From Christiangramia lutea (GTDB lineage Bacteria > Bacteroidota > Bacteroidia > Flavobacteriales > Flavobacteriaceae), in contig NZ_JAKVTV010000006.1 of NCBI RefSeq assembly GCF_022489035.1, positions 1-64,000 of the forward strand: a stretch of 64,000 bases of DNA, in the 5' to 3' direction. A program made the position numbers and the translations under genes. How positions within the stretch are numbered: the first letter of the stretch is position 1; each line of letters begins with the position of its first letter. Under the pieces are notes generated by a model. It searched no databases, had not been told where the DNA came from, and was given only the letters and a program-made list of their open reading frames with translations. Shown piece by piece: positions 1 to 64,000 of the stretch.

Positions 1-1076
1 GATCGGTGGCCCAGGTAGAATTCTTCGAAGGAACAAATTCACTTGGTGTGGATGCTGACGGTAGTGATGGCTGGAGTTTTAATTGGAATGGAGTTTCCAC
101 TGGCAATTATGAACTGACTGCAGTTGCTACCGATGATGACCTGGAAACTAACACTTCAGAAATTATCAATATCACGGTTGATGATCCTAACCAGTTACCA
201 ACAATAGCGATCACAGCACCTTTGAATAATGAAGTATTTACCGCACCAGCAGATATTGAGATCACCGTGGATGCTTCGGATGCAGATGGATCGGTGACCC
301 AGGTGGAATTTTTTGAAGGGACAAATTCACTTGGTGTAGATGCCGACGGAAGTGATGGCTGGAGTATTAGCTGGAACAGCGTTGCAACCGGGAATTATGA
401 ACTGACTGCCGTGGCCACCGATGATGACCTGGAAACTACTACCTCAGAGATCGTTTCAATTACGGTAAACCCATCGGAAAACGTCATTGCTCCATCTGGA
501 CTAATCGCTCGTTGGATATCAAATACGGAAGTATATCTTAACTGGAACGATAATTCGCAAAATGAAGATGGATTTATACTCGAAAGATCGACAAAATCAG
601 ACTTTTCAAATAGGGTTGTGTCTATTAGTATTCCTGCGAATACCACTACCTATATTGACCGGAACCTGAATAGTAGAAAGAAAGGAGGGAAACTATATTA
701 TCGAATCAAAGCAGTGAATGGAAGTATATCATCAGATTATTCCAACACGACTTTAGCAATTTCTCTTTCAGGAGCAAGTATTGCTTCACCTGATTTTTCA
801 AATGAAATATTGAACAAAGAAGAATTGGCTGTTTATCCTAATCCTACAGAAGATGAGACAACCATAAAATTCACACTTAATAAAACAAGGGAATATACTC
901 TTGACTTATATAATTCCATAGGTTCTCATTTAATCAGTATTGGAAAGGGTAAGGCCAGGATTGGTATGGAATATAGTTTTGAAATAGAGGTCGGTTATTT
1001 ACCGGATGGAATTTATTTTATCATGCTTAAAACAAGAGATTCCAATAAAACTACCAGGCTGATCATTAAGAGGTAG
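1..1076 (+). CDS. T9SS-sorted surface protein, 5'-truncated by window edge
   Basis: The reading frame is open from base 3, so the gene starts upstream of the window; the GTG at 6 is internal. The visible part holds two bacterial Ig-like repeats of about 96 residues (VEFFEGTNSLGVDADGSDG is identical in both), then a fibronectin type III-like domain (about residues 160-250, APSGLIARW to YYRIKAVNG). It ends in a type A type IX secretion sorting domain (LAVYPNPTEDETTIKF ... GIYFIMLKT), which is about 80 residues long. By family knowledge such C-termini send proteins through the T9SS, whose core genes gldKLMN lie at 16-21 kb. The catalytic or adhesive part, if any, is upstream and not visible, so substrate and function are unknown. 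A surface adhesin or secreted polysaccharide-active enzyme would both fit. Confidence 0.85.
   Translation, partial: SVAQVEFFEGTNSLGVDADGSDGWSFNWNGVSTGNYELTAVATDDDLETNTSEIINITVDDPNQLPTIAITAPLNNEVFTAPADIEITVDASDADGSVTQVEFFEGTNSLGVDADGSDGWSISWNSVATGNYELTAVATDDDLETTTSEIVSITVNPSENVIAPSGLIARWISNTEVYLNWNDNSQNEDGFILERSTKSDFSNRVVSISIPANTTTYIDRNLNSRKKGGKLYYRIKAVNGSISSDYSNTTLAISLSGASIASPDFSNEILNKEELAVYPNPTEDETTIKFTLNKTREYTLDLYNSIGSHLISIGKGKARIGMEYSFEIEVGYLPDGIYFIMLKTRDSNKTTRLIIKR
12..467 (+). repeat. Two tandem ~288 bp coding repeats
   Basis: Bases 12-179 recur at 300-467 with about 85-90% identity by eye, a period of 288 bases (96 codons). They encode the repeated Ig-like modules of the surface protein. 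The high nucleotide identity implies recent duplication or gene conversion; more copies probably lie upstream of the window. Confidence 0.85.
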
Positions 1077-1159
1077 ATTTAATGAGATATTTATCCTCAA
1101 ATCCATTTTTCACTTTATTCATTATTAAAAATTGAATCGCGCAATGCTTACCTGCTTTT

Positions 1160-1189
1160 CTAAGTAGTATTCCAAATCAAACTACTTAG
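1160..1189 (+). terminator. Possible terminator hairpin after surface-protein gene
   Basis: CTAAGTAGT (1160-1168) and ACTACTTAG (1181-1189) form a perfect 9 bp stem with a 12-base loop, 84 bases after the stop codon. There is no strong T-tract, so termination is plausible but not certain. The rest of 1077-1309 shows nothing I can name. Confidence 0.35.
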
Positions 1190-1309
1190 TTCAAAATACT
1201 TCCCTACGAAATCTCTGCATTTAAGATGTTACCTGTATCTCGAAATGCGAGACCATTATAAAATGATATGAAAACCTATTAATCTTAAAATTTTAAAAAG
1301 GGAAAAATT

Positions 1310-2149
1310 ATGAAAGTTTCAATTATTACTGTTGTGTATAACAACGCCGATACAATAACCGAATGCATCAGATCTGTTTTTAACCAGACCTATAAGAACA
1401 TAGAACTAATCGTTATTGATGGTGACAGTACCGATGGGACTCAACTTAAAATTGAAAAGTTCAGGGAGCAACTTGGATATTATATTTCTGAAAAAGATTC
1501 CGGGATTTTTGATGCCTATAATAAGGGGATCCGTCAGGCGACAGGAGATATAATCGGGATACTTAATTCTGATGATTTTCTTTATGAACCGAATACAATT
1601 TCAAAGATAGTCGAAGCTTTTGAAAGTTCAAAGGCAGATCTGGTCTATGGTCATGGCATGTTTGTAAGTCAGGAAGATACAGATAAGGTGAAGAGGATCT
1701 ATTCCTCCAGATCATATAGGAAAAATTTTCTGAATTTCGGGTGGATCCCGCTTCATCCAACCATCTATGTAAGAAAAGAGGTTTACCAAAAGCATGGGTT
1801 TTACAGTCTGAATTACACTATTGCCAGTGATTATGATATGTCGCTACGCTGGTTCAGAGACCCTAGGCTAAAAAAACATTTTTTAAATGAATGGATCGTA
1901 AAAATGAGGTTGGGAGGAAAAAGCACCACCCTACAATTACAGAAGAGAAAATCATCTGAAGATCTCAGGATTATCAAAGACCATCATCTTTACGGGATTT
2001 TCACCCTTGTCTTCAAGATTGGCAGGAAAGTTCCTCAATATATCAAACCCCACCTAAGGAGACCTAATCTTCGAGTGGAAGAGAAACTAAAAAGAGCTGA
2101 AACTGCTTATTCTTTATGGAATTTCAGCTATTTAAAAAGGTTTTTATGA
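1310..2149 (+). CDS. Family 2 glycosyltransferase
   Basis: A 279-residue GT-A fold glycosyltransferase. The N-terminus MKVSIITVVYNNADTI is the nucleotide-binding strand, followed by DGDSTDGT (residues 37-44) and the metal/nucleotide-sugar motif NSDD (86-89). The central part (GWIPLHPTIYVRKEVY, ASDYDM) resembles the WcaA/EpsE-like branch that adds sugars to lipid-linked intermediates. It has no membrane segment and should act on the cytoplasmic face of the inner membrane. It is followed after 34 bases by a WcaJ-like initiating transferase and then Wza- and Wzc-like genes, so it most likely assembles an exopolysaccharide or capsule repeat unit. Donor and acceptor sugars cannot be read from sequence. 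Confidence 0.85.
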   Translation: MKVSIITVVYNNADTITECIRSVFNQTYKNIELIVIDGDSTDGTQLKIEKFREQLGYYISEKDSGIFDAYNKGIRQATGDIIGILNSDDFLYEPNTISKIVEAFESSKADLVYGHGMFVSQEDTDKVKRIYSSRSYRKNFLNFGWIPLHPTIYVRKEVYQKHGFYSLNYTIASDYDMSLRWFRDPRLKKHFLNEWIVKMRLGGKSTTLQLQKRKSSEDLRIIKDHHLYGIFTLVFKIGRKVPQYIKPHLRRPNLRVEEKLKRAETAYSLWNFSYLKRFL

Positions 2150-2183
2150 TCAAAATTTTTAAATCTGAAAAGCTAAATCTGAT

Positions 2184-3545
2184 ATGTCGATTAACAGGAA
2201 AATAAAAGGTGAGGACTTCATTCTTCCGATATCTTTTGTGGTTCATATGTTTATTGTGAACCTAACCTTGTATTTCCTCACACCGGAGACCTATTTAAAT
2301 CTTTTTGCAATTGTTAGCTATAACAGCTGTTGGCTTATAATTGCTACCATACTTAGTTTTTATTCCTTAGAAAGAAAGGAGAGGTTTATTACTCGTTTTC
2401 ACAAATTCGTAATGCATTATTTCATTTTTAGCCTGGCCTATTTCGCCATTTTCGCCTTTAGAAAAATAGATTTTGATATTTCACAACAAGTTAAAATTCT
2501 TGGACTGATTTTTATCCAGCTTGCAATTTACAGATGGCTATTCTTTAAGGTGCGTAAATGGTACAGGAGAAAGGGAGGGAATTTTGTAAATGTGGTGGTC
2601 GTAGGACATGGAATAAATATCAATAAGATAAAAAAGATCTTTAACAGGCCCGATTACGGATACCGCTATCTGGGATATTTCGATCAGAGGAACGAAAATA
2701 ATCCAGATTATCTTGGCGAAATTGCAAGTTGCTATCAATATTCAGTAGAAAACAGGGTAGATGAGATCTATTGCCTGGTTTCACAATTATCTCAGCAGCA
2801 GGTGAAACAATTAATACATTTCGCCGATAATAATTTCAAAAAATTAAAATTAGTTCCAGACAATAAAGGCATTGTCACCAGGGCCATGAATGCCGAGTTA
2901 TTCGAAACGATTCCAGTGCTTAACCTGAGGAATTCTCCATTGGAGCTCAATTATGCCAGGTGCAGCAAAAGGATATTCGATGTGTTTTTTTCCTTGCTAG
3001 TGATCATTTTCATATTGTCCTGGCTAGCTCCTCTGGTATATATTATAATGCAGTTAGAGTCTAAAGGGCCACTTCTTTTTAAACAATTAAGACATGGTTA
3101 TAACCAGGAGTCGTTCTGGTGTTACAAATTTAGATCTATGAGAATGAATGATGATGCCGATACAAAAATGTGTGAAAAGAATGATTGCAGGGTGACTAAA
3201 CTTGGAAAATTTTTAAGGCGGACCAGTATAGACGAATTGCCCCAGTTTTTTAATGTACTCAGAGGAGATATGAGCGTTGTTGGTCCACGTCCACATATGC
3301 AGGCTCATACAAAAGAATATTCGAAATCAGTAAACAAATACCTGGTGCGGCATTATGCTAAACCGGGAATCACAGGTCTTGCTCAAATTAAAGGATATAG
3401 AGGAGAAGTGAAAAAAAAGTCCGATATTATAAACCGTACAAGGCTGGATATCTTCTATTTAGAGAAATGGTGTCCCTTTCTTGACTTCAAAATTATTTAT
3501 TACACGATTTATAATTTTTTCAAAGGCGAAGAAAAAGCTTTTTGA
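2184..3545 (+). CDS. Undecaprenyl-phosphate sugar phosphotransferase (WcaJ family)
   Basis: A 453-residue polyprenyl glycosylphosphotransferase that starts repeat-unit synthesis by moving a sugar-1-phosphate onto undecaprenyl phosphate. The N-terminal half has four hydrophobic helices and a CoA-binding-like domain (FVNVVVVGHG). The C-terminal catalytic half, from about residue 255, shows the family hallmarks: a re-entrant helix (IFDVFFSLLVIIF), YKFRSMRMNDDAD, TSIDELPQFFNVLRGDMS, VGPRPH and the PGITGLAQI segment. Length and order are typical of WcaJ/CpsE proteins. It sits between the glycosyltransferase and the export genes and is probably cotranscribed with them. Confidence 0.9.
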   Translation: MSINRKIKGEDFILPISFVVHMFIVNLTLYFLTPETYLNLFAIVSYNSCWLIIATILSFYSLERKERFITRFHKFVMHYFIFSLAYFAIFAFRKIDFDISQQVKILGLIFIQLAIYRWLFFKVRKWYRRKGGNFVNVVVVGHGININKIKKIFNRPDYGYRYLGYFDQRNENNPDYLGEIASCYQYSVENRVDEIYCLVSQLSQQQVKQLIHFADNNFKKLKLVPDNKGIVTRAMNAELFETIPVLNLRNSPLELNYARCSKRIFDVFFSLLVIIFILSWLAPLVYIIMQLESKGPLLFKQLRHGYNQESFWCYKFRSMRMNDDADTKMCEKNDCRVTKLGKFLRRTSIDELPQFFNVLRGDMSVVGPRPHMQAHTKEYSKSVNKYLVRHYAKPGITGLAQIKGYRGEVKKKSDIINRTRLDIFYLEKWCPFLDFKIIYYTIYNFFKGEEKAF

Positions 3546-3576
3546 GGCGAGACTTAATCAAACAAACCAATAAATT

Positions 3577-4347
3577 ATGAAAACCTCCCGATTCCTGAAG
3601 TTTGCTTTCGTGGTGACCACGTTCGTTATTTTTTGTAGTTCTTGTGTATCCAGACAGGAGATAGTTTATTTCCAGAATGAACTTTCAAAGGTAAATTACG
3701 ACCTGGATAAAAATGTAAAGATCAGACCCAATGATCAGCTTACCATTCGGGTTTCCACACCTGAACCCGAAGCCTCCTTGCCATTTAACCTAACCACCTC
3801 GGTAGGTGCTGAAGCTGGTACCGGTGGTAATACGGAGTTGGAGACTTATATGGTTTCAGAGAACGGAACCATTGAATTCCCTGTACTGGGAACCATTGAA
3901 GTGGAAGGGTTAAATACTTTTGAACTCTCGAAAAAGATCAAGGACGCCATTTCTATCTATGTAAAAGATGCTATCGTAAATGTTAGAGTGTTAAACTTTA
4001 AAATTAGTGTCTTAGGTGAGGTAAAGAATCCTGGGACCTTCATTATTCAGGACGACTATATCAGTTTAACTCAGGCCCTGGGTTTAGCTGGTGATCTTAC
4101 CATTTTCGGGAAACGGGACAATGTTATGGTGATAAGGGAAATTGAAGGAAAAACTACTAAGGTATACCTGGATCTTACAGATTTTGAAACGGTAAGCTCT
4201 CCATATTTCAATCTTATCCAAAATGATATTGTATACGTAGAACCCATAGGAACAAAAAGGCAGTCTGCGAGCGTACTTAATAATGCTGGTAGTTATATCG
4301 CCATTATGTCTTTTCTAATTTCAACCATATTACTTGTAACGAATTGA
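3577..4347 (+). CDS. Wza-like polysaccharide export lipoprotein
   Basis: A 256-residue outer-membrane polysaccharide export protein. The signal peptide ends in a lipobox-like FCSSC (probable lipid-modified Cys23). A Poly_export domain (about residues 40-140, including IRPNDQLTIRV and TIEFPVLGTIEVEG) is followed by one SLBB domain (VRVLNFKISVLGEVKNPGTF). The C-terminus ends in a hydrophobic helix (YIAIMSFLISTILLV), as in Wza, where the helix crosses the outer membrane. It is shorter than E. coli Wza, as is usual in Bacteroidota. The stop is four bases before the next gene's ATG, which indicates tight coupling to the Wzc-like kinase. Confidence 0.9.
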   Translation: MKTSRFLKFAFVVTTFVIFCSSCVSRQEIVYFQNELSKVNYDLDKNVKIRPNDQLTIRVSTPEPEASLPFNLTTSVGAEAGTGGNTELETYMVSENGTIEFPVLGTIEVEGLNTFELSKKIKDAISIYVKDAIVNVRVLNFKISVLGEVKNPGTFIIQDDYISLTQALGLAGDLTIFGKRDNVMVIREIEGKTTKVYLDLTDFETVSSPYFNLIQNDIVYVEPIGTKRQSASVLNNAGSYIAIMSFLISTILLVTN

Positions 4348-4351
4348 GGTG

Positions 4352-6730
4352 ATGAATTCTTCGAATAATAACGCAGGTCCTCAGGGAAGTAAATTCAACC
4401 TGAGGAAGGAGCTGGGCAGATACCTGAAATACTGGTATTGGTTCGTGGCGGGTGCTTTTGTGTCTGTTATTGCAGGAATTTTTTATTTGAGATATACCAC
4501 GCCGGTTTATAGTGCTACCGCAAGTATTATTATTAATCAGGAAACCAGCAATAATAGAGGTTCAGATATGCCAGATCTAGGTTTGGCTTCAGGATTGAAA
4601 ACAAACAATCTGGATAAGGAGATCGCTATACTGAAATCTAAAAGGTTAATGCATGAAGTAGTGAAATCTCTGGATCTGAACATCACGTTCTTTATAGACG
4701 GCCAGGTTAGAGACGTAGAATTGTACAAGAATAATCCGTTTACCTTAAAGATTTTGAAGTTCAATGAGAAAAATGCTTCCGAATTTGGGGGAGAAAGTTA
4801 TAAAGCCGATTTAAATGAAAGCGGAGAACTAAGCTTAACCAATCTCAGGAATTTTACTAAAATCAATACACAGGCTGGGTCTCCCGTAGATCTGGATTTT
4901 GCCACCGTGGTAATCACCCCGAAAGAAGGAATTAGTAGCTTTTCGAATATTACTATTAAATTTTCAAATTTGGAAAGCGTTGCTGCCGCTTATCGAGGCG
5001 GTCTTCAGATAATCCAGGAGAAGGAGGGTTCAAATGTGATCAATTTGGTGATGTTGGATCCAGTTGTAGATAAAGCTAGGGACATCATAGACCAGGTGAT
5101 CTTCGAATTTAACAGGGATGCCATTGATGATAAAAATCTAATTGCCAGTAACACGGCTAATTTTATTAATGAGCGTTTAGATATTATTAATGATGAACTG
5201 GAAAATGTGGAGTCCGGAAAAGAAGAGTTCAAGGAAAGCAACCGACTTACAGATATACGAACTGAGTCACAGATGTTCGTCCAGACTGCCAGTGAATATA
5301 ATGAAAGGCGACAGGAAATAGGCACTCAGATTGAGCTGGTAAATGCCATGCTTGACTATCTTTCTACAAGCTCGAATTCAGAACTTCTGCCAGCCAACCT
5401 CGGTATACAGGAGAGTGCAGTAAATCAGTTAATTTCAGAATATAATAATCTTGTGCTTCAGCGTAACAGGATCATGAGAAGCTCCACAGAATTAAACCCG
5501 GCCGTGATACGTATCAATAACAATATTGAACAGTTAAAGGGTAATATTCTGCAAAGTCTTCAGAGTTTAAGAAGTACCCTGCGAATCTCTCAAAATGAAG
5601 TAAACCGACAGGTACAAAGCGTGGGTTCTAAAATTCTGGCAGTTCCTTCACAAGAGAGGGAATATAGAGGGATCGAAAGACAACAAAGTATCAAAGAAGC
5701 CCTGTACCTGTACTTATTACAGAAAAGAGAAGAAAACTCCCTGGCCCTTGCGGTTACGGCGCCTAAAGCAAAGATCGTAGATAGTGCTCATAGCAATGGC
5801 CTAATTGTATCTCCAAAAAAGAAAAGTGTGATCCTGGGTTCTCTGGTTCTGGGGTTGTTTTTACCTTTTTCTGTGATCTATATAAGGAACTTGATAGATA
5901 ATAAGGTTAGAAAACGATCTGACATTGAAGAGTTCACACAGGAAATTGCAATTGTTGGGGAGGTTCCAAAAGTGAAGGAAAAAAGAGAATTGATCATCGA
6001 TAAGCATGACCGATCTATGCTGGCGGAATCTTTTAGATTTTTAATTACCAACCTTCAATTCGTATTACTGAGAACTGTAAATAATCAAAAGGCCAGGAAA
6101 ATTTTGGTGACTTCGACTATAAAAGGAGAAGGTAAAACATTCACGGCTATGAATCTGGCATTAACCCTGGCCTTTAATCGGAAGAAAGTTTTGCTTATAG
6201 GCGCAGATCTTCGAAATCCAAAACTAGGAAAGTACCAGGAAAACTTTTCGAATTCTCTGGGATTAAGCGATTATCTTGCCAGTAATATTAATTGTATAGA
6301 AGAATTTATATCCAACTCTAAACTTAATTCTAATCTCAAAATTTTAGGTTCAGGAAGTATTCCGCCGAATCCATCAGAATTGTTGCGGAGTGAGAAATTA
6401 GGAACCATGTTCACAGATCTGGAAAATAATTATGATTATATCATTATCGATTCTGCACCCACAATGTTGGTTACAGATACATTAATCATTAATAAATATG
6501 CAGATCTAATTCTTTATATCGTTAAATCCGGGTTCACCGATAAAGACTTGTTGGAATATGTGGTCGCTAATAAAAGGTCTGGCAATATGTCTAATATTAA
6601 CTTTATCCTGAATAGTGTTCCAAGAACCGAATTGGGGTATGGTAACAAATATGGATACGGCTATGGGGTAAAGAAAAAGACCGAGTTTGAATGGAAGTCA
6701 TATTTTAACTCAAAGACCGTAAAGAATTAG
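4352..6730 (+). CDS. Wzc-like polysaccharide co-polymerase / BY-kinase
   Basis: About 792 residues. A Wzz-type chain-length domain lies between TM1 (around residues 30-50) and TM2 (around 495-512), with long coiled coil between them. The cytoplasmic tyrosine kinase follows: Walker A STIKGEGKT (near 590), Walker A' LLIGADLRNPKLG and Walker B IIIDSAP. The C-terminus carries a tyrosine cluster (GYGNKYGYGYG) that is the expected autophosphorylation site. It works with the Wza-like protein in polymer length control and export. GTG at 4349 and ATG at 4352 are adjacent; I chose ATG. A strong terminator follows 65 bases after the stop, which closes the operon. Confidence 0.9.
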   Translation: MNSSNNNAGPQGSKFNLRKELGRYLKYWYWFVAGAFVSVIAGIFYLRYTTPVYSATASIIINQETSNNRGSDMPDLGLASGLKTNNLDKEIAILKSKRLMHEVVKSLDLNITFFIDGQVRDVELYKNNPFTLKILKFNEKNASEFGGESYKADLNESGELSLTNLRNFTKINTQAGSPVDLDFATVVITPKEGISSFSNITIKFSNLESVAAAYRGGLQIIQEKEGSNVINLVMLDPVVDKARDIIDQVIFEFNRDAIDDKNLIASNTANFINERLDIINDELENVESGKEEFKESNRLTDIRTESQMFVQTASEYNERRQEIGTQIELVNAMLDYLSTSSNSELLPANLGIQESAVNQLISEYNNLVLQRNRIMRSSTELNPAVIRINNNIEQLKGNILQSLQSLRSTLRISQNEVNRQVQSVGSKILAVPSQEREYRGIERQQSIKEALYLYLLQKREENSLALAVTAPKAKIVDSAHSNGLIVSPKKKSVILGSLVLGLFLPFSVIYIRNLIDNKVRKRSDIEEFTQEIAIVGEVPKVKEKRELIIDKHDRSMLAESFRFLITNLQFVLLRTVNNQKARKILVTSTIKGEGKTFTAMNLALTLAFNRKKVLLIGADLRNPKLGKYQENFSNSLGLSDYLASNINCIEEFISNSKLNSNLKILGSGSIPPNPSELLRSEKLGTMFTDLENNYDYIIIDSAPTMLVTDTLIINKYADLILYIVKSGFTDKDLLEYVVANKRSGNMSNINFILNSVPRTELGYGNKYGYGYGVKKKTEFEWKSYFNSKTVKN

Positions 6731-6794
6731 TAGTTTAAACTGATTTTTCCAACTAATTCATGCTGATCTGAATATTTAGGAATTATAAACCTGG

Positions 6795-6827
6795 AGCCTG
6801 TTCATTAAAACTGAACGGGCTTTTTTT
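6795..6827 (+). terminator. Intrinsic terminator of exopolysaccharide operon
   Basis: AGCCTGTTCA (6795-6804) pairs with TGAACGGGCT (6812-6821) around a 7-base loop and is followed by a run of seven T. The only non-Watson-Crick pair is one G-T. Confidence 0.9.
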
Positions 6828-6832
6828 ATTTC

Positions 6833-6960
6833 AATACTGTATTGAATTTAATGTCGTTTAAGAAATCAAAAGCTGCGGTAAAATCCGGGAAGAACTGGTA
6901 TATAGCAGTCTAGCTGGAATTAGAATTTATTTTGTGTGTATTTTATTGAAATACAGTATT
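6833..6960. promoter_or_regulatory. Pair of palindromes AATACWGTATT
   Basis: AATACTGTATT at 6833-6843 and AATACAGTATT at 6950-6960 are odd-centred palindromes differing only at the central base, 117 bases apart in a gene-poor stretch. They could be operator sites for a dimeric regulator of a transcript in 6960-7200. No regulator is identified. Otherwise 6828-7103 shows no gene. Confidence 0.3.
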
Positions 6961-7103
6961 TTAAATTTGTTGCGATAATGGTAAGAAAATAAGCAAATGT
7001 TACATTCGTTAAGATACTTAATAGCTAATTTTACCTATTAATAATCATGGATTGCATTTTCATCTGAAACGGTGCCTTTGTCCGTCCTTTAAAGTCAGAT
7101 ACT

Positions 7104-7199
7104 ATGATTAATTTCTTTTTAATTGCATCCACCTGTCTCGCTGTTCCTGGAGTTATAATTTCCTTTTATCTATTAATGACTCATTACAGGAGAAAGTAA
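7104..7199 (+). CDS. Possible 31-residue single-helix membrane peptide
   Basis: An ATG-to-TAA frame of 31 codons in an otherwise empty 650-base gap. The peptide begins MINFFLIASTCLAVPGVIIS and ends HYRRK: one hydrophobic helix with a positively charged end, as in real small membrane proteins. It lies downstream of the AATACWGTATT palindromes. There is no homology evidence and the composition is common in AT-rich DNA, so this is tentative. Confidence 0.35.
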   Translation: MINFFLIASTCLAVPGVIISFYLLMTHYRRK

Positions 7200-7338
7200 C
7201 TATAATTCTTATAATTTATTTTTAAAATTTCTGTCTTAGATAAGACTGCTGTACTTAGATTATTGCTGTGAATTTCAATAGAATTCCCGATTCTTTTTTC
7301 TGGTTACTCTGTGATAATTTATTTCCCTTTAAATTCAT

Positions 7339-7346
7339 TAAATTTG
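7339..7346 (+). promoter_or_regulatory. Promoter -7 box of dsbD-like gene
   Basis: TAAATTTG matches the Bacteroidota -7 consensus TAnnTTTG and lies 31 bases before the TTG start. No good -33 TTTG is visible. Confidence 0.5.
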
Positions 7347-7377
7347 ACCCCATTTCAGGATTTAAAATTATCAGGAT

Positions 7378-9411
7378 TTGAAACATACTTCACAACATTT
7401 CTTTCAAAAAGCTCTATTATTTTTAGTGCTATTGGCAGGGTTCTTAACCCAGGCACAGATTCATGATCCTGTGCAGTGGGAAACCGATGTTGAAAAAATC
7501 TCTGATGATGAATATAAATTGATCTTCAATGCGAGCATTGAGGATAAGTGGCATTTGTATTCCCAGGACCTGCCGGAGGGCGGGGCACTTCCTACCGTTT
7601 TTATTTATGAGCAGGCAGGAGAGAAATATGAACTTGTGGGTAAAACCCAGGAAAGCGAATCCATTACAGAATATGATCAGGTTTTTGAAATGGATCTAAC
7701 ATACTTTGCTTATGCTGCTACATTCACGCAACAAGTAAAGGTTACTGATACCAGCCTAGGTTTAATTAATGCTAAAATTGAATATCAGGCCTGTGATGAT
7801 GAAACCTGCATTTTTGATTCCAGAAATTTAGAGTTCATTATCAACGAGGACATGGTGAGTGGAATTGAAGCTCAAAATGAGCAGGTACTTGCAGAGGAAA
7901 AAGAAGAGATAGCCCTGGTAAATCCGGAAGGGAAAAGATCTTTCTGGGGCATTTTTATTGTTGCTTTTCTTTCCGGTTTTGCAGCATTGCTTACTCCTTG
8001 CGTTTTTCCAATGATCCCAATGACAGTGAGCTTTTTTACCAAACAAAGTAAGTCAAGGGCAGCAGGTATTCGAAATGCTATTTTTTATGGTATTTCCATT
8101 GTAGTGATCTATGTTCTTCTGGGCTCATTGGTGACCCTTATTTTTGGAGCGGACTCTCTGAATGCACTTTCCACGAATGTTTGGTTCAACCTGGCTTTTT
8201 TCGTCCTGTTGGTAGTATTTGCGGTTTCTTTTATGGGTGCATTTGAGATTGTTTTGCCTAGTAGTTGGGGAACCAAAATAGATTCCAAAGCAGATAAAGG
8301 TGGCCTTATAGGTATCTTTTTTATGGCGTTGGCACTTGCAATCGTTTCTTTTTCCTGTACCGGTCCAATAGTGGGTACATTGCTGGTGGAGGCTGCATCA
8401 AAAGGTGGAATAGCCCCCATTGTTGGAATGCTAGGCTTCTCATTAGCCATCGCCCTTCCATTCGGTTTATTTGCAGCCTTCCCTGGTTGGTTAAATACTT
8501 TACCGAAATCTGGAGGCTGGTTGAATACTGTAAAGGTAACTTTAGGGTTTTTGGAACTTGCCCTCGCCTTTAAGTTTCTTTCCAATGCCGATCTCGTTCT
8601 ACAATTGCACTTATTGGAACGGGAAATATTTCTGGCTATCTGGATTGCTATTTTCGGTATGCTGGCGCTTTATTTATTTGGAAAGATTCAATTGCCTCAT
8701 GATTCTAAGGAAGAACATATTTCAGTGGGCCGATTAATAACAGGTCTTGTGGCGCTTATATTTACTATTTACCTCATTCCTGGTCTTTGGGGAGCTCCTT
8801 TGAAACTTATCAGCGGGTTCCCACCTCCTTTACAATACAGCGAATCTCCTGATGGAATTGGTTCTTCAAAATCTGGTATGGCTTTAAATTCTAAAGGCCT
8901 TCCTGAAGGCGCTAAATATGGTCCTCACGATATAGTTTCTTTCCATGAATATGAAGCCGGGCTTGCTTATGCCCGCGACAATGATCTTCCGGTTTTGATA
9001 GACTTTACGGGGCACGCGTGTGTTAATTGCCGAAAAATGGAGGAAAGAGTTTGGAGCGAACCTCAAATTCTGGAATTATTGAAAAATGAGTTGGTATTGG
9101 TTTCATTATATGTAGACGATAAGCGAAAATTGCCGGAATCTGAGCAATATGTTTCTGAAACTACAGGAAAGGAAATTGAAAGTATTGGAAATAAATGGAG
9201 CGACTTTCAGATCAGCAGGTATAAGGCTAATGCTCAGCCTTACTATGTACTAATAGATCATGATGAGGAAATTTTGATTTCACCATCTGCCTACCAACCC
9301 GATGCAGATGAATATTACAACTGGTTAAAAACAGGGATCGATAATTTCAGGCAGGTTTCAGAATCACCTATCAAAGGGCTAAGTGTCGAATCTGAGAGTG
9401 TATTTCAATGA
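7378..9411 (+). CDS. dsbD: DsbD-like thiol:disulfide interchange protein
   Basis: A 677-residue protein that carries electrons from cytoplasmic thioredoxin across the inner membrane to periplasmic thiol proteins, for example in cytochrome c maturation. A signal peptide (about 1-27) precedes a DsbD alpha-like domain (about 30-160). The polytopic DsbD/CcdA domain follows (about 185-470), with one Cys in each half: TPC208VFP and SFSC327TGP. A C-terminal thioredoxin domain has the active-site motif C548VNC. Length and domain order match full DsbD. The TTG start at 7378 is supported by the -7 box 31 bases upstream and the signal peptide immediately after it. It ends exactly where the convergent next gene ends. 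Confidence 0.92.
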   Translation: MKHTSQHFFQKALLFLVLLAGFLTQAQIHDPVQWETDVEKISDDEYKLIFNASIEDKWHLYSQDLPEGGALPTVFIYEQAGEKYELVGKTQESESITEYDQVFEMDLTYFAYAATFTQQVKVTDTSLGLINAKIEYQACDDETCIFDSRNLEFIINEDMVSGIEAQNEQVLAEEKEEIALVNPEGKRSFWGIFIVAFLSGFAALLTPCVFPMIPMTVSFFTKQSKSRAAGIRNAIFYGISIVVIYVLLGSLVTLIFGADSLNALSTNVWFNLAFFVLLVVFAVSFMGAFEIVLPSSWGTKIDSKADKGGLIGIFFMALALAIVSFSCTGPIVGTLLVEAASKGGIAPIVGMLGFSLAIALPFGLFAAFPGWLNTLPKSGGWLNTVKVTLGFLELALAFKFLSNADLVLQLHLLEREIFLAIWIAIFGMLALYLFGKIQLPHDSKEEHISVGRLITGLVALIFTIYLIPGLWGAPLKLISGFPPPLQYSESPDGIGSSKSGMALNSKGLPEGAKYGPHDIVSFHEYEAGLAYARDNDLPVLIDFTGHACVNCRKMEERVWSEPQILELLKNELVLVSLYVDDKRKLPESEQYVSETTGKEIESIGNKWSDFQISRYKANAQPYYVLIDHDEEILISPSAYQPDADEYYNWLKTGIDNFRQVSESPIKGLSVESESVFQ

Positions 9412-9918
9412 TCAGTCGCTGTTTTTCTTTTTGTAGATACCTTCAAATACATTGTTAAGCAGATTTCCTTTCTGGTCGTAGATCTCCCATAACTGGTTTA
9501 CGCTACCGTCTTTGTTTTCAGTCCAGGTGATCTGGTTATAATATTTACCCTTCGTCCCTTGCGTAATTTCACTTTTCAGGGTCATTTTATTTTCTGAAGC
9601 TATGCCTTTTAACTTAAGTATATTACCAGTATTGCTTATCCAGAGCTGGTTCCAGGTTTCAGTAGACGGATCATAATAATTATAACTTTTGCCAGAACCA
9701 CCATTTTCACTGGTCCAGTTTTCATTGACGATACAATTATCTTCCAGCTTTACGATTAGATTTTCACCAATTTTCTTACCGTCTTTATCAAAAACCTCCC
9801 AGTCACCAACCCAAAAATCGAATTGACTATGATCGGGTGTGCAACAGGCACAATCTGAGCTTTGCGAAAAACTTAAAGAAGGAATTATCAGCAAGAAAAA
9901 AAGTAATAGTTGTTTCAT
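9412..9918 (-). CDS. Secreted protein, DUF1579/lipocalin-like
   Basis: A 168-residue exported protein. A signal peptide (MKQLLLFFLLIIPSLSFSQ) precedes a cysteine cluster CACC near residues 24-27. The mature part begins DFWVGDWEVFDKDGKK and has repeated Trp-centred beta strands (NENWTSENGG, WNQLWISN, VNQLWEIYDQKGN). This resembles the DUF1579-type small beta-barrel proteins whose role is unknown. CACC could be part of a lipobox or a metal site, but the hydrophobic stretch ends in SFSQ, so ordinary cleavage seems more likely. It converges with dsbD with no spacer; partnership is not implied by that orientation. Confidence 0.75.
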   Translation of the reverse strand: MKQLLLFFLLIIPSLSFSQSSDCACCTPDHSQFDFWVGDWEVFDKDGKKIGENLIVKLEDNCIVNENWTSENGGSGKSYNYYDPSTETWNQLWISNTGNILKLKGIASENKMTLKSEITQGTKGKYYNQITWTENKDGSVNQLWEIYDQKGNLLNNVFEGIYKKKNSD

Positions 9919-10008
9919 ATCAATTGATTTTCAATATCTAATATACAGATAAAGATTTCGCAATCTTACATTTTGATATGAAAGCAACTATTTACGATTT
10001 GGATGCCT

Positions 10009-10245
10009 CTAAGCTTTTTCCACAGTCTCTCGATCCCATCCCCGGTCTACAGCTAATTGTTTTTGTTCCTGAATACTTTCTTTACGTAGGTTGTATAAGG
10101 TATATGCCATGTAACCAGCATAAAAAACTGAGAATATTCCTATACCTACTTTTCCGCCTTTGATAGCCGCCATTTTACCTGTTTTGTATAATACTCCTCT
10201 TATTAAAAATTTGCTAGCTAGTTTTAGCATATGTCCTGTTCCCAT
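10009..10245 (-). CDS. Small hypothetical protein with one hydrophobic segment
   Basis: 78 residues. A basic N-terminal half (KFLIRGVLYKTGKMAAIKGGK) precedes a hydrophobic segment VGIGIFSVFYAGYMAYTLY and a charged C-terminus. I do not recognise a family. I preferred it over the overlapping plus-strand frame 9978-10163 because it fits head-to-tail behind the SDR gene (29-base gap), has a clean membrane segment, and the plus frame looks like random translation rich in Cys, Pro and Leu. It is probably cotranscribed with the upstream SDR. Confidence 0.6.
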   Translation of the reverse strand: MGTGHMLKLASKFLIRGVLYKTGKMAAIKGGKVGIGIFSVFYAGYMAYTLYNLRKESIQEQKQLAVDRGWDRETVEKA

Positions 10246-10274
10246 AATATCTTGATTAAAAATTTTCTGCCATT

Positions 10275-11006
10275 TCAGGATTTTCCTGTTGGTTTTACTA
10301 ATAGTTCATTAACGTTTACAGACTCTGGCTGGGAGATCGCATAAAAAACGGCGTCTGCAATATGGCTGGTTTTCAGCTTTGGTTCGTCTCCTCCATAATT
10401 CTTGTCGTCGAGTAATTCCTGGTCCGTAATGTCGTTCCTTAGGTCGGTTTCAACGGTGCCAGGTTCTATAGCGGTCACCCTAATATTGAATTCTGGTGAA
10501 AGTTCCATCCGCATCGCTTTTGATAATTCAATTACTGCGGCCTTGGAAGCTCCATAAACGGCTCCTCCGGCAAAGATCTCTTTGCCATCTACAGAAGCAA
10601 TGTTTACGATATGGCCATTCTTTAATTGTTTCATTACAGGCAATACCGAGTATATACAGCGAAGCGTTCCTTTTACATTCACTTCAACCGTATTCAGCCA
10701 CTCATCAAGATGCCTGTTTTTGAGATAAGTTAAGGGCATGATCCCGGCAGAATTTACAAGTACATCTATTCTTTTATATTTTTCCATTACCTCATTAAAG
10801 GCTTTGCTTACGCTTTCTGTACTGCTTACATCCATTTCAACAACCATACTTTCTGATGGAAGTTCTTTTTGGATCTTTTTCATCTTATCCAGGCTTCTGC
10901 TGGCCAGAACCACAATATATTTTTCTTCTGAAAGTTTCCTGGCGATGCCTTCTCCAATTCCGCTGCTTCCTCCGGTAATTACTGCAATTTTCATTTCTTC
11001 ACTCAT
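10275..11006 (-). CDS. Short-chain dehydrogenase/reductase
   Basis: A 243-residue classical SDR of the NADP(H)-dependent YdfG-like group. The cofactor motif TGGSSGIG is near residue 11, VNSAG is a variant of NNAG, the catalytic Ser lies in NIASVDG, and YGASK supplies the Tyr and Lys. The PGTVETDLRND segment is typical of serine/3-hydroxy acid dehydrogenase-like members. The substrate cannot be predicted. It is divergent from the lipoprotein gene at 11141, with about 134 bases of shared upstream region. Confidence 0.88.
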   Translation of the reverse strand: MSEEMKIAVITGGSSGIGEGIARKLSEEKYIVVLASRSLDKMKKIQKELPSESMVVEMDVSSTESVSKAFNEVMEKYKRIDVLVNSAGIMPLTYLKNRHLDEWLNTVEVNVKGTLRCIYSVLPVMKQLKNGHIVNIASVDGKEIFAGGAVYGASKAAVIELSKAMRMELSPEFNIRVTAIEPGTVETDLRNDITDQELLDDKNYGGDEPKLKTSHIADAVFYAISQPESVNVNELLVKPTGKS

Positions 11007-11140
11007 TCTTTTCAGCTTTTGAGATAATATGAAGAATAGACAGGAGAATCTACGTTAAGATAATTTCAAATAACACATATTTAACGCGTGTAGACCATAT
11101 TGAAATTTTGTTCGTTATATCTTCGTAAAAAGTTTAAACC

Positions 11141-12157
11141 TTGAAAAAGACAAATTTCTTACTATCGGCTTTAGGAGTAATTTTTTTGCTGTCCTGCAGC
11201 AGTGATGACAATAGTGATACCGGTGTGGTGACTTCCGAAATGGCTTACCTTTTTGCCACTACCCATAATGGTGATGTGAAAAGGTATGATATTAACACGG
11301 GGACCATCACTACCTATGCGAATTCATCTTCAGATTCTGAAGGAATTTATTATTCTGACGTTGACGATTCTTTTACCATTGTATCAAGATCCTCCGGGAG
11401 ACTGGAATCTTATCTCAATATATCTGAACTGGGCAGTGGTGAAACCGTGAATCCTGAAAACTCTATAGTGGGGAGTCCTGATCTTGAGAGTCCGCGAGAT
11501 CTAACTGTGAATGGAGACTATTATGTGGTTTCAGATAACACAGATCTTGATGGGGACGAAACTACTCCTGAAGGGAGATTGTTCATTTATATAAGGACAG
11601 CAACAGGTTTTGTGCTCAGGAATATTGTGCAAACCAAGTTTAAGGTTTGGGGTATCGAGTTTGTTGGAGAAGATCTTTTCGCCGTTGTAGATGAAACAAG
11701 CAGACTAGCTGTTTATCGCGATTTTCTCAATTCAAATCGTATCAACCAGGTTGTTACGGCAAATAAGATTATTGCCATTCAGGGAATAGTGCGGGCTCAT
11801 GGGTTGGATTACGACGGTGGAAATATGATCCTGTCTGATATTGGTGAAGCTGAATCAAGCTCGGATGGGGCTCTTCACGTGATCGAAAATTTTGATCAAA
11901 AATTCTCTAACACCGATAATGGTGGATTTATTGGAGCTGAAGATCAGCTTAGAATATCGGGAAATAATACTTTACTGGGTAACCCGGTGAATGTGGTTTA
12001 TGATTCTGCTTATAACGTCATCTTCGTTGCAGAGGTTTTAAACAATAATGGAAGGATCCTGGCTTTTAATAATGCTACCTCTGTTTCGGGAAATATTTCA
12101 CCAGACCTCACCTATGCATTGCAAGAGGTTTCTTCTGTTTTTTTTCATACAGAATAG
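11141..12157 (+). CDS. Lipoprotein with beta-propeller-like repeats
   Basis: A 338-residue predicted lipoprotein. The N-terminus MKKTNFLLSALGVIFLLSC has a lipobox ending in Cys19, followed by an Asp/Ser-rich linker typical of exported Bacteroidota lipoproteins. The body has spaced repeats such as YLFATTHNGDVKRYDINTG, GRLFIYIRTATGF and DLFAVVDETSRLAVYRD, which suggest an SMP-30/NHL-type beta-propeller. No catalytic residues are identified. The start is TTG at 11141. Function unknown. Confidence 0.75.
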   Translation: MKKTNFLLSALGVIFLLSCSSDDNSDTGVVTSEMAYLFATTHNGDVKRYDINTGTITTYANSSSDSEGIYYSDVDDSFTIVSRSSGRLESYLNISELGSGETVNPENSIVGSPDLESPRDLTVNGDYYVVSDNTDLDGDETTPEGRLFIYIRTATGFVLRNIVQTKFKVWGIEFVGEDLFAVVDETSRLAVYRDFLNSNRINQVVTANKIIAIQGIVRAHGLDYDGGNMILSDIGEAESSSDGALHVIENFDQKFSNTDNGGFIGAEDQLRISGNNTLLGNPVNVVYDSAYNVIFVAEVLNNNGRILAFNNATSVSGNISPDLTYALQEVSSVFFHTE

Positions 12158-12289
12158 AAGTTTAATTTTTTCGACCATTTTCAGATTTTCGAATTTTTTT
12201 AGTTCTCTGAATCGTATCAAATTCAGGGTTTTCAAGGCTTTGTTACCTGGTTTTAATGCAAGTTTAACGAGCGGAAGAAAAATTTGATA

Positions 12290-12297
12290 TACTTTTG
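12290..12297 (+). promoter_or_regulatory. Promoter -7 box of topA
   Basis: TACTTTTG matches TAnnTTTG exactly and lies 21 bases before the ATG at 12319. Because it overlaps the alternative TTG start at 12295, it argues for the ATG. Confidence 0.6.
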
Positions 12298-12318
12298 CAA
12301 TTACAAACCGACAGTTTT

Positions 12319-14835
12319 ATGGCTAAGAATTTAGTGATTGTAGAGTCTCCAGCGAAGGCTAAAACCATTGAAAAATTTCTGGGAACCGACTATAAGGTTG
12401 CTTCCAGCTTTGGGCATATCGCAGATTTGCCCACCAAGGAAATTGGGGTGGATACCGAGGGAGATTTTACTCCTAAATATATTGTCTCAAAAGATAAAAA
12501 GGATGTAGTGCGTAAGCTTAAGGGGCTTGCGAAAAATGCAGAGACAGTATGGCTGGCGAGTGATGAAGACCGCGAGGGGGAAGCTATCGCCTGGCATTTG
12601 GCTGAAGAGCTGAAACTTAAGGACGATAAGACCAAGCGAATCGTTTTTCATGAGATCACGAAATCTGCCATTCTAAAGGCAATCGAAAATCCAAGAGGAA
12701 TAGATTATAACCTTGTAAATGCACAGCAGGCAAGAAGGGTTTTAGACAGGTTGGTAGGATATGAGCTTTCGCCGGTCTTGTGGAGAAAAGTAAAAGGAGG
12801 CCTTTCGGCAGGGCGAGTACAATCAGTTGCAGTTAGGCTTATTGTTGAAAGAGAACGCGAAATTCAGGATTTTAAACCTGAAGCTTCCTATAGAATTGAT
12901 GCCGAATTTTCTACTGAAGAAGGAAAGAGTTTTAAGGCTAAAATTCCTAAGAATTTTGAGACGAAAGAAGAAGCTGAAAAGTTTCTGAAAGAAAATATTG
13001 GTGCAAATTTCAAAGTAGCCGATCTTACTACTAAACCGGCAAAAAAGAATCCTGCACCACCATTTACCACTTCCACACTTCAGCAGGAAGCGGCCAGAAA
13101 ATTATATTTTTCCGTAAGTAAGACTATGACCATGGCGCAACGTCTATACGAAGCTGGTCATATTACTTATATGAGAACCGATAGTGTAAATCTTTCTGAA
13201 GACGCCCGCAAAGGAGCTAAGGAAGAGATATTGAAGGCATATGGAGATAAGTATGCAAAAGCCCGTCAGTTCAAAGGGAAATCTAAAGGAGCACAGGAAG
13301 CTCACGAAGCGATTCGCCCTACGAATTTTGCTAAGCATTCAATTTCAGGAGATAGAGATCAGCAGCGTTTATATGAATTGATCTGGAAAAGAGCGATCGC
13401 CTCTCAAATGAGTGATGCGCTACTAGAAAGGACGAATGTAAAGATCGAAGCAGATAAGCACGATAATCTATTTACGGCGAATGGTGAAGTTTTGAAGTTT
13501 GACGGATTCCTGAAGGTATACCTGGAAGGAAGCGATGAGGAAGATGAAGAGCAAAGCGGAATGTTACCTGCACTAAAGGTGAATGATCCGCTAAATAATG
13601 AATTCATTACGGCCACAGAAAGATTTACGAGACCTCCATATAGATATACTGAAGCTTCTCTGGTTAAAAAACTGGAAGAACTGGGAATTGGAAGGCCGTC
13701 AACTTATGCTCCAACCATCTCTACAATTCAAAGCAGGAATTATATTGAAAAAGGTTCTGTAGATGGGACCGAGAGGAATTATGTACAGTTCGAGCTTAAA
13801 AACGACCAGTTAAAGGAGAAAACTTTAACCGAAACCGTTGGGAGCGATAAAGGAAAAATGGTTCCCACAGCAACAGGAATGGTGGTTAATGACTTTCTGG
13901 TAAATCATTTTTCCAATATTCTGGATTATAATTTTACCGCCAGAGTAGAGGAAAGTTTCGATAATATCGCAGAAGGGAATAAGGAATGGACGGCGATGAT
14001 GAAGGAATTCTATAAGGATTTTCATCCACACGTTCAGGATGTGGCTAAAAATGCCGACAGGGAAGTTGGAGAGAGAATTCTGGGTGAAGACCCGGAAACA
14101 GGGAAGCCGGTAAGTGTGAGATTAGGGAAATTCGGGCCTATGGTGCAAATTGGTAGCGTGGAAGACGATGAAAAACCTAAATTCGCCAGCTTAAGTCCAG
14201 ACCAGAATATGGAAACCCTTACTTATGAAGAGGCGATGGATCTTTTCCAGCTTCCGAAGAAACTGGGTGAATATAAGGGTGAGAACGTAGAGGTTAACAA
14301 TGGCCGATATGGTCCATATGTGCGATTTGGAAAGAAATTCGTATCGCTCGAAAAGGGCGAGGATCCTTTGAATGTTGACTTTGATCGTGCTATGGAGCTT
14401 GTCAAGGAAAAGGAAAAAGCAGATGCACCTATTTATGAATATAAAGAATTACCTGTTCAGAAAGGTGTGGGAAGATTTGGTCCATACTTAAAATGGAATA
14501 ATATGTTCATTAACGTGAACAAAAAATACGATTTCGATAATCTTTCCGGGGATGATATCGAAGAGTTGATCGAGGATAAGCTTAGGAAGGAACGTGAAAA
14601 GCTTATCCACCATTGGGAAGAAGAAGGTATTAGAGTAGAGAAAGCCAGGTGGGGAAGATTTAATGTGATAAAAGGCAAAACCAAGGTGGAGCTTCCAAAG
14701 ACCACAAAAGCTGAAGAGTTGACTCTCGAAGAGGTAAAAGATATTCTTGAGAAGAATACCAAGAAAAAGAAACCTGCGAAAAAGAAGACAACCCGAAAGA
14801 AAAGTACCAAAAGCAAAACCACCAAAAAGAAATAA
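12319..14835 (+). CDS. topA: DNA topoisomerase I
   Basis: 838 residues from the ATG at 12319. Type IA topoisomerase relaxes negative supercoils through a tyrosyl-DNA intermediate. The TOPRIM domain starts at the N-terminus (NLVIVESPAKAKTIEKFLG, with DEDREGEA as the acidic metal site). The catalytic Tyr284 lies in ITYMRTDS. The central gate domain ends near 600 and is followed by several Topo C-terminal repeats (RLGKFGPMVQIG, NGRYGPYVRFG, GVGRFGPYLKWN) instead of zinc fingers, then a very Lys-rich tail, as is common in Bacteroidota. The frame extends to a TTG at 12295, but the -7 box overlaps it. Followed after three bases by the ureohydrolase-like gene. Confidence 0.96.
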   Translation: MAKNLVIVESPAKAKTIEKFLGTDYKVASSFGHIADLPTKEIGVDTEGDFTPKYIVSKDKKDVVRKLKGLAKNAETVWLASDEDREGEAIAWHLAEELKLKDDKTKRIVFHEITKSAILKAIENPRGIDYNLVNAQQARRVLDRLVGYELSPVLWRKVKGGLSAGRVQSVAVRLIVEREREIQDFKPEASYRIDAEFSTEEGKSFKAKIPKNFETKEEAEKFLKENIGANFKVADLTTKPAKKNPAPPFTTSTLQQEAARKLYFSVSKTMTMAQRLYEAGHITYMRTDSVNLSEDARKGAKEEILKAYGDKYAKARQFKGKSKGAQEAHEAIRPTNFAKHSISGDRDQQRLYELIWKRAIASQMSDALLERTNVKIEADKHDNLFTANGEVLKFDGFLKVYLEGSDEEDEEQSGMLPALKVNDPLNNEFITATERFTRPPYRYTEASLVKKLEELGIGRPSTYAPTISTIQSRNYIEKGSVDGTERNYVQFELKNDQLKEKTLTETVGSDKGKMVPTATGMVVNDFLVNHFSNILDYNFTARVEESFDNIAEGNKEWTAMMKEFYKDFHPHVQDVAKNADREVGERILGEDPETGKPVSVRLGKFGPMVQIGSVEDDEKPKFASLSPDQNMETLTYEEAMDLFQLPKKLGEYKGENVEVNNGRYGPYVRFGKKFVSLEKGEDPLNVDFDRAMELVKEKEKADAPIYEYKELPVQKGVGRFGPYLKWNNMFINVNKKYDFDNLSGDDIEELIEDKLRKEREKLIHHWEEEGIRVEKARWGRFNVIKGKTKVELPKTTKAEELTLEEVKDILEKNTKKKKPAKKKTTRKKSTKSKTTKKK

Positions 14836-14838
14836 AAT

Positions 14839-15999
14839 ATGGAGTTCGATTTTCTTAGTCCGGTAAATGATGATTTGCTGGATGAGATAAAGAGTTTAAA
14901 TCCTCAATCCATAGGTGCTAATATTCGACTTCATACCAGCAGGTCTGGTTTGCCCGAATTGGAAGGAGTAAACGTGGCTATTTTTGGTGTGTGGGAAAAT
15001 CGGAGATCTGTCAGGCCATCAGATGCACCAGATTTTAATCATTTAAGAAGCCAGTTCTATTCTTTGTACCCGGGTAACTGGAAAATAAATCTTGCTGATC
15101 TAGGAGATATAGAGCCCGGGGCCACGGTGGAAGATTCATATTTCGCAGTCCAGCATCTCGTTGAAAGTCTCGTTAAACAGGATATAATACCTGTTATAAT
15201 TGGAGGTAGTCAGGATCTAATATATGCTCAATACAGGGCTTATGATAATTTAGATCAAATGGTTAACCTTGTGAATATTGACAGTAGATTTGATTTGGGT
15301 GATGCCGAAAAAGCGATTTCAAATCATTCCTATGTAGGAAAAATCGTAGTTGATCAACCTTATAATTTATTTAATTATACCACTGTGGGATATCAAACCT
15401 ATTTCAATTCACAGGAGGAAATAGAGTTGATGGAAAGGTTGTTCTTCGAAGCATACAGGTTAGGTGAAGTAACTTCAGATATCTCGCTCATGGAGCCAAT
15501 TTTCAGGAGTGCAAACATCGTAGGGATGGATCTTGGCGCGATAGATTCTTCTGCTATGAATTCAGCATATTTTAATTCTCCTAATGGCTTTAATGGAAGG
15601 GAGATATGTGCGCTTTCTAGATATGTCGGTATAAGCGATAAGGTTTCATCATTTGGGATCTATGAATATCAGGAAAAAATGGGCAGTCTGTCTAACATGC
15701 TGGTAGCCCAAATTATATGGTATTTCATTGAAGGGGTAAATTATCGAAGTAATGAAAATACTATTTCAGCAAAAAAAGAGTTTATAAAGTATCAGGTGCC
15801 AATTGACGATGAGGTGCTAGTATTCTTTAAAAGCCCCTATAGTGGGCGTTGGTGGATAGAAATTCCATTTTCGTCGAATGTGAATACTAAATTAAAACGG
15901 CATACGTTATTACCTTGCAGCGAAGAAGATTATCTGGAAGCCTGCAATCAGGTAATACCGGAGCGCTGGTATAAAGCCAAAAGAAAAAACGAAGTCTAA
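14839..15999 (+). CDS. Ureohydrolase-fold protein lacking metal ligands
   Basis: 386 residues with the arginase/formimidoylglutamase fold, but the manganese-binding signatures are altered. The usual GGDH is GGSQ (122-125), DAHxD is DSRFD (148-152), and the third SxDxDxxDP motif reads GMDLGAID (229-236). The histidines and several aspartates needed for the dinuclear metal site are therefore missing, so hydrolase activity is unlikely. It starts three bases after topA and precedes gldK by 116 bases. A structural or regulatory role linked to gliding is possible but is inferred from location only. The fold assignment rests on motif positions I aligned by eye. Confidence 0.75.
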   Translation: MEFDFLSPVNDDLLDEIKSLNPQSIGANIRLHTSRSGLPELEGVNVAIFGVWENRRSVRPSDAPDFNHLRSQFYSLYPGNWKINLADLGDIEPGATVEDSYFAVQHLVESLVKQDIIPVIIGGSQDLIYAQYRAYDNLDQMVNLVNIDSRFDLGDAEKAISNHSYVGKIVVDQPYNLFNYTTVGYQTYFNSQEEIELMERLFFEAYRLGEVTSDISLMEPIFRSANIVGMDLGAIDSSAMNSAYFNSPNGFNGREICALSRYVGISDKVSSFGIYEYQEKMGSLSNMLVAQIIWYFIEGVNYRSNENTISAKKEFIKYQVPIDDEVLVFFKSPYSGRWWIEIPFSSNVNTKLKRHTLLPCSEEDYLEACNQVIPERWYKAKRKNEV

Positions 16000-16115
16000 A
16001 ATTATATTCAGACATTTATTCTGATTTACTGTATTTTTATCTGAAATATTGTTTTTTAAAAAATAATTAGATAGGTTTACTGCCGTAAATCAAAATGTCT
16101 TAACCTAAGATAATT

Positions 16116-17480
16116 ATGAAGAAGTATATTTCGCTCATTGCTGTTCTGGCCTTGCTTTCAAGTTGTGGAGGAGGTGATCGTGGACAGCTTGTAGGTGCGG
16201 AGGGGAAGAAGTGGAATCCGGAGAAGCCTTATGGTATGACATTGATTCCGGGAGGCGCATTCATTATGGGTAAATCTGATGATGATATTGCCGGGCAGAA
16301 GAATGCACCACCAAAAACTGTTACCGTTCGATCTTTCTATATGGACGAAACAGAAATCACAAATGCGGAGTATAGACAATTCGTAGACTACGTCAAAGAT
16401 TCTGTAGTAAGAGTAGAATTAGCAAAAATGGCTGAATTACAGGGAGCGACTCCTGGTGATGATGCTATTGGAGAATATGCTTTCGCTGATGCCGAGGAGG
16501 GTGAGATGACACCTTACGAGGAGTATATGTTAAATACTTACGGTCAGGGAGGTCCAACAGACGATTATGCCAACAGAAGGCTAAACAAGGATATTGATAT
16601 TATCTGGGATACTCAGGATTATCCTGATGTTTATTATGCTGAGGTAATGGATTCCATGTATATTCCAATGGATGAGGTTTACAATGGCCAACGAACCATA
16701 GATGTAAAAAAACTGAAATTCAAGTATTCTTATATGGATATTCAATCTGCAGCCAAGCAGAGCGGAAAGCGTAGTAATTACATCAAGAAGGAAGAAGTTG
16801 CTATTTACCCAGATACTACTGTTTGGATCAAAGATTTTAATTATTCATATAATGAGCCTATGCATAATGATTATTTCTGGCATAGCGCTTTCGACGATTA
16901 CCCTGTTGTAGGTGTTTCCTGGAAACAGGCTAGAGCCTTTACGCAATGGAGAACAAAATATCATAACGACTTCCGTAGAGAAAAAGGTGATGCAAATGTT
17001 CCTTCCTACAGGTTGCCAACCGAAGGGGAGTGGGAATATGCTGCCAGAGGTGGTCTGGAAGGAGCTTCATATCCATGGGGTGGTCCTTACACGCTTAATG
17101 ACCGCGGATGTTTTATGGCTAACTTCAAGCCTTTAAGAGGTGATTACGCAGCCGATCAGGCACTGTATACCGTTGAGGCAAAATCTTACGATCCTAATGA
17201 TTACGGATTGTACAATATGGCCGGGAATGTGGCTGAGTGGGTTGATTCTTCATACGATCCAGGATCTTATGAGTATATGTCTACGATGAACCCAACGGTA
17301 AATAATCCTCAGGATCTTAGAAAAGTAGTTCGAGGTGGATCATGGAAAGATGTGGCTTATTTTCTTCAAGTAAGTTCAAGGGATTATGAATATATGGATT
17401 CGGCAAGAAGTTATATTGGGTTTAGAACCGTTCAGGATTACCTGGGTACCGATGTAACGCTTAACCAAAAGAATCCATAA
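16116..17480 (+). CDS. gldK: Gliding motility / T9SS lipoprotein GldK
   Basis: A 454-residue lipoprotein (MKKYISLIAVLALLSSC, lipobox Cys17) with a formylglycine-generating-enzyme-like domain: MTLIPGGAFIMGKSDDD, DETEITNAEYRQFV, RLPTEGEWEYAARGG, NMAGNVAEWVDSSY and VRGGSW. GldK/PorK forms the outer-membrane-associated periplasmic ring with GldN in the type IX secretion system and is also needed for gliding. The FGE fold is structural here. It is the first of the gldKLMN cluster, whose order is that of Flavobacterium johnsoniae. A possible -7 element TAGGTTTA lies near 16070. Confidence 0.95.
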   Translation: MKKYISLIAVLALLSSCGGGDRGQLVGAEGKKWNPEKPYGMTLIPGGAFIMGKSDDDIAGQKNAPPKTVTVRSFYMDETEITNAEYRQFVDYVKDSVVRVELAKMAELQGATPGDDAIGEYAFADAEEGEMTPYEEYMLNTYGQGGPTDDYANRRLNKDIDIIWDTQDYPDVYYAEVMDSMYIPMDEVYNGQRTIDVKKLKFKYSYMDIQSAAKQSGKRSNYIKKEEVAIYPDTTVWIKDFNYSYNEPMHNDYFWHSAFDDYPVVGVSWKQARAFTQWRTKYHNDFRREKGDANVPSYRLPTEGEWEYAARGGLEGASYPWGGPYTLNDRGCFMANFKPLRGDYAADQALYTVEAKSYDPNDYGLYNMAGNVAEWVDSSYDPGSYEYMSTMNPTVNNPQDLRKVVRGGSWKDVAYFLQVSSRDYEYMDSARSYIGFRTVQDYLGTDVTLNQKNP

Positions 17481-17538
17481 TACAAATTGGAACTTAAACC
17501 TATCAATAAAACAACTAAGAAATCTAAACATTAGAGTT

Positions 17539-18186
17539 ATGGCAAATTCAAGATCAACAAAAAAAGTGACCAATATGGTGTATGGTCTGGGAGCATCTGT
17601 AGTTATACTGGGTGCCCTTTTTAAAATCATGCACTGGCCTGGTGGTAATCCAATGTTAATTTTAGGACTTATCGTAGAGGCCCTGGTATTCGCTTATTCG
17701 GCATTTGAGCCGGTAGACGATGACCTGGACTGGTCTTTAGTGTATCCTGAACTGGCTGGAGGAACTGCAAAAAATAGAGGAGCTGTAGTAGTAGAGGAAA
17801 AAGAAGCAGAAGGAATGCTTTCTAAAAAACTTGATGCTATGCTTAAAGAGGCAAAACTTGATGCAAATCTTATGGCTTCTTTAGGAGAGAGTATCAAAAA
17901 TTTTGAAGGAGCAGCTAAAGGGATTGCCCCAACTGTAGATTCAATGGCTTCTCAAAAGAAATATAGTGAAGAGTTAAGCGTTGCCGCGGCACAAATGGAA
18001 ACTCTAAATAATATTTATAAAGCTCAGGTAGAATCTGCAGCTAAACAGGCTGAAGTTAATCAGGAAGTTGCAGAGAACGCCGGAAAACTTAAGGCCCAAA
18101 TGGATTCACTTGCAGATAACATGGCATCATTAAATAATGTTTATGGTGGAATGTTAACAGCAATGAACGGAAAAGTTAGAGTCTAA
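17539..18186 (+). CDS. gldL: Gliding motility / T9SS inner-membrane motor protein GldL
   Basis: 215 residues. Two N-terminal transmembrane helices (VYGLGASVVILGALFKIMHW and PMLILGLIVEALVFAYSAF) are followed by a long soluble coiled-coil region. The conserved GldL N-terminus includes KIMHWPGG and an acidic residue (E) in the second helix that is important for the proton-driven GldLM motor in known systems. It lies 58 bases after gldK and 53 before gldM, which is consistent with one operon. Confidence 0.95.
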   Translation: MANSRSTKKVTNMVYGLGASVVILGALFKIMHWPGGNPMLILGLIVEALVFAYSAFEPVDDDLDWSLVYPELAGGTAKNRGAVVVEEKEAEGMLSKKLDAMLKEAKLDANLMASLGESIKNFEGAAKGIAPTVDSMASQKKYSEELSVAAAQMETLNNIYKAQVESAAKQAEVNQEVAENAGKLKAQMDSLADNMASLNNVYGGMLTAMNGKVRV

Positions 18187-18239
18187 TTGATAATTTTTCA
18201 ATTAAGCTGTTATATTAATTTAAAAACAACTAATTAGAC

Positions 18240-19781
18240 ATGGCATCCGGAAAACAATCGCCAAGGCAGAAGATGATTAACCTAATGTACCTGGTTTTCA
18301 TCGCCATGATGGCACTAAATATGTCCAAAGAGGTTCTCACCGCTTTTGGATTGATGAACGAAAAATTAGACAAAACCGCGGCAAACTATTCTGAAAGGAA
18401 TACCGCACTTATGGCTGGACTCGCAACGAAGGTTGATGAACAGCCAGCGAAATATACTAGCATTAAAGAGGATGCTGATAGAATTCATGATCTTTCCTCA
18501 AACTTTACCCAGTATATCGAAGGGATCAAAGAAGAATTAAAAGCTTCTGTAGACGATCCAAAAGATTATGAAACTATGGATCAATCTACTGTTATGGATG
18601 AAATGTTCTTCCAGAGTGGTAGAATTAATCCTAAAGGTGAAGAATTCCTTGCTCAAATAGAGAGTTACAGGAATGGGGTTTCAGAAATTCTTGAGAATGG
18701 ATATGGAAGTATCGCTCAGAAGGTAAACGTTCAGAAAGAATTTGCAACCGAACCGGTAAATGTGGAAGGTGCAAATGTACCATGGTTGAAATACCGTTTT
18801 GAAGGCTTTCCTTTGGTTGCTTCCATTACTCAGCTTACTCAAATGCAGGCTGATGTAAAGAGTACCGAAAGTGAGATCCTTTCTTCTATGCTTTCAGGTC
18901 AGCTTCAAAGTGACGTTTCTTTAAAGAACTACGAAGCTATCGTGATTCCTAGTAAACCAGCTTTCTTTAGTGGAGAGAATTTCCAGGGAAAAGTTGTATT
19001 AGGACGTTTTGACAACACCCTCCAGTTCGAGAATGTTGTCATTAACGGCAAGGAAGTAGATAATACTGAAGCGGGACAGGTTGTTCTTGATTTTCCTGCA
19101 GGAAATGTAGGGGAGCAGCAGATCACTGGTGAGCTTCAATACATGGAAAACGATTCTTTAAAAAGCATCAAGATTTCCGATTCTTATAATGTAATTCCAC
19201 TTCCAAATTCTGCGGTAATTTCTGCAGACAAGATGAATGTGGTTTACCGTGGGGTTCAAAACCCGATGACCATTTCTATTCCTGGGGTTAGCAATGTTAG
19301 CGCTAATGCACCCGGATTGAGAAATGCTGGTGGAACTGGAAAATACCTAATGGATGTAACAACTCTTCAGGCAAGAGAAGTGACTATTAGTGTAAGCGGT
19401 GAGCTTCCAGGAGGAAAAACCGTTTCAGATAAAAAGACTTTCAGGGTTAAGGATATTCCAAGACCGGTTGGTACAATACGTGGAGAAGACGGAGCTGTTT
19501 CTATGCAAAGAAACAGTCTTGAGATCGCTACGGTTGGTGCTAACCTACCAGACTTCGATTTTGATCTTAATCTGAATGTTACCGGATTTAAATTTAAAGT
19601 ACCTGGACAGCCAACCATCATCGTAAATGGTAGCAGGTTGGATGATAGAGCTAAAGCGGCATTAAGACGTGCTGGTAGAGGCGAGTCTGTTCAGATCTAT
19701 GATATTAATGCATCACTGGCAGGAAACTCTGGCTATAAGCTTAAGAAAGTTGCTCCTGTTGTGATAGAGCTTACAAACTAA
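18240..19781 (+). CDS. gldM: Gliding motility / T9SS motor protein GldM
   Basis: 513 residues. A single N-terminal transmembrane helix (MINLMYLVFIAMMALNMS) anchors a large periplasmic part of four domains: a helical D1 (about 40-220) and then beta-rich Ig-like domains. GldM pairs with GldL as the energised motor and reaches through the periplasm to the GldK-GldN ring. The segment KQSPRQKMINLMYLVFIAMM is a family hallmark. Length and position between gldL and gldN are as expected. Confidence 0.95.
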   Translation: MASGKQSPRQKMINLMYLVFIAMMALNMSKEVLTAFGLMNEKLDKTAANYSERNTALMAGLATKVDEQPAKYTSIKEDADRIHDLSSNFTQYIEGIKEELKASVDDPKDYETMDQSTVMDEMFFQSGRINPKGEEFLAQIESYRNGVSEILENGYGSIAQKVNVQKEFATEPVNVEGANVPWLKYRFEGFPLVASITQLTQMQADVKSTESEILSSMLSGQLQSDVSLKNYEAIVIPSKPAFFSGENFQGKVVLGRFDNTLQFENVVINGKEVDNTEAGQVVLDFPAGNVGEQQITGELQYMENDSLKSIKISDSYNVIPLPNSAVISADKMNVVYRGVQNPMTISIPGVSNVSANAPGLRNAGGTGKYLMDVTTLQAREVTISVSGELPGGKTVSDKKTFRVKDIPRPVGTIRGEDGAVSMQRNSLEIATVGANLPDFDFDLNLNVTGFKFKVPGQPTIIVNGSRLDDRAKAALRRAGRGESVQIYDINASLAGNSGYKLKKVAPVVIELTN

Positions 19782-19793
19782 AATTCATTAAAA

Positions 19794-20687
19794 ATGAGCT
19801 TGAAGGAAATTTTTACATATGGTTTTGTGATGATGATGGGTGCCTCTTCTTTTGGCCAGGCTAATATCCTGAATGCTGAAAAACCTGAGGACATCGGGAA
19901 GAAATCAGAAGCTCAGGCATTGATCGATGAGGAAGATGAACCATTAGAATATGGTTATGTTGGAGATCGAGATATCCTTTGGTCTAAAGGAACCTGGGAG
20001 ATTATCGACCTTGACGAAAGAGTGAATTTTCCCCTTTACTATCCTATTGATACCAATAACATTGGGGCTAATAGAAGATCACTTTATGATGTTCTTGTAA
20101 GGGCCATTAAACAGGGTAAGATTGAAAACATCTATGCAGATTCTTATTTCACCGAAAAAAGAACTCTGAAAGATATAAAAGCTACTCTTTCGAAAATTGA
20201 CACTACAGACCTTGGGATCGAGCAATATAACGCTGGTGAACAGGTAGATCCTCAGTTTATAGACCGCCGTGACCTTGGTTCGGCAGATATCGCTGAATAT
20301 CACATTCGTGGTATCTGGTATTTCGATAAGCGTTTGGCAGAACTAAAATATCGATTATTGGGAATTGCTCCGGTAGCTCCCGATGTTAACTTTATTGATT
20401 CCGGGCAAACAGATCTTGTAGAGCTTTTCTGGGTATGGTATCCAGACGCAAGGGAAGTTCTTCATGAGGCTAAAGTCTTTACCGGCAATAACACCTCTCA
20501 GGTAGTTTCCTTTGATCACCTCCTTAATTCCAGGAGATTTGACGGAGTCATTTACAAGGAAGATAACGTTCAGGGTGATCGTGAGATCGATGAATATATC
20601 GCCGATAATGCCTTTATGCAATTACTCGAATCGCAACGGATAAAGGAACAGATTCGGAACTTCGAACAGGATATGTGGAGTTATTAA
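19794..20687 (+). CDS. gldN: Gliding motility / T9SS periplasmic protein GldN
   Basis: 297 residues with an N-terminal signal-like segment (IFTYGFVMMMGASSFGQ). The body shows GldN/PorN features: ILWSKGTWEIIDLDERVNFPL and a SLYDVLVRAIKQGKI segment. It forms the periplasmic ring with GldK. It starts 12 bases after gldM and is followed within 20 bases by a strong terminator, so it closes the gld operon. Confidence 0.94.
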   Translation: MSLKEIFTYGFVMMMGASSFGQANILNAEKPEDIGKKSEAQALIDEEDEPLEYGYVGDRDILWSKGTWEIIDLDERVNFPLYYPIDTNNIGANRRSLYDVLVRAIKQGKIENIYADSYFTEKRTLKDIKATLSKIDTTDLGIEQYNAGEQVDPQFIDRRDLGSADIAEYHIRGIWYFDKRLAELKYRLLGIAPVAPDVNFIDSGQTDLVELFWVWYPDAREVLHEAKVFTGNNTSQVVSFDHLLNSRRFDGVIYKEDNVQGDREIDEYIADNAFMQLLESQRIKEQIRNFEQDMWSY

Positions 20688-20702
20688 CTCTTAAATTTAT
20701 AT

Positions 20703-20730
20703 AAAAAGCGCCCTTTTTGGGCGCTTTTTT
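20703..20730 (+). terminator. Strong intrinsic terminator after gldN
   Basis: AAAAAGCGCCC (20703-20713) pairs perfectly with GGGCGCTTTTT (20719-20729) around a T5 loop and is followed by more T. It is 15 bases after the gldN stop. Confidence 0.95.
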
Positions 20731-20784
20731 ATTACCTTAATTCTTTGAAGTTACAAGAAGCCCCTTTTTACCTTTATTAAGCTC

Positions 20785-21849
20785 ATGTTAGATTATATCA
20801 TTGTTGGTCTTGGTTTGAGTGGTCTGGCAATTTCTGAAGAACTGGATCGCAGAAGCAAGGACTTTGTGGTGTTTGAGGATAATTCTCAAAGCTCTTCCTA
20901 TGTCGCCGGTGGTATCTTCAATCCGGTTATTTTAAAAAGATTTACGCCTGCCTGGAATGCTGCAGAACAGATGAAAGTTGCAATTCCTTTTTATAAGGCG
21001 TTGGAAAAAAAGCTAGGGGTTGAAATTATTTATAATTGGAATATTTACCGGAGGTTTCATTCTTTTGAAGAACAGAACGACTGGTTCATAGCTTCAGATA
21101 ATCCAAAATTATCTGCTTTTCTGGATCCCGAATTAAAAAAGAATACCAATTCCAATCTTATTGCAGAATACTCCCTGGGAAAAGTTCTTAATACCGGTTA
21201 TATAGATACTGAAAAATTACTTGATAACTACCGAGGGCATATTGAACAACAAGGAAGGTTGAAATTAGAGAAATTCGAATATGCCGACCTGAAAGTTTAT
21301 AGCGATCATTTTGAATATAATGGGATTTCCTCCAAAAATATCATTTTTTGTGAAGGCTTTGGTTTAAAGAAAAACCCCTTTTTCAATTATTTACCTCTAC
21401 GCGGGAATAAAGGAGAATATATAGTGATTCACGCTCCCGATCTAAAACTAGATTTTGCAGTTAAATCATCTGTCTTCCTCATACCACTGGGAAATGATTA
21501 TTATAAAGCAGGAGCTACTTACGACCATCAGGACAAAACGGCTGAACCTACAGAAAAGGCAAAAAATAAACTTATTTCAGCTTTAAAAGAACTTATTAAA
21601 TGTGATTTTGAAGTTGTAGACCAGATCGCCGGTATACGCCCAGCCGTTTCAGATAGGAGACCTCTGGTGGGAAGCCACCCTGAATTGGACAATATTTATT
21701 GCTGTAATGGTTTTGGCAGCAGGGGTGTGCTAATTTCTCCAAATATCTCGCGCATGCTTATAGGACATATTGAGGATGGAGATGCACTTGATTCGGAAGT
21801 CAATCTGGAAAGGTTCACCAAGAAGCACTATAAATTGGTTAATTCTTAG
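20785..21849 (+). CDS. FAD-dependent oxidoreductase (DAO family)
   Basis: 354 residues. The N-terminal FAD-binding motif is YIIVGLGLSGLAISEEL with an acidic ribose ligand at the end of the second strand (FVVFEDN). The C-terminal region (GIRPAVSDRRPLVGSHPE and CCNGFGSRGVLISPNISRML) matches the glycine/D-amino-acid oxidase superfamily and resembles the oxidase module of MnmC. There is no methyltransferase domain, so the substrate is open. Its 3' end overlaps the convergent DUF983 gene by 11 bases. Confidence 0.82.
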   Translation: MLDYIIVGLGLSGLAISEELDRRSKDFVVFEDNSQSSSYVAGGIFNPVILKRFTPAWNAAEQMKVAIPFYKALEKKLGVEIIYNWNIYRRFHSFEEQNDWFIASDNPKLSAFLDPELKKNTNSNLIAEYSLGKVLNTGYIDTEKLLDNYRGHIEQQGRLKLEKFEYADLKVYSDHFEYNGISSKNIIFCEGFGLKKNPFFNYLPLRGNKGEYIVIHAPDLKLDFAVKSSVFLIPLGNDYYKAGATYDHQDKTAEPTEKAKNKLISALKELIKCDFEVVDQIAGIRPAVSDRRPLVGSHPELDNIYCCNGFGSRGVLISPNISRMLIGHIEDGDALDSEVNLERFTKKHYKLVNS

Positions 21850-22219
21850 CAGCGTCTGCCTTGTAGCTAAAAAATAAATTGATCCATATATTTCTGGACA
21901 ATCTCATAATCACCGGCATAAAGACGACTAGTGTTCCAACGATTGCAAAAAAGGAAGTTAGCAGTCCGGCACCAAAGAAAAAATAAGAAATTATAAAAGC
22001 TGCTACAGCAAAAGCAATTCCCACGGCATAACTCACATACATGGCTCCATAGAAGAATGATGGTTCTATCTTGTATTTAGTACCACAACTGGAACAACGC
22101 TCATGCATTTCGAAAACCGAACCTAGTTTATAAGGGTTATTTTCTTTATACATACTTTCTTCATGGCATACGGGACAGGTGCCGGTAAAGATGCTATATA
22201 TCTTGGTTCCTTTAAGCAT
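21839..22219 (-). CDS. DUF983 family membrane protein
   Basis: 126 residues. Two CxxC pairs (TCPVCHEE and RCSSCGTKY) form a probable zinc ribbon at the N-terminal side. Two hydrophobic helices (MYVSYAVGIAFAVAAFIISYFF region and GLLTSFFAIVGTLVVFMPVIM) follow. This is the DUF983 layout; function unknown. It is divergent from the ABC-F gene with a 68-base shared upstream region. Confidence 0.85.
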   Translation of the reverse strand: MLKGTKIYSIFTGTCPVCHEESMYKENNPYKLGSVFEMHERCSSCGTKYKIEPSFFYGAMYVSYAVGIAFAVAAFIISYFFFGAGLLTSFFAIVGTLVVFMPVIMRLSRNIWINLFFSYKADAAKN

Positions 22220-22287
22220 GTTAGGTTTTTTTTACAACTCAAATTTAATCATCTTTGCAGCAATTTTAAAGTCACAATTGTTACATA

Positions 22288-24204
22288 ATGCTTAATATTC
22301 ATAATCTTTCAGTTTCCTTTCAGGGGGAGTATCTTTTTAAAGAAGTGAGTTTCCGGCTAGGTGCTGGAGATAGGGTTGGTCTTATTGGAAAAAATGGCGC
22401 GGGAAAATCTACTTTACTGAAGATAATTTCTGGTGATCAGGAATATGATTCCGGACAGATAGCGAAAGACAAGGAGCTTAGAATTGGATTTTTAAAGCAG
22501 GATCTTGATTTTGAGCATGGAAGAACCGTGATAGATGAGGCTCATCAGGCTTTTGAGGAGATCAAAAGGCTAGAGGATAAAATGGAAAAGATCAATGAAC
22601 AATTGGCTACCCGTACAGATTACGAAAGTGAATCTTATAATCAGTTAATTCAGGATCTTAGTGAGATCACTCATCAGTACGAGATCATTGGAGGTTACAA
22701 CTACGAAGGTGAAACCGAAAAGGTGCTTCAGGGACTTGGATTTGAAAGAGAGGATTTCGACAGGCTAACGGAAACTTTTTCCGGAGGATGGAGAATGAGA
22801 ATTGAACTTGCCAAGTTACTTCTTCAGAATAACGATATTTTGTTACTGGATGAGCCTACCAACCACCTGGATATTGAAAGTATAATTTGGCTGGAAAGCT
22901 TTCTGAATAATTATGCAGGTTGCGTGATGCTGGTTTCTCACGATAAGATGTTTCTGAATAACGTGACCAACAGGAGTATCGAGATCTCTCTGGGAAGTAT
23001 TTATGATTATCGAAAGCCTTACTCTGAATTCATTGAATTCCGAAAAGAGCTAAGGGAACAGCAATTGGCTGCGCAGAAGAATCAGCAAAAGGAAATAGAA
23101 AATACTGAAAAACTTATTGATAAGTTCAGGGCAAAGGCAAGTAAGGCTTCTATGGCCCAGTCACTTATCAAAAAGCTGGATAAGATAGACCGAATAGAAG
23201 TTGATGAAGACGATAATGCAGTGATGTCGGTTAACTTTCCGGTTTCTGTGAATCCAGGAAAGGTGGTTATCGAGGCTGAACATCTTGAAAAATCCTATGG
23301 TGATAAAAAGGTTTTAAGAGATGTGAACCTATTGATAGAACGTCAAAGCAAGATTGCCTTTGTTGGTCAGAATGGTCAGGGAAAAACTACTCTTGCTAAG
23401 ATCATCATAGGTGAAATTGAACATGAAGGTAAACTGAAATTGGGTCATAATGTTCAGATAGGATACTTCGCCCAGAACCAGGCCGAATACCTGGATGGCG
23501 AGAAAACCGTGCTACAAACCATGGAAGATGCATCTAACGAAAAGAACCGGACAAAGGTTCGTGATATGCTGGGAGCATTTCTTTTCCGAGGGGATGAAGT
23601 AGAAAAGAAAGTAAAGGTGCTATCCGGAGGTGAAAGAAATAGATTGGCGTTGTGTAAAATGCTTCTGGAACCATTCAACGTAATGGTGATGGATGAGCCT
23701 ACCAACCACCTCGATATTAAGTCAAAGAATGTTCTAAAGGAAGCTCTTAAGAACTTTGAAGGTACCCTGATCATAGTTTCGCACGACAGGGATTTTCTTC
23801 AGAATCTAACCAGCAGGGTTTATGAATTCAGAGACCACAAGATTAAAGAGTATTTAGGGGATATCGATTATTACCTGGATCAAAGAAAACTGCTCGATAT
23901 GAGGGCGGTTGAAAAGAGTGAAAAGGCAAAACCTTCAAAAAAGAAGGAGGAGACCGAGGAGAAAAGGTCTTTTTCAGATCAGAAGGAAATTAAGAGACTT
24001 AAAAACCGACTGAGTAAAACGGAGGCCAAGATCACTAAACTCGAAAAAGAGCTAAAAACTAAGGATAAACAGTTGGCTGAAAATTATGAGGAAACGGTGA
24101 CCAAACCAGATTTTCTCAATAATTATAATGTTTCGAAAAAGAAACTTGAAAAGCTGATGGCAGAATGGGAGGAACTTCAGCTCGACCTGGAACAGATTAG
24201 CTGA
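22288..24204 (+). CDS. ABC-F family ATPase
   Basis: 638 residues with two ABC modules and no membrane segments. Walker A GKNGAGKST and GQNGQGKTT; signatures TFSGGWRMRIELAKLL and VLSGGERNRLALCKMLL; Walker B LLDEPTNHLD and MDEPTNHLD. A charged linker (QQKEIENTEKLIDKFRAKAS) lies between the modules and a coiled-coil tail is at the end, as in Uup/YbiT-type proteins that act on ribosomes. The exact subfamily cannot be set by eye. A near-consensus -7 element (CATCTTTG, about 22251-22258) sits just upstream. Confidence 0.92.
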   Translation: MLNIHNLSVSFQGEYLFKEVSFRLGAGDRVGLIGKNGAGKSTLLKIISGDQEYDSGQIAKDKELRIGFLKQDLDFEHGRTVIDEAHQAFEEIKRLEDKMEKINEQLATRTDYESESYNQLIQDLSEITHQYEIIGGYNYEGETEKVLQGLGFEREDFDRLTETFSGGWRMRIELAKLLLQNNDILLLDEPTNHLDIESIIWLESFLNNYAGCVMLVSHDKMFLNNVTNRSIEISLGSIYDYRKPYSEFIEFRKELREQQLAAQKNQQKEIENTEKLIDKFRAKASKASMAQSLIKKLDKIDRIEVDEDDNAVMSVNFPVSVNPGKVVIEAEHLEKSYGDKKVLRDVNLLIERQSKIAFVGQNGQGKTTLAKIIIGEIEHEGKLKLGHNVQIGYFAQNQAEYLDGEKTVLQTMEDASNEKNRTKVRDMLGAFLFRGDEVEKKVKVLSGGERNRLALCKMLLEPFNVMVMDEPTNHLDIKSKNVLKEALKNFEGTLIIVSHDRDFLQNLTSRVYEFRDHKIKEYLGDIDYYLDQRKLLDMRAVEKSEKAKPSKKKEETEEKRSFSDQKEIKRLKNRLSKTEAKITKLEKELKTKDKQLAENYEETVTKPDFLNNYNVSKKKLEKLMAEWEELQLDLEQIS

Positions 24205-24258
24205 TAAAATTTTTATTTCAATTAAACCAAAGGGACTGATCTTAGTCCTAAGACTGTT

Positions 24259-25401
24259 ATGGATAAACGCAAGATCATTCTTTCGGCATTAGGGATAGTG
24301 CTGGTAATTGCTGCTTTTTTTGGTGCGAAATTAATTATAAACAGCAACGTAAAGGAGAAACCTCCTGTAAATAAAACTATTAAAAGTGTTTTTATAGACA
24401 CTGTAAAAAATACAACCGTTCCTATTGTGGTGCCTGCCAACGGGAATATTACTGCTCTGCATAGGTTGGAACTATTTTCAGAAGTGCAGGGAATCTTCAG
24501 GTATAGTAGTAAAGATTTCAGGCCTGGTCAGAAATTTCAAAAAGGACAGGTCTTACTAAGTATAGATTCTGAAGAATATTCTGCTTCAGTTCAATCGGCG
24601 AAAAGTGATCTTTATAATAATATTACTTCCATAATGCCAGATTTGCGACTGGATTACCCTGAAGCTTTTAAGAAATGGGATAATTACCTGAAAAGCTTCG
24701 ATATTACTAAGCCAGTACCTCCTTTACCTGAAACCAAAACTCAGCAGGAACAATATTTTATAACCGGTAGAGGGATCGTTTCAGCCTATTACAATGTGAA
24801 GAACCTCGAGGAGCGCCTGGCTAAGTACAGGATCGTAGCTCCATATAACGGAATTCTTACTGAAGCATTGGTGAACAGGGGGACATTAATTAGACCAGGG
24901 CAGAAACTGGGAGAATATATAGATCCTAGTGTTTATGAACTTGAAGTTAGTATTGCCAAAAAGTTTAGCGATGTACTTGAGCTGGGAAAATCTGTAAAGC
25001 TTCAAAACCTGGAAGGGACTAAAACCTATGAGGGTGTGGTTAGCCGTATTAATGGGAAGGTGAACCAGGAAACTCAAAGTATCAGGGTATTTATCAAAGT
25101 TGAAAATTCTGAGCTGAGTGAGGGAATGTACCTGGAAGCCAGGCTTGATGCCAAAGAAGAAGAGAATGCCATTGAAATACCAAGGGAATTACTTGTTGAA
25201 AGGTCTAAAGTATTCGTGGTTAGGGATAGCACCCTGAATCTTGTGGATATAAACCCGGTTTATTTTACGAATAATACCGTAGTGATCAAGGGACTTGATA
25301 ACGGAACAATAATCTTATCGGCCAACGTACCCGGAGCTTATTCTGGCATGCTGGTAAAGATCGAAGGACAAAGAGACCTGCTTAAAAAAGACCAATCTTG
25401 A
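24259..25401 (+). CDS. RND efflux periplasmic adaptor subunit
   Basis: 380 residues of the HlyD/AcrA membrane-fusion family. An N-terminal membrane anchor (ILSALGIVLVIAAFFGAKLII) has no obvious lipobox. A biotinyl-lipoyl half (FRPGQKFQKGQVLLSID), a short helical hairpin, the second lipoyl half (RIVAPYNGILTEALVNRGTL) and beta-barrel segments follow. It bridges the inner-membrane pump to the TolC-like channel. The stop overlaps the next start by four bases (TTGA). Confidence 0.9.
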   Translation: MDKRKIILSALGIVLVIAAFFGAKLIINSNVKEKPPVNKTIKSVFIDTVKNTTVPIVVPANGNITALHRLELFSEVQGIFRYSSKDFRPGQKFQKGQVLLSIDSEEYSASVQSAKSDLYNNITSIMPDLRLDYPEAFKKWDNYLKSFDITKPVPPLPETKTQQEQYFITGRGIVSAYYNVKNLEERLAKYRIVAPYNGILTEALVNRGTLIRPGQKLGEYIDPSVYELEVSIAKKFSDVLELGKSVKLQNLEGTKTYEGVVSRINGKVNQETQSIRVFIKVENSELSEGMYLEARLDAKEEENAIEIPRELLVERSKVFVVRDSTLNLVDINPVYFTNNTVVIKGLDNGTIILSANVPGAYSGMLVKIEGQRDLLKKDQS

Positions 25402-28400
25402 GAAAGCTAATAAATTACTTTATAAAGTTCGGGGTTGCGGTAAATGTCGTGATCATGGCTTTTGTGATCTTTGGGATCATCGGGATAATGAATATGAAAT
25501 CCTCATTCTTCCCATTGCAGGACTCCAGGATTATTAATATTAGTATTGCTTATCCTGGTTCGGCGCCCGAGGAAATCGAGGAGGGAATCATCCTGAAGAT
25601 CGAAGATAATTTGAAGGGTCTTGAGGGAATAGATAGGGTGACATCTGTGGCCAGGGAAAGCGGCGGATCTATTACCGTGGAAATTGAACGCGGGGAAAAT
25701 ATAGACGCCATGCTTACCGAGGTAAAAAACGCAGTAGATCGGGTGCCTACTTTTCCTAGTGGTATGGAACCTCTGGTAGTCTCTAAACAGGAATTCATAA
25801 GGGAAACTATCAATTTTGCAGTTAGTGGAGATAATGTTCCACTGGCTACCTTAAAACAAATAAGTCAGCAAATTGAAAACGACCTTAGGTTATTAGACGG
25901 AGTTTCGCAGATAAGTATTTCCGGGTTTCCTGAGGAAGAAATAGAGATTGCGGTAAGCGAAAATGATCTTCTTGCCTATGATCTAACTTTCGAGCAGGTG
26001 GCCCAGGCGGTGCGTAATTCCAATATTCTTTCTACAGGAGGAACAATCAAGACAGATGCCGAGGATTATCTCATTCGTGCAAATAACAGGGCTTATTATG
26101 CCGATGCGCTTAATGATATAGTTTTAAAATCGAGTACTACAGGTGAGATCGTTCGTTTGGGAGATATCGCAACAGTACGGGATCAGTTCTCAGAAACTCC
26201 GAACGCGCTTTATTTTAATGGAAATGTAGCCGTAAATGTAGGAGTGAGCAACACCAGTAGCGAAGATCTTCTGGCTACTGCTGAAAAGATCAATGAATAT
26301 GTAGACGAGTTCAACCAGAAGAGCAGCAATGTTCAGTTAAATGTGGTGAACGATCAGTCAATTACCCTTAATCAAAGAACGCAACTGTTAGTTGAGAATG
26401 GAATTATGGGAATGTTGCTGGTGCTGTTTTTCCTGTCTCTTTTTCTGAATATCAGGTTGGCATTCTGGGTTGCTTTCGGACTTCCGATCGCATTCCTGGG
26501 AATGTTCATTTTTGCAGGATCTCTGGGAGTAACTATTAACGTACTTTCCCTTTTCGGGATGATCATCGTGATTGGGATACTTGTGGACGATGGTATTGTG
26601 ATCTCAGAAAATATCTATCAGCATTCTGAAATGGGTAAAAGTCCAATCCAGGCAGCGATGGACGGGACCATGGAAGTAGTTCCTCCAATTCTTTCAGCAA
26701 TTATCACTACGGTTCTGGCATTTTCAACTTTCATATTCCTGGATAGCCGGATAGGGGAGTTCTTTGGAGAAGTTTCTACGGTAGTGATTCTAACCCTGAT
26801 AATATCGCTGGTTGAGGCTCTGGTTATTCTTCCGGCTCATATTGCACATTCCAAAGCTCTGAAAAGAGATAACTCTAATGGCACGCCTAAGAAGGGCATA
26901 GGCAAATTCTTCCAGAAGATGAAGGTGGCAAATAAACTCGGGGACCGCGCGATGTCTTATATGCGTGATAAAATTTATAGCCCGGTATTAAGATTTGTGC
27001 TTACCCAGCAGGTTCTTGCCCTGGGAATTCTAATTACAGTCCTTGTTCTTACAATTGGTGCCATAGGAGGAAACTGGATAAGGGTCACCCTTTTCCCCAG
27101 TATCGCCAGTGACCGGGTGAGCATAGACCTGTTAATGCCGGAAGGAGTGAATCCTGCTCGTACAGACTCAATTATTTCCATGGTTGAAGCGGCAGCCTGG
27201 AAAGTGAATGATGAATACACTGAAAAACAAACGGGCAACAAGCAAGTTGTTGAAAATATTATAAAACGGGTTGGACCCGGTAACAACAAAGCTTCGCTTC
27301 AGGTGAATTTGCTTCCTGGTGAAGAGCGGGACTTTAGTTCGCCAGAGATCACCAATGCGATCAGGGACGAAGTAGGCCCTGTTTTCGGGGTTGAGAATCT
27401 AACTTTCGGTTCAGGTGGTAACTTCGGAGGATCCCCAGTTTCTGTATCCTTGCTTGGAAATAATCTTGAAGAGCTTGAAGCGGCAAAATCGGCGCTAAAA
27501 GAGAACCTGGAAAATAATTCTCTGTTAAAAGATGTTACCGATAATGACCCTAAAGGGATCAAGGAGATCAATGTAAATCTCAAGGATAATGCATACGCTC
27601 TGGGGCTGGACCTTGGAGAGGTAATGCGGCAGATTAGAAATGGATTCTTCGGGGCACAGGCTCAGCGTTTTCAAAGAGGACAGGATGAGATAAGGGTCTG
27701 GGTGAGGTACGACCTGGAGAACAGGTCTTCTATCAACGATCTTGACGAAATGAGGCTGGTAACACCTTCAGGGGAAAGAGTGCCGTTTGCTGAGATCGCC
27801 AGTTATGAGATCGTAAGGGGAACAGAATCTATTAGTCACCTGGACGGGATGAGGGAAATACGAGTTTCTGCAGATATGGAAGATCCTAACGGTAGTTCTA
27901 CAGAGATCATGGAAGACATAAGATCTAATGTGCTTCCTCCAATCCTGGAAAAATATCCAAGTATCACTGTATCCTATGAAGGTCAGAACCGGGAGGCTTC
28001 CAAGCTTTCCAGTTCTGCTGCCGCAGTGATCCCGATCATACTTTTCCTTATTTATGCAACTATCGCCTTTACGTTTAGAAGTTACAGTCAGCCATTCCTA
28101 TTAATGATCATGATCCCATTCAGCATTATTGGGGTTGCCTGGGGACACTGGCTGCACGGTTTCCCTATAAATGTACTTTCAGCTTTGGGAATTATTGCCC
28201 TGGTGGGTATTATGGTAAACGACGGCCTTGTGCTTATTGGAAAATACAACAGTTTCCTGAGGGAAGGAATGGACTTTAAAAAGGCTTTATATGAAGCTGG
28301 TAGGTCTAGGTTCAGGGCTATATTTTTAACTTCGCTTACCACCATTGCAGGTTTGGCGCCATTATTACTGGAAAAAAGCAGGCAGGCCCAGTTTTTAAAA

Positions 28401-28601
28401 CCAATGGCCATTTCAATTTCATATGGTATTGCTCTTGCAACTATTCTAACCCTATTACTATTGCCATTATTGATCTCGATAAGCAACAGTATAAAAGTTG
28501 GAGGAAAATGGCTTAGAACCGGTGAAAAGCCCTCTAAGGAAGAGATGGAAAGAGCTATTAAAGAGAAAAAAGAAGAAGAAGCACATGAAAGTATTACATA
28601 G
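25398..28601 (+). CDS. RND efflux transporter permease (HAE1/AcrB type)
   Basis: 1067 residues with twelve transmembrane helices in the AcrB arrangement. TM1 is near the start (GVAVNVVIMAFVIFGIIGI), two large periplasmic loops follow TM1 and TM7, and TM4-like segments carry acidic residues (VDDGIVISENIYQHSE and VNDGLVLIGKYNSF). It should be a proton-driven exporter of amphipathic compounds. The TTG start overlaps the adaptor stop, and its 3' end overlaps the tolC-like start by 17 bases, so the three genes form one translationally coupled operon. Substrates unknown. Confidence 0.93.
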   Translation: MRKLINYFIKFGVAVNVVIMAFVIFGIIGIMNMKSSFFPLQDSRIINISIAYPGSAPEEIEEGIILKIEDNLKGLEGIDRVTSVARESGGSITVEIERGENIDAMLTEVKNAVDRVPTFPSGMEPLVVSKQEFIRETINFAVSGDNVPLATLKQISQQIENDLRLLDGVSQISISGFPEEEIEIAVSENDLLAYDLTFEQVAQAVRNSNILSTGGTIKTDAEDYLIRANNRAYYADALNDIVLKSSTTGEIVRLGDIATVRDQFSETPNALYFNGNVAVNVGVSNTSSEDLLATAEKINEYVDEFNQKSSNVQLNVVNDQSITLNQRTQLLVENGIMGMLLVLFFLSLFLNIRLAFWVAFGLPIAFLGMFIFAGSLGVTINVLSLFGMIIVIGILVDDGIVISENIYQHSEMGKSPIQAAMDGTMEVVPPILSAIITTVLAFSTFIFLDSRIGEFFGEVSTVVILTLIISLVEALVILPAHIAHSKALKRDNSNGTPKKGIGKFFQKMKVANKLGDRAMSYMRDKIYSPVLRFVLTQQVLALGILITVLVLTIGAIGGNWIRVTLFPSIASDRVSIDLLMPEGVNPARTDSIISMVEAAAWKVNDEYTEKQTGNKQVVENIIKRVGPGNNKASLQVNLLPGEERDFSSPEITNAIRDEVGPVFGVENLTFGSGGNFGGSPVSVSLLGNNLEELEAAKSALKENLENNSLLKDVTDNDPKGIKEINVNLKDNAYALGLDLGEVMRQIRNGFFGAQAQRFQRGQDEIRVWVRYDLENRSSINDLDEMRLVTPSGERVPFAEIASYEIVRGTESISHLDGMREIRVSADMEDPNGSSTEIMEDIRSNVLPPILEKYPSITVSYEGQNREASKLSSSAAAVIPIILFLIYATIAFTFRSYSQPFLLMIMIPFSIIGVAWGHWLHGFPINVLSALGIIALVGIMVNDGLVLIGKYNSFLREGMDFKKALYEAGRSRFRAIFLTSLTTIAGLAPLLLEKSRQAQFLKPMAISISYGIALATILTLLLLPLLISISNSIKVGGKWLRTGEKPSKEEMERAIKEKKEEEAHESIT

Positions 28602-29919
28602 AACTATCCTTATTCTTAGCGTTTTTTCTTTTTCTTCAATTTGGTCCCAGGAAGAACCAGTTTTGACCAAAGAGGAAGTTATTTCCAGAGCTTTGGTAGA
28701 GAATTTCGGCATACAGCTTGCAAATAATGAGGTTGAAATTGCTGAAAACAACCAGAGTATCTTAAACTCGGGATACTTACCAAATGTTACCGGCCTTGCT
28801 GGAGCGAATTATGATATTAATGATAGGATTATAATTCCGGAAGAAGGTGAAAGGGTAGACCAAAATAATATTGAAAATAATGCTTATAATGCCTCGATAA
28901 ATCTGGGTTATACCTTATTCGATGGATTGGGACGCTTTTATAATTATAAAAGCCTTAAAGAGCAGTATGACCTCTCTCAACTTGATGCAAGGGAAACGGT
29001 GGAAAACACGATCCTTCAAATTATGAGTGTTTATTATGAGATTGCCAGGCTTACCGAAAATGTTGGTGTTCTGGAAGAAACCCTGGAGATCTCACAGAAC
29101 AGGGTTACAAGGGCTCAGTATCAATTCGAATACGGGCAGTCTAATAATCTTGTTGTCTTAAATGCCAGGGTAGATGTTAATAATGATAGTATTGCTCTTA
29201 TAGAAACAGAACAGCAGCTAAGAAATACCAAAAGGGATCTCAATGTGCTTTTAGATCGTGACATCAGCAATAATGAGTTTGCAGTGGATACAACGGTGAA
29301 CTTTGTATCAGATCTTCAGCTTGAAGGTTTTATTGTTGAAGCTGAAAAAAATAACGTTTCCCTGTTGCAAATTGAACAGAACCTGGAGATTAGTGATTAC
29401 GATATAAAAGTGAACAAATCTGGATATTTGCCGGTAGTAGACCTAACAGGGTCCTACGGGTGGAATAAGAATAGGAGCGCGGCTACAGCTTTCTTTCCCG
29501 GGTCTACAACTACCAGGGATGGATTCTCGGCAGGAGTGAGTCTGCAATGGAATATTTTTGATGGAGGAAGAACCAGCGTTCTGGTCAAGAATTCCAAGAT
29601 ACGTTATCAGAATCAGGAGATACTGAAGGAGCAACTGCAAACCGAGATTCAGAGAGATATCGCGAATGCTTTGGGTAATTACCGCAATAAACTTTATATT
29701 TTAGATGTACAGGAAGAGAATGTAAGAACCAATCTGGATAATTTTAATCGTTCAGAGGAACAGTATAAACTTGGACGAATTACTTCTATCGAATTCAGGC
29801 AGGCTCAGATAAATCTTCTTGATGCCCGCACCAGTCTCAACCTTGCGAAATATGATGCAAAACTGGCCGAGTTGCAGGTCCTGCAGTTAACCGGGCAGTT
29901 ATTGAATGTAGAATTGTAA
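28585..29919 (+). CDS. TolC-like outer membrane efflux protein
   Basis: About 444 residues from the ATG at 28585 (MKVLHRTILILSVFSFSSIW, a signal peptide). The frame is open back to 28498, but that stretch is only the Lys/Glu-rich overlap with the permease. The body has two outer-membrane efflux repeats with long amphipathic helices and NAYNASINLGYTLFDG and AGVSLQWNIFDGG strands, which are typical of TolC/OprM family channels. It completes the tripartite RND pump. Confidence 0.92.
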   Translation: MKVLHRTILILSVFSFSSIWSQEEPVLTKEEVISRALVENFGIQLANNEVEIAENNQSILNSGYLPNVTGLAGANYDINDRIIIPEEGERVDQNNIENNAYNASINLGYTLFDGLGRFYNYKSLKEQYDLSQLDARETVENTILQIMSVYYEIARLTENVGVLEETLEISQNRVTRAQYQFEYGQSNNLVVLNARVDVNNDSIALIETEQQLRNTKRDLNVLLDRDISNNEFAVDTTVNFVSDLQLEGFIVEAEKNNVSLLQIEQNLEISDYDIKVNKSGYLPVVDLTGSYGWNKNRSAATAFFPGSTTTRDGFSAGVSLQWNIFDGGRTSVLVKNSKIRYQNQEILKEQLQTEIQRDIANALGNYRNKLYILDVQEENVRTNLDNFNRSEEQYKLGRITSIEFRQAQINLLDARTSLNLAKYDAKLAELQVLQLTGQLLNVEL

Positions 29920-29921
29920 TA

Positions 29922-30104
29922 ATGTTCGAACACTTTTTTCAATGTCCGTATTGCTGGGAGGAGATCTCCGTACTTCTGGATCCCTCAGTTACCAGGCAAA
30001 CCTACATTGAAGATTGTGAGGTTTGCTGCCGGCCTATCGAATTCCAGGTTGCATTTGAAGAGGGGGAGCTGAAGGAGTTTCAGGCTAGCGATATTGATCA
30101 ATAA
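29922..30104 (+). CDS. CPXCG-motif cysteine-rich protein
   Basis: 60 residues with CPYC near residue 8 and CEVCC near residue 34, which are two Cys pairs suited to bind one zinc. This matches the small CPXCG-motif family of unknown function. It starts two bases after the tolC-like gene and is probably cotranscribed. Confidence 0.8.
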   Translation: MFEHFFQCPYCWEEISVLLDPSVTRQTYIEDCEVCCRPIEFQVAFEEGELKEFQASDIDQ

Positions 30105-30162
30105 AATTTTCCCGGGCAAAAAATTTATTACTTAAATTTACTTATAACCCTATACTCTAGAT

Positions 30163-30516
30163 ATGCTAGCTAAATTTGATATTGCCGGTCATGTGATCGG
30201 ATTAATCATAGACCGGGACCTTACCGACGAGATGGTGGATCGGGTTATACTCGAAATCCAGGAGAAATTAGAAATTTATAAAAGCCTGAATGTTTATGTA
30301 GAACTGGAAAAGGACAGGCAAATTACCTTAAAAGCTCTTTTCAAAGGAATAAAATATAAATATTCAAATTCCGATCATTTTGGCAAAATAGCGATCGTTT
30401 CAGATAGTAAATGGTTTCAAGGTGCTGTAAATGTGAGTGATATATTGCTGGATGTAGAAGTGCGTACTTTCGATTTAAAAGACCGGCTGGAAGCCATACA
30501 GTGGATTTCTATATAA
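30163..30516 (+). CDS. STAS/SpoIIAA-like protein
   Basis: 117 residues resembling the SpoIIAA-like (STAS/SEC14) family: FDIAGHVIGLIIDRDLTDE, then alternating strands and helices with KIAIVSDSKWFQGAV. In relatives this fold occurs in stress or membrane-associated proteins of unknown role. It lies between the efflux operon and the initiator tRNA. Confidence 0.7.
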   Translation: MLAKFDIAGHVIGLIIDRDLTDEMVDRVILEIQEKLEIYKSLNVYVELEKDRQITLKALFKGIKYKYSNSDHFGKIAIVSDSKWFQGAVNVSDILLDVEVRTFDLKDRLEAIQWISI

Positions 30517-30529
30517 TTTTCAAAAAAAG

Positions 30530-30562
30530 TTTGGTGTAATCCTAAAAATGATATTATATTTG
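30530..30562 (+). promoter_or_regulatory. Promoter of initiator tRNA gene
   Basis: TTTG at 30530-30533 and TATATTTG at 30555-30562 are separated by 21 bases, a textbook Bacteroidota -33/-7 pair. The tRNA begins 12 bases after the -7 box. Confidence 0.8.
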
Positions 30563-30573
30563 CCGTCCAATAT

Positions 30574-30646
<73 letters not shown>

Positions 30647-30656
30647 CTAAATCCTT

Positions 30657-30684
30657 GAAACCCTCAGTAAATACTGGGGGTTTC
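30657..30684 (+). terminator. Hairpin behind tRNA, island-borne
   Basis: GAAACCCTCAGT (30657-30668) pairs with ACTGGGGGTTTC (30673-30684) with one G-T pair and a four-base loop. It likely ends tRNA transcription in place of the displaced terminator at 33733. The T-tract is weak. Confidence 0.55.
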
Positions 30685-30703
30685 GTCGTTTTAGGAAAAA
30701 AAG

Positions 30704-30722
30704 CGGATCAAATTTGGCTCAT
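30704..30722 (+). repeat. 19-base island repeat, copy 1
   Basis: CGGATCAAATTTGGCTCAT occurs here and, with one mismatch, at 33625-33643. It may be an integrase/excisionase arm site or the scar of a second insertion. The rest of 30650-30959 has no gene that I can see. Confidence 0.6.
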
Positions 30723-30959
30723 CAACAGTTTGTATTTATGGTTTAATACCCTGAATGAAAGTGTCTTATGTTGAATGAGACATCCATGATAAATTGCATT
30801 TAGGATTTTAGTTGTATGACGAAGATTTTGTCGGATTTAATTAATCCGTAAGATTACCAAGATTAGATTTGCCTTTTTGAATTTTGCTAAATTCCTTATT
30901 GACTGTCTTGTATTTAAAAAATTGTAGTTTTATCTGACCAATTTCTAACCAATAAATAT

Positions 30960-33005
30960 TTGATTTTAAAGAAAATTAAAGATCCGAAATCTAAAGCCTA
31001 TAAAGAGGTTGTTGATCTCGGAGATAGTAATTCCAGAACACTGGGTTTTTTGCCTGAATCGGCTTTTGCGAAATACGCTTCTGATGGTCAATTAATTGCA
31101 GCATATAGTAGAGATTCAAAAGATCTACTCGGTTATATATTATATAGAGTTTCTTATAACAGGGTTACAATCGTTCATTTATGTGTGGCAAAAGAGTCTA
31201 GAGGCTCTAAGGTAGCCCTTGCCTTGGTAAATGAGCTAAAAAGTAGTACAACACAATTTGATGGTATAAGATTAAGTTGCAGAAATGATTATGGAATAGA
31301 TCACGTCTGGGAGAGTTTCAACTTCGTTCCAATGAAAGAGAGGATTGGAAGAAGTAGTAAAAAATTACCCTTAACCGTTTGGTGGTATCCTCACCATCAT
31401 GAGGATCTGCTTTCGCAAATCTCGGAATACGAATTAAAGAATAAGGTAGTTGCTGTTATTGATATGAATGTATTTCTAGATATAAAAGATGGAAGAGAGG
31501 AAGAAAGTTTAGCGCTCAAAAGTGATTGGCTGCTCAGTGAGGCAATTCTTTATTATACCCGTGAAATTCATAATGAAATAAATAGAGGGGCTACAAGTGA
31601 AATTAAGAAAAGCAGTAGAAAACTATTAAATTACTTTAGAGTTCTTCCTTTTAAAGCGGAACAGGAGTTTAAAGAAGTTTTAAAAGAGTTGAAGAATCAG
31701 TTTCCTGCTAAAAGTAAAAATGATAAATCCGACTTAAGACATTTAGCATATTCAATAATAGGAGGAGCACAATTTTTTATAACTAGAGATGAAGAGCTTT
31801 TAGCCAGTAAGGACTACTTTAAAAAGTTCGAGTTACAAATATCTCGTCCTAGTGAATTCATCACTCATTTAGATGAGAATATTCAAGTTTCAAAATATAA
31901 ACCACAAAGGCTAATTGGGACTAATATAGATTCTAAAAGGGTAAATAGTGAAAACATAGATTTTTTTACCAATAAATTTCTTAAACCCAACGAAAAGAAA
32001 AATCAGTTTCAAAAAACTATAAGGAAGGCTCTTTCTTCTCCTAAGCAGTTTGAATTGATTACAATATCAGCTTCTGAAGAGGTATTAGCTTTAATAATTT
32101 TTGACCGTAGCGTTGATAAAAAATTATCAATACCGGTTTTTAGATTTTTAAAGAGCAGTTTAAAAATCACTTTATCAAAACATTTACTTTTCAAGGCAAT
32201 ATTAACATCAACGAATGAGTCAAGAACTTTAATTGAAATTTCCGAACCTTTTTTGGAAGAGGAAATATTGAATTCAATTAAAGAGGCTAGGTTTATTAAA
32301 GATGGAGATGTGTGGAAAAAATTTAATTATAAAAAAATCGTCGATTTCATCCAAATTGAGTCTTTAATTTCAAAGGAATATATTAAGAAAATTGAGGAGA
32401 ACATGGAATTGCAGGAAGAAGATGATAACTATGATTTCCTAAAAAGGTATAATCTTGAGAGACATTTATCACCTATTAAAATAAAGGATTTTGATATACC
32501 CACATATGTTATACCTATTAAACCTGTTTGGGCTGAACAACTCTTTGATGATCGATCGAACGAGAAATTGCATTTATTTGAAGCGGAAAATGAACTTCTA
32601 TTGAATAGAGAAAATGTTTACTATAGGTCAGCCTCAAAACGATCTTTAAAAGCTCCAGCTAGAATTTTATGGTATATAAGTGAAAACCCTGTTACTAAGG
32701 AGAAGGGACATATAAAAGCAGCATCTTACATCGATGAAATTTTTGTAGATGATGCTAAGAAACTTTTTAGGCAATTTGAGCAATTAGGAATATATAAATG
32801 GAGAGATATTTCTAGAACGGCGGATAGTAAAAGTAAAATTATGGCATTTATTTTTTCAGATACTGAATTGTTTAAAAAGCCGGTGGATTTAAAATTTCTT
32901 AGAGAATTATTTGAGCTGAAAGAAGATAAAAATTTTATGGTTCTTTCACCAGTGAAAATTAAACCTGAGATGTATCTTGCAATCTATAAACGAGGGATGG
33001 AATGA
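30960..33005 (+). CDS. GNAT acetyltransferase-PIN nuclease fusion with PUA-like C-terminus
   Basis: 681 residues, TTG start. Residues about 1-155 form a GNAT acetyltransferase domain (VHLCVAKESRGSKVALALVNE is motif A, in two overlapping parts, with the acetyl-CoA loop RGSKVA). Residues about 165-300 look like a PIN RNase: acidic residues D168 and D174 in AVIDMNVFLD, E202/E206 in REIHNEI, D258 in KSDLRHLAYSIIGGA and D277 in FITRDEELL, in the usual order. The middle (300-530) is unassigned. The C-terminus (PARILWYISENP ... FSDTELFKKPVDL) resembles ASCH/EVE PUA-like domains. The next gene, overlapping by four bases, encodes a free-standing ASCH protein. The pair is the sole cargo of the tRNA island. 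A toxin-like or defence role is inferred; no experimental relative is known to me. Confidence 0.75.
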   Translation: MILKKIKDPKSKAYKEVVDLGDSNSRTLGFLPESAFAKYASDGQLIAAYSRDSKDLLGYILYRVSYNRVTIVHLCVAKESRGSKVALALVNELKSSTTQFDGIRLSCRNDYGIDHVWESFNFVPMKERIGRSSKKLPLTVWWYPHHHEDLLSQISEYELKNKVVAVIDMNVFLDIKDGREEESLALKSDWLLSEAILYYTREIHNEINRGATSEIKKSSRKLLNYFRVLPFKAEQEFKEVLKELKNQFPAKSKNDKSDLRHLAYSIIGGAQFFITRDEELLASKDYFKKFELQISRPSEFITHLDENIQVSKYKPQRLIGTNIDSKRVNSENIDFFTNKFLKPNEKKNQFQKTIRKALSSPKQFELITISASEEVLALIIFDRSVDKKLSIPVFRFLKSSLKITLSKHLLFKAILTSTNESRTLIEISEPFLEEEILNSIKEARFIKDGDVWKKFNYKKIVDFIQIESLISKEYIKKIEENMELQEEDDNYDFLKRYNLERHLSPIKIKDFDIPTYVIPIKPVWAEQLFDDRSNEKLHLFEAENELLLNRENVYYRSASKRSLKAPARILWYISENPVTKEKGHIKAASYIDEIFVDDAKKLFRQFEQLGIYKWRDISRTADSKSKIMAFIFSDTELFKKPVDLKFLRELFELKEDKNFMVLSPVKIKPEMYLAIYKRGME

Positions 33006-33490
33006 GCTACAATAATATTTCAGCGGAAAAAATATTATTAATTTCTGTAAAACCAGAATTCGCCGAAAAGATAATGAATGGTGAAAAAACCATTGAGTTA
33101 AGAAAATCCGCACCTAAGAAAGTTTCTAAAGACAGTTATATCTTAATTTATGTAACCTCTCCCGTAAAGGAGCTTTGGGGTATTTGTAGGATTAATAATA
33201 TAATAAAAGAGGATCCATTTACCTTTTGGAACAATTACGGAGATAAAACAGGTATAACGGAAACTCAATTCAAGGATTATTATAAAACTAATCAAAATGC
33301 TTTCGGTATTGAATTGAAGGATATAAGGAACTTTTCAAAGTATTCAATAGAATTAAAACAATTAAAAAAGGCGTTTCCAAATTTTATGCCTCCTCAGACT
33401 TATAGCTACATTAACAGCGATAAGATAAATTTCAGTGTTCTAAAACTGATTCTAAATAAAATAGAAAATAGAGCAAGTATTAGAAGTTGA
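33002..33490 (+). CDS. ASCH domain protein
   Basis: 162 residues with the ASCH (PUA-like) hallmark near the N-terminus: LLISVKPEFAEKIMNGEKT followed by IELRK, the G-x-K-T-x-E-x-R signature, then YVTSPVKELWGICRINNII. ASCH domains bind RNA or nucleotides. The start overlaps the GNAT-PIN stop (ATGA), which indicates translational coupling and a shared function, possibly as a neutralising or RNA-guiding partner. The stop is 11 bases before the partial tRNA-end copy at 33501. Confidence 0.8.
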   Translation: MSYNNISAEKILLISVKPEFAEKIMNGEKTIELRKSAPKKVSKDSYILIYVTSPVKELWGICRINNIIKEDPFTFWNNYGDKTGITETQFKDYYKTNQNAFGIELKDIRNFSKYSIELKQLKKAFPNFMPPQTYSYINSDKINFSVLKLILNKIENRASIRS

Positions 33491-33500
33491 ATTCTCGCAA

Positions 33501-33512
33501 AGTTCCCGCTAC
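33501..33512 (+). repeat. Partial tRNA 3'-end copy (att relic)
   Basis: AGTTCCCGCTAC equals tRNA bases 30636-30647. It lies immediately after the cargo genes, so the minimal cassette may be 30636-33512 with a second remnant up to 33730. It is not a tRNA gene: no upstream arms are present. Confidence 0.7.
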
Positions 33513-33624
33513 GGATAATTTAATTTTTCCACCATTATAAGATGAAATAATCTGAAATATTTCTAGAAGATGTAACGGAAATTTCTTTTAAGGCTTGAAT
33601 AATTTCAGGTTTGACGGGATGCGC

Positions 33625-33643
33625 CGGATCAAATATGGCTCAT
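33625..33643 (+). repeat. 19-base island repeat, copy 2
   Basis: CGGATCAAATATGGCTCAT matches 30704-30722 except at one position and has the same orientation. It lies between the second and third tRNA-end copies. Confidence 0.6.
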
Positions 33644-33713
33644 TTTGGTGCTTTTTTAAAATGTACTAACTTGGTTATTAGATGGATGCAAAATACATTC
33701 TGACAATAGAGGT

Positions 33714-33730
33714 TCCAGTTCCCGCTACTA
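33714..33730 (+). repeat. Attachment-site copy 3 (right end)
   Basis: An exact 17-base copy of 30633-30649, followed at once by a canonical terminator. This is probably the original sequence that stood behind the tRNA before insertion. Confidence 0.85.
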
Positions 33731-33732
33731 GC

Positions 33733-33762
33733 AAAGCCTTACAGAGATGTAAGGCTTTTTTT
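33733..33762 (+). terminator. Intrinsic terminator, probably the ancestral tRNA terminator
   Basis: AAAGCCTTAC (33733-33742) pairs with GTAAGGCTTT (33749-33758) around a six-base loop and runs into T7. It directly follows the right-end tRNA copy. Confidence 0.85.
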
Positions 33763-34079
33763 ATTGGGTTTTTCTTTTCTCCTAATAATCATTGCTAAGC
33801 GATCTCCATTACATATTTTTTCAGTCAGTTATCGGATTCTCGATTAGAAATGAGAATGAACTTACAATTCATAAATAGCTTATTTCAATTGATCCTTTAT
33901 TTCCTTTACTTCTATTGTGAAATGGCCTGAAATTCTCTTAAATACCTAATGGTGTACGCCTGTAGACGATTTTAGCAATGGGCTAATCGATTATATTAGT
34001 TTTTAAAGAGCAGATTTGAGCAATTTCTATTTTATTCTGCTTTGATTATTTTCTGAAGAACGAGCTAAAAGCCCTCAGC
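33763..34079. other. Gene-free AT-rich stretch
   Basis: About 317 bases between the island's right end and the broken gene. I see no frame, repeat or hairpin worth naming. Confidence 0.6.
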
Positions 34080-35194
34080 ATGAGTTTAAGATTATTACAA
34101 ATTTTCATGGCCTGCATGCTTTTTCTCGCTTGCGAAGATCAAAAGAACAAGGCTCAAAAAAATCCCGAAATCCGAACGAATGTAAGCCTATTCGACCTGC
34201 CCGACAGTTTGTCTGGCAGAAGAATTTCTTTTGTACTGGATCTAAAAAGACAAGTTGCCTAGAAAAGCTGGCCCGAATTTGGAGAAAAAGGACCTGAAGG
34301 CACCTTGATCTACTTCCATGAGGACAGATCGGAGGTTTTATTTTCCAGTCCACAAGTAATTAAAAGGCTGGATGACTATGAAAAATTCAGTGATGATAAC
34401 GGGACTTCTAAAAGAATAGACAGTGTACCATTTCATATGGAAGTGATGATTAGTTTTGACCAGGCAGATTCTTCCAGATTCTATTTCCAGAACCCTCTGG
34501 AACAATATTCTTCAGTAGAAGAAGTGGGTATCATGATTCCTTCCGTGGAAAGTACAGAGATGTGGGCTAGCATGGTGGTGCATGAAATGTTTCACCATTT
34601 TCAGTATAATAATGAGAACTTCAGAGAGTATGCCAGATCTGAGATCAGTAATTTACCGTTCAATATAAGGGATCTGATTTCCCTGTGCAGGGAAGACCAG
34701 GAATTTCTGGCTATGATTCAAAACGAGAACGAATATCTTTTAAAAGACATAGAGGGGATAAAAAAGTGGCTCGGGATTCCCTGATTTCAGAATGTCTAAG
34801 TAAGCGTCAGGATCGGATTCAGAAATATAGCATTGAAAATCCTCACCTGGAGCAGGTGGAAAATTATTATGTCATCCAGGAAGGATCGGCCAGGTATATT
34901 GAGTATAATAGCATGCAGGTGTTTTCCGGCTATGCCAGCCGCAAGGATCCGCCGGAGGTTTTAAAGGATTCTATGTTTAAATCCTATTCCGAATTTAAGG
35001 AAGTAGATCTAAAGGAGCCGGCGTTCGATTACCTTACCTATGCAGCTCCCGTGGACTATCATTATGCGATTGGTTTCAATATTATGCGGCTCTTAGATAG
35101 GCTGAAAGTTGAATATAAGGATAGCCTTCTTAACAACCCGGAAAAAGGTCTGTATCAATATCTGCAAGAACATCTAAAAAAATCAACTGACTAG
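34080..35194 (+). pseudogene. Broken metalloprotease-like lipoprotein gene
   Basis: Three pieces read as one protein. A lipoprotein signal (IFMACMLFLAC) opens the first. An in-frame TAG at 34260-34262 interrupts it, yet the same frame continues with sensible coding sequence on the other side (SWPEFGEKGPEGTLIYF). A second lesion, one missing A in the A6 run at 34760-34765, shifts the frame; the coding sequence then runs to 35194 in the new frame. The middle contains VVHEMFHHFQY, an HExxH zinc-protease motif. Two independent lesions point to a decayed gene rather than recoding. Apparent function before decay: secreted or lipid-anchored zinc metallopeptidase of no family I can name. Confidence 0.8.
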
Positions 35195-35256
35195 ATTTGA
35201 TCTTGGCTATATGATTCTTTTTACATCCAGGTGTTGATTAGTGATTTAATATATTT

Positions 35257-35286
35257 AAAAAAGCCACTCAATCGAGTGGCTTTTTT
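35257..35286. terminator. Bidirectional terminator
   Basis: GCCACTC (35263-35269) pairs with GAGTGGC (35274-35280), extended by six A and six T on the outer sides. It lies between the broken gene and the convergent fasciclin gene and can serve both. Confidence 0.9.
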
Positions 35287-35313
35287 GCGATTCATGTTTG
35301 TAGGGCATGCTAA

Positions 35314-35913
35314 TTACTCGGTAGGGACGAGTACAGCATCAATTACATGAATTACTCCGTTGCTGGCGGCAATGTCAAACAATCCAGCTTCAACTAGAAT
35401 TGAAGCGTTAGCAGCAGTATCTTCATCATTCGTATCTATCTTTCCATCACTGTTTATATAGATATAACCTCCGTTTAAAGTTTCAATTTCTTTGGGTTTC
35501 TTTTTTCCCAGTGCACTATTACTGAATCTTTGACAATCAGTAACATGATAGGTTAGCACAGCGGTTAAAAGGGCGTTATCTGTAAGGTCTAGACCCGGGT
35601 TTTCTTCAATGAAAGTCGCGAAAGCTGCATCTGTAGGAGCAAATACAGTATATTGATCTGTTCCGGTCTCAAAGATCGGTTTTAAATTGGTTTGCTCCAG
35701 CAGGCTTAATAGTACTGTAAACCTCCCGTCGGCTTTAGCGATATCTACAATAGAAAGATCACTTTTTTGCGCAGCAGGAGAAGCTTTAGCATTGGCATCT
35801 ATTGAGGAAATATCTTCTGAAACCGAATCTTTTTCACAAGAGGCAAAGACTATGGCTATAGCCAGAATTAAAGATTTAAATAATAATTTTTGGGTTGTAA
35901 TTGAAGTTCTCAT
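35314..35913 (-). CDS. Fasciclin (FAS1) domain lipoprotein
   Basis: 199 residues. A signal peptide with lipobox-like IVFASC is followed by an acidic linker and a single FAS1 domain: ADGRFTVLLSLLEQTNL, YTVFAPTDAAFATF, LLTAVLTYHV and GVIHVIDAVLVPTE. FAS1 proteins mediate cell or matrix adhesion and are abundant in marine Bacteroidota. Single gene, probably its own transcript. Ligand unknown. Confidence 0.9.
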   Translation of the reverse strand: MRTSITTQKLLFKSLILAIAIVFASCEKDSVSEDISSIDANAKASPAAQKSDLSIVDIAKADGRFTVLLSLLEQTNLKPIFETGTDQYTVFAPTDAAFATFIEENPGLDLTDNALLTAVLTYHVTDCQRFSNSALGKKKPKEIETLNGGYIYINSDGKIDTNDEDTAANASILVEAGLFDIAASNGVIHVIDAVLVPTE

Positions 35914-36113
35914 AAATATTAAAAGTTGGATTATGAGGTAAATATAGTTATTACTTAAAAAATGTTTAATATAAATAACTAAACATTAAACAAAATAGAA
36001 ATCTACTTTTCATTTAACACTTCAAAGTGTATAAAATCCTATTTCATAAATTCTTATTGAGAGAAAAAGAGTACAAAATGACTTTGGAAGTTCTATTCGT
36101 TGCTAAAATAAAT

Positions 36114-36129
36114 TACCCATGGATGGGTA
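36114..36129. promoter_or_regulatory. 16-base palindrome TACCCAT-GG-ATGGGTA
   Basis: A perfect inverted repeat in the 297-base divergent region between the fasciclin gene and the lipoprotein gene at 36211, about 90 bases before the latter's start. It resembles the TACC-N8-GGTA core at 39535-39550. Probably a regulator site; the regulator is unknown. The rest of 35914-36210 is AT-rich without a frame. Confidence 0.4.
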
Positions 36130-36210
36130 TTTCTTAGCGATTTATATGGAATTATTTTAGATGTCGATAAATTTAACCGGAAAGCTCAATATTTCCCATA
36201 ATCAGTTCTT

Positions 36211-37758
36211 ATGAAAGATTTTAAATTATTCTACCTATTACTTTTTTGTGTTTTGGCGATTGGTTGTTCTGAAGTTGAAACTATTAATCACAATTCTAAT
36301 GATCAGCCTAAAACCGGGGTATTTCTTGATAGCGCCGTTGAGGGTTTATATTATGAAACTTCAACACAGAGTGGATTTACCAACAACCTGGGTGAATTTG
36401 TATATCAGGAAGGAGAGATTATAACCTTTTTCCTTGGAGATTTTGAGTTGGGTAGGGCCAAAGCCGATCTGGTTCTTTCTCCAATCTCAATTGCCCAGAC
36501 TCCTAAAGCTAATATTTATACACCTGAAGTGCAATACATGGCTGCGCTGTTGCAGACACTGGACATAGATGGAAATGCCAAAAATGGAATAAAACTCGAA
36601 CCTCGGGTTCTAGAAGCTTTGGATGAAGACCTTATACGCGGCAGGGAGAATGCCAGGGTTAATATCCTGGAGGTGGTAAAAAGAGTTAGAGAAAAGACTG
36701 GAATTGACTTAACCGAAAAATTTCCGGAACAGGCGGCCTCTCATTTAGCAGAAACACTTGGAGAAAATTACCAGCTCTATGCCAGCCTGTTACCCGTTCT
36801 TGAAAGTACCGTAAATCCTTTTGAACCTATTTCCAGTGTTAGTTGGGATCATCAGGTAAATGATGAAGGCTTGCTGTTTAATTCTATACGTTATGAAAAT
36901 AACCCTTATAGAATTTCAGCAGTTTATGATTATACCGAGTATCGTGAAGATGGCTACCCTCTAAAAATGGAGATAACCAAGTATAATTTAGGTGAACCTG
37001 CATTCACTATTTCAAAGGAAATCATTTATAATGAAGAAAGACAAGCGATCGGTTTCAAGAATTTCGATGCCAATGGAGCTTTGATTTCAATCAGCACTTT
37101 TGAAGCAATCAATACCGATGGATATGTTACCGATATAAAGGTCCAAGATCAACAGGGAGAGTTTCTATACCGTGAAACCTTTGAGAGAAATGAAAATGGA
37201 AATGTAAGTATCCATAACAGGTATTCATCGGAAAGTTCTACTGAAATCGATGACCTGGAAATAAGGTATGAGTTTAGCTTTACCGAAAGTGGGGACTTGC
37301 TTCAAAGCAAGCAGCTAAGACCCAATTTCAGAAATATAAAGTCTGATTATATCTACAGGGACGATAATACTCTAAAGCAGAAGAATACACTTATTTTATT
37401 ATTAGACCAGAATAGGATTTCTTCTAGAGAAGATTTCTACGATGAGCAGGAGAAGCTGATTGCTTTTAATATTATCCAGGGAGACTGGCGAAGTGAATAC
37501 CTGGAACTTTATCCTGATGGTGATCCGAAACTTGTTTATACATATTACCAGGACTGGCTGCAGGAAGTAGCTACTTTTGATGAAGATGGATATGGCGAAT
37601 TAGTGATCCAGCATTTGGATCGCAGTGGAAGTTACCAGATAGATTTTCGGGATCCTTCTTATAATCTAATAAAGATTGAATATTATGATGATAACGGGAA
37701 CTATGAAAAAACCGAATATTATGAGAATAATGAACTTGTAAGGACCGAATACGTTTAA
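36211..37758 (+). CDS. Large lipoprotein with YD-like C-terminal strands
   Basis: 515 residues. Lipoprotein signal FYLLLFCVLAIGC. An N-terminal domain (GVFLDSAVEGLYYETSTQSG ... EGEIITFFLGDFELG) resembles the adhesin-associated module of surface lipoproteins in marine bacteria. The C-terminal half is a series of short aromatic/charged strands (YDEQEKLIAF, DDNGNYEKTEYYENNEL) reminiscent of MORN/YD-type repeats. No catalytic motif is visible. Function unknown; outer-membrane surface location is likely. Followed by a terminator. Confidence 0.75.
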   Translation: MKDFKLFYLLLFCVLAIGCSEVETINHNSNDQPKTGVFLDSAVEGLYYETSTQSGFTNNLGEFVYQEGEIITFFLGDFELGRAKADLVLSPISIAQTPKANIYTPEVQYMAALLQTLDIDGNAKNGIKLEPRVLEALDEDLIRGRENARVNILEVVKRVREKTGIDLTEKFPEQAASHLAETLGENYQLYASLLPVLESTVNPFEPISSVSWDHQVNDEGLLFNSIRYENNPYRISAVYDYTEYREDGYPLKMEITKYNLGEPAFTISKEIIYNEERQAIGFKNFDANGALISISTFEAINTDGYVTDIKVQDQQGEFLYRETFERNENGNVSIHNRYSSESSTEIDDLEIRYEFSFTESGDLLQSKQLRPNFRNIKSDYIYRDDNTLKQKNTLILLLDQNRISSREDFYDEQEKLIAFNIIQGDWRSEYLELYPDGDPKLVYTYYQDWLQEVATFDEDGYGELVIQHLDRSGSYQIDFRDPSYNLIKIEYYDDNGNYEKTEYYENNELVRTEYV

Positions 37759-37780
37759 TTGTTTTCAGTTTGTTTTAGTA

Positions 37781-37804
37781 AAGCCACTCCATGAGTGGCT
37801 TTTT
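37781..37804. terminator. Terminator between convergent genes
   Basis: AAGCCACTC (37781-37789) pairs with GAGTGGCTT (37793-37801) around CAT, followed by T. The stem is the same as that of the terminator at 35257-35286. Confidence 0.85.
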
Positions 37805-37821
37805 AAATTTTATTTAATTGC

Positions 37822-38541
37822 TTATTTTGAGCTATAGGAATTAAAATTCATCTCAGGTTTTGTATGCTTTCTCAGGTATTTTAAATAAAAGAAGGTGAAG
37901 ACGGGAAGGATAAGAATCTCATTGAACAAAAACGGGAAATATAAGTATCCCATCGGCTTACCTCCAGTAACCACCAAAAGCTGTTCACCTAACGGACCTT
38001 CAGAAAAGATGCTGATAGTCAAGAGGTTACATCCAAAGTGTAAAGCAATAGGAAGATATATAGACCGAGTTTCGGCGAAGGCATAGGCAAACATTAGTCC
38101 GCCTATTCCAGTCACTGTAAAAGTATAGAGCATGGGTACCAGGCTTCCGAAAACATCATAGGAAAACCAATGGTAGATACCGAATATGAATGAAGAAAGT
38201 ATACAGGCGTTATGTTTTCCGAGGTATTTGATGGCCAGAACAAGTAAGGCACCGCGAAAAAGTAATTCTTCCCAAAGTACCGATCTAAAGATCCACCAGC
38301 AACCGTACAGAAAGTCTGGGATAGTGTAATCCTTATTAAGGTTTACCTGATAGTCTCTCAGTTCTATCAGGAGGATATAAGCAACCGCACATATGAGAGC
38401 AGATGCAATTAATCCTACCAGAAAATTTTTTAACCTGGAAGTATTCGGTTTAATTCCAAGAACAGAGAAAGGAATTCTAAGAGCTTTGAGAAGTAAAAAG
38501 GAAACAGTTAAGATGAATAATAATCCTATCATTTTGAGCAC
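37822..38541 (-). CDS. CPBP family intramembrane metalloprotease
   Basis: 239 residues with about six hydrophobic helices and the CPBP/Abi motifs: EELLFRGALL (motif 1, EExxxR), FIFGIYHWF (motif 2 His) and ALHFGCNLL (motif 3, HxxxN). These residues form the intramembrane active site in the Rce1-like family. Substrates range from prenylated proteins to bacteriocins; none can be assigned. Stands alone between a terminator and a 209-base gap. Confidence 0.88.
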   Translation of the reverse strand: MLKMIGLLFILTVSFLLLKALRIPFSVLGIKPNTSRLKNFLVGLIASALICAVAYILLIELRDYQVNLNKDYTIPDFLYGCWWIFRSVLWEELLFRGALLVLAIKYLGKHNACILSSFIFGIYHWFSYDVFGSLVPMLYTFTVTGIGGLMFAYAFAETRSIYLPIALHFGCNLLTISIFSEGPLGEQLLVVTGGKPMGYLYFPFLFNEILILPVFTFFYLKYLRKHTKPEMNFNSYSSK

Positions 38542-38709
38542 AAATGCGAATAAGCTAAAATTAGAGAATATTCAGCATTTAAATTTTGACATAAACTTAC
38601 CCTAAAATATTCGGTGAATTCTTTCCAATAGCGCTAATAATTAACCTTATAGAGTTAAGCGAACTTCACTTTACAGAATATATTTGTATTTGAATTTAGT
38701 TAAAGAATT

Positions 38710-38742
38710 AAGGGGTGTGATGTTGTAGGGAATCCACCCCTT
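38710..38742 (-). terminator. Hairpin downstream of XRE gene
   Basis: AAGGGGTG (38710-38717) and CACCCCTT (38735-38742) pair across a 17-base loop, nine bases after the XRE stop on the minus strand. The loop is long, so termination strength is uncertain. Confidence 0.5.
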
Positions 38743-38750
38743 TTTCAATT

Positions 38751-38948
38751 CTACGATTCTTCATTTTGAAATATCTCTTCTATTGGTTTAGCGAATAGTT
38801 TGGAAAGCTTAAAGGCCAGTGGTAAACTGGGATCGAATTTTCCTTTTTCAATCGCATTAATGGTTTGCCTGGAAACTTCTAATTTTTGGGCAAGCTGTGC
38901 CTGAGTTAATTCATGCTGCGCGCGCAGTACTTTGATCTTATTTTTCAT
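38751..38948 (-). CDS. XRE-family helix-turn-helix regulator
   Basis: 65 residues from ATG at 38948. One HTH_3 domain: KVLRAQHELTQAQLAQKLEV then SRQTINAIEKGKFDPSLPLA, the classic lambda-Cro fold. The upstream frame extension is inside the preceding gene. The ATG overlaps the stop of the membrane-protein gene (ATGA), so the two are coupled. Small XRE proteins paired with a membrane protein are common in Bacteroidota and usually repress their own operon; the palindromes at 39373-39451 are the probable operators. Confidence 0.88.
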   Translation of the reverse strand: MKNKIKVLRAQHELTQAQLAQKLEVSRQTINAIEKGKFDPSLPLAFKLSKLFAKPIEEIFQNEES

Positions 38949-39367
38949 CTGTATCGAAGGCTTCCAATTACACAACCGGCGAAATAGGTAAGTGCGATCA
39001 AAATTATTAAATGTGATATTTCTGCGTCGTGTGTAATGATATTGGTAGTATCCAGCATTGAATATCCAATTCCAAACACCACAGCCACCCCTAGGGCCAT
39101 TCCCATAGCCTCCAGTTGTATCTTACGCTGTAATTCATCAAGACTGTTTACATAATTTTTATTGGCTAATATCATCAATAACCCTATTACAAGATTCAGT
39201 ATCAAAGCCATTAGCGTTAGAGTTCTATTCTCATTCCAAATGAAATCTGGCCCGAATGCTACCAGGGCAGTGGTAAGAACCCAGGATCCGGTCCAGATGC
39301 CAAGTTTTAAAGTGTTTTTTCCGGAACGCGATTTCCAATTTTCTTGTTTTTCTTTCATAATACCCAT
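38945..39367 (-). CDS. Four-helix membrane protein paired with XRE regulator
   Basis: 140 residues (or 137 if the ATG at 39358 is used). Four hydrophobic segments: LGIWTGSWVLTTALVAFG, LTLMALILNLVIGLLMILA, MGMALGVAVVFGIGYSML and LIILIALTYFAGCVIGSL. A conserved-looking loop, NSLDELQRKIQLEAMG, lies between helices 2 and 3. No family name that I can give. It is cotranscribed with the XRE gene and is likely its physiological target or sensor. Confidence 0.8.
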   Translation of the reverse strand: MGIMKEKQENWKSRSGKNTLKLGIWTGSWVLTTALVAFGPDFIWNENRTLTLMALILNLVIGLLMILANKNYVNSLDELQRKIQLEAMGMALGVAVVFGIGYSMLDTTNIITHDAEISHLIILIALTYFAGCVIGSLRYR

Positions 39368-39372
39368 TATAT

Positions 39373-39451
39373 GTAAAGTTTATTTTACAAACATAGATAT
39401 TTTTTTTAATAAATGAATGGTTTATTTTACAAAAAGTAAATAAAACTTTAC
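39373..39451. promoter_or_regulatory. Palindromic operators upstream of membrane protein/XRE pair
   Basis: Three related elements lie 6-84 bases upstream of the membrane-protein start. GTAAAGTTTATTTTAC is at 39373-39388. GTTTATTTTAC (39420-39430) and GTAAATAAAAC (39436-39446) form a near-perfect inverted repeat around AAAAA. GTAAATAAAACTTTAC is at 39436-39451, nearly the reverse complement of the first element. Repeated half-sites of this kind fit autoregulation by the XRE protein. Confidence 0.55.
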
Positions 39452-39528
39452 TTATTTAAAATTTTACAGATATTACCGGTTTTTTTTAAATAATTTAAAC
39501 GGTTGTCAATTAAACAGGATTTCAAACT

Positions 39529-39556
39529 AAAAAATACCTACAATAGGGTATTTTTT
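39529..39556. promoter_or_regulatory. Hairpin/palindrome AAAAAATACC-N8-GGTATTTTTT
   Basis: A perfect 10 bp stem with an 8-base loop, not adjacent to any gene end on the plus strand. It could be a regulator site (core TACC-N8-GGTA, compare 36114) or a terminator for an unrecognised transcript. Confidence 0.4.
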
Positions 39557-39589
39557 GATATCACTTCTATACTTAAATTAGTGCTGTAT

Positions 39590-39716
39590 TAATTATTGAT
39601 CGGGATTAGATAAATTATTTCAATGTAGGGTAGGAATAATTTGATCTCAACCTATAATCCTGAGTCTAAATTAATCATACAAAACCTTTCAGGTATCTGA
39701 AAGGTTTTTGTTTTTT
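39590..39716 (+). ncRNA. Candidate small RNA
   Basis: This stretch has no frame but ends in an excellent intrinsic terminator (39681-39708). It lies between the divergent XRE pair and mgtC, so no upstream plus-strand gene needs that terminator. Ends are approximate; the 5' end is a guess downstream of the palindrome at 39529-39556. Confidence 0.3.
39681..39708 (+). terminator. Orphan intrinsic terminator
   Basis: AAAACCTTTCAG (39681-39692) pairs perfectly with CTGAAAGGTTTT (39697-39708) around GTAT; after one G comes a T7 run. Confidence 0.85.
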
Positions 39717-39789
39717 TATGTTTTGTGAATCAGTAAACTAAACATTTTCTCTTAGGTTTTTAGTAGCTTTAATATACCAAAGCTTCCAG

Positions 39790-40230
39790 ATGGAAATAGA
39801 TATCACAGAATTCCTCCTTAAAAATGGCGCTGCTGCCCTGGCCGGTTTATTAATGGGTCTGGAAAGGCAATCCAAGGGAAAGCCAGCAGGGCTTAAAACT
39901 AATATGCTCGTGGCACTGGGCGCATCTTCATTCATAATTATATCTCTGCTTTTTCGGGATTCCGGAGGTACCGATATGACGAGGATCGTTGGCCAGGTGG
40001 TGGTAGGTGTTGGTTTTCTGGGTGCAGGGGTAATTTTACACGGCGAAAAGGGTAAAAAAGTTGAAGGTCTGGCTACCGCTGCAACTATCTGGTGCAGTGC
40101 GGCTGCCGGTTGTTTTGCAGGTTTTGCACTTTATCTGCCTTTGTTAATATTTACAATATTTGTGGTAATAATCAATTTAGTGTTTGGATATTTGAATCTG
40201 AAGCTGAAAGATCATGCTAAGAATGATTAA
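39790..40230 (+). CDS. MgtC/SapB family membrane protein
   Basis: 146 residues with four hydrophobic helices. Family hallmarks: AALAGLLMGLERQSKGKPAG then LKTNMLVALGAS, and VGVGFLGAGVILHGEKGKKV then EGLATAATIWCSAAAGC. It corresponds to the membrane half of MgtC and lacks the C-terminal ACT-like domain. Relatives influence magnesium limitation survival or ATP synthase, but a role here is not established. Starts 74 bases after the T-tract of the orphan terminator. Confidence 0.9.
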   Translation: MEIDITEFLLKNGAAALAGLLMGLERQSKGKPAGLKTNMLVALGASSFIIISLLFRDSGGTDMTRIVGQVVVGVGFLGAGVILHGEKGKKVEGLATAATIWCSAAAGCFAGFALYLPLLIFTIFVVIINLVFGYLNLKLKDHAKND

Positions 40231-40248
40231 AAATTAAAAGAGAGACCT

Positions 40249-40875
40249 ATGTATTTGAAAGATGAATTTAGCGATCAAAATATCAATATTACAGTTCCTG
40301 TTATAATTTCATATAATACGCTGGACAAGTACCTGAGGCAGAAATTAATAGGTGAGATCATAAGTAAGGAAAATTCAGAAGGGAAGAAATCTAATTATGC
40401 CCAGATCCTTGATGTGTCTATTGAGAAAAGTGACCAAGAGGATTTCGATCTAAAGCTTAATCTTAGCCTGCAAACCCTTACCAGTCTCTTCAAGAATAAA
40501 CAGGTGAACATTCATTTTCATGCGGCCCTGGAACTGGATCGAGAACTTCAGCATATTTCTTTAAGGGATTTTGAAGTAGATGGAAAGACAAAGAACTGGT
40601 TTGCAGATCAGCTACTGGAAACAGTTATGAATAAATGGATGTATGGAAAGCTTAAGCAGAAGATGAATTTCGACCTGTTGCCGCATATCGAAGAAAAGAT
40701 CAGCGGTTTAAATGATAAGTTAGAAAATAAACTGGAAGCAAAGGATGGAGTGCACCTCATAGGGTCACTAGATAAAATTGAAATTTCTAATTTGAAGGCT
40801 GGTGAAAATGAATTGTGGATTTCTGTATCGGTAACTGGTACAGGGCTCGTAGAACTGGAAAAGCTTGAGATGTAA
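40249..40875 (+). CDS. Hypothetical DUF4403-like protein
   Basis: 208 residues, soluble, no signal peptide seen. The start ITVPVIISYNTLDKYLRQK and end HLIGSLDKIEISNLKAGENE LWISVSV resemble the strand-helix pattern of DUF4403 (tubular lipid-binding-like) proteins, but the match is loose. Follows mgtC by 18 bases and is probably cotranscribed. Function unknown. Confidence 0.65.
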   Translation: MYLKDEFSDQNINITVPVIISYNTLDKYLRQKLIGEIISKENSEGKKSNYAQILDVSIEKSDQEDFDLKLNLSLQTLTSLFKNKQVNIHFHAALELDRELQHISLRDFEVDGKTKNWFADQLLETVMNKWMYGKLKQKMNFDLLPHIEEKISGLNDKLENKLEAKDGVHLIGSLDKIEISNLKAGENELWISVSVTGTGLVELEKLEM

Positions 40876-40889
40876 TTAAGGTACTTACG

Positions 40890-41651
40890 TTACTTGTACA
40901 TGTCGAATGCATTCACATATTTAATGACTTCGGCCAGGGATTTGATCTCCAGTTTACTTTTAATATTCTTCCAGTGAGTTCTTAAAGTGCCTACAGAAAT
41001 ATATAATTTATCTGCTACATCCTGCTGAGGTAATCCCTTTGAGAACTCAATCATTACCTGTTTCTCTCTCTTGGTGAGCCTGGAATATCTTGAAATATTC
41101 GATTTAATAAACTTATTTTCTTCCACTACCTTTCCGAAAGACATCAAAGTATTCGTAATATCACTCGCAGAACGTTTGATCTTAATAATGGAATTTCCTT
41201 CTTTGTCTACACCTTCAAATAGTACCTTTAGTTTATTATTTCCCTTTGGATGATTTTTTGAGTCATTCAGCCATTGTCTGGCCTCTTTCTCGGTAGCGAA
41301 ATGCATGGGGTGTATAATAGAATTGGATTCTTCGAAGAAGCTCATAACGCTTAAGTGTACAAGAACGTCCTTTCCCACAACAAACGCTACTTTTTCATTT
41401 CCATGTTCAACACATGGAATATTCACGTGTTCTTCAATCCATTCATGCACCTGGTTACTAATGGGTAATTTGAAATTATGTTGAAGCCAAAGAGACTTTG
41501 AAGGTCTGTATTCTTTGTAAAGAGAAGCATATTCCAGAAATTCTCGTTTAAGTTCCTCATAACAATCAGGTGAGTGTTTCCAGTATTGTACAAAACAGTC
41601 ATTTTCCTTCTCAAAGCTACTGCTTAGAAGATCACTTTCATAAATTAACAT
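40890..41651 (-). CDS. LuxR-family transcriptional regulator
   Basis: 253 residues. The C-terminal 65 form a GerE/LuxR HTH: LTKREKQVMIEFSKGLPQQD then VADKLYISVGTLRTHWKNI. The N-terminal 180 residues resemble a PAS/sensor-like domain (HEWIEEHVNIPCVEHGNEK, AFVVGKDVLVHLSVMSFFEE) without an obvious phospho-acceptor Asp, so it is not a standard response regulator. It converges with the gene at 40249 and is divergent from hemN. Target unknown. Confidence 0.82.
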   Translation of the reverse strand: MLIYESDLLSSSFEKENDCFVQYWKHSPDCYEELKREFLEYASLYKEYRPSKSLWLQHNFKLPISNQVHEWIEEHVNIPCVEHGNEKVAFVVGKDVLVHLSVMSFFEESNSIIHPMHFATEKEARQWLNDSKNHPKGNNKLKVLFEGVDKEGNSIIKIKRSASDITNTLMSFGKVVEENKFIKSNISRYSRLTKREKQVMIEFSKGLPQQDVADKLYISVGTLRTHWKNIKSKLEIKSLAEVIKYVNAFDMYK

Positions 41652-41784
41652 TATGACTCATTGGTTTTATAGCTGTTGTTCGAAATTATAAAATAAATCT
41701 TAAACAGATAGCAAAAAGAACCACTATTCCTTATTAGACCAAATGAATAATATATTCGTCCATTTTCCTGGATTACAAACTAAC

Positions 41785-41828
41785 CTGATAATGGTCATTT
41801 TTACTTCACTTTCACCAGTTTATTTTTG
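41785..41828 (+). promoter_or_regulatory. CRP/FNR-type promoter of hemN
   Basis: CTGATAATGGTCAT (41785-41798), then 23 bases counted from the TCA to TATTTTTG (41821-41828), a perfect -7 box. The hemN ATG is 18 bases further. One of seven identical-architecture promoters in this window. Confidence 0.8.
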
Positions 41829-41845
41829 GCTTAAAATTTAAAAAT

Positions 41846-43213
41846 ATGTTGCCATCTGCATTGATTGAAAAGTATAATATTCCGGGCCCAAGATACACCA
41901 GTTATCCCACCGTGCCATATTGGGAAAACAGGACATTCTCGTTGAAAGGCTGGAAAAGTTCACTAAAAAAGAGTTTTCTTGAGAGTAATTCTACGGAAGG
42001 AATAAGCCTTTATATTCACCTTCCGTTTTGTGAAAGCATGTGTACTTTTTGTGGTTGTAATAAGAGGATCACCAGAAATCACGGGGTGGAACTTCCATAT
42101 ATTGAATCGGTTTTGAAGGAATGGGATATGTATCGTGAATTATTCGGAGAAACTCCTGTGATTAAAGAGTTGCATCTGGGAGGCGGAACACCTACTTTCT
42201 TTTCCTCAGAAAATCTTCGCTTCCTGATCGAAGGTATTTTTAAAACTGCAAATAGATCACCTGAGGTTGAATTGAGTTTTGAAGGACACCCCAATAATAC
42301 GAGTAATGAACACCTCGAAACCTTATCTGATCTAGGCTTTAAAAGAGTAAGCTACGGAGTTCAGGATTATAATGAAAATGTGCAGAAGGCTATTCATAGA
42401 GTTCAACCGTTTGAAAAAGTGAAACTGGCAACAGAAATGGCAAGGTCTGCAGGATTTAAATCTGTGGGGCATGACGTGATCTTCGGTCTGCCATTTCAAA
42501 CAAAGGAAAATATAGTTTATACCATCAATAAGACCATTGAATTGCGTCCAGACAGGATCGCGTTTTATAGTTATGCCCATGTTCCGTGGATCAAGGGGAA
42601 TGGTCAGCGCGGATTTAGGGAGGAAGACCTTCCCGGAGCAAAGGAGAAACGCGATCAATATGAAACTGGTAAAAGGATGTTACTAGAGGCCGGATATACA
42701 GAAATTGGCATGGATCATTTCGCCCTGAAAACAGATTCTTTGTTCAAGGCGATGGAACAGAACACCTTACACCGAAACTTTATGGGCTATACTTCTTCAA
42801 AAACAAAGGCCATGATAGGCTTAGGTGTATCTTCAATTGGAGATAGCTGGTATGGCTTTGCCCAGAATGTAAAGGGTGTGGAAGAGTATCAGGATCTAAT
42901 TCAAAAGGGAATTTTCCCGGTTTTCAGAGGACATATCTTAACCCAGGAAGACCTGGCGATAAGAAAACATATTTTGAACCTTATGTGTAAATTCAAAACC
43001 CAGTGGTTCAGCTTAAACGAGTATTTCGAAGAACTACCCTCTGTATTGCATAAGCTGGAAGAAATGAAGAAAGATAAGCTTGTAGAGCTGGATTCGAATT
43101 TTATTAGAATTACAGATAAGGGCCAGTCATTTGTTCGTAATGTTTGTATGGCATTCGACCTTCGTTTGCAGAGAAAAAAACCAGAAACCCAATTGTTCTC
43201 CATGACCGTTTAA
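41846..43213 (+). CDS. hemN: Oxygen-independent coproporphyrinogen III oxidase
   Basis: 455 residues of the radical SAM HemN family, which converts coproporphyrinogen III to protoporphyrinogen IX without oxygen. The cluster motif CESMCTFCGC places C62, C66, C69 (and C71, as in true HemN). The N-terminus GPRYTSYPTVPYW, the GGGTPTFF SAM-binding segment and the C-terminal HemN domain (HILTQEDLAIRKHILNLMC) support true HemN over the HemW branch. The FNR-type promoter upstream fits expression when oxygen is scarce. Confidence 0.95.
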   Translation: MLPSALIEKYNIPGPRYTSYPTVPYWENRTFSLKGWKSSLKKSFLESNSTEGISLYIHLPFCESMCTFCGCNKRITRNHGVELPYIESVLKEWDMYRELFGETPVIKELHLGGGTPTFFSSENLRFLIEGIFKTANRSPEVELSFEGHPNNTSNEHLETLSDLGFKRVSYGVQDYNENVQKAIHRVQPFEKVKLATEMARSAGFKSVGHDVIFGLPFQTKENIVYTINKTIELRPDRIAFYSYAHVPWIKGNGQRGFREEDLPGAKEKRDQYETGKRMLLEAGYTEIGMDHFALKTDSLFKAMEQNTLHRNFMGYTSSKTKAMIGLGVSSIGDSWYGFAQNVKGVEEYQDLIQKGIFPVFRGHILTQEDLAIRKHILNLMCKFKTQWFSLNEYFEELPSVLHKLEEMKKDKLVELDSNFIRITDKGQSFVRNVCMAFDLRLQRKKPETQLFSMTV

Positions 43214-43260
43214 ATTGACCGGAGAAATTGTAAATTGATCTGTTTAAAAATAGATTTATA

Positions 43261-43899
43261 ATGGATTTAAACCAGTATATAGACCACACACTCCTTGCTG
43301 CCGGTGCCTCAGCTGCTGAAATAGAAAAACTTTGTCACGAAGCCGTGAAGTATAAATTTTATGCAGTTTGCGTGAATAGCAGTCGGGTGAAATATGCCAA
43401 AAAAGTTTTTTCTAATTCTGAAGTCAAACTTGCGGCAACTATTGGTTTTCCCCTGGGAGGCTCTTCTACAGAATCCAAAATAATTGAGGCTGGTACAGCA
43501 GTTCGTGATGGTGCAGATGAAATCGATATGGTGATGAATATTGGCCTTTTTAAGGATAAGAATTTTGAAGCTGTTCAGGCAGAGATCGAGGCAATAAAAA
43601 AAGAGATTGGTGATAACATATTAAAAGTGATCATAGAAACCTGTTATCTTTCAGATGAGGAAATAGAAATCGCCAGCAGGCTAAGCATGAATGCGGGAGC
43701 AGATTTTGTGAAAACCTCTACTGGTTTCGGGAGTCGTGGAGCCAGTCTTAATGACGTCAAGATCATGAAAAAAGTAGTTGGAGATAAGGTTAAGATCAAA
43801 GCTTCTGGTGGGATAAGGGATGCTGAGACCGTCAGGAAGTATATTTCTCTAGGAGTTGAGAGAATAGGAACTTCTTCCGGGATAAAGATTATTTCATAA
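43261..43899 (+). CDS. deoC: Deoxyribose-phosphate aldolase
   Basis: 212 residues, TIM barrel class I aldolase that splits 2-deoxyribose-5-phosphate to acetaldehyde and glyceraldehyde-3-phosphate. Schiff-base Lys151 lies in ADFVKTSTGF and the proton-relay Lys180 in KIKASGGI. The start DLNQYIDHTLL and AATIGFPLGGS are typical. Followed after 12 bases by purine nucleoside phosphorylase, so the pair salvages deoxynucleosides for carbon. Confidence 0.95.
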   Translation: MDLNQYIDHTLLAAGASAAEIEKLCHEAVKYKFYAVCVNSSRVKYAKKVFSNSEVKLAATIGFPLGGSSTESKIIEAGTAVRDGADEIDMVMNIGLFKDKNFEAVQAEIEAIKKEIGDNILKVIIETCYLSDEEIEIASRLSMNAGADFVKTSTGFGSRGASLNDVKIMKKVVGDKVKIKASGGIRDAETVRKYISLGVERIGTSSGIKIIS

Positions 43900-43911
43900 A
43901 ATTTTGAACAG

Positions 43912-44610
43912 ATGAGCCTACATATAGAAGCCGAAAAAGACCAGATAGCAGAAACCGTTTTATTACCAGGGGATCCTTTACGTGCCAGGTGGATCGCTGA
44001 AACTTTTCTTCAGCACCCGGTTTGTTATAATAATATTCGGGGGATGTTGGGTTTTACAGGAAGCTATAAAGGCAGGAAAGTTTCTGTGCAGGGAACGGGA
44101 ATGGGCGTACCTTCAACCATGATCTATTGCCATGAACTTATCAGCGAATATGGGGTGAAAAACCTAATAAGAGTAGGAAGTGCGGGCGCATTTCAGCCAG
44201 ATCTAAAATTAATGGACCTGGTTTTTGCCATGTCGGCTTCCACCAATTCAGCGTTGAACAAAGGAGTTTTTGGCGATGCAGATTATGCTCCAACCGCGAA
44301 TTTTGATCTTTTGATGAGAGCTGTGGATTATGCCCGCGAGAACAGGATCAATTTCAGGGCAGGGAATGTTCTTACATCAGATATTTTTTATGATGACGAC
44401 CCCGATTATTATAAAAAATGGGCTTCTCACGGAACCCTTTGTGCTGAAATGGAAACAGCCGGGTTATACACCCTGGCCGCTAAAAACGGAGTGAAGGCAT
44501 TTTCCATTCTAACTATTTCGGATTCACTGGTTAGTGGGGAAGAGATCTCTCCTGAAAAGCGTGAAAAGAAAATGAATGAAATGGTCGAGATCGCTCTTAA
44601 CTGTTATTGA
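43912..44610 (+). CDS. deoD: Purine-nucleoside phosphorylase (DeoD type)
   Basis: 232 residues of the hexameric PNP family. The phosphate-binding start VLLPGDPLRARWIAE, FTGSYKGRKVSVQGTGMG, RVGSAGAF, and the nucleoside site EMETAGLY are all present; the catalytic Asp is in TISDSL. Cleaves purine (deoxy)nucleosides with phosphate. Cotranscribed with deoC. Overlaps the convergent following gene by 14 bases. Confidence 0.94.
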   Translation: MSLHIEAEKDQIAETVLLPGDPLRARWIAETFLQHPVCYNNIRGMLGFTGSYKGRKVSVQGTGMGVPSTMIYCHELISEYGVKNLIRVGSAGAFQPDLKLMDLVFAMSASTNSALNKGVFGDADYAPTANFDLLMRAVDYARENRINFRAGNVLTSDIFYDDDPDYYKKWASHGTLCAEMETAGLYTLAAKNGVKAFSILTISDSLVSGEEISPEKREKKMNEMVEIALNCY

Positions 44611-45685
44611 TCTTTCGGTCTATATTGAAATTCACCTCAAGAGCATTAAACTTTCCGTAAACAAAGTCTGCATCAGGATAATGCCAGATAGTTTCTCCGT
44701 AGCTGGGTAAATTATATCCGTTAAATGATTTATAGCCTCCAACCGGGGTTGAGAACAGGAACTTTTTCTTTTCACCCAGATCGTACCTGTCGTTAGAAAA
44801 GAAATTGATTAGCTGACCTTCTTCCCCAAACTCCATGACCGCTGAAATCGATATTTCGGCGTAGGTATAGGTCACCTTGACCGTATGATTACCCATATTT
44901 TCAAAGCTGAATTTATCATTGATTAAGGCTCCGGGAGCAAATATGCAAACATCATTGAGATAGGTAACCATTTCAGATTTCAGTAATTTCCTTGAGCTTA
45001 TATCTATCACCTTAAAAATTGATAAGGGCTTAATCAACATTCGGGCAGTTTTCCCATCATATTTGTGGTAACCCTGGGTAGAAACACCTTTATAATTTGC
45101 CTTCATAAAAAAATACCTGCCCGGAGGATCTATAGTATTTAATTGTTCGGTGGTAAAGCTGAACCAGTTTTTATTTTTTTCACGCATTTGCCCTGAAAAA
45201 CGTATCTCGAAATTTTCAATTTCCGGTTTATCCAGGAAGCCGGAATACTTTAGATATTTCTTTACCGGAAGGGGAAGCATGGCAATATCTGCTTCAGAAA
45301 TTATTTTTCCTGAAACCGAATTAGCTATAATGGCATCGATTTTATCTTTTTTGAAGCTCTTCTCAAATTTCCATCCGGCAATAGAAATGATGATGACAAG
45401 AAGAATGATAAGATTCAGGATGCTTCCATATTTGGCAGCATCCCAGTTAAGGTAAATGAGTAGCTGTGAAGTGATCAAGGCAGGGATCGCGAGAAGGACC
45501 CAGGTTGGTTTTTTTCTTATGAATAGAATTGTTGTAACAGATATTAATACTGTGGCCAGGAACCATAAAAGACTTTGAGTTGCCGGAACCTGGGCAAATT
45601 CAGAAGCATACAAACGGGACCACGCAAATCCTAAAATATGGATCAGCATATGAATAATGAGCAATATTGCGAACAGAACTCTCAT
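44597..45685 (-). CDS. DUF6544-like membrane-anchored protein
   Basis: 362 residues. Three to four N-terminal hydrophobic helices (MRVLFAILLIIHMLIHILGF, LLWFLATVLISVTTILFI, LLAIPALITSQLLIYL, IILLVIIISIAGW) precede a soluble beta-rich domain starting MLPLPVKKYLKYSGFLDKPE. That entry motif recalls the DUF6544 family, whose fold may bind lipid like LolA. This is a tentative match. Separate from its neighbours in orientation; function unknown. Confidence 0.65.
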   Translation of the reverse strand: MRVLFAILLIIHMLIHILGFAWSRLYASEFAQVPATQSLLWFLATVLISVTTILFIRKKPTWVLLAIPALITSQLLIYLNWDAAKYGSILNLIILLVIIISIAGWKFEKSFKKDKIDAIIANSVSGKIISEADIAMLPLPVKKYLKYSGFLDKPEIENFEIRFSGQMREKNKNWFSFTTEQLNTIDPPGRYFFMKANYKGVSTQGYHKYDGKTARMLIKPLSIFKVIDISSRKLLKSEMVTYLNDVCIFAPGALINDKFSFENMGNHTVKVTYTYAEISISAVMEFGEEGQLINFFSNDRYDLGEKKKFLFSTPVGGYKSFNGYNLPSYGETIWHYPDADFVYGKFNALEVNFNIDRKINNS

Positions 45686-45735
45686 AACGGAACCTATTAA
45701 TGATCCCTTTTAAAAACCTCCCTATTCACGGGGAT

Positions 45736-46572
45736 TTAGGACATTTTAAAAGTGATCACGGGAACATTAGCATGGTTGGCAACGTTTTCACCAATACTGC
45801 CAAAGAAGAAATGGCCAAGACCTTTGCGACCATGGGTTGGAATGGCGATAGCATCTATCTGGGCTTCATTACAGAAATTATAGATTCCTCTTTCGGTAGT
45901 ATAATCATCATAGAAGGTTATTCTATCTTTAAATTCTTTGTTGTCCATTCCTGCGTCGATCAGGAAATTATAGGCTTTTAATTCCATTTCACTGGTGCTC
46001 ATAAATTTCTCAGGAATATTTATGAATAATATCTGAGGTTCTACATTGAACACCCTGAAGAAATTTCGAGCGCTTATAAAGGATTTCAAGGTTTCAATAT
46101 TGAAATCGGTTACGAACACTGCCTTATCGATTTTAAAATCTGTAATATGTTCTTTTATTACCAGAACAGGGACGTCTGAAGTTCTAACTACTTTTTCTGT
46201 ATTAGAACCTACAAAGACTTCCTTCATTCCCGTGGTGCCGTGAGACCCCATAACTATAAGGTCGACTTCATACTCCCTGGCAACTTCGTTGATCTCTGAA
46301 AATACTTTATGAGTTTTAACGACTTCGGTCACTTCGATTCCCTTGAGAAAATCCTTATTAAGTAGTTCTTCGAATTTTTGCTTGGCTAACTTCATAAAAT
46401 ATATAGCATTAAAAACCTCCTGTTTTTCATCCTTGGTGAGATAAGAATCGTGCATTCCCATCATATGAAGAACAATGATCTTAGCATTTTGTTTCCTGGC
46501 AAGGCTGGCTGCTACTTCAAGGGCATATTCAGAATGACTTGAAAAATCTACGGGTACAAGAATAGTTTTCAT
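45736..46572 (-). CDS. Universal stress protein, tandem UspA domains
   Basis: 278 residues with two UspA folds. The first opens MKTILVPVDFSSHSEYALEV and carries the ATP-binding loop VMGSHGTTGMKEVFVGSNTE. The second ends AIPTHGRKGLGHFFFGSIGE. It lies 19 bases behind the hibernation-factor gene and is probably cotranscribed from the CRP/FNR-type promoter at 46913-46956. By family knowledge it supports survival under energy or oxygen stress. Confidence 0.9.
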   Translation of the reverse strand: MKTILVPVDFSSHSEYALEVAASLARKQNAKIIVLHMMGMHDSYLTKDEKQEVFNAIYFMKLAKQKFEELLNKDFLKGIEVTEVVKTHKVFSEINEVAREYEVDLIVMGSHGTTGMKEVFVGSNTEKVVRTSDVPVLVIKEHITDFKIDKAVFVTDFNIETLKSFISARNFFRVFNVEPQILFINIPEKFMSTSEMELKAYNFLIDAGMDNKEFKDRITFYDDYTTERGIYNFCNEAQIDAIAIPTHGRKGLGHFFFGSIGENVANHANVPVITFKMS

Positions 46573-46591
46573 GATATTTGTTTTTTAATTT

Positions 46592-46888
46592 TTAAGCACT
46601 TAACAATGCCTTCTTTTTTGCAAGCTGCCTGCTAATTAGTTCAAACGCAAGTTTTGCTGAATTTTCGAAATGCTCCATGGTAGCCTCAGCACGATATTTT
46701 CCTCCAGGGACAGAGCATTCTATTTCACAAACTTTACCTTTCTTCGGAGTTGAATTTTCAAGCTTGAAATTCACTCTTATCTTCTGTATCATTTCAAACC
46801 TCTTAAGCAATTTATCCAGCTTATTTTTAGTGTAACTATTTAACGTTTCACTTTGAGGGATCTTGATATATTGAATCTGGTTGAACAT
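46592..46888 (-). CDS. hpf: HPF/RaiA-type ribosome-associated inhibitor
   Basis: 98 residues from ATG at 46888. Short-form hibernation factor: IKIPQSETLNSYTKNKLDKL, IQKIRVNFKLENS and the CEIECSVPGGKYRAEATMEH strands, followed by basic helix SRQLAKKKALLSA. It lacks the long HPF C-terminal dimerisation domain. The frame runs back to a TTG at 46915, but the -7 box of the promoter (46913-46920) overlaps that codon, so 46888 is the better start. First gene of an hpf-usp pair. Confidence 0.87.
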   Translation of the reverse strand: MFNQIQYIKIPQSETLNSYTKNKLDKLLKRFEMIQKIRVNFKLENSTPKKGKVCEIECSVPGGKYRAEATMEHFENSAKLAFELISRQLAKKKALLSA

Positions 46889-46912
46889 AACTATTGATAT
46901 TTGGTTACTGTT

Positions 46913-46956
46913 CAAAGCTATGATTCAGTGTCCTTAAAAAATATGACCGGAGTCAG
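46913..46956 (-). promoter_or_regulatory. CRP/FNR-type promoter of hpf-usp
   Basis: On the minus strand CTGACTCCGGTCAT (46956-46943), then 23 bases after the TCA, then TAGCTTTG (46920-46913), a perfect -7 box. The arms TGAC/GTCA are perfectly palindromic. Confidence 0.8.
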
Positions 46957-47038
46957 CATTCAAAGGATATTTTCCTTCCTTTTTTAGAAAACTTTTATGA
47001 TTGGTTTGGCCTAATAATCTGTAAATTAGAAAGAAAAG

Positions 47039-47263
47039 ATGAATATTTCAGGACTTACCCTATTAATAATAACAACTTTTATACTTGTGTTGCTTACTAT
47101 TTTAGCTTCAATGAACTTTTCCTTTGGAATTCTTTTTTATCTAATGTGTTTTGGGCAGATGATGTTAGTCTTTACTGTTTACAAAGTTCTTACCGATAAT
47201 TATACTACAAATAAGACCTTCAAGGATGGATATGAGGACAGACCTGTAAGGAGAGAAGAGTAA
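47039..47263 (+). CDS. Small two-helix membrane protein
   Basis: 74 residues: LTLLIITTFILVLLTILASM and GILFYLMCFGQMMLVFTVY are two hydrophobic helices, followed by a charged tail (FKDGYEDRPVRREE). I do not recognise a family. It is divergent from hpf and precedes the sensor kinase by 65 bases. Possibly part of the same stress block. Confidence 0.7.
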   Translation: MNISGLTLLIITTFILVLLTILASMNFSFGILFYLMCFGQMMLVFTVYKVLTDNYTTNKTFKDGYEDRPVRREE

Positions 47264-47328
47264 TTTTAATGTTTTCAGGTTTTTTATCAAAAACATTTTA
47301 CCTTTAATGGCGTTAAACAAAATCTAAA

Positions 47329-48579
47329 TTGCAGGAAAACTTTCTAGATAATAAAAACGTCTTCAATTTATTATTTCAAGGTGCATCAGAAGGAATAATA
47401 GTAGTGAATTCAGGGCAAATTGTGGTCGCAGCCAATCATGCAGCAGAAGAAATGTTTGGATACGAACATGGGGAACTTCACAATCAGCACCTCGATCTTT
47501 TAATACCTAAGAAATACCATCACAAACATCAGCAGCATGTAGATAAGTTCATCGAAGACAGTGAAAAAAGGCAGATGGGGCACGGCAGGGATCTTTACGG
47601 ACTTAAGAAAGATGGCTCCTTATTTCCAGTTGAAGCCGGGTTAAATCCTTTTGAGGTAAATGGAGAGCGTTTTGTGATGTCTCTCGTGATAGATATTACC
47701 GTAAGGAAAGAAAGTCAACGTCAAATTAGAGAGCTAAATACTCAGCTTGAGGAAAAAATTAAGATAAGGACACAGGAACTAAGCGATAGTGTGGAAGACC
47801 TTAAAAATTTAAACCTTGACCTGGAGCAGGAGATAAAAAGAAGAGAAAAGGCTGAGAAAAAAATTAAGGATGCCCTCCAGAAGGAAAAAGAGTTGAATGA
47901 GCTCAAAACAAAATTCCTTTCACTTGTTTCCCATGAGTTCAAGACTCCGTTAAGTGGCATCCTCACTTCAGCAACCCTGGCGGTGAAATATACCAGGGAA
48001 GAGCAACAGGAGAAGCGGGAAAAACATTTGAATACTATAAAGAATAAGGTGCATTACCTTAATAGCATTCTGAACGATTTTCTTTCAATTGAAAGACTGG
48101 ATAGCGGGAGAGGACAATACAGGTTTTCAAAATTCGGTCTTAAAAGACTTATCAACGAAGTGATCTACAATGCGAATGTCACTTTAAAGGATGGCCAGGA
48201 GATTTCATATCCCAGGGAGTTAGAGGATGTAGAGCTTTTTATGGATGAAAAGATTTTGGAGCTTATTCTGTCTAATTTACTTGGTAATGCGATAAAATAT
48301 TCACCAGAGGATACCTTGATCAAGTTCAAAGTAGATTTTAATGGTGAGTTTATCATATTTGAGATCGAGGATCAGGGTAGGGGAATACCAGAAAAAGATC
48401 AGAAGCATATTTTTGAGCGGTATTTCAGGGCAGAAAATGCTTTGCTCGATGAGGGTACAGGAATTGGGCTTAATATCGCCAAAACCCACCTTGAAAATCT
48501 GGGTGGAACTATAGAATTTAAAAGTATAGAAAACCGGGGAACCACCTTCAGTGTAAAGGTGCCCATGGATAAATCTTAA
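47329..48579 (+). CDS. PAS-domain histidine kinase, FixL-like
   Basis: 416 residues, TTG start, soluble. A PAS domain (about 10-125), a coiled coil (130-190), HisKA with His202 in LVSHEFKTPLSG, and HATPase with SNLLGNAIKYS, DQGRGIP and GTGIGLNIAK. In the PAS domain His67 (PKKYHHKH) and Arg87 (MGHGRD) align with haem-ligand His200 and distal Arg220 of Bradyrhizobium FixL, with the same spacing of 20. That suggests a haem oxygen sensor, although this PAS motif also occurs where no cofactor has been shown. It lies 27 bases before its likely partner, the REC-CRP regulator. Confidence 0.88.
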   Translation: MQENFLDNKNVFNLLFQGASEGIIVVNSGQIVVAANHAAEEMFGYEHGELHNQHLDLLIPKKYHHKHQQHVDKFIEDSEKRQMGHGRDLYGLKKDGSLFPVEAGLNPFEVNGERFVMSLVIDITVRKESQRQIRELNTQLEEKIKIRTQELSDSVEDLKNLNLDLEQEIKRREKAEKKIKDALQKEKELNELKTKFLSLVSHEFKTPLSGILTSATLAVKYTREEQQEKREKHLNTIKNKVHYLNSILNDFLSIERLDSGRGQYRFSKFGLKRLINEVIYNANVTLKDGQEISYPRELEDVELFMDEKILELILSNLLGNAIKYSPEDTLIKFKVDFNGEFIIFEIEDQGRGIPEKDQKHIFERYFRAENALLDEGTGIGLNIAKTHLENLGGTIEFKSIENRGTTFSVKVPMDKS

Positions 48580-48606
48580 AAATCAGAAATAATTTTAAAC
48601 AGCCAT

Positions 48607-49647
48607 ATGAAGAAATTATTGCTAATTGAGGATGATGTAACCGTAAGGGAGAATACCGCTGAACTTCTGGAGCTTTCCAATTATGACGTAGTTACCGCAC
48701 CAAATGGAAAGAAAGGTATCGAAAAGGCTGAAGAGGAAGTGCCAGATATTATTATTTGTGATATTATGATGCCGGAAGTTGACGGGTATGGAGTTCTGGA
48801 AGCCCTGAGTAAAAATCCAAAGACACTGAATATCCCTTTTATATTTCTTTCGGCTAAAACCGAACATAAGGACATAAGAAAAGGAATGGACCTGGGAGCA
48901 GATGATTATCTCACCAAACCATTTGAAGAAGATGAATTATTAAGCGCCATTGAAAGCAGGCTGGCAAAAATGGCCATTCTTAATTCTAACAGAAAAGAGG
49001 AATTTCCACCTAAGGAAGAACCGTTGAAAGATCTGGATGATCTCAGGGAAATTTTTTCCAGACAGGAGCTTCAATATTTCAAAAAAGGAGAGATTATTTA
49101 TGAAAAAGATAAGCATGCAAATTACTTTTATCTTGTGAAAAGAGGAGTGGTAAAGGCTCACCGGATGGACAACCAGGGGAAAGAACTTATCACCGAGCTT
49201 TATAAAGAGGATGACTTTTTCGGAAATCACGTCAACGACCTGCATTCATCTTACGAAGATTATGCTACGGCCATGGAAGATACCCAATTGTATGCGGTTT
49301 CCAGGGAGGAATTTCATAAGATCCTGGAGGGAAATCCGAAGATTACCATGCAATTGGTTGAAGTTCTTAATCATAACCTTTCTGAATTGAAACAACAACT
49401 CATGAATATGGCATATGGTTCTGTAAGAAGGAAGACCGCAAATACCATACTGCTTTTTGCTGAAAGAATTGAAAAACATCCCTTAAAAAGCATACGTATA
49501 TCCAGGGCCGATCTTGCCGGGGTAGCTGGGATGGCGCCAGAGAGTCTCATAAGAACCCTTTCTGAATTCAAAAAAGAAGGACTTATTGAGATCGAAGGCC
49601 GTAACATTAAATTAATGGATTCTGAAGCCCTGAAAAACATTAAATAA
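48607..49647 (+). CDS. Response regulator fused to CRP/FNR DNA-binding module
   Basis: 346 residues. A REC domain has phospho-acceptor Asp52 (IICDIMMPEVDG) and the K of LTKPF. A cNMP-binding-like beta barrel follows (about 145-260; FKKGEIIYEKDKHANYFYLV), then a dimerisation helix and a CRP winged helix. The recognition helix GMAPESLIRTLSEF carries E312 and R316, the E-x3-R pair that CRP and FNR use to contact the GA of TGA. There are no cysteines arranged for an iron-sulfur cluster, so signal input should come by phosphorylation from the kinase upstream. It is the best candidate to bind the CTGA-N6-TCAT sites in this window. Confidence 0.9.
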   Translation: MKKLLLIEDDVTVRENTAELLELSNYDVVTAPNGKKGIEKAEEEVPDIIICDIMMPEVDGYGVLEALSKNPKTLNIPFIFLSAKTEHKDIRKGMDLGADDYLTKPFEEDELLSAIESRLAKMAILNSNRKEEFPPKEEPLKDLDDLREIFSRQELQYFKKGEIIYEKDKHANYFYLVKRGVVKAHRMDNQGKELITELYKEDDFFGNHVNDLHSSYEDYATAMEDTQLYAVSREEFHKILEGNPKITMQLVEVLNHNLSELKQQLMNMAYGSVRRKTANTILLFAERIEKHPLKSIRISRADLAGVAGMAPESLIRTLSEFKKEGLIEIEGRNIKLMDSEALKNIK

Positions 49648-49674
49648 CCTGCTTTCTCGGTTAATTATTAAGAA

Positions 49675-49718
49675 CTGATTTTTATCATTTTTTGCAATGT
49701 AGACTTCACCTAATTTCG
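49675..49718 (+). promoter_or_regulatory. CRP/FNR-type promoter of usp
   Basis: CTGATTTTTATCAT (49675-49688), then 23 bases after the TCA, then TAATTTCG (49711-49718), one mismatch to TAnnTTTG. The ATG follows 20 bases after the box. Confidence 0.75.
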
Positions 49719-49737
49719 CTTTATTAAGTGATGATCC

Positions 49738-50505
49738 ATGAACGTCTTAATCCTAACCGATTTCTTAGAAACATCAGATAATGCTGGAAGGTACGCCGTT
49801 GATTTTCTTCAGAAAAAACAGGCGAACTTTTTCCTGCTGAATATCCATAATTTCAATTTCAGCAGGTCTGCCGGTGATAAACTTGAGAATGAACTTGTGT
49901 CTACCCTGGATGAATTACAGCAGGATACAAAAGAACTTAAAGCGTATACCAGGAATAAACAACATAAATTCAATACGATACTTTCTTCGGAAAGTCTTAT
50001 TAGTGCTGTTAGAAAAGCCCTGGTAGAAAAGAAGATCGATCTCATCTTTATTGGTGCGGTAAGCCGTGAGAAACATGATCATCCAATTTTAGGAAATCAT
50101 GCTTATGAGGTGGTTAGGAAGATAAAATGCAATATAATAGCAGTTCCGGCCGGCTGTACCTATAAAGATCCTAAGAAAGCGGTATTTCCGGTAGATCCAG
50201 AGATCCTTTCTACAAATGCCCAGAGTGGGATCGCTAATGATCTGCATTACCTAGAACCTCTCGATTTTACTTTCCTGGAAATAAAGGATGGTGATATTGA
50301 ATATTCTGGTTTATCTCATTCAGATGAACCCATTAAAACCCCGGTACCTTTTACTAAGAAACTTTTCATGGAATTGCAGAAAGAGTTCGATATCATTTTT
50401 GTGGCCGGTAAAAATCTTAGTATTTGTGACAGGTTACTGCACACACAATATGGGTTTTCTGTAAAAATGGATATCAATATCCCCATTTTTGTCTATCATG
50501 GATAA
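49738..50505 (+). CDS. Universal stress protein
   Basis: 255 residues. The first half is a UspA-like fold (MNVLILTDFLETSDNAGRYA and LIFIGAVSREKHDHPILGNH then AYEVVRKIKCNIIAVPA). The second half is a degenerate UspA domain without a clear G-x9-G nucleotide loop (IFVAGKNLSICDRLLHTQYG). Loss of the loop in the second half suggests a structural role for it. It has its own CRP/FNR-type promoter and lies just behind the two-component genes. Confidence 0.82.
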   Translation: MNVLILTDFLETSDNAGRYAVDFLQKKQANFFLLNIHNFNFSRSAGDKLENELVSTLDELQQDTKELKAYTRNKQHKFNTILSSESLISAVRKALVEKKIDLIFIGAVSREKHDHPILGNHAYEVVRKIKCNIIAVPAGCTYKDPKKAVFPVDPEILSTNAQSGIANDLHYLEPLDFTFLEIKDGDIEYSGLSHSDEPIKTPVPFTKKLFMELQKEFDIIFVAGKNLSICDRLLHTQYGFSVKMDINIPIFVYHG

Positions 50506-50536
50506 TAGCCAATTTCAAGATTGGATCTAGACCAAT

Positions 50537-50557
50537 AAAAAAAGCCGGGAATCCGGC
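50537..50557 (-). terminator. Terminator behind globin gene
   Basis: On the minus strand GCCGG-ATTC-CCGGC (50557-50544) is followed by a run of seven T (50543-50537). It lies between convergent usp and globin genes and best serves the minus strand. Confidence 0.85.
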
Positions 50558-50586
50558 TGTATCTAATTCAATTTCAACTTTTATAT

Positions 50587-50982
50587 TCAGATTTTCTTCG
50601 CCTGGCGGGACTGGTAAATTCTCAGGAAGAGGTGAGTAGACATTTTGCGGGCATTCTGCTTTAGCCTCTCGGCTAATTCTCCTGAATATAGTTCGTCTAT
50701 GGATTGGAACCAGAGGTTTAGCCAGATTCCGAAGTGATATTCGGAAATACTATTGTCATGGTCACTATCTACTTTAATATGAGCTAGAGCAGGATTTCCT
50801 TTAAAACTACCGGTAAAAAACAGGTTACTTTCCCAAAAATCGGTGAGCTTTTCAAAATGTTGCTCCCAGTTCTTAATACTGTTATTGAAAAAGTAACCTA
50901 TTTCTTTGTCCTTCCGGACTTTAGTATAAAAATTTATTACCAGTCGTTTTAAATCGGCCCTATCCTTAAGATCTTCTTTCAT
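50587..50982 (-). CDS. Group III truncated haemoglobin
   Basis: 131 residues of the trHb group III (P-type) family: VINFYTKVRKDKEIGYFFNN, NWEQHFEKLTDFWESNLFF, and proximal His in NPALAHIKV with the following FGIWLNLWFQSIDE helix. Binds oxygen or NO; in relatives linked to nitric oxide or microaerobic metabolism. It directly abuts the membrane-protein gene upstream (no gap) and shares its CRP/FNR-type promoter. Confidence 0.9.
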   Translation of the reverse strand: MKEDLKDRADLKRLVINFYTKVRKDKEIGYFFNNSIKNWEQHFEKLTDFWESNLFFTGSFKGNPALAHIKVDSDHDNSISEYHFGIWLNLWFQSIDELYSGELAERLKQNARKMSTHLFLRIYQSRQAKKI

Positions 50983-51267
50983 TTAAGAAAGTATATTGAT
51001 CAGGATAAAAATACTGCTTGCAAGTAAACTGATGATCAAAGAGTTGAATACAAATTTAGATTTTAATTGTGCGAGTACAGAGGCGTTGAACCACATACAA
51101 ACAACTACAATAAGACCAAGTTGTATCATTTCTGAAAGACCATGACCGTTCATCAATATCAGCATAGCAGCGATTGCACCCATACAGCTGGAAACAAGTA
51201 TTCCTGTAGAGGCTCCGGCATAATAATCACGTGTAAATTCTGAAAGTTGTTTTTGGTAAATATTCAT
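50983..51267 (-). CDS. Small three-helix membrane protein
   Basis: 94 residues from ATG at 51267. YYAGASTGILVSSCMGAIAA, IQLGLIVVVCMWFNASVLA and SLIISLLASSIFILINIL are hydrophobic segments. No family recognised. An upstream in-frame ATG at 51318 is excluded because the predicted transcription start (about 51289) lies downstream of it. Cotranscribed with the globin gene, so a role in low-oxygen physiology is likely but unspecified. Confidence 0.78.
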   Translation of the reverse strand: MNIYQKQLSEFTRDYYAGASTGILVSSCMGAIAAMLILMNGHGLSEMIQLGLIVVVCMWFNASVLAQLKSKFVFNSLIISLLASSIFILINILS

Positions 51268-51293
51268 CGCTTTTTGTTTTATGATTATAGGGT

Positions 51294-51337
51294 CAAAAAT
51301 AGACCAGTTATACTTCATTAAATATGATGAATCTCAG
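51294..51337 (-). promoter_or_regulatory. CRP/FNR-type promoter of membrane protein/globin pair
   Basis: On the minus strand CTGAGATTCATCAT (51337-51324), then 23 bases after the TCA, then TATTTTTG (51301-51294), a perfect -7 box. Confidence 0.8.
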
Positions 51338-51367
51338 CTTTCAGCGAATTCAGAAAAAAATATAATT

Positions 51368-52645
51368 CTAGGCATTCAAACGTTCAAAAGCCTGCCTGGA
51401 AAGTTCTTCCCGGTGATCTGGATGAGCGATAGAAATTAAAGCCTCTGCACGCTGTTTTAAGTTTTTTCCAAATAGGTTTACTACCCCGTATTCTGTTGCG
51501 ATATAATGAACGTGTGCCCTTGTAGTGGTAACTCCAGCACCTGTTTTCAGGTATGGAACTATCTTGGAAATACCATTTTTGGTGACAGAAGGCATGGCGA
51601 TGATCGCCTTACCGCCTTCAGAAAGAGTAGCCCCCCTTATAAAATCCATTTGCCCTCCAACCCCTGAATACTGGATCTTACCAATAGTATCTGCACATAC
51701 CTGGCCGGTGAGATCTATTTCAATTGCAGAATTTATGGCTGTTACCTTAGGGTTTTTCCTGATGATCGCGGTATCATTGGTGTATGCTGCTTCCTTGAAA
51801 TGAACCAGTGGATTATCGTCTACATAATCGTACAGTTTGGGAGATCCAACGGCAAAACAGGTCACTAGTTTCCCGGTTTTTACCTCTTTTTCTTCTCCTG
51901 TGATAATACCTTTTTCAACCAGGGGAAGAATACCATCTGAAAACATTTCTGTATGAATACCCAACCTTTTATGATTCATGAGGTTACTTAGAACAACATT
52001 CGGAATTCCCCCAATTCCCATTTGCAGGGTAGCTCCATCTTCCACCAGTTCGGCTACATGCTTTCCAATTCGCTTTTCAATATCGGTGGGTTCACCATGC
52101 AGAGTGGAGTGTATAGGCATATCCACTTCTATCGCCGCATCTATATTGCTAATATGGATAACACCATCACCATGCGTTCTGGGAACCTGCGGGTTTACCT
52201 GGGCGATCACTTTTTTAGCATTCTGGATCGCGGGAATGGTGATATCTACGGAAACACCCAAAGAACAATATCCGTGCTTGTCTGGAGGAGATACCTGGAT
52301 AAATGCACAGTCTAGAGGTAAAATATTCCTTCTGAAAAGTAAATGAATATCACTAAGAAATATAGGGATATAAGCTCCATAATCTGAATTTACTGCCCCT
52401 CTTACGTTCTTTCCAACAAAACAACTATTTGTTCTGAAGGAATCCTGGTAAGGAGGTTGTGTATAAAGCGCTTTTCCTTCTGTATGGATCTGGATGAACT
52501 CTACATTCTTCAGTTCCCTATGTCTTTCACATAAAGCGTCAATAAGGACATTAGGGGTCATGGCTGCTCCCTGGATAAAAACTCTTTGGTTAGACTTTAC
52601 TATACTTACAGCTTCATGAGCTGAAACAACTTGAAAATTTTTCAT
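51368..52645 (-). CDS. Acetyl-CoA hydrolase / CoA transferase
   Basis: 425 residues of the acetyl-CoA hydrolase/4-hydroxybutyrate CoA-transferase family. Two Rossmann-like halves; glycine-rich loops LQMGIGGIPNVVLSNLMNHK and FSDGILPLVEKG, IQYSGVGGQMDFIRGATLSE, and the C-terminal TTRAHVHYIATEYGVVNLFG. By family it moves CoA between acyl groups (for example acetate and succinyl-CoA), or hydrolyses acetyl-CoA. In the neighbourhood of hypoxia genes, acetate overflow or fermentation is a reasonable guess. No CRP/FNR-type site is seen directly upstream. Confidence 0.9.
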   Translation of the reverse strand: MKNFQVVSAHEAVSIVKSNQRVFIQGAAMTPNVLIDALCERHRELKNVEFIQIHTEGKALYTQPPYQDSFRTNSCFVGKNVRGAVNSDYGAYIPIFLSDIHLLFRRNILPLDCAFIQVSPPDKHGYCSLGVSVDITIPAIQNAKKVIAQVNPQVPRTHGDGVIHISNIDAAIEVDMPIHSTLHGEPTDIEKRIGKHVAELVEDGATLQMGIGGIPNVVLSNLMNHKRLGIHTEMFSDGILPLVEKGIITGEEKEVKTGKLVTCFAVGSPKLYDYVDDNPLVHFKEAAYTNDTAIIRKNPKVTAINSAIEIDLTGQVCADTIGKIQYSGVGGQMDFIRGATLSEGGKAIIAMPSVTKNGISKIVPYLKTGAGVTTTRAHVHYIATEYGVVNLFGKNLKQRAEALISIAHPDHREELSRQAFERLNA

Positions 52646-52696
52646 AGCATTTAAATTCTTAAATGTTTCCGTTTATAATTTAATGAAAACAAAATA

Positions 52697-53263
52697 TTAT
52701 TCCAGGGATAATTTTAAATCGAACAGGACTTCAATTTCTTCATCAACTTTAATAAGACCAAGGGCTTTTTTTGGGGGTTCCAAACCAAAATCCCGAATGT
52801 TCATGGCAAATTTCCCGCTGAAATATTCCTGGTCTACCTTAACCGGCAGATCATATTTATTAGTTTTTCCGGCCAGTTTAACGGTGATAAATGCCTTGTT
52901 ATATTCCCCCGGAAATGTTTCTACCCGGTCTATTTGTATCTCTATTACTGGATATATATCACACATTAAAAGATCCTGGAAATCTGAATTCATTCTTTTA
53001 TGGCCGCAATCGAAACCCGTGGTTTCAAATTGAAGCAACAGGTCCTGAAAGGTGAGATATTTATTTTCCCTGATAAACTTTACCTCACGTGTGTCGCTTA
53101 TCAGGTTCATATTGAACTTACAATCGAACTTATTCACATTGGTACTTCCGGCAATGATCAGTTCACTTTCAGGAAGTATCTTAATGTCTACTCTTTTAAG
53201 GTCTGCCTGGGCGTTTACAATAAATCCCCCTAGAAGTAAACCGATTAAAAATAGCTTTTTCAC
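52697..53263 (-). CDS. YceI-like periplasmic protein
   Basis: 188 residues with signal peptide MKKLFLIGLLLGGFIVNAQA. The lipocalin-like YceI fold is suggested by GSTNVNKFDCKFNMNL, MNSDFQDLLMCDIYPVIEIQ and FSGKFAMNIRDFGLEPPKKA. YceI proteins bind isoprenoid-type molecules. It is the more divergent of two YceI proteins that flank the porin gene. Confidence 0.82.
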   Translation of the reverse strand: MKKLFLIGLLLGGFIVNAQADLKRVDIKILPESELIIAGSTNVNKFDCKFNMNLISDTREVKFIRENKYLTFQDLLLQFETTGFDCGHKRMNSDFQDLLMCDIYPVIEIQIDRVETFPGEYNKAFITVKLAGKTNKYDLPVKVDQEYFSGKFAMNIRDFGLEPPKKALGLIKVDEEIEVLFDLKLSLE

Positions 53264-53294
53264 GATGGTGAATTTTTACGATTACCTTAAAATT

Positions 53295-53343
53295 ATTTCG
53301 GGTAGCGAACCTTAAAACTAAATTTAAGAAGGCTACCCGAAAT
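53295..53343 (-). terminator. Large hairpin downstream of porin gene
   Basis: ATTTCGGGTAGC (53295-53306) and GCTACCCGAAAT (53332-53343) are perfect 12 bp arms. A second inner stem CTTAAA/TTTAAG (53311-53316/53323-53328) sits in the loop. It lies between the porin stop and the next gene's start. It probably terminates or attenuates porin transcription. Confidence 0.6.
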
Positions 53344-53355
53344 TGCTATTCCAAT

Positions 53356-54624
53356 TTAGAAGCTAATGGCAGCTTCTACCATGAGTCCGTCAAATTTAGC
53401 CTCGTGCTGGTAGCTTGTCGGCGGATATCCGTCGTAGTTTTGAGTTACATATTCTAATTTCATCAGGATGTTCTTGGTCATATACCATCCTGCTGCAAGT
53501 TGGAATCTATCTACATCGATATCTTCTCCAGACTTAAGTTCTCCACTTACGGTATTATAACGTGCACCTAAATGGAAGTCTTCATATTTTCCAAATCTGT
53601 ACAGAAGCTCTCCGGAAAACTGGTTATAGGTTCTTGTATCAGATTCACCACTATCCTTTCCAGAAGTAGTTTCAATGATTCCAAAGAACTCCAGGCCGCC
53701 AAACTTTACAAATGGGTTGATCATAAAAGAGGTCATTTTATTTCGGAAGTCAGGAACAACCATACCTCCTCTAAATCCGTCTCCACCACCTTCAACATCG
53801 CTAATCACTTCGTAATAACGTGATCCAGCACGGTCACCCCTGTAAAGATAAACTCCCCTGGCATCGTTATGAGCACTGTGATACACAGAACCGGTTAAAC
53901 GGAACCTTGTTTTTTCAGAAAAACTATTGTCATATCCAAACTTGGCAAGGAATGAAGGGCTGGTTTGATCTTTATCTGAAACGTTCTGGTTCAGCTTTCC
54001 ATTAGTGAAACCTGCCATTGCCAACCAGGGACCACCAAAGTAATACACCTCGGCTCCAACTTCAGTTGTAAAAGCATCCATAACATAGTTACCAACAAAT
54101 GGGTTGTAAATAGATTGTGCGTTATCGGTTCTCCTAAAGTGCCCGTCACCATAGTTATTTTCCATATGACCAATCTTGATTCTCATATGATCCATAAGAC
54201 CTTCTGCAAAACCTTCACTAATAAAATCCAGTTTATCTATTTGGATATAACCACCTTTTACATAGGCTTCATTGTGGTGTTGAGAAGAAAGATAGGTTCT
54301 AAGGTGCATTCTAACACCATCATAAAGGGCAACGTCAAGGTCAAGGTTTGCTGTTGCCAGGTTGAAGTTTCCACCAAGATCCACAAGTTCTACCGGGCCG
54401 TCGTTTTCCTGGCTCAACGACTGGAATTGTATGGTTGAAGCACCTCCAACTCTTACATGAAGTCCGTCGAAAGTAGATACTGTGTCCTTAGGAGCTTCAA
54501 ACTGGTTAACACCTCTTTGATCACGATATCTGAAGTTGTCAAGATCTCTCTGATTTTGTGCCATCGTTGGGAGGGCCATCAGGATCATTATCGCTATTCC
54601 GAAAAATTGAGTTATAGTTTTCAT
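53356..54624 (-). CDS. Outer-membrane porin-like protein
   Basis: 422 residues with signal peptide (FFGIAIMILMALPTMAQ). Alternating aromatic beta strands (FHLGARYNTVSGEL, MKLEYVTQNYDGYPP, GLMVEAAISF with terminal Phe) indicate a 16-stranded-type beta barrel of the phosphate-selective porin O/P-like group. The C-terminal Phe fits Bam-dependent insertion. It is sandwiched between two yceI genes in one direction. Solute unknown. Confidence 0.8.
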   Translation of the reverse strand: MKTITQFFGIAIMILMALPTMAQNQRDLDNFRYRDQRGVNQFEAPKDTVSTFDGLHVRVGGASTIQFQSLSQENDGPVELVDLGGNFNLATANLDLDVALYDGVRMHLRTYLSSQHHNEAYVKGGYIQIDKLDFISEGFAEGLMDHMRIKIGHMENNYGDGHFRRTDNAQSIYNPFVGNYVMDAFTTEVGAEVYYFGGPWLAMAGFTNGKLNQNVSDKDQTSPSFLAKFGYDNSFSEKTRFRLTGSVYHSAHNDARGVYLYRGDRAGSRYYEVISDVEGGGDGFRGGMVVPDFRNKMTSFMINPFVKFGGLEFFGIIETTSGKDSGESDTRTYNQFSGELLYRFGKYEDFHLGARYNTVSGELKSGEDIDVDRFQLAAGWYMTKNILMKLEYVTQNYDGYPPTSYQHEAKFDGLMVEAAISF

Positions 54625-54647
54625 TTTTATTTAGTTTAAGGTTGATT

Positions 54648-55226
54648 TTATTTTTTAAAATGAGATTCGAATTTGATGACGACGTCTTCACCGGTTTTAA
54701 TCGTTCCGAACATAGCGGTTGGAGCTTCCACCCCGTAATTTGTCATATTCAGTTTATATTCCCCTGTTAGAACAATCTGGTCTGAACCTGATTTCAAATT
54801 GAAATCAAGATTGATGTCCTTTGTTGTTCCAGCAATCTCCAGGCTTCCTGTTGTTTTTACTTTAAATGTACCTGGAGAAACCTTATCGATGCCTTTCACG
54901 TCTTTCAGCTTATAGGTGATCTCCTTATGCTTATCTGTGTTCAGGGCTTTATAGGTGTTCTTGTCCATTCCGCTTTTCCCGCTCATCAAACTTTCCGCAA
55001 CTACTGTAAACTCCAGTTTACTTATGTTCTCTAATTCGCTTGCATTGAAATCCGCAGTAAGATTACCGCCGGTATTTTCTGCTTCAATGGTCCAGTCATG
55101 AATATTGGAAGTACCATCTATTAATAAACTGGAAGCTTCATTATTCAGTTTGTAGGATTGTGCATTTACCCCGAAGCTTAAGAGCAAGGCTACTATCAAA
55201 ATCCTATAATTGCTGTAAGGTTTCAT
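54648..55226 (-). CDS. YceI family periplasmic protein
   Basis: 192 residues with signal peptide MKPYSNYRILIVALLLSFGV. Clear YceI features: SLLIDGTSNIHDWTIEAENT, LEFTVVAESLMSGKSGMDKN, LNMTNYGVEAPTAMFGTIKT. First gene of a possible yceI-porin-yceI unit and divergent from fixI. A CRP/FNR-type promoter (55251-55294) precedes it, so it belongs to the same proposed regulon as the oxidase genes. Confidence 0.9.
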   Translation of the reverse strand: MKPYSNYRILIVALLLSFGVNAQSYKLNNEASSLLIDGTSNIHDWTIEAENTGGNLTADFNASELENISKLEFTVVAESLMSGKSGMDKNTYKALNTDKHKEITYKLKDVKGIDKVSPGTFKVKTTGSLEIAGTTKDINLDFNLKSGSDQIVLTGEYKLNMTNYGVEAPTAMFGTIKTGEDVVIKFESHFKK

Positions 55227-55250
55227 ATCGATTGATTTTTAATTTCATTA

Positions 55251-55294
55251 CAAAGTTGCGGTAGGAGTACTTGTTAGATAATGATGAAAATCAG
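55251..55294 (-). promoter_or_regulatory. CRP/FNR-type promoter of yceI
   Basis: On the minus strand CTGATTTTCATCAT (55294-55281), then 23 bases after the TCA, then CAACTTTG (55258-55251), one mismatch to TAnnTTTG. The yceI ATG is 24 bases further. Confidence 0.75.
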
Positions 55295-55359
55295 CTTTTG
55301 GTAAATTTTGAATCCCGCTTACATGCCGAAAACGTTATAGTTTGGAAAAAATGCAATCC

Positions 55360-55403
55360 CTGATAAGCGTCATATTTTTACCAATTTCAATTTCACAGCT
55401 TTG
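55360..55403 (+). promoter_or_regulatory. CRP/FNR-type promoter of fixI
   Basis: CTGATAAGCGTCAT (55360-55373), then 23 bases after the TCA, then CAGCTTTG (55396-55403), one mismatch to TAnnTTTG. The fixI ATG is 23 bases further. Confidence 0.78.
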
Positions 55404-55426
55404 CTTCTTAATATTTATTCAGGGTT

Positions 55427-57847
55427 ATGGAATCATGCTTTCATTGCGGCGAAGACTGCCAGGAAGAGCTAATAAATTTTGACGAAAAGTCTTTTTGTTG
55501 TTCTGGTTGTAAGACTGTTTACGAGATCCTTAATTCCAATGATCTCTCTTATTATTATGACCTGCAAAGCTCTCCCGGAACCTCCCCAAAACTGAGCGAA
55601 GGCAAGTTCAGTTACCTGGATAATTCTGAAATTGCAGAGAAACTTCTGGAGTTCGATCATGAAGGAACACAGATAGCCTCCTTCACTATACCTTCCATTC
55701 ATTGTAGTTCCTGTATCTGGATTCTTGAAAACTTGGGCAGGCTTCATAAAGGGGTAAAAAGTTCACAGGTAGATTTTCCACGGAAAAAGATCAGGATAAG
55801 TTTTTCTTCGGAAGAATTAAGCCTTAAGGAGCTGGTAGTAATGCTCGCCAGGATAGGGTATGAACCAAATATCTCCCTGGAAAATTACGAGGAAAAGGAG
55901 ACTAGTGTAGACCGAAGCCTTATCTATAAACTTGGTGTAGCCGGTTTTGCTTTTGGGAATATCATGTTCCTTTCTTTTCCGGAATATTTTGAGATGAACG
56001 AATTCTGGCTGGAAAAGTTCAAGCATTTGTTCCGTTGGCTAATGTTTGCCTTTTCGCTACCGGTAGTTTTTTATTCTGGCAAGGATTATTTCATTTCAGC
56101 CTTCAAGGGACTAAGATCTGGATTGCTGAATATTGATGTTCCTATCGCATTAGGAATTACTGTGCTATTTTTAAGAAGTACTGCAGAGATTGTCCTTGAT
56201 CTGGGGACAGGATTTTTTGATAGCCTTAGCGGCCTCGTATTTTTCCTGTTGCTGGGTAAATTTTTTCAGCAGAAGACTTATTCCTTCCTGTCTTTTGAAA
56301 GGGATTATAAATCCTATTTCCCTATAGCTGTAACCCGAATTTCGATGGAAAATGGACAGACAAAAGAGGAACAGGTTCAGGTCTTTAACATAAAAAAAGG
56401 AGATCATATCATTATTCGTAATGAAGAATTGATCCCGATGGATGCCATTCTCATTAAGGGAGATGCCAGTATCGATTATAGTTTCGTAACGGGGGAGGCT
56501 CAACCGGTTTCAAAAAAAATGGGAGATAAGGTATTTGCCGGTGGCAGGCAACAGGGAGGTATCATCGAACTGGAAGCTTTAAGATCGGTACAGCAAAGTT
56601 ACCTTACCGAGTTGTGGAGTGATGAGGTCTTTAGCAAGGATAAAAATTCACAATTTCACAACCTTACCAACCAGATAAGCAGGAGATTTACCTATGCGGT
56701 TTTAGGTATAGCCATTCTTGCAGCAATTTTCTGGATGTTCTATGATTCATCCAAAGCCTGGAATGTTTTTACAGCGGTGTTGATTATAGCCTGCCCTTGT
56801 GCGATCGCTCTGGCAGCACCTTTTACCCTCGGTAATATGCTCAGGATCTTCGGAAGAAACCATTTATACCTGAAAGATGCTAATATCATTGAAAAAATGG
56901 CCCAGGTAGATACGGTGGTTTTTGATAAGACCGGCACTATTACTGCAAATGATAATGGCAGTATTGAATATGAGGGCCTTGAACTCACTGAAGATGAAAA
57001 GCAATTACTTGGAGGTAGTCTTCGTGCTTCCAACCATCCTTTAAGTAGATCGCTTTATAAAATCCTGGATAGGAATAATATTTCTACTCCGGAAAGTTTT
57101 AAGGAGCACACCGGAAAGGGTTTGGAAACTTCATATAAGGAGCTAAACCTAAAGATTGGTTCTCATGCTTTCGTGGCCAATTCTCAAAATACTAATACAG
57201 AAGCCCGGGCTCAGGTAAACCCACAGAAAACATCAGTATTTATTAGTTGCAATGACCAGTATAAAGGTTGCTTTAGTTTCCACAATTCTTACCGTGAAGG
57301 ACTTTCAGACCTGCTAAATGAGCTTTCAGAAAATAAGCAGCTAATTATTTTATCTGGAGATAACGATGGGGAAAAAGATCGTTTAAAGAAGATCCTTCCG
57401 AAAGATACCAAAATGTATTTCGATCAGAAACCAGGTAACAAATTGCAATTTATCAAAGATCTCCAGGAAAAGAACCGCAAGGTGATGATGGTAGGGGACG
57501 GATTAAATGATGCCGGAGCCCTTGCTCAAAGTGATGTTGGAATAGTGATCTCTGAGGATATCAATGTTTTTTCTCCGGCTTGTGATGGTATTTTGGATGC
57601 TCGAAGGTTCAGCGAATTAGGGAAATTTTTTAGGCTTTCAGAAAAATCGATCTCCATCATCAGGATCAGTTTCCTGCTGTCACTTTGCTACAATGTTGTA
57701 GGACTCGGATTCGCAGTTTCAGGAAACCTGATGCCGGTGGTGGCTGCTATCCTGATGCCGTTAAGTTCGATTAGCATCGTTGCATTCACTACCCTGGCAA
57801 CCCAGTTTGTTTCAAAAAAAAGTTCAAAAAATGAAATAAGGTCTTAA
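55427..57847 (+). CDS. fixI: Copper-transporting P-type ATPase for cbb3 assembly
   Basis: 806 residues. An N-terminal Cys-rich metal-binding region (CFHCGEDC, FCCSGCKTVYEIL) and an HMA domain with HCSSC precede eight transmembrane helices. The P1B core has the CPC membrane motif (IIACPCAIALAAPF), phosphorylation site Asp500 in DKTGT, TGEAQP, and the hinge GDGLNDAGALAQSD. In cbb3 systems CcoI/FixI supplies copper to the CcoN active site. It heads the oxidase cluster and has its own CRP/FNR-type promoter. The intracellular domain is slightly compact but complete. Confidence 0.93.
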   Translation: MESCFHCGEDCQEELINFDEKSFCCSGCKTVYEILNSNDLSYYYDLQSSPGTSPKLSEGKFSYLDNSEIAEKLLEFDHEGTQIASFTIPSIHCSSCIWILENLGRLHKGVKSSQVDFPRKKIRISFSSEELSLKELVVMLARIGYEPNISLENYEEKETSVDRSLIYKLGVAGFAFGNIMFLSFPEYFEMNEFWLEKFKHLFRWLMFAFSLPVVFYSGKDYFISAFKGLRSGLLNIDVPIALGITVLFLRSTAEIVLDLGTGFFDSLSGLVFFLLLGKFFQQKTYSFLSFERDYKSYFPIAVTRISMENGQTKEEQVQVFNIKKGDHIIIRNEELIPMDAILIKGDASIDYSFVTGEAQPVSKKMGDKVFAGGRQQGGIIELEALRSVQQSYLTELWSDEVFSKDKNSQFHNLTNQISRRFTYAVLGIAILAAIFWMFYDSSKAWNVFTAVLIIACPCAIALAAPFTLGNMLRIFGRNHLYLKDANIIEKMAQVDTVVFDKTGTITANDNGSIEYEGLELTEDEKQLLGGSLRASNHPLSRSLYKILDRNNISTPESFKEHTGKGLETSYKELNLKIGSHAFVANSQNTNTEARAQVNPQKTSVFISCNDQYKGCFSFHNSYREGLSDLLNELSENKQLIILSGDNDGEKDRLKKILPKDTKMYFDQKPGNKLQFIKDLQEKNRKVMMVGDGLNDAGALAQSDVGIVISEDINVFSPACDGILDARRFSELGKFFRLSEKSISIIRISFLLSLCYNVVGLGFAVSGNLMPVVAAILMPLSSISIVAFTTLATQFVSKKSSKNEIRS

Positions 57848-57849
57848 AG

Positions 57850-57893
57850 CTGACAATAGTCATTTTTTAGGCCTGGCTCTCAGAATACTTTTA
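57850..57893 (+). promoter_or_regulatory. CRP/FNR-type promoter of cco operon
   Basis: CTGACAATAGTCAT (57850-57863), then 23 bases after the TCA, then TACTTTTA (57886-57893), one mismatch to TAnnTTTG. The ccoS ATG is 19 bases further. Arms TGAC/GTCA are perfectly palindromic. Confidence 0.8.
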
Positions 57894-57911
57894 CATCAAC
57901 ATTCAAGAATC

Positions 57912-58106
57912 ATGAGCATTATATATATGTTACTGGCTATTAGTGTGATTGTAGCCATCATCTTCTTTATCGCCTTCGTAGTTTCTGTGAAAAAGGGACA
58001 GTATGATGATGTTTATACGCCTTCGGTACGAATGCTTTTCGATGATGAGCTTGTAAAACCTGATGCTAAGGAAAATCAACCTCTCAATAAAGTGAAATCT
58101 AATTAA
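57912..58106 (+). CDS. ccoS: cbb3 oxidase assembly protein CcoS
   Basis: 64 residues: one hydrophobic helix (IIYMLLAISVIVAIIFFIAF) and the short cytoplasmic tail with YDDVYTPSVRMLFDDE, typical of CcoS/FixS. Needed for cofactor insertion into cbb3 oxidase in other bacteria. It ends two bases before ccoNO. Confidence 0.92.
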   Translation: MSIIYMLLAISVIVAIIFFIAFVVSVKKGQYDDVYTPSVRMLFDDELVKPDAKENQPLNKVKSN

Positions 58107-58108
58107 TT

Positions 58109-60304
58109 ATGGAAGTACAGCAGTTTTATTACGATAATAAGATCGTAAAGAAATTTATCATCGCCACCATGTTTTGGGGCATTATAGGCATGAGCGTTGG
58201 GTTACTGCTCGCCTTTATGTTTATTTTTCCTAATATCACCGATGGTATCTCCTGGTTAAGCTTCGGAAGATTAAGGCCTCTGCATACGAATGCGGTGATC
58301 TTTGCATTTGTGGGAAATGCGCTTTACGCCGGGATTTATTATTCCACCCAGCGATTGCTGAAAGCTCGAATGTGGAGCGATGCCCTGAGTAATATTAATT
58401 TCTGGGGCTGGCAGCTTATAATCGTTGGCGCAGCGATCACCCTGCCTTTAGGTTATACCTCTTCTAAAGAATACGCTGAACTGGAATGGCCATTTGATAT
58501 TGCCATCGCTTTAATCTGGGTAGCTTTTGGAGCAAACCTGATCGGAACCATGATTAAGAGACGGCAACGTCATCTCTACGTGGCGATCTGGTTTTACCTG
58601 GCTACTTTCGTTACCGTTGCCGTGCTTCATATTTTTAATAATATTGAAATTCCAGTTTCTGCCTTAAAGAGTTATTCATTCTATTCCGGAGTTCAGGATG
58701 CGCTTGTTCAGTGGTGGTATGGGCATAATGCGGTGGCTTTCTTCCTTACTACACCCTTTCTTGGACTGATGTATTATTTCGTGCCTAAGGCGGCGAACAG
58801 GCCTGTTTATTCTTACCGACTTTCGATCATCCATTTTTGGTCACTAATATTCATTTATATCTGGGCAGGGCCTCACCATTTACTTTACACTGCTTTACCA
58901 GACTGGGCCCAGAACCTGGGAGTAGCATTTTCTGTAATGTTATTATTCCCATCCTGGGGAGGGATGATCAACGGATTGTTAACCCTGCGTGGAGCCTGGG
59001 ATAAGGTTAGAACAGACCCGGTTTTAAAATTTATGGTGGTTGCAATCACCGGTTATGGGATGGCTACTTTTGAAGGCCCGATGTTATCGCTTAAAAATGT
59101 GAATGCCATCGCTCACTTTAGTGACTGGATCATTGCCCATGTTCACGTTGGTGCTCTTGCCTGGAATGGTTTCTTAACCTTCGGAATGGTTTACTGGCTA
59201 GTACCAAGATTGTTTAAAACCAAATTATGGTCTATTAAATTGGCGAATACCCACTTCTGGATGGGAACCCTAGGAATTATCATCTATGCATTGCCAATGT
59301 ACGTTGCCGGTTTTGTTCAGGCCTCTATGTGGAAACAATTCAATCCAGACGGAACCCTTACTTACGGGAATTTCCTTGAAACTGTAACCCAGATCATCCC
59401 GATGTACTGGATGAGAGCAATAGGAGGAAGTTTGTATATCCTTGGTGCTTTTGTCATGCTTTATAACATCGTAAAAACTGTTAGACAGGGAAGCGCAGTT
59501 GAGGATGAACTTGCTGAAGCTGCCGCTTTACAACCTGTAACCAAGAAAAGAACCGCTGGAGAAGCTTACCACAGCTGGTTGGAAAGAAGACCGGTAAAAC
59601 TTACCATTTTCGCCACTATCGCGATACTTATTGGAGGGATGGTGCAAATCATTCCATCACTGATGGTAGATGAATATGTGCCGGTGATCTCCAGTGTAAA
59701 ACCATATACACCTTTAGAACTCGAAGGTCGTGATATCTATATTAGAGAAGGTTGTGTATCCTGTCACTCGCAAATGGTGAGACCTTTTCGAAGCGAGGTA
59801 GAGCGATATGGTGAATATTCCAAAGCAGGAGAATACAGGTATGACTTCCCGTTCTTATGGGGAAGTAAACGAACCGGGCCGGACTTGCACCGTATAGGTC
59901 AGAAATATTCAGATAACTGGCACCTGAACCATATGTACGATCCACAAAGCACCTCTTCAGGTTCTATCATGCCGTCCTATAAATGGCTGGTTCAGGATGA
60001 ACTCGATAAATCCAAAACCGAAGATAAGATGAGGGCAATGCAAACCCTTGGAGTTCCCTATACCGATGAGGAGATAGAAAGAGCCCAGCAGTGGATGTCT
60101 GAGCAAGGTACTCAGATAGAGCAGAACCTTTATTCAGATCCAGATTTCGCAACCAGCTATGAGGCCGATAAAAAGTTTGCCGAGGAGAACGGTGAAGAAT
60201 TCACGGAAATGAGAGATAGAGAGATCGTGGCGCTTATTGCTTACCTGCAAAGACTGGGTACAGATATCAAGGCCGAAGATTTAAAACAAGTATCAACCAA
60301 ATAA
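58109..60304 (+). CDS. ccoN: Fused cbb3 oxidase subunits I and II (CcoNO)
   Basis: 731 residues. The first 470 are CcoN: twelve helices with haem/copper histidines in PLHTNAVIF, WWYGHNAVAFF, AGPHHLLYTALP and FSDWIIAHVHVGAL. A linker follows, then one helix and a CcoO-type monohaem cytochrome c domain with C549VSCH. The catalytic subunit reduces oxygen with high affinity and pumps protons. Fusion of N and O is common in Bacteroidota; no separate ccoO exists here. Followed after 12 bases by a CcoQ-like gene. Confidence 0.95.
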   Translation: MEVQQFYYDNKIVKKFIIATMFWGIIGMSVGLLLAFMFIFPNITDGISWLSFGRLRPLHTNAVIFAFVGNALYAGIYYSTQRLLKARMWSDALSNINFWGWQLIIVGAAITLPLGYTSSKEYAELEWPFDIAIALIWVAFGANLIGTMIKRRQRHLYVAIWFYLATFVTVAVLHIFNNIEIPVSALKSYSFYSGVQDALVQWWYGHNAVAFFLTTPFLGLMYYFVPKAANRPVYSYRLSIIHFWSLIFIYIWAGPHHLLYTALPDWAQNLGVAFSVMLLFPSWGGMINGLLTLRGAWDKVRTDPVLKFMVVAITGYGMATFEGPMLSLKNVNAIAHFSDWIIAHVHVGALAWNGFLTFGMVYWLVPRLFKTKLWSIKLANTHFWMGTLGIIIYALPMYVAGFVQASMWKQFNPDGTLTYGNFLETVTQIIPMYWMRAIGGSLYILGAFVMLYNIVKTVRQGSAVEDELAEAAALQPVTKKRTAGEAYHSWLERRPVKLTIFATIAILIGGMVQIIPSLMVDEYVPVISSVKPYTPLELEGRDIYIREGCVSCHSQMVRPFRSEVERYGEYSKAGEYRYDFPFLWGSKRTGPDLHRIGQKYSDNWHLNHMYDPQSTSSGSIMPSYKWLVQDELDKSKTEDKMRAMQTLGVPYTDEEIERAQQWMSEQGTQIEQNLYSDPDFATSYEADKKFAEENGEEFTEMRDREIVALIAYLQRLGTDIKAEDLKQVSTK

Positions 60305-60316
60305 AAACCTGAGACC

Positions 60317-60523
60317 ATGTTGAAATTCGTAAAAGGTCCCTTGGAAAGTATAGAGGGGGTAGAGATATACCCGATCATCTCCCTGCTTATATTCTTCATT
60401 TTTTTCACCGCCCTTTTCTGGTGGGTGTTTACTGCCAAGAAGGATTATATAAAAAAGGTAAGTGATCTTCCCCTGGATATGGAGGACAATAGCATAATTA
60501 ACCAAAAAGAAAGCAGATCATGA
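60317..60523 (+). CDS. CcoQ-like small oxidase subunit
   Basis: 68 residues with one hydrophobic helix (YPIISLLIFFIFFTALFWWV) and a charged tail. Position between ccoNO and ccoP and the helix-plus-tail form fit CcoQ/FixQ, which stabilises the oxidase. Sequence similarity of such short proteins is weak. Confidence 0.8.
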   Translation: MLKFVKGPLESIEGVEIYPIISLLIFFIFFTALFWWVFTAKKDYIKKVSDLPLDMEDNSIINQKESRS

Positions 60524-60606
60524 AATGAGCCAGGAAAGGGTTTCAATGTTAATTGAAATTACTATTGGCACATTGCATCTGACCGATTACAAAAAAATAT
60601 AAACAG

Positions 60607-61557
60607 ATGAAAAGACTATTTTCAGCATTAAGAATATTAGGTCTACTGGTTTTAGCCATTGTTCTGGCCAATTCCATCCTGGAAACCGGTGAGCAATCAA
60701 TTTTTGAAGCCTATCCTATTATCTGGTTGATCCTTGGGGTGATCCTGCTTATTGGTGTGGCCATTGAAGTTTCGGTAGCTGCATTGGAAAGAACACTTTA
60801 TTTATCCCTGAAGCCAGATTCCCGGGCTAAATATGAAAACGCCATGGCCGTGAAAAAGCAACAGCGTTTTGCCTGGTTCAGGGAGGCCTATGATAAACTT
60901 CTGGACAAAAAACCAATCGAGAAAGAAGAAGAGATCATCCTGGATCACAATTATGATGGGATCAAAGAACTGGATAATAACCTTCCGCCATGGTGGTTGT
61001 ACGGATTTTATGCTTCCATCATCTTCGCGGGAATCTATCTGGCCAGGTATCACATTTTTGACGGTGCTTCTCAAAAAGAAGAGTACCTGGTAGAAGTTGC
61101 TGAAGCCAAAGCAGCTGTGGAAGAGTATAAAAAGAATGCCAAAGGCCTGGTGGATGCGAATACAGTTGAACTTTTAACCGGTGAAAAAGATATTAATGCC
61201 GGAAAAGCAATTTTCAGTGGAAACTGCGCTGCCTGTCATAAGATCGATGGAGGTGGGGGAATTGGCCCGAACCTAACCGATTCTTACTGGATCCTGGGAG
61301 GAGGTATCAAAAATGTGTTCAATACGATCTCTGAGGGTGGCCGTGCCGGGAAAGGAATGGTTGCCTGGAAAACCGATCTGAAACCTGATGAAATCGCGCA
61401 GGTGGCCAGTTATGTATTGAGTTTACATAGCACAACACCTGCAGATCCCAAGGCGCCTGAAGGCGAACTTTGGGTAGACCCCGATGCAAGAGTAGATGAG
61501 GTTGAGGTGGAAATGACCGATTCAACTTCAGTAGAGATCAAAATGGATTACGAATAA
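60607..61557 (+). CDS. ccoP: cbb3 oxidase subunit III (CcoP), monohaem
   Basis: 316 residues. Two N-terminal helices, the CcoP N-terminal domain (NNLPPWWLYGFYASIIFAGI), and a periplasmic cytochrome c domain with a single haem motif C207AACH and distal Met probably in GKGMVAWK. Proteobacterial CcoP carries two CxxCH motifs; only one is present in the whole protein. It passes electrons to CcoNO. An 84-base gap and a REP-like repeat after it separate it from ccoG. Confidence 0.93.
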   Translation: MKRLFSALRILGLLVLAIVLANSILETGEQSIFEAYPIIWLILGVILLIGVAIEVSVAALERTLYLSLKPDSRAKYENAMAVKKQQRFAWFREAYDKLLDKKPIEKEEEIILDHNYDGIKELDNNLPPWWLYGFYASIIFAGIYLARYHIFDGASQKEEYLVEVAEAKAAVEEYKKNAKGLVDANTVELLTGEKDINAGKAIFSGNCAACHKIDGGGGIGPNLTDSYWILGGGIKNVFNTISEGGRAGKGMVAWKTDLKPDEIAQVASYVLSLHSTTPADPKAPEGELWVDPDARVDEVEVEMTDSTSVEIKMDYE

Positions 61558-61562
61558 CTAAA

Positions 61563-61633
61563 CGTCATCCTGAATTTATTTCAGGATCCCGGGTCCAAAT
61601 GATAAAGAAGCTGAAAACAAGTTCAGCTTGACG
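61563..61633. repeat. Intergenic palindromic repeat (REP-like)
   Basis: A 71-base element with inverted ends: CGTCATCCTGAA at 61563-61574 and TTCAGCTTGACG at 61622-61633 are near reverse complements. An inner short inverted repeat TGAA/TTCA lies close to the left end. The style matches dispersed intergenic repeats in many genomes; other copies would lie outside this window. Confidence 0.6.
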
Positions 61634-61683
61634 GGAACACAAATTTTGTTGGGTAACCAAAAATTAAAAAAACAAGCTCAATT

Positions 61684-63105
61684 TTGGAAAAGCAGGAGCA
61701 AGAAAGATTCAGGGATAGTATAGGTACGGTTACTTCCGAAGGGAAACGTTCCTGGGTCTATCCCAAAAAACCTGATGGGATATTATATAAATATCGTAAA
61801 TGGGTAAGCTACTTCCTGCTTATTTTCCTTTTCGTTTCTCCATTTATAAAACTGAACGGGAACCAGTTTCTAATGTTCAATGTATTGGAGAGAAGATTCA
61901 ATATTTTCGGGGATATATTCTGGCCACAGGATTTTTACCTGTTCGTTTTAATGATGCTGATAGGAGTGGTCTTCGTGGTTTTATTCACCGTCGCCTTCGG
62001 AAGGATCTTTTGTGGATGGATCTGTCCGCAAACGATCTTTATGGAAATGGTTTTCAGAAGAATAGAATACTGGATTGAAGGTGACCGTGGTAAACAAATA
62101 AGACTGGATAAGCAGAACTGGAATGCCGAGAAGATCAGGAAAAAAGCGTCAAAATGGTTCATTTTCTTCATCATCTCCTTTTTGATCGCTAATGTTTTTC
62201 TTGCTTATCTAATTGGAAGCGACAGGTTGCTTTTATATATCCAGGAAGGTCCCCTTGCTCATATTAGCACCCTTATTTCATTGCTCATCTTTACCGGGGT
62301 GTTCTATTTTGTTTTTGCCTGGTTTCGGGAGCAGGTTTGTGTCATCGCCTGTCCCTACGGAAGGTTGCAAGGAGTGCTCCTAGATACGAAATCTATAGTT
62401 GTGGCCTATGATCATAAAAGAGGCGAAAAGGAAAAGGGGAGAGCGAAATTCAAAAAGAATGAGGATAGAGAAGCTAGCGGGAAAGGAGATTGTATAGATT
62501 GCTTGCAATGTGTGCAGGTTTGTCCAACCGGTATCGATATCAGGAATGGGACACAACTGGAATGTGTGAATTGCACCGCATGTATCGACGCCTGCAATAA
62601 CATTATGGATGCTGTGGATCTTCCTCGAGGCTTAATTAGATATGCCAGCGAGGAGAATATTGAAAAGAGGAAGAAGTTCAAGTTCACTCCGCGAATCAAG
62701 GGTTACGCAGCGGTGTTATTTATCCTGGTTTCGGTTTTAACAGGAATGCTTTTTCTCAGAAGCGATGTGGAAGCAAATATTTTAAGACTTCCCGGGCAAC
62801 TTTACGAACATAAGGAGAACAATATTATTAGTAATGTTTATACCTATAAGCTGATAAATAAGACTTCGAAGGATTATGAGAATGTTCAGTTTAAACTAAT
62901 GTCCCATAAGGGGAGCATCAGGACAGTAAAGGGAAGTTCTATTCTCGTTCCCGCGAATGGACTGGCTGAAGGCACGCTTTTTATTGAAATAAACAAAGCC
63001 GCTCTGGAAACCGAAAAAGATAAATTGAAGATTGCTGTCTATGACGGTGAGAACCTTATAGAAACCACGGGGACGACTTTCTTAGGTCCGCGGAGTTATA
63101 ATTAG
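61684..63105 (+). CDS. ccoG: cbb3 oxidase accessory ferredoxin CcoG
   Basis: 473 residues, TTG start. Five or so membrane helices; NapH-like motifs (FGRIFCGWICPQTIFMEMVF, CVIACPYGRLQGVL); two 4Fe-4S clusters in CIDCLQCVQVCP and CVNCTACIDACN; a C-terminal Ig-like domain. CcoG/RdxA is thought to reduce copper for delivery to cbb3 oxidase. It continues the cluster in the usual order. Confidence 0.93.
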   Translation: MEKQEQERFRDSIGTVTSEGKRSWVYPKKPDGILYKYRKWVSYFLLIFLFVSPFIKLNGNQFLMFNVLERRFNIFGDIFWPQDFYLFVLMMLIGVVFVVLFTVAFGRIFCGWICPQTIFMEMVFRRIEYWIEGDRGKQIRLDKQNWNAEKIRKKASKWFIFFIISFLIANVFLAYLIGSDRLLLYIQEGPLAHISTLISLLIFTGVFYFVFAWFREQVCVIACPYGRLQGVLLDTKSIVVAYDHKRGEKEKGRAKFKKNEDREASGKGDCIDCLQCVQVCPTGIDIRNGTQLECVNCTACIDACNNIMDAVDLPRGLIRYASEENIEKRKKFKFTPRIKGYAAVLFILVSVLTGMLFLRSDVEANILRLPGQLYEHKENNIISNVYTYKLINKTSKDYENVQFKLMSHKGSIRTVKGSSILVPANGLAEGTLFIEINKAALETEKDKLKIAVYDGENLIETTGTTFLGPRSYN

Positions 63106-63140
63106 AAGTGAGATATAAGTATTGAGATCTTAGAAAGGAT

Positions 63141-63167
63141 TGTCAGCCTGAGCGCAATCGAAGGCTG
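63141..63167. repeat. Short intergenic inverted repeat
   Basis: TCAGCCT (63143-63149) and AGGCTGA (63161-63167) flank a short GAGCGCAATCGA-type centre. This is the form of a widespread dispersed repeat in Bacteroidota. Located between ccoG and fixH. Confidence 0.5.
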
Positions 63168-63212
63168 AAAAAAGTGAAAGCCGAAAAAATAGAATTTTAA
63201 AAAAAATAAATT

Positions 63213-63662
63213 ATGAAGATCAATTGGGGAACAGGTTTGGTAATTGGGATGGTCGCTTTCATCACCTTCATCATGTATTTTGTAGTGACCATGATGAGCA
63301 GTTCAGATTATGATCACGACCTGGTTGTGGAAGATTACTATAAAGAAGAATTGCACTATCAGCAGGACATAGATGCTGAAAAGAATGCTCTGGCCATGGA
63401 TCAAAAGATTAACCTTAGGAGAGAAGGCTCCAAACTAATTCTTCAATTTCCCGGAGATATGGATCTGACTAAACTTGAAGGTAATGTGAATTTCTACCGG
63501 CCTTCAAATAAACTGCTGGATTTCAATATTCCGTTATCAGATATCAAAGGACAGGAACTGGAAGTTCCGGAAGCCACCTTGATACAGGGCAGGTGGAATA
63601 TAAAAGTGTATTGGCAAAAAGAAGGAAAGGAATTTTTATTCAAGGAAGAAATCGTGTACTAA
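63213..63662 (+). CDS. FixH family protein
   Basis: 149 residues: an N-terminal helix (GTGLVIGMVAFITFIMYFVV), the conserved YDHDLVVEDYYKEELHYQQD segment, and a beta-sandwich ending in GRWNIKVYWQKEGKEFLF. CcoH/FixH assists cbb3 assembly. One base separates its stop from the next start. Confidence 0.9.
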   Translation: MKINWGTGLVIGMVAFITFIMYFVVTMMSSSDYDHDLVVEDYYKEELHYQQDIDAEKNALAMDQKINLRREGSKLILQFPGDMDLTKLEGNVNFYRPSNKLLDFNIPLSDIKGQELEVPEATLIQGRWNIKVYWQKEGKEFLFKEEIVY

Positions 63663-63663
63663 A

Positions 63664-64000
63664 ATGTTCATATCGGCACTCATATTCGGATTACTTGGAA
63701 GCTTTCATTGTATTGGAATGTGCGGCCCCATTGCATTTTTACTACCCCTGGATAGGGAAAATAACCTGAGAAGATTACTTCAGATCTTCCTTTATCATTC
63801 CGGCCGGATCTTTTCCTATGCCGTGATCGGTTTAGCCTTCGGTATTGTGGGGAAAGGTTTGTCCTTATTCGGATTACAACAGCAGTTATCAATTATCATG
63901 GGAACTATAATGCTGTTACTGGTTCTAATTCCGAAGCGGAAACTGGGGAAATTAAATCCTGAAAATGCGGGTTTTAAATTCGTTTCTAATCTAAAAAATC
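63664..64000 (+). CDS. Sulfite exporter TauE/SafE-like membrane protein, 3'-truncated
   Basis: The frame from ATG at 63664 runs open to the window edge (112 codons seen). LIFGLLGSFHCIGMCGPIAF is the conserved first-helix motif of the TauE/SafE-like proteins that follow FixH in Bacteroidota cbb3 clusters; they are thought to help metal handling during oxidase assembly. About half of the protein is visible, so family assignment is good but function is inferred. Confidence 0.82.
   Translation, partial: MFISALIFGLLGSFHCIGMCGPIAFLLPLDRENNLRRLLQIFLYHSGRIFSYAVIGLAFGIVGKGLSLFGLQQQLSIIMGTIMLLLVLIPKRKLGKLNPENAGFKFVSNLKN

Follow-up and report, generated by a model that had tools for sequence, protein, structure and literature searches.

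What regulator reads the seven look-alike promoters that lie together in the genome of Christiangramia lutea, and under what condition would it do so? Promoters that depend on an activator are still poorly characterised in Bacteroidota, because the -7 box and the -33 element of this phylum are unlike those of other bacteria. The window analyzed here is the whole stretch of 64,000 nucleotides at the start of contig NZ_JAKVTV010000006.1, and its genes for high-affinity respiration, haem synthesis and stress proteins were placed in the initial annotation under one low-oxygen activator of the CRP/FNR type, the site of which would replace the -33 element.

Seven promoters with one layout

A pattern scan of both strands for promoters of the form CTGA-N6-TCAT-N22-YANNTTYR returned exactly seven matches in the window, with all seven CTGA-N6-TCAT sites where they had been reported; for minus-strand sites the scan lists the low coordinate, e.g., 46943-46956. 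On the plus strand, the hemN promoter (41785..41828, box TATTTTTG) precedes the gene for oxygen-independent coproporphyrinogen III oxidase (41846..43213, plus; TIGR00538 above cut-off). On the minus strand, the hpf-usp promoter (46913..46956, box TAGCTTTG) precedes an hpf-like ribosome hibernation protein (46592..46888, minus; PF02482, with TIGR00741 below its cut-off) and a universal stress protein (45736..46572, minus; PF00582 in two stretches), and a second universal stress protein (49738..50505, plus; PF00582) follows the promoter at 49675..49718 (plus, box TAATTTCG). The promoter at 51294..51337 (minus, box TATTTTTG) serves a small membrane protein assigned by eye, the frame of which has no family match (50983..51267, minus), and a putative truncated-globin-like protein without a Pfam or NCBIfam match (50587..50982, minus). 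The yceI promoter (55251..55294, minus, box CAACTTTG) lies ahead of a YceI-like protein (54648..55226, minus; PF04264), and the ccoI/fixI promoter (55360..55403, plus, box CAGCTTTG) lies ahead of a CcoI/FixI-type copper P-type ATPase (55427..57847, plus; PF12156, PF00122, TIGR01525). The last promoter (57850..57893, plus, box TACTTTTA), which is kept in relatives, precedes ccoS, fused ccoNO and the genes after them; ccoS (57912..58106, plus) was labelled by its position ahead of ccoNO, with its ATG checked, and has matches in 20 of 80 related loci, while ccoNO (58109..60304, plus), encoding cbb3 oxidase subunits, was labelled from sequence and context and has matches in 42 of the 44 genomes searched.

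The geometry of these promoters agrees with what had been claimed. The 23 bases from TCA to the box correspond to a spacer of 22 bases after TCAT in all seven cases, with the box letters unchanged, and the distance from site centre to start codon, given as 54-64 bases, was measured as 54.5-63.5 bases to the ATG in all seven, a range that takes 46888 as the ATG of the hpf-like gene and 51267 as that of the membrane protein instead of the mechanical ORF starts. Taken together, 600 windows simulated with a first-order Markov model contained three exact full-pattern matches, i.e., 0.005 per window, against seven in the actual window. No place in the window has exactly one mismatch to the full pattern, and at up to three mismatches the count (47) is close to that by chance (50). 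CTGAN6TCAT alone occurs 13 times against 2.6 expected, and the box at +23 is missing from the other six places. Chance as the origin of the shared layout is ruled out by these window counts, by the simulation and by the spacing profile in relatives; since the pattern was derived from the same seven sites, other genomes are the fair test.

In the whole C. lutea genome, CTGAN6TCAT occurs at 227 places, and none of the first 30 examined outside the window has the box at +23. The form TGAYN4RTCATWWT occurs at 26 places, six of them within the window; 25 were examined, and among the 19 outside the window, the box is complete at one place and lacks just its last base at another, both preceding, as judged by eye, the starts of universal-stress-protein-like genes. 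Two more spacing-23 matches beyond the window were not counted. The first is within coding sequence; the second, L163 (GTGAAAAAGGTCATG), extends over the end of a gene, stands 82 bases ahead of another ORF and may be a real promoter site.

Conservation of site and spacing in Flavobacteriaceae

Across 80 related loci of Flavobacteriaceae, a distance of 23 bases between TGA-N6-TCA and a following TAnnTTTG was counted 139 times, compared with counts of 0-9 for every one of 39 other spacings, and with a looser box, 341 sites were found at spacing 23 and 2-17 at other spacings. This family-wide conservation makes the class II reading far stronger than seven promoters could, and it supports one activator with a site in place of the -33 element as the best reading of the locus, although the content of the regulon proposed at the outset varies. 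The flanking letters had been called invariant; across the 341 sites, this holds for the T after TCA (97%) and fails for the C before TGA, which is found in 55% with A in 30%. A C before TGA is rejected as a general requirement, and it was also rejected as a mark of the regulator REC-CRP described below, since A stands in this position in the ccoS/ccoN promoters of five genomes that have REC-CRP and no FNR beside ccoN.

Among the ORFs downstream of 331 sites, universal stress proteins account for 130, hpf for 25, ccoS/ccoN for 21, YceI for 12 and hemN for 10, and in families of three or more, the middle half of the site-to-ATG distances is 62-69 bases. In hpf-like loci of 16 genomes without REC-CRP, 17 of 18 stretches of about 3 kb each (one of the 17 ended at 1.9 kb) had no TGA-N6-TCA at spacing 21-25 from a box; in the L305 hpf-like locus there are two matches of the TCAG type, of which one lies some 0.3 kb ahead of hpf. 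Judged from these sequences, regulon content varies across the family, and membership of hpf in genomes without REC-CRP is not supported. In the published start-site map of Flavobacterium psychrophilum, the box occupies -12 to -5 (PMC9723704); with the box in the same position here, the site would be centred at -41.5, which is the class II position of CRP/FNR proteins.

Candidate readers of the sites

No regulator had been named for the seven promoters, and the best candidate is a response regulator together with its neighbouring kinase, both encoded within the cluster. REC-CRP (48607..49647, plus), which consists of a REC domain, a cNMP_binding fold (PF00027) and HTH_Crp (PF13545), is the proposed reader of all seven sites, and a PAS-HisKA-HATPase histidine kinase recognised by domain search (47329..48579, plus) is the proposed low-oxygen sensor. 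Two features of a class II regulon, the dyad site and a regulator with the cNMP-binding fold and HTH_Crp, are present. The kinase directly precedes REC-CRP in 78 of 80 loci, and an activator site follows REC-CRP within 350 bp in 72 of 80. The 250 bp ahead of the kinase contain TGA-N6-TCA in 48 of 75 cases, compared with 15% of random stretches. The residue set of a functional response regulator is present: the acidic pocket E8 D9 D10 is found in 80 of 80 ungapped rows (one row has a gap), and D52, S82 and K104 of the receiver are found in 81 of 81. In the recognition helix, a Glu and an Arg (motif E-S/T-x-I-R) are also invariant in all 81 aligned proteins. The CRP part contains no cysteine in its sequence, so the Fe-S cysteine set of FNR is absent. 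The cAMP pocket of CRP proper carries the signature GE...RSA; by eye, the corresponding stretch of REC-CRP, FFGNHVNDLHSSYEDYATAM, is without it, and the cNMP fold is present. For the PAS domain of the kinase, the best solved-structure match is FixL (8.9e-16). The equivalent of the proximal His is found in 72 of 76 aligned kinases and that of the distal Arg in 57 of 76, and the C. lutea kinase has both; among the FixL haem-pocket residues compared, only this His and Arg match, and FixL I215 is replaced by Gln.

REC-CRP was rejected as the sole reader across the family, because all 16 relatives without it keep the same site at the ccoS/ccoN promoter and have a cysteine-bearing FNR near ccoN. Such a stand-alone FNR adjoining ccoN, with the same box, is found in most other family members examined; four cysteines are invariant in 32 of 32 of these proteins, which would sense oxygen directly. 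In the C. lutea genome, nothing except REC-CRP matches this FNR at 1e-8. By hand tally, the ccoN-side FNR or REC-CRP is present in all of the 40 genomes listed for the family, and some hold both; at the ccoN locus, two of six genomes with both regulators have no strict site. Sites persist in genomes with REC-CRP and without the ccoN-side FNR, including two without a ccoN match (G076 and G133), each with six strict sites around REC-CRP; in G192, the 19.9-kb stretch around REC-CRP has no strict site. Both conditions are found in genus g3: G026 carries the ccoN-side FNR without REC-CRP, while in G057 and G164 REC-CRP lies next to the cbb3 genes, the ccoN-side FNR is missing, and a second cysteine-bearing FNR-like protein (EEQVIR) is encoded elsewhere. 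In the regulator tree, which left out FNR L204, L214-L216 and L218 and the others L112, L182, L183, L186 and L188, REC-CRP and FNR are adjacent, with long branches that make the distant joins unsure. We give about even chances to the proposal that a single class II oxygen regulon of Flavobacteriaceae has kept its site and geometry through a change of reader, with a FixL-like kinase and a CRP-output response regulator taking over from a cysteine-bearing FNR. If true, this swap would show regulator replacement in nature under a conserved regulon, the sites having stayed the same. The anatomy and spacing of the sites, their conservation and their co-occurrence with the regulator genes were observed directly.

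Three other explanations have to be weighed against a regulon read by REC-CRP in response to oxygen. The repeated layout might be an alternative-sigma promoter element or the product of local duplication of one promoter, with no transcription-factor site involved, as the fixed spacing and the asymmetric T-rich flank after TCAT would allow; this is highly improbable, because the upstream element is a TGAY-N4-RTCA dyad with variable middle and spacer letters across the 341 sites, the box is of the ordinary TAnnTTTG type, and sites stand before unrelated genes in 78 of 80 loci. It is conceivable, and in our estimate unlikely, that the class II regulon is real and that another CRP-type protein reads it, REC-CRP being a neighbour that regulates something else. 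The C. lutea genome has six cNMP-binding proteins, one of which, L161 (a 213-aa cNMP-binding frame at C23:587826, outside PF13545), carries the Glu and Arg in its helix, TPESLSRIR, and further CRP-type proteins with the helix Glu and Arg are found in five (G034, G057, G164, G188, G192) of seven other genomes with REC-CRP and without the ccoN-side FNR. Against such a reader stand the sites close behind REC-CRP in most loci, the E-x-x-I-R helix that REC-CRP shares with 32 of 32 ccoN-side FNRs, the occurrence of one or the other regulator in all 40 listed genomes, and G076 and G133, where, among the HTH_Crp_2 proteins over cut-off, REC-CRP alone has the helix Glu and Arg and no other has the Glu. 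The other two HTH_Crp_2 proteins of C. lutea are without the recognition-helix Glu.

A similarly low probability is given to the explanation that REC-CRP reads the sites while the kinase senses a cue other than oxygen, such as redox, NO or the energy or nutrient state, in a general stress or dormancy regulon that includes respiration. Universal stress proteins are indeed the largest target class, the distal Arg is missing in 19 of 76 kinases, and G076 and G133 have sites without a ccoN match; on the other side, the PAS domain is closest to FixL among solved structures, cbb3, hemN and ccoI are among the targets, and genomes without REC-CRP combine the same box with a cysteine-bearing FNR next to ccoN.

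Proposed mechanism and comparison with known systems

The preferred reading, which we consider likely, is that the class II regulon of C. lutea is read by REC-CRP after phosphorylation by the FixL-like kinase under low oxygen. When oxygen is scarce, the PAS kinase would phosphorylate Asp52 of the REC-CRP receiver; phosphorylated REC-CRP, as the reader of the seven sites, would bind TGA-N6-TCA centred at -41.5 as a dimer of the CRP/FNR superfamily, replacing the -33 element, and the bound dimer would recruit sigma-A polymerase at the TAnnTTTG-type -7 box. Predicted targets are the cbb3 oxidase with its copper ATPase, oxygen-independent haem synthesis, universal stress proteins, the hibernation factor, YceI and the globin-like protein. 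DNA binding, phosphorylation, haem, the oxygen signal and activation are steps that we infer. A fixed distance between activator site and -7 box may serve as a rule for spotting low-oxygen genes in Flavobacteriaceae. The low-oxygen link is drawn from gene content, the FixL-like residues and one observation in F. psychrophilum, where the cbb3 oxidase is strongly up on oxygen limitation and haem-synthesis enzymes are also up (PMC9723704).

Among the matches listed from the open-access literature, a description of this regulon was not found. The FNR/ANR regulons of proteobacteria likewise use a CRP/FNR protein and a dyad at -41.5, with cbb3 oxidase, hemN and universal stress proteins as targets. 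Their class II site is TTGAT-N4-ATCAA, whereas here the half sites are ATGA/CTGA and the -7 box is that of Bacteroidota, and the proposed reader in C. lutea has a receiver domain and is without the FNR cysteine set. The FixL-FixJ-FixK system of rhizobia also combines a FixL-like PAS kinase, a response regulator and a CRP/FNR protein activating cbb3 oxidase and hemN. FixJ, however, joins a receiver to a LuxR-type output, whereas the partner of the kinase here has a CRP-type output; since receiver and CRP output are in one protein and there is no separate receiver-less FixK, the step of transcription from FixJ to FixK is absent, and universal stress genes, unlike in the rhizobial system, dominate the targets. 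In the DosS/DosT-DosR system of mycobacteria, a haem kinase and a response regulator control many universal stress proteins in hypoxia, with a LuxR-type output and a promoter architecture different from that found here. NmpRSTU of Myxococcus xanthus likewise places a regulon for oxygen use, which includes the cbb3 oxidase with its P-type ATPase and HemN, under two-component control with several components; it differs in having a protoglobin sensor and an NtrC-like regulator with no CRP fold (PMC11841059).

Promoter layout in the window, the genome and related loci

The initial annotation had described seven CTGA-N6-TCAT sites, before hemN, hpf-usp, usp, the membrane protein/globin gene, yceI, ccoI/fixI and ccoS-ccoNO, each at spacing 23 (the bases between the TCA of TGA-N6-TCA and the -7 box, TAnnTTTG in its strict and YANNTTYR in its looser form); all seven were found in their places, and the distance from site centre to start codon, claimed to be 54–64 bases, was measured as 54.5–63.5 bases to the ATG. 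Seven places in the 64 kb match the full pattern, box included, without error, no place deviates from it by a single mismatch, and 600 simulated windows gave three matches in total; the window's other six CTGAN6TCAT places have no box at +23. The truncated-globin-like protein (so judged by eye) at 50587–50982 of the window has no Pfam or NCBIfam match.

In the transcription-start map of Flavobacterium psychrophilum (PMC9723704), the TAnnTTTG box spans positions -12 to -5. Because 23 bases separate the TCA from the box, and the box lies at -12 to -5 in F. psychrophilum, the dyad centre would fall between -42 and -41, that is, at the class II position of -41.5, a placement that is arithmetic on the start sites of this relative, and the proximal half-site would occupy the place of a -33 element.

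With the protein REC-CRP, a response regulator with a CRP-type output, as query, the best 80 loci of a longer list (1.57 Mb) were taken from named genomes and MAGs spanning Christiangramia, Gillisia, Salinimicrobium, Aquimarina, Maribacter, Psychroflexus and others. In these best 80 loci, spacing 23 accounts for 139 occurrences of TGA-N6-TCA with the strict box, and every other spacing between 5 and 44 for 0–9; the looser box gives 341 sites at spacing 23, contributed by 78 of the 80 loci, versus 2–17 at other spacings. The consensus of the 341 is A-n-(C/A)-TGA-Y-N4-R-TCAT followed by a T-rich stretch, and its dyad symmetry is incomplete: of the flanks that had been called invariant, the T after TCA very nearly is (97%), but the C before TGA is not (55%, with A at 30%). 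When the window's seven are added to these 341 sites, 331 have a downstream ORF and 17 have none by the rule used. Universal stress proteins form the largest downstream family (130 sites, 77 of 81 sources, the window counted), followed by a family that is divergently oriented to the kinase in the one example inspected (33 sites), hpf (25), ccoS/ccoN (21), the small membrane protein (15), YceI (12) and hemN (10); among families with at least three members, the interquartile range of the distance from site to ATG is 62–69.

In the C. lutea genome (G000), TGAYN4RTCATWWT occurs 26 times, six of them inside the window, versus 11 for a backwards-read control. Among 19 of the 20 outside places, which were inspected, the box is complete at L233 and complete but for the final base at L243; the genes behind them begin MRRILVPTDFS and MKNILLPTDFSEN, by eye starts like those of universal stress proteins. 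The strict box gave 49 matches at spacings 8–38, five of them at 23 and three of these in the window; of the 227 CTGAN6TCAT places, the window's 13 and the first 30 outside it were covered, and no box at +23 accompanies any of those 30. Thus the regulon extends beyond the window yet appears concentrated inside it. Palindromes AATATGAY-N4-RTCATATT, matching in both directions, stand at G000:C1:1041940-1041959 (L227/L228), where the -7 box at 23 is absent, and at G000:C27:81265-81284 (L242/L243).

REC-CRP and its neighbouring kinase

REC-CRP (48607–49647, forward strand) carries Response_reg, cNMP_binding and HTH_Crp_2 domains. In the CRP/FNR superfamily, a Glu and an Arg of the recognition helix read TGA; both are present in the REC-CRP helix APESLIRTL, and all 81 aligned sequences keep them. 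G000 encodes three HTH_Crp_2 and six cNMP-binding proteins, and the other two HTH_Crp_2 proteins lack this Glu (TRAVVNRHL, TSRVVISRL). Of the further cNMP-binding proteins, L160 has TQVSLSRIR, and L161 carries TPESLSRIR close to its end, which makes L161 a possible alternative reader in G000. Inspection of the CRP part of REC-CRP found no cysteine.

Immediately 5' of REC-CRP and on the same strand, a PAS-HisKA-HATPase kinase (47329–48579 in the window) is present in 78 of the best 80 loci. TGA-N6-TCA lies within 250 bp upstream of it in 48 of 75 loci, versus 15% of random stretches, and in 25 of 75 the canonical spacing 23 faces the divergent gene. The kinase's own promoter often has a reversed site, ATGA-N6-TCAG, at spacing 11 or 24–26 (L065, L087, L089, L102, L108; L044, L047, L048, L061, L064 and others); autoregulation is possible. 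Compared with solved structures, its PAS domain matches FixL first (1d06, 8.9e-16) and a multi-sensor kinase second (10jx, 4.7e-14), with further FixL and DosP proteins ranking after these. Kinase His67 and Arg87 align with the FixL residues that we take to be the proximal His and distal Arg of the haem pocket, and in an alignment of 76 rows the His is kept in 72 and the Arg in 57. Haem sensing is only plausible, because PAS domains of this type also exist without haem. It has been reported (PMC9723704) that oxygen limitation strongly raises the cbb3 oxidase of F. psychrophilum and also its haem-biosynthesis enzymes; the main text of that paper contains neither the word Fnr nor the word CRP.

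FNR and REC-CRP as candidate readers across the family

An order-wide search covered 196 genomes, and 40 of those listed belong to the family of the window. REC-CRP, scored among the first ten candidates per genome, is present at ≥50% identity in 14 of the 40, and a stand-alone FNR beside ccoN in 32, found as the best HTH_Crp_2 protein (16 genomes) or at ≥44% identity to the L165 protein (16 genomes), with G086 counted without a ccoN search. By hand tally, six have both, eight REC-CRP only, 26 FNR only and none neither. Ten of the 26 FNR-only genomes have a weaker REC-CRP match, which in G086 covers the receiver domain only; the other nine, at 42–44% over most of the protein, represent a second subfamily. 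This subfamily (41–45% identity) occurs in G091, G066, G120, G177 and others, mostly FNR-bearing genomes, and G110 holds both subfamilies.

In the 16 genomes without any REC-CRP match, the FNR lies 3–6 kb from ccoN and the canonical site precedes ccoS/ccoN in every case. The site is likewise present in four of six genomes with both regulators, in eight of nine with FNR and a weaker REC-CRP match, and in all five with a ccoN match and REC-CRP but no ccoN-side FNR (G034, G057, G164, G188, G192); in G066 the ccoN-locus site has spacing 24. The spacing-23 site is missing from all nine ccoN loci of family f4 of the order, and five of these have, by eye, TGA-N6-TCA at spacing 11 (L151, L152, L157, L158, L159), 11 bases before TAAATTTG or TAATTTTG. 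Spacing 11 would place the site near -29.5, which could mean a different promoter layout or repression. The four FNR cysteines are invariant in 32 of 32 proteins; in the flavobacterial FNRs (L165–L180, L195–L210) they form a CxxC near the N-terminus, with one in VFC and one in EVCFIP. Because the third is presumably not at the place corresponding to Cys29 of E. coli FNR, these proteins may bind their cluster differently.

The sharpest test of REC-CRP as reader is provided by G076 and G133, where nothing besides REC-CRP matches the FNR query at 1e-8 and no ccoN match was found either. Each has six strict sites within 19.9 kb around REC-CRP, three of which precede ORFs starting like universal stress proteins, and their other HTH_Crp_2 proteins over the cut-off lack the Glu. 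The picture is less clean in G034, G057, G164, G188 and G192: every one of them encodes one or more additional CRP-type proteins with a Glu/Arg helix (VETVIR, REVISR or REVITR type), and in G057 and G164 there is also a second FNR-like protein, which bears cysteines and an EEQVIR helix. In G192, the absence of strict sites in the 19.9 kb around REC-CRP counts against reading by REC-CRP, and its ccoS site is present despite this. The second cysteine-bearing family, with an EEQ(A/V)xR helix (L263 in G057, L265 in G164, L182–L186; CxxCxxxxC in L263 and L265), could also read TGA-N6-TCA sites.

Proposed mechanism and comparison with known systems

The site, its spacing and conservation, the neighbourhood, the co-occurrence and the conserved phosphorylation and recognition residues are directly supported. 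In the proposed mechanism, the kinase would be switched on by low oxygen and transfer phosphate to Asp52 of REC-CRP, which would then bind at -41.5 and recruit polymerase. It has been reported that CRP/FNR homologues of Flavobacteriales belong to a MalR-like group (PMC8510549), and the passages of that paper covered here do not mention the TGA-N6-TCA spacing-23 site; no description of a fused receiver-CRP reader of an FNR-like regulon was found in the open-access literature searched. Promoters of the CRP/FNR class II type and control of the FixL type are already known; what is unusual is that an otherwise FNR-like regulon would be read by a receiver fused to a CRP protein.
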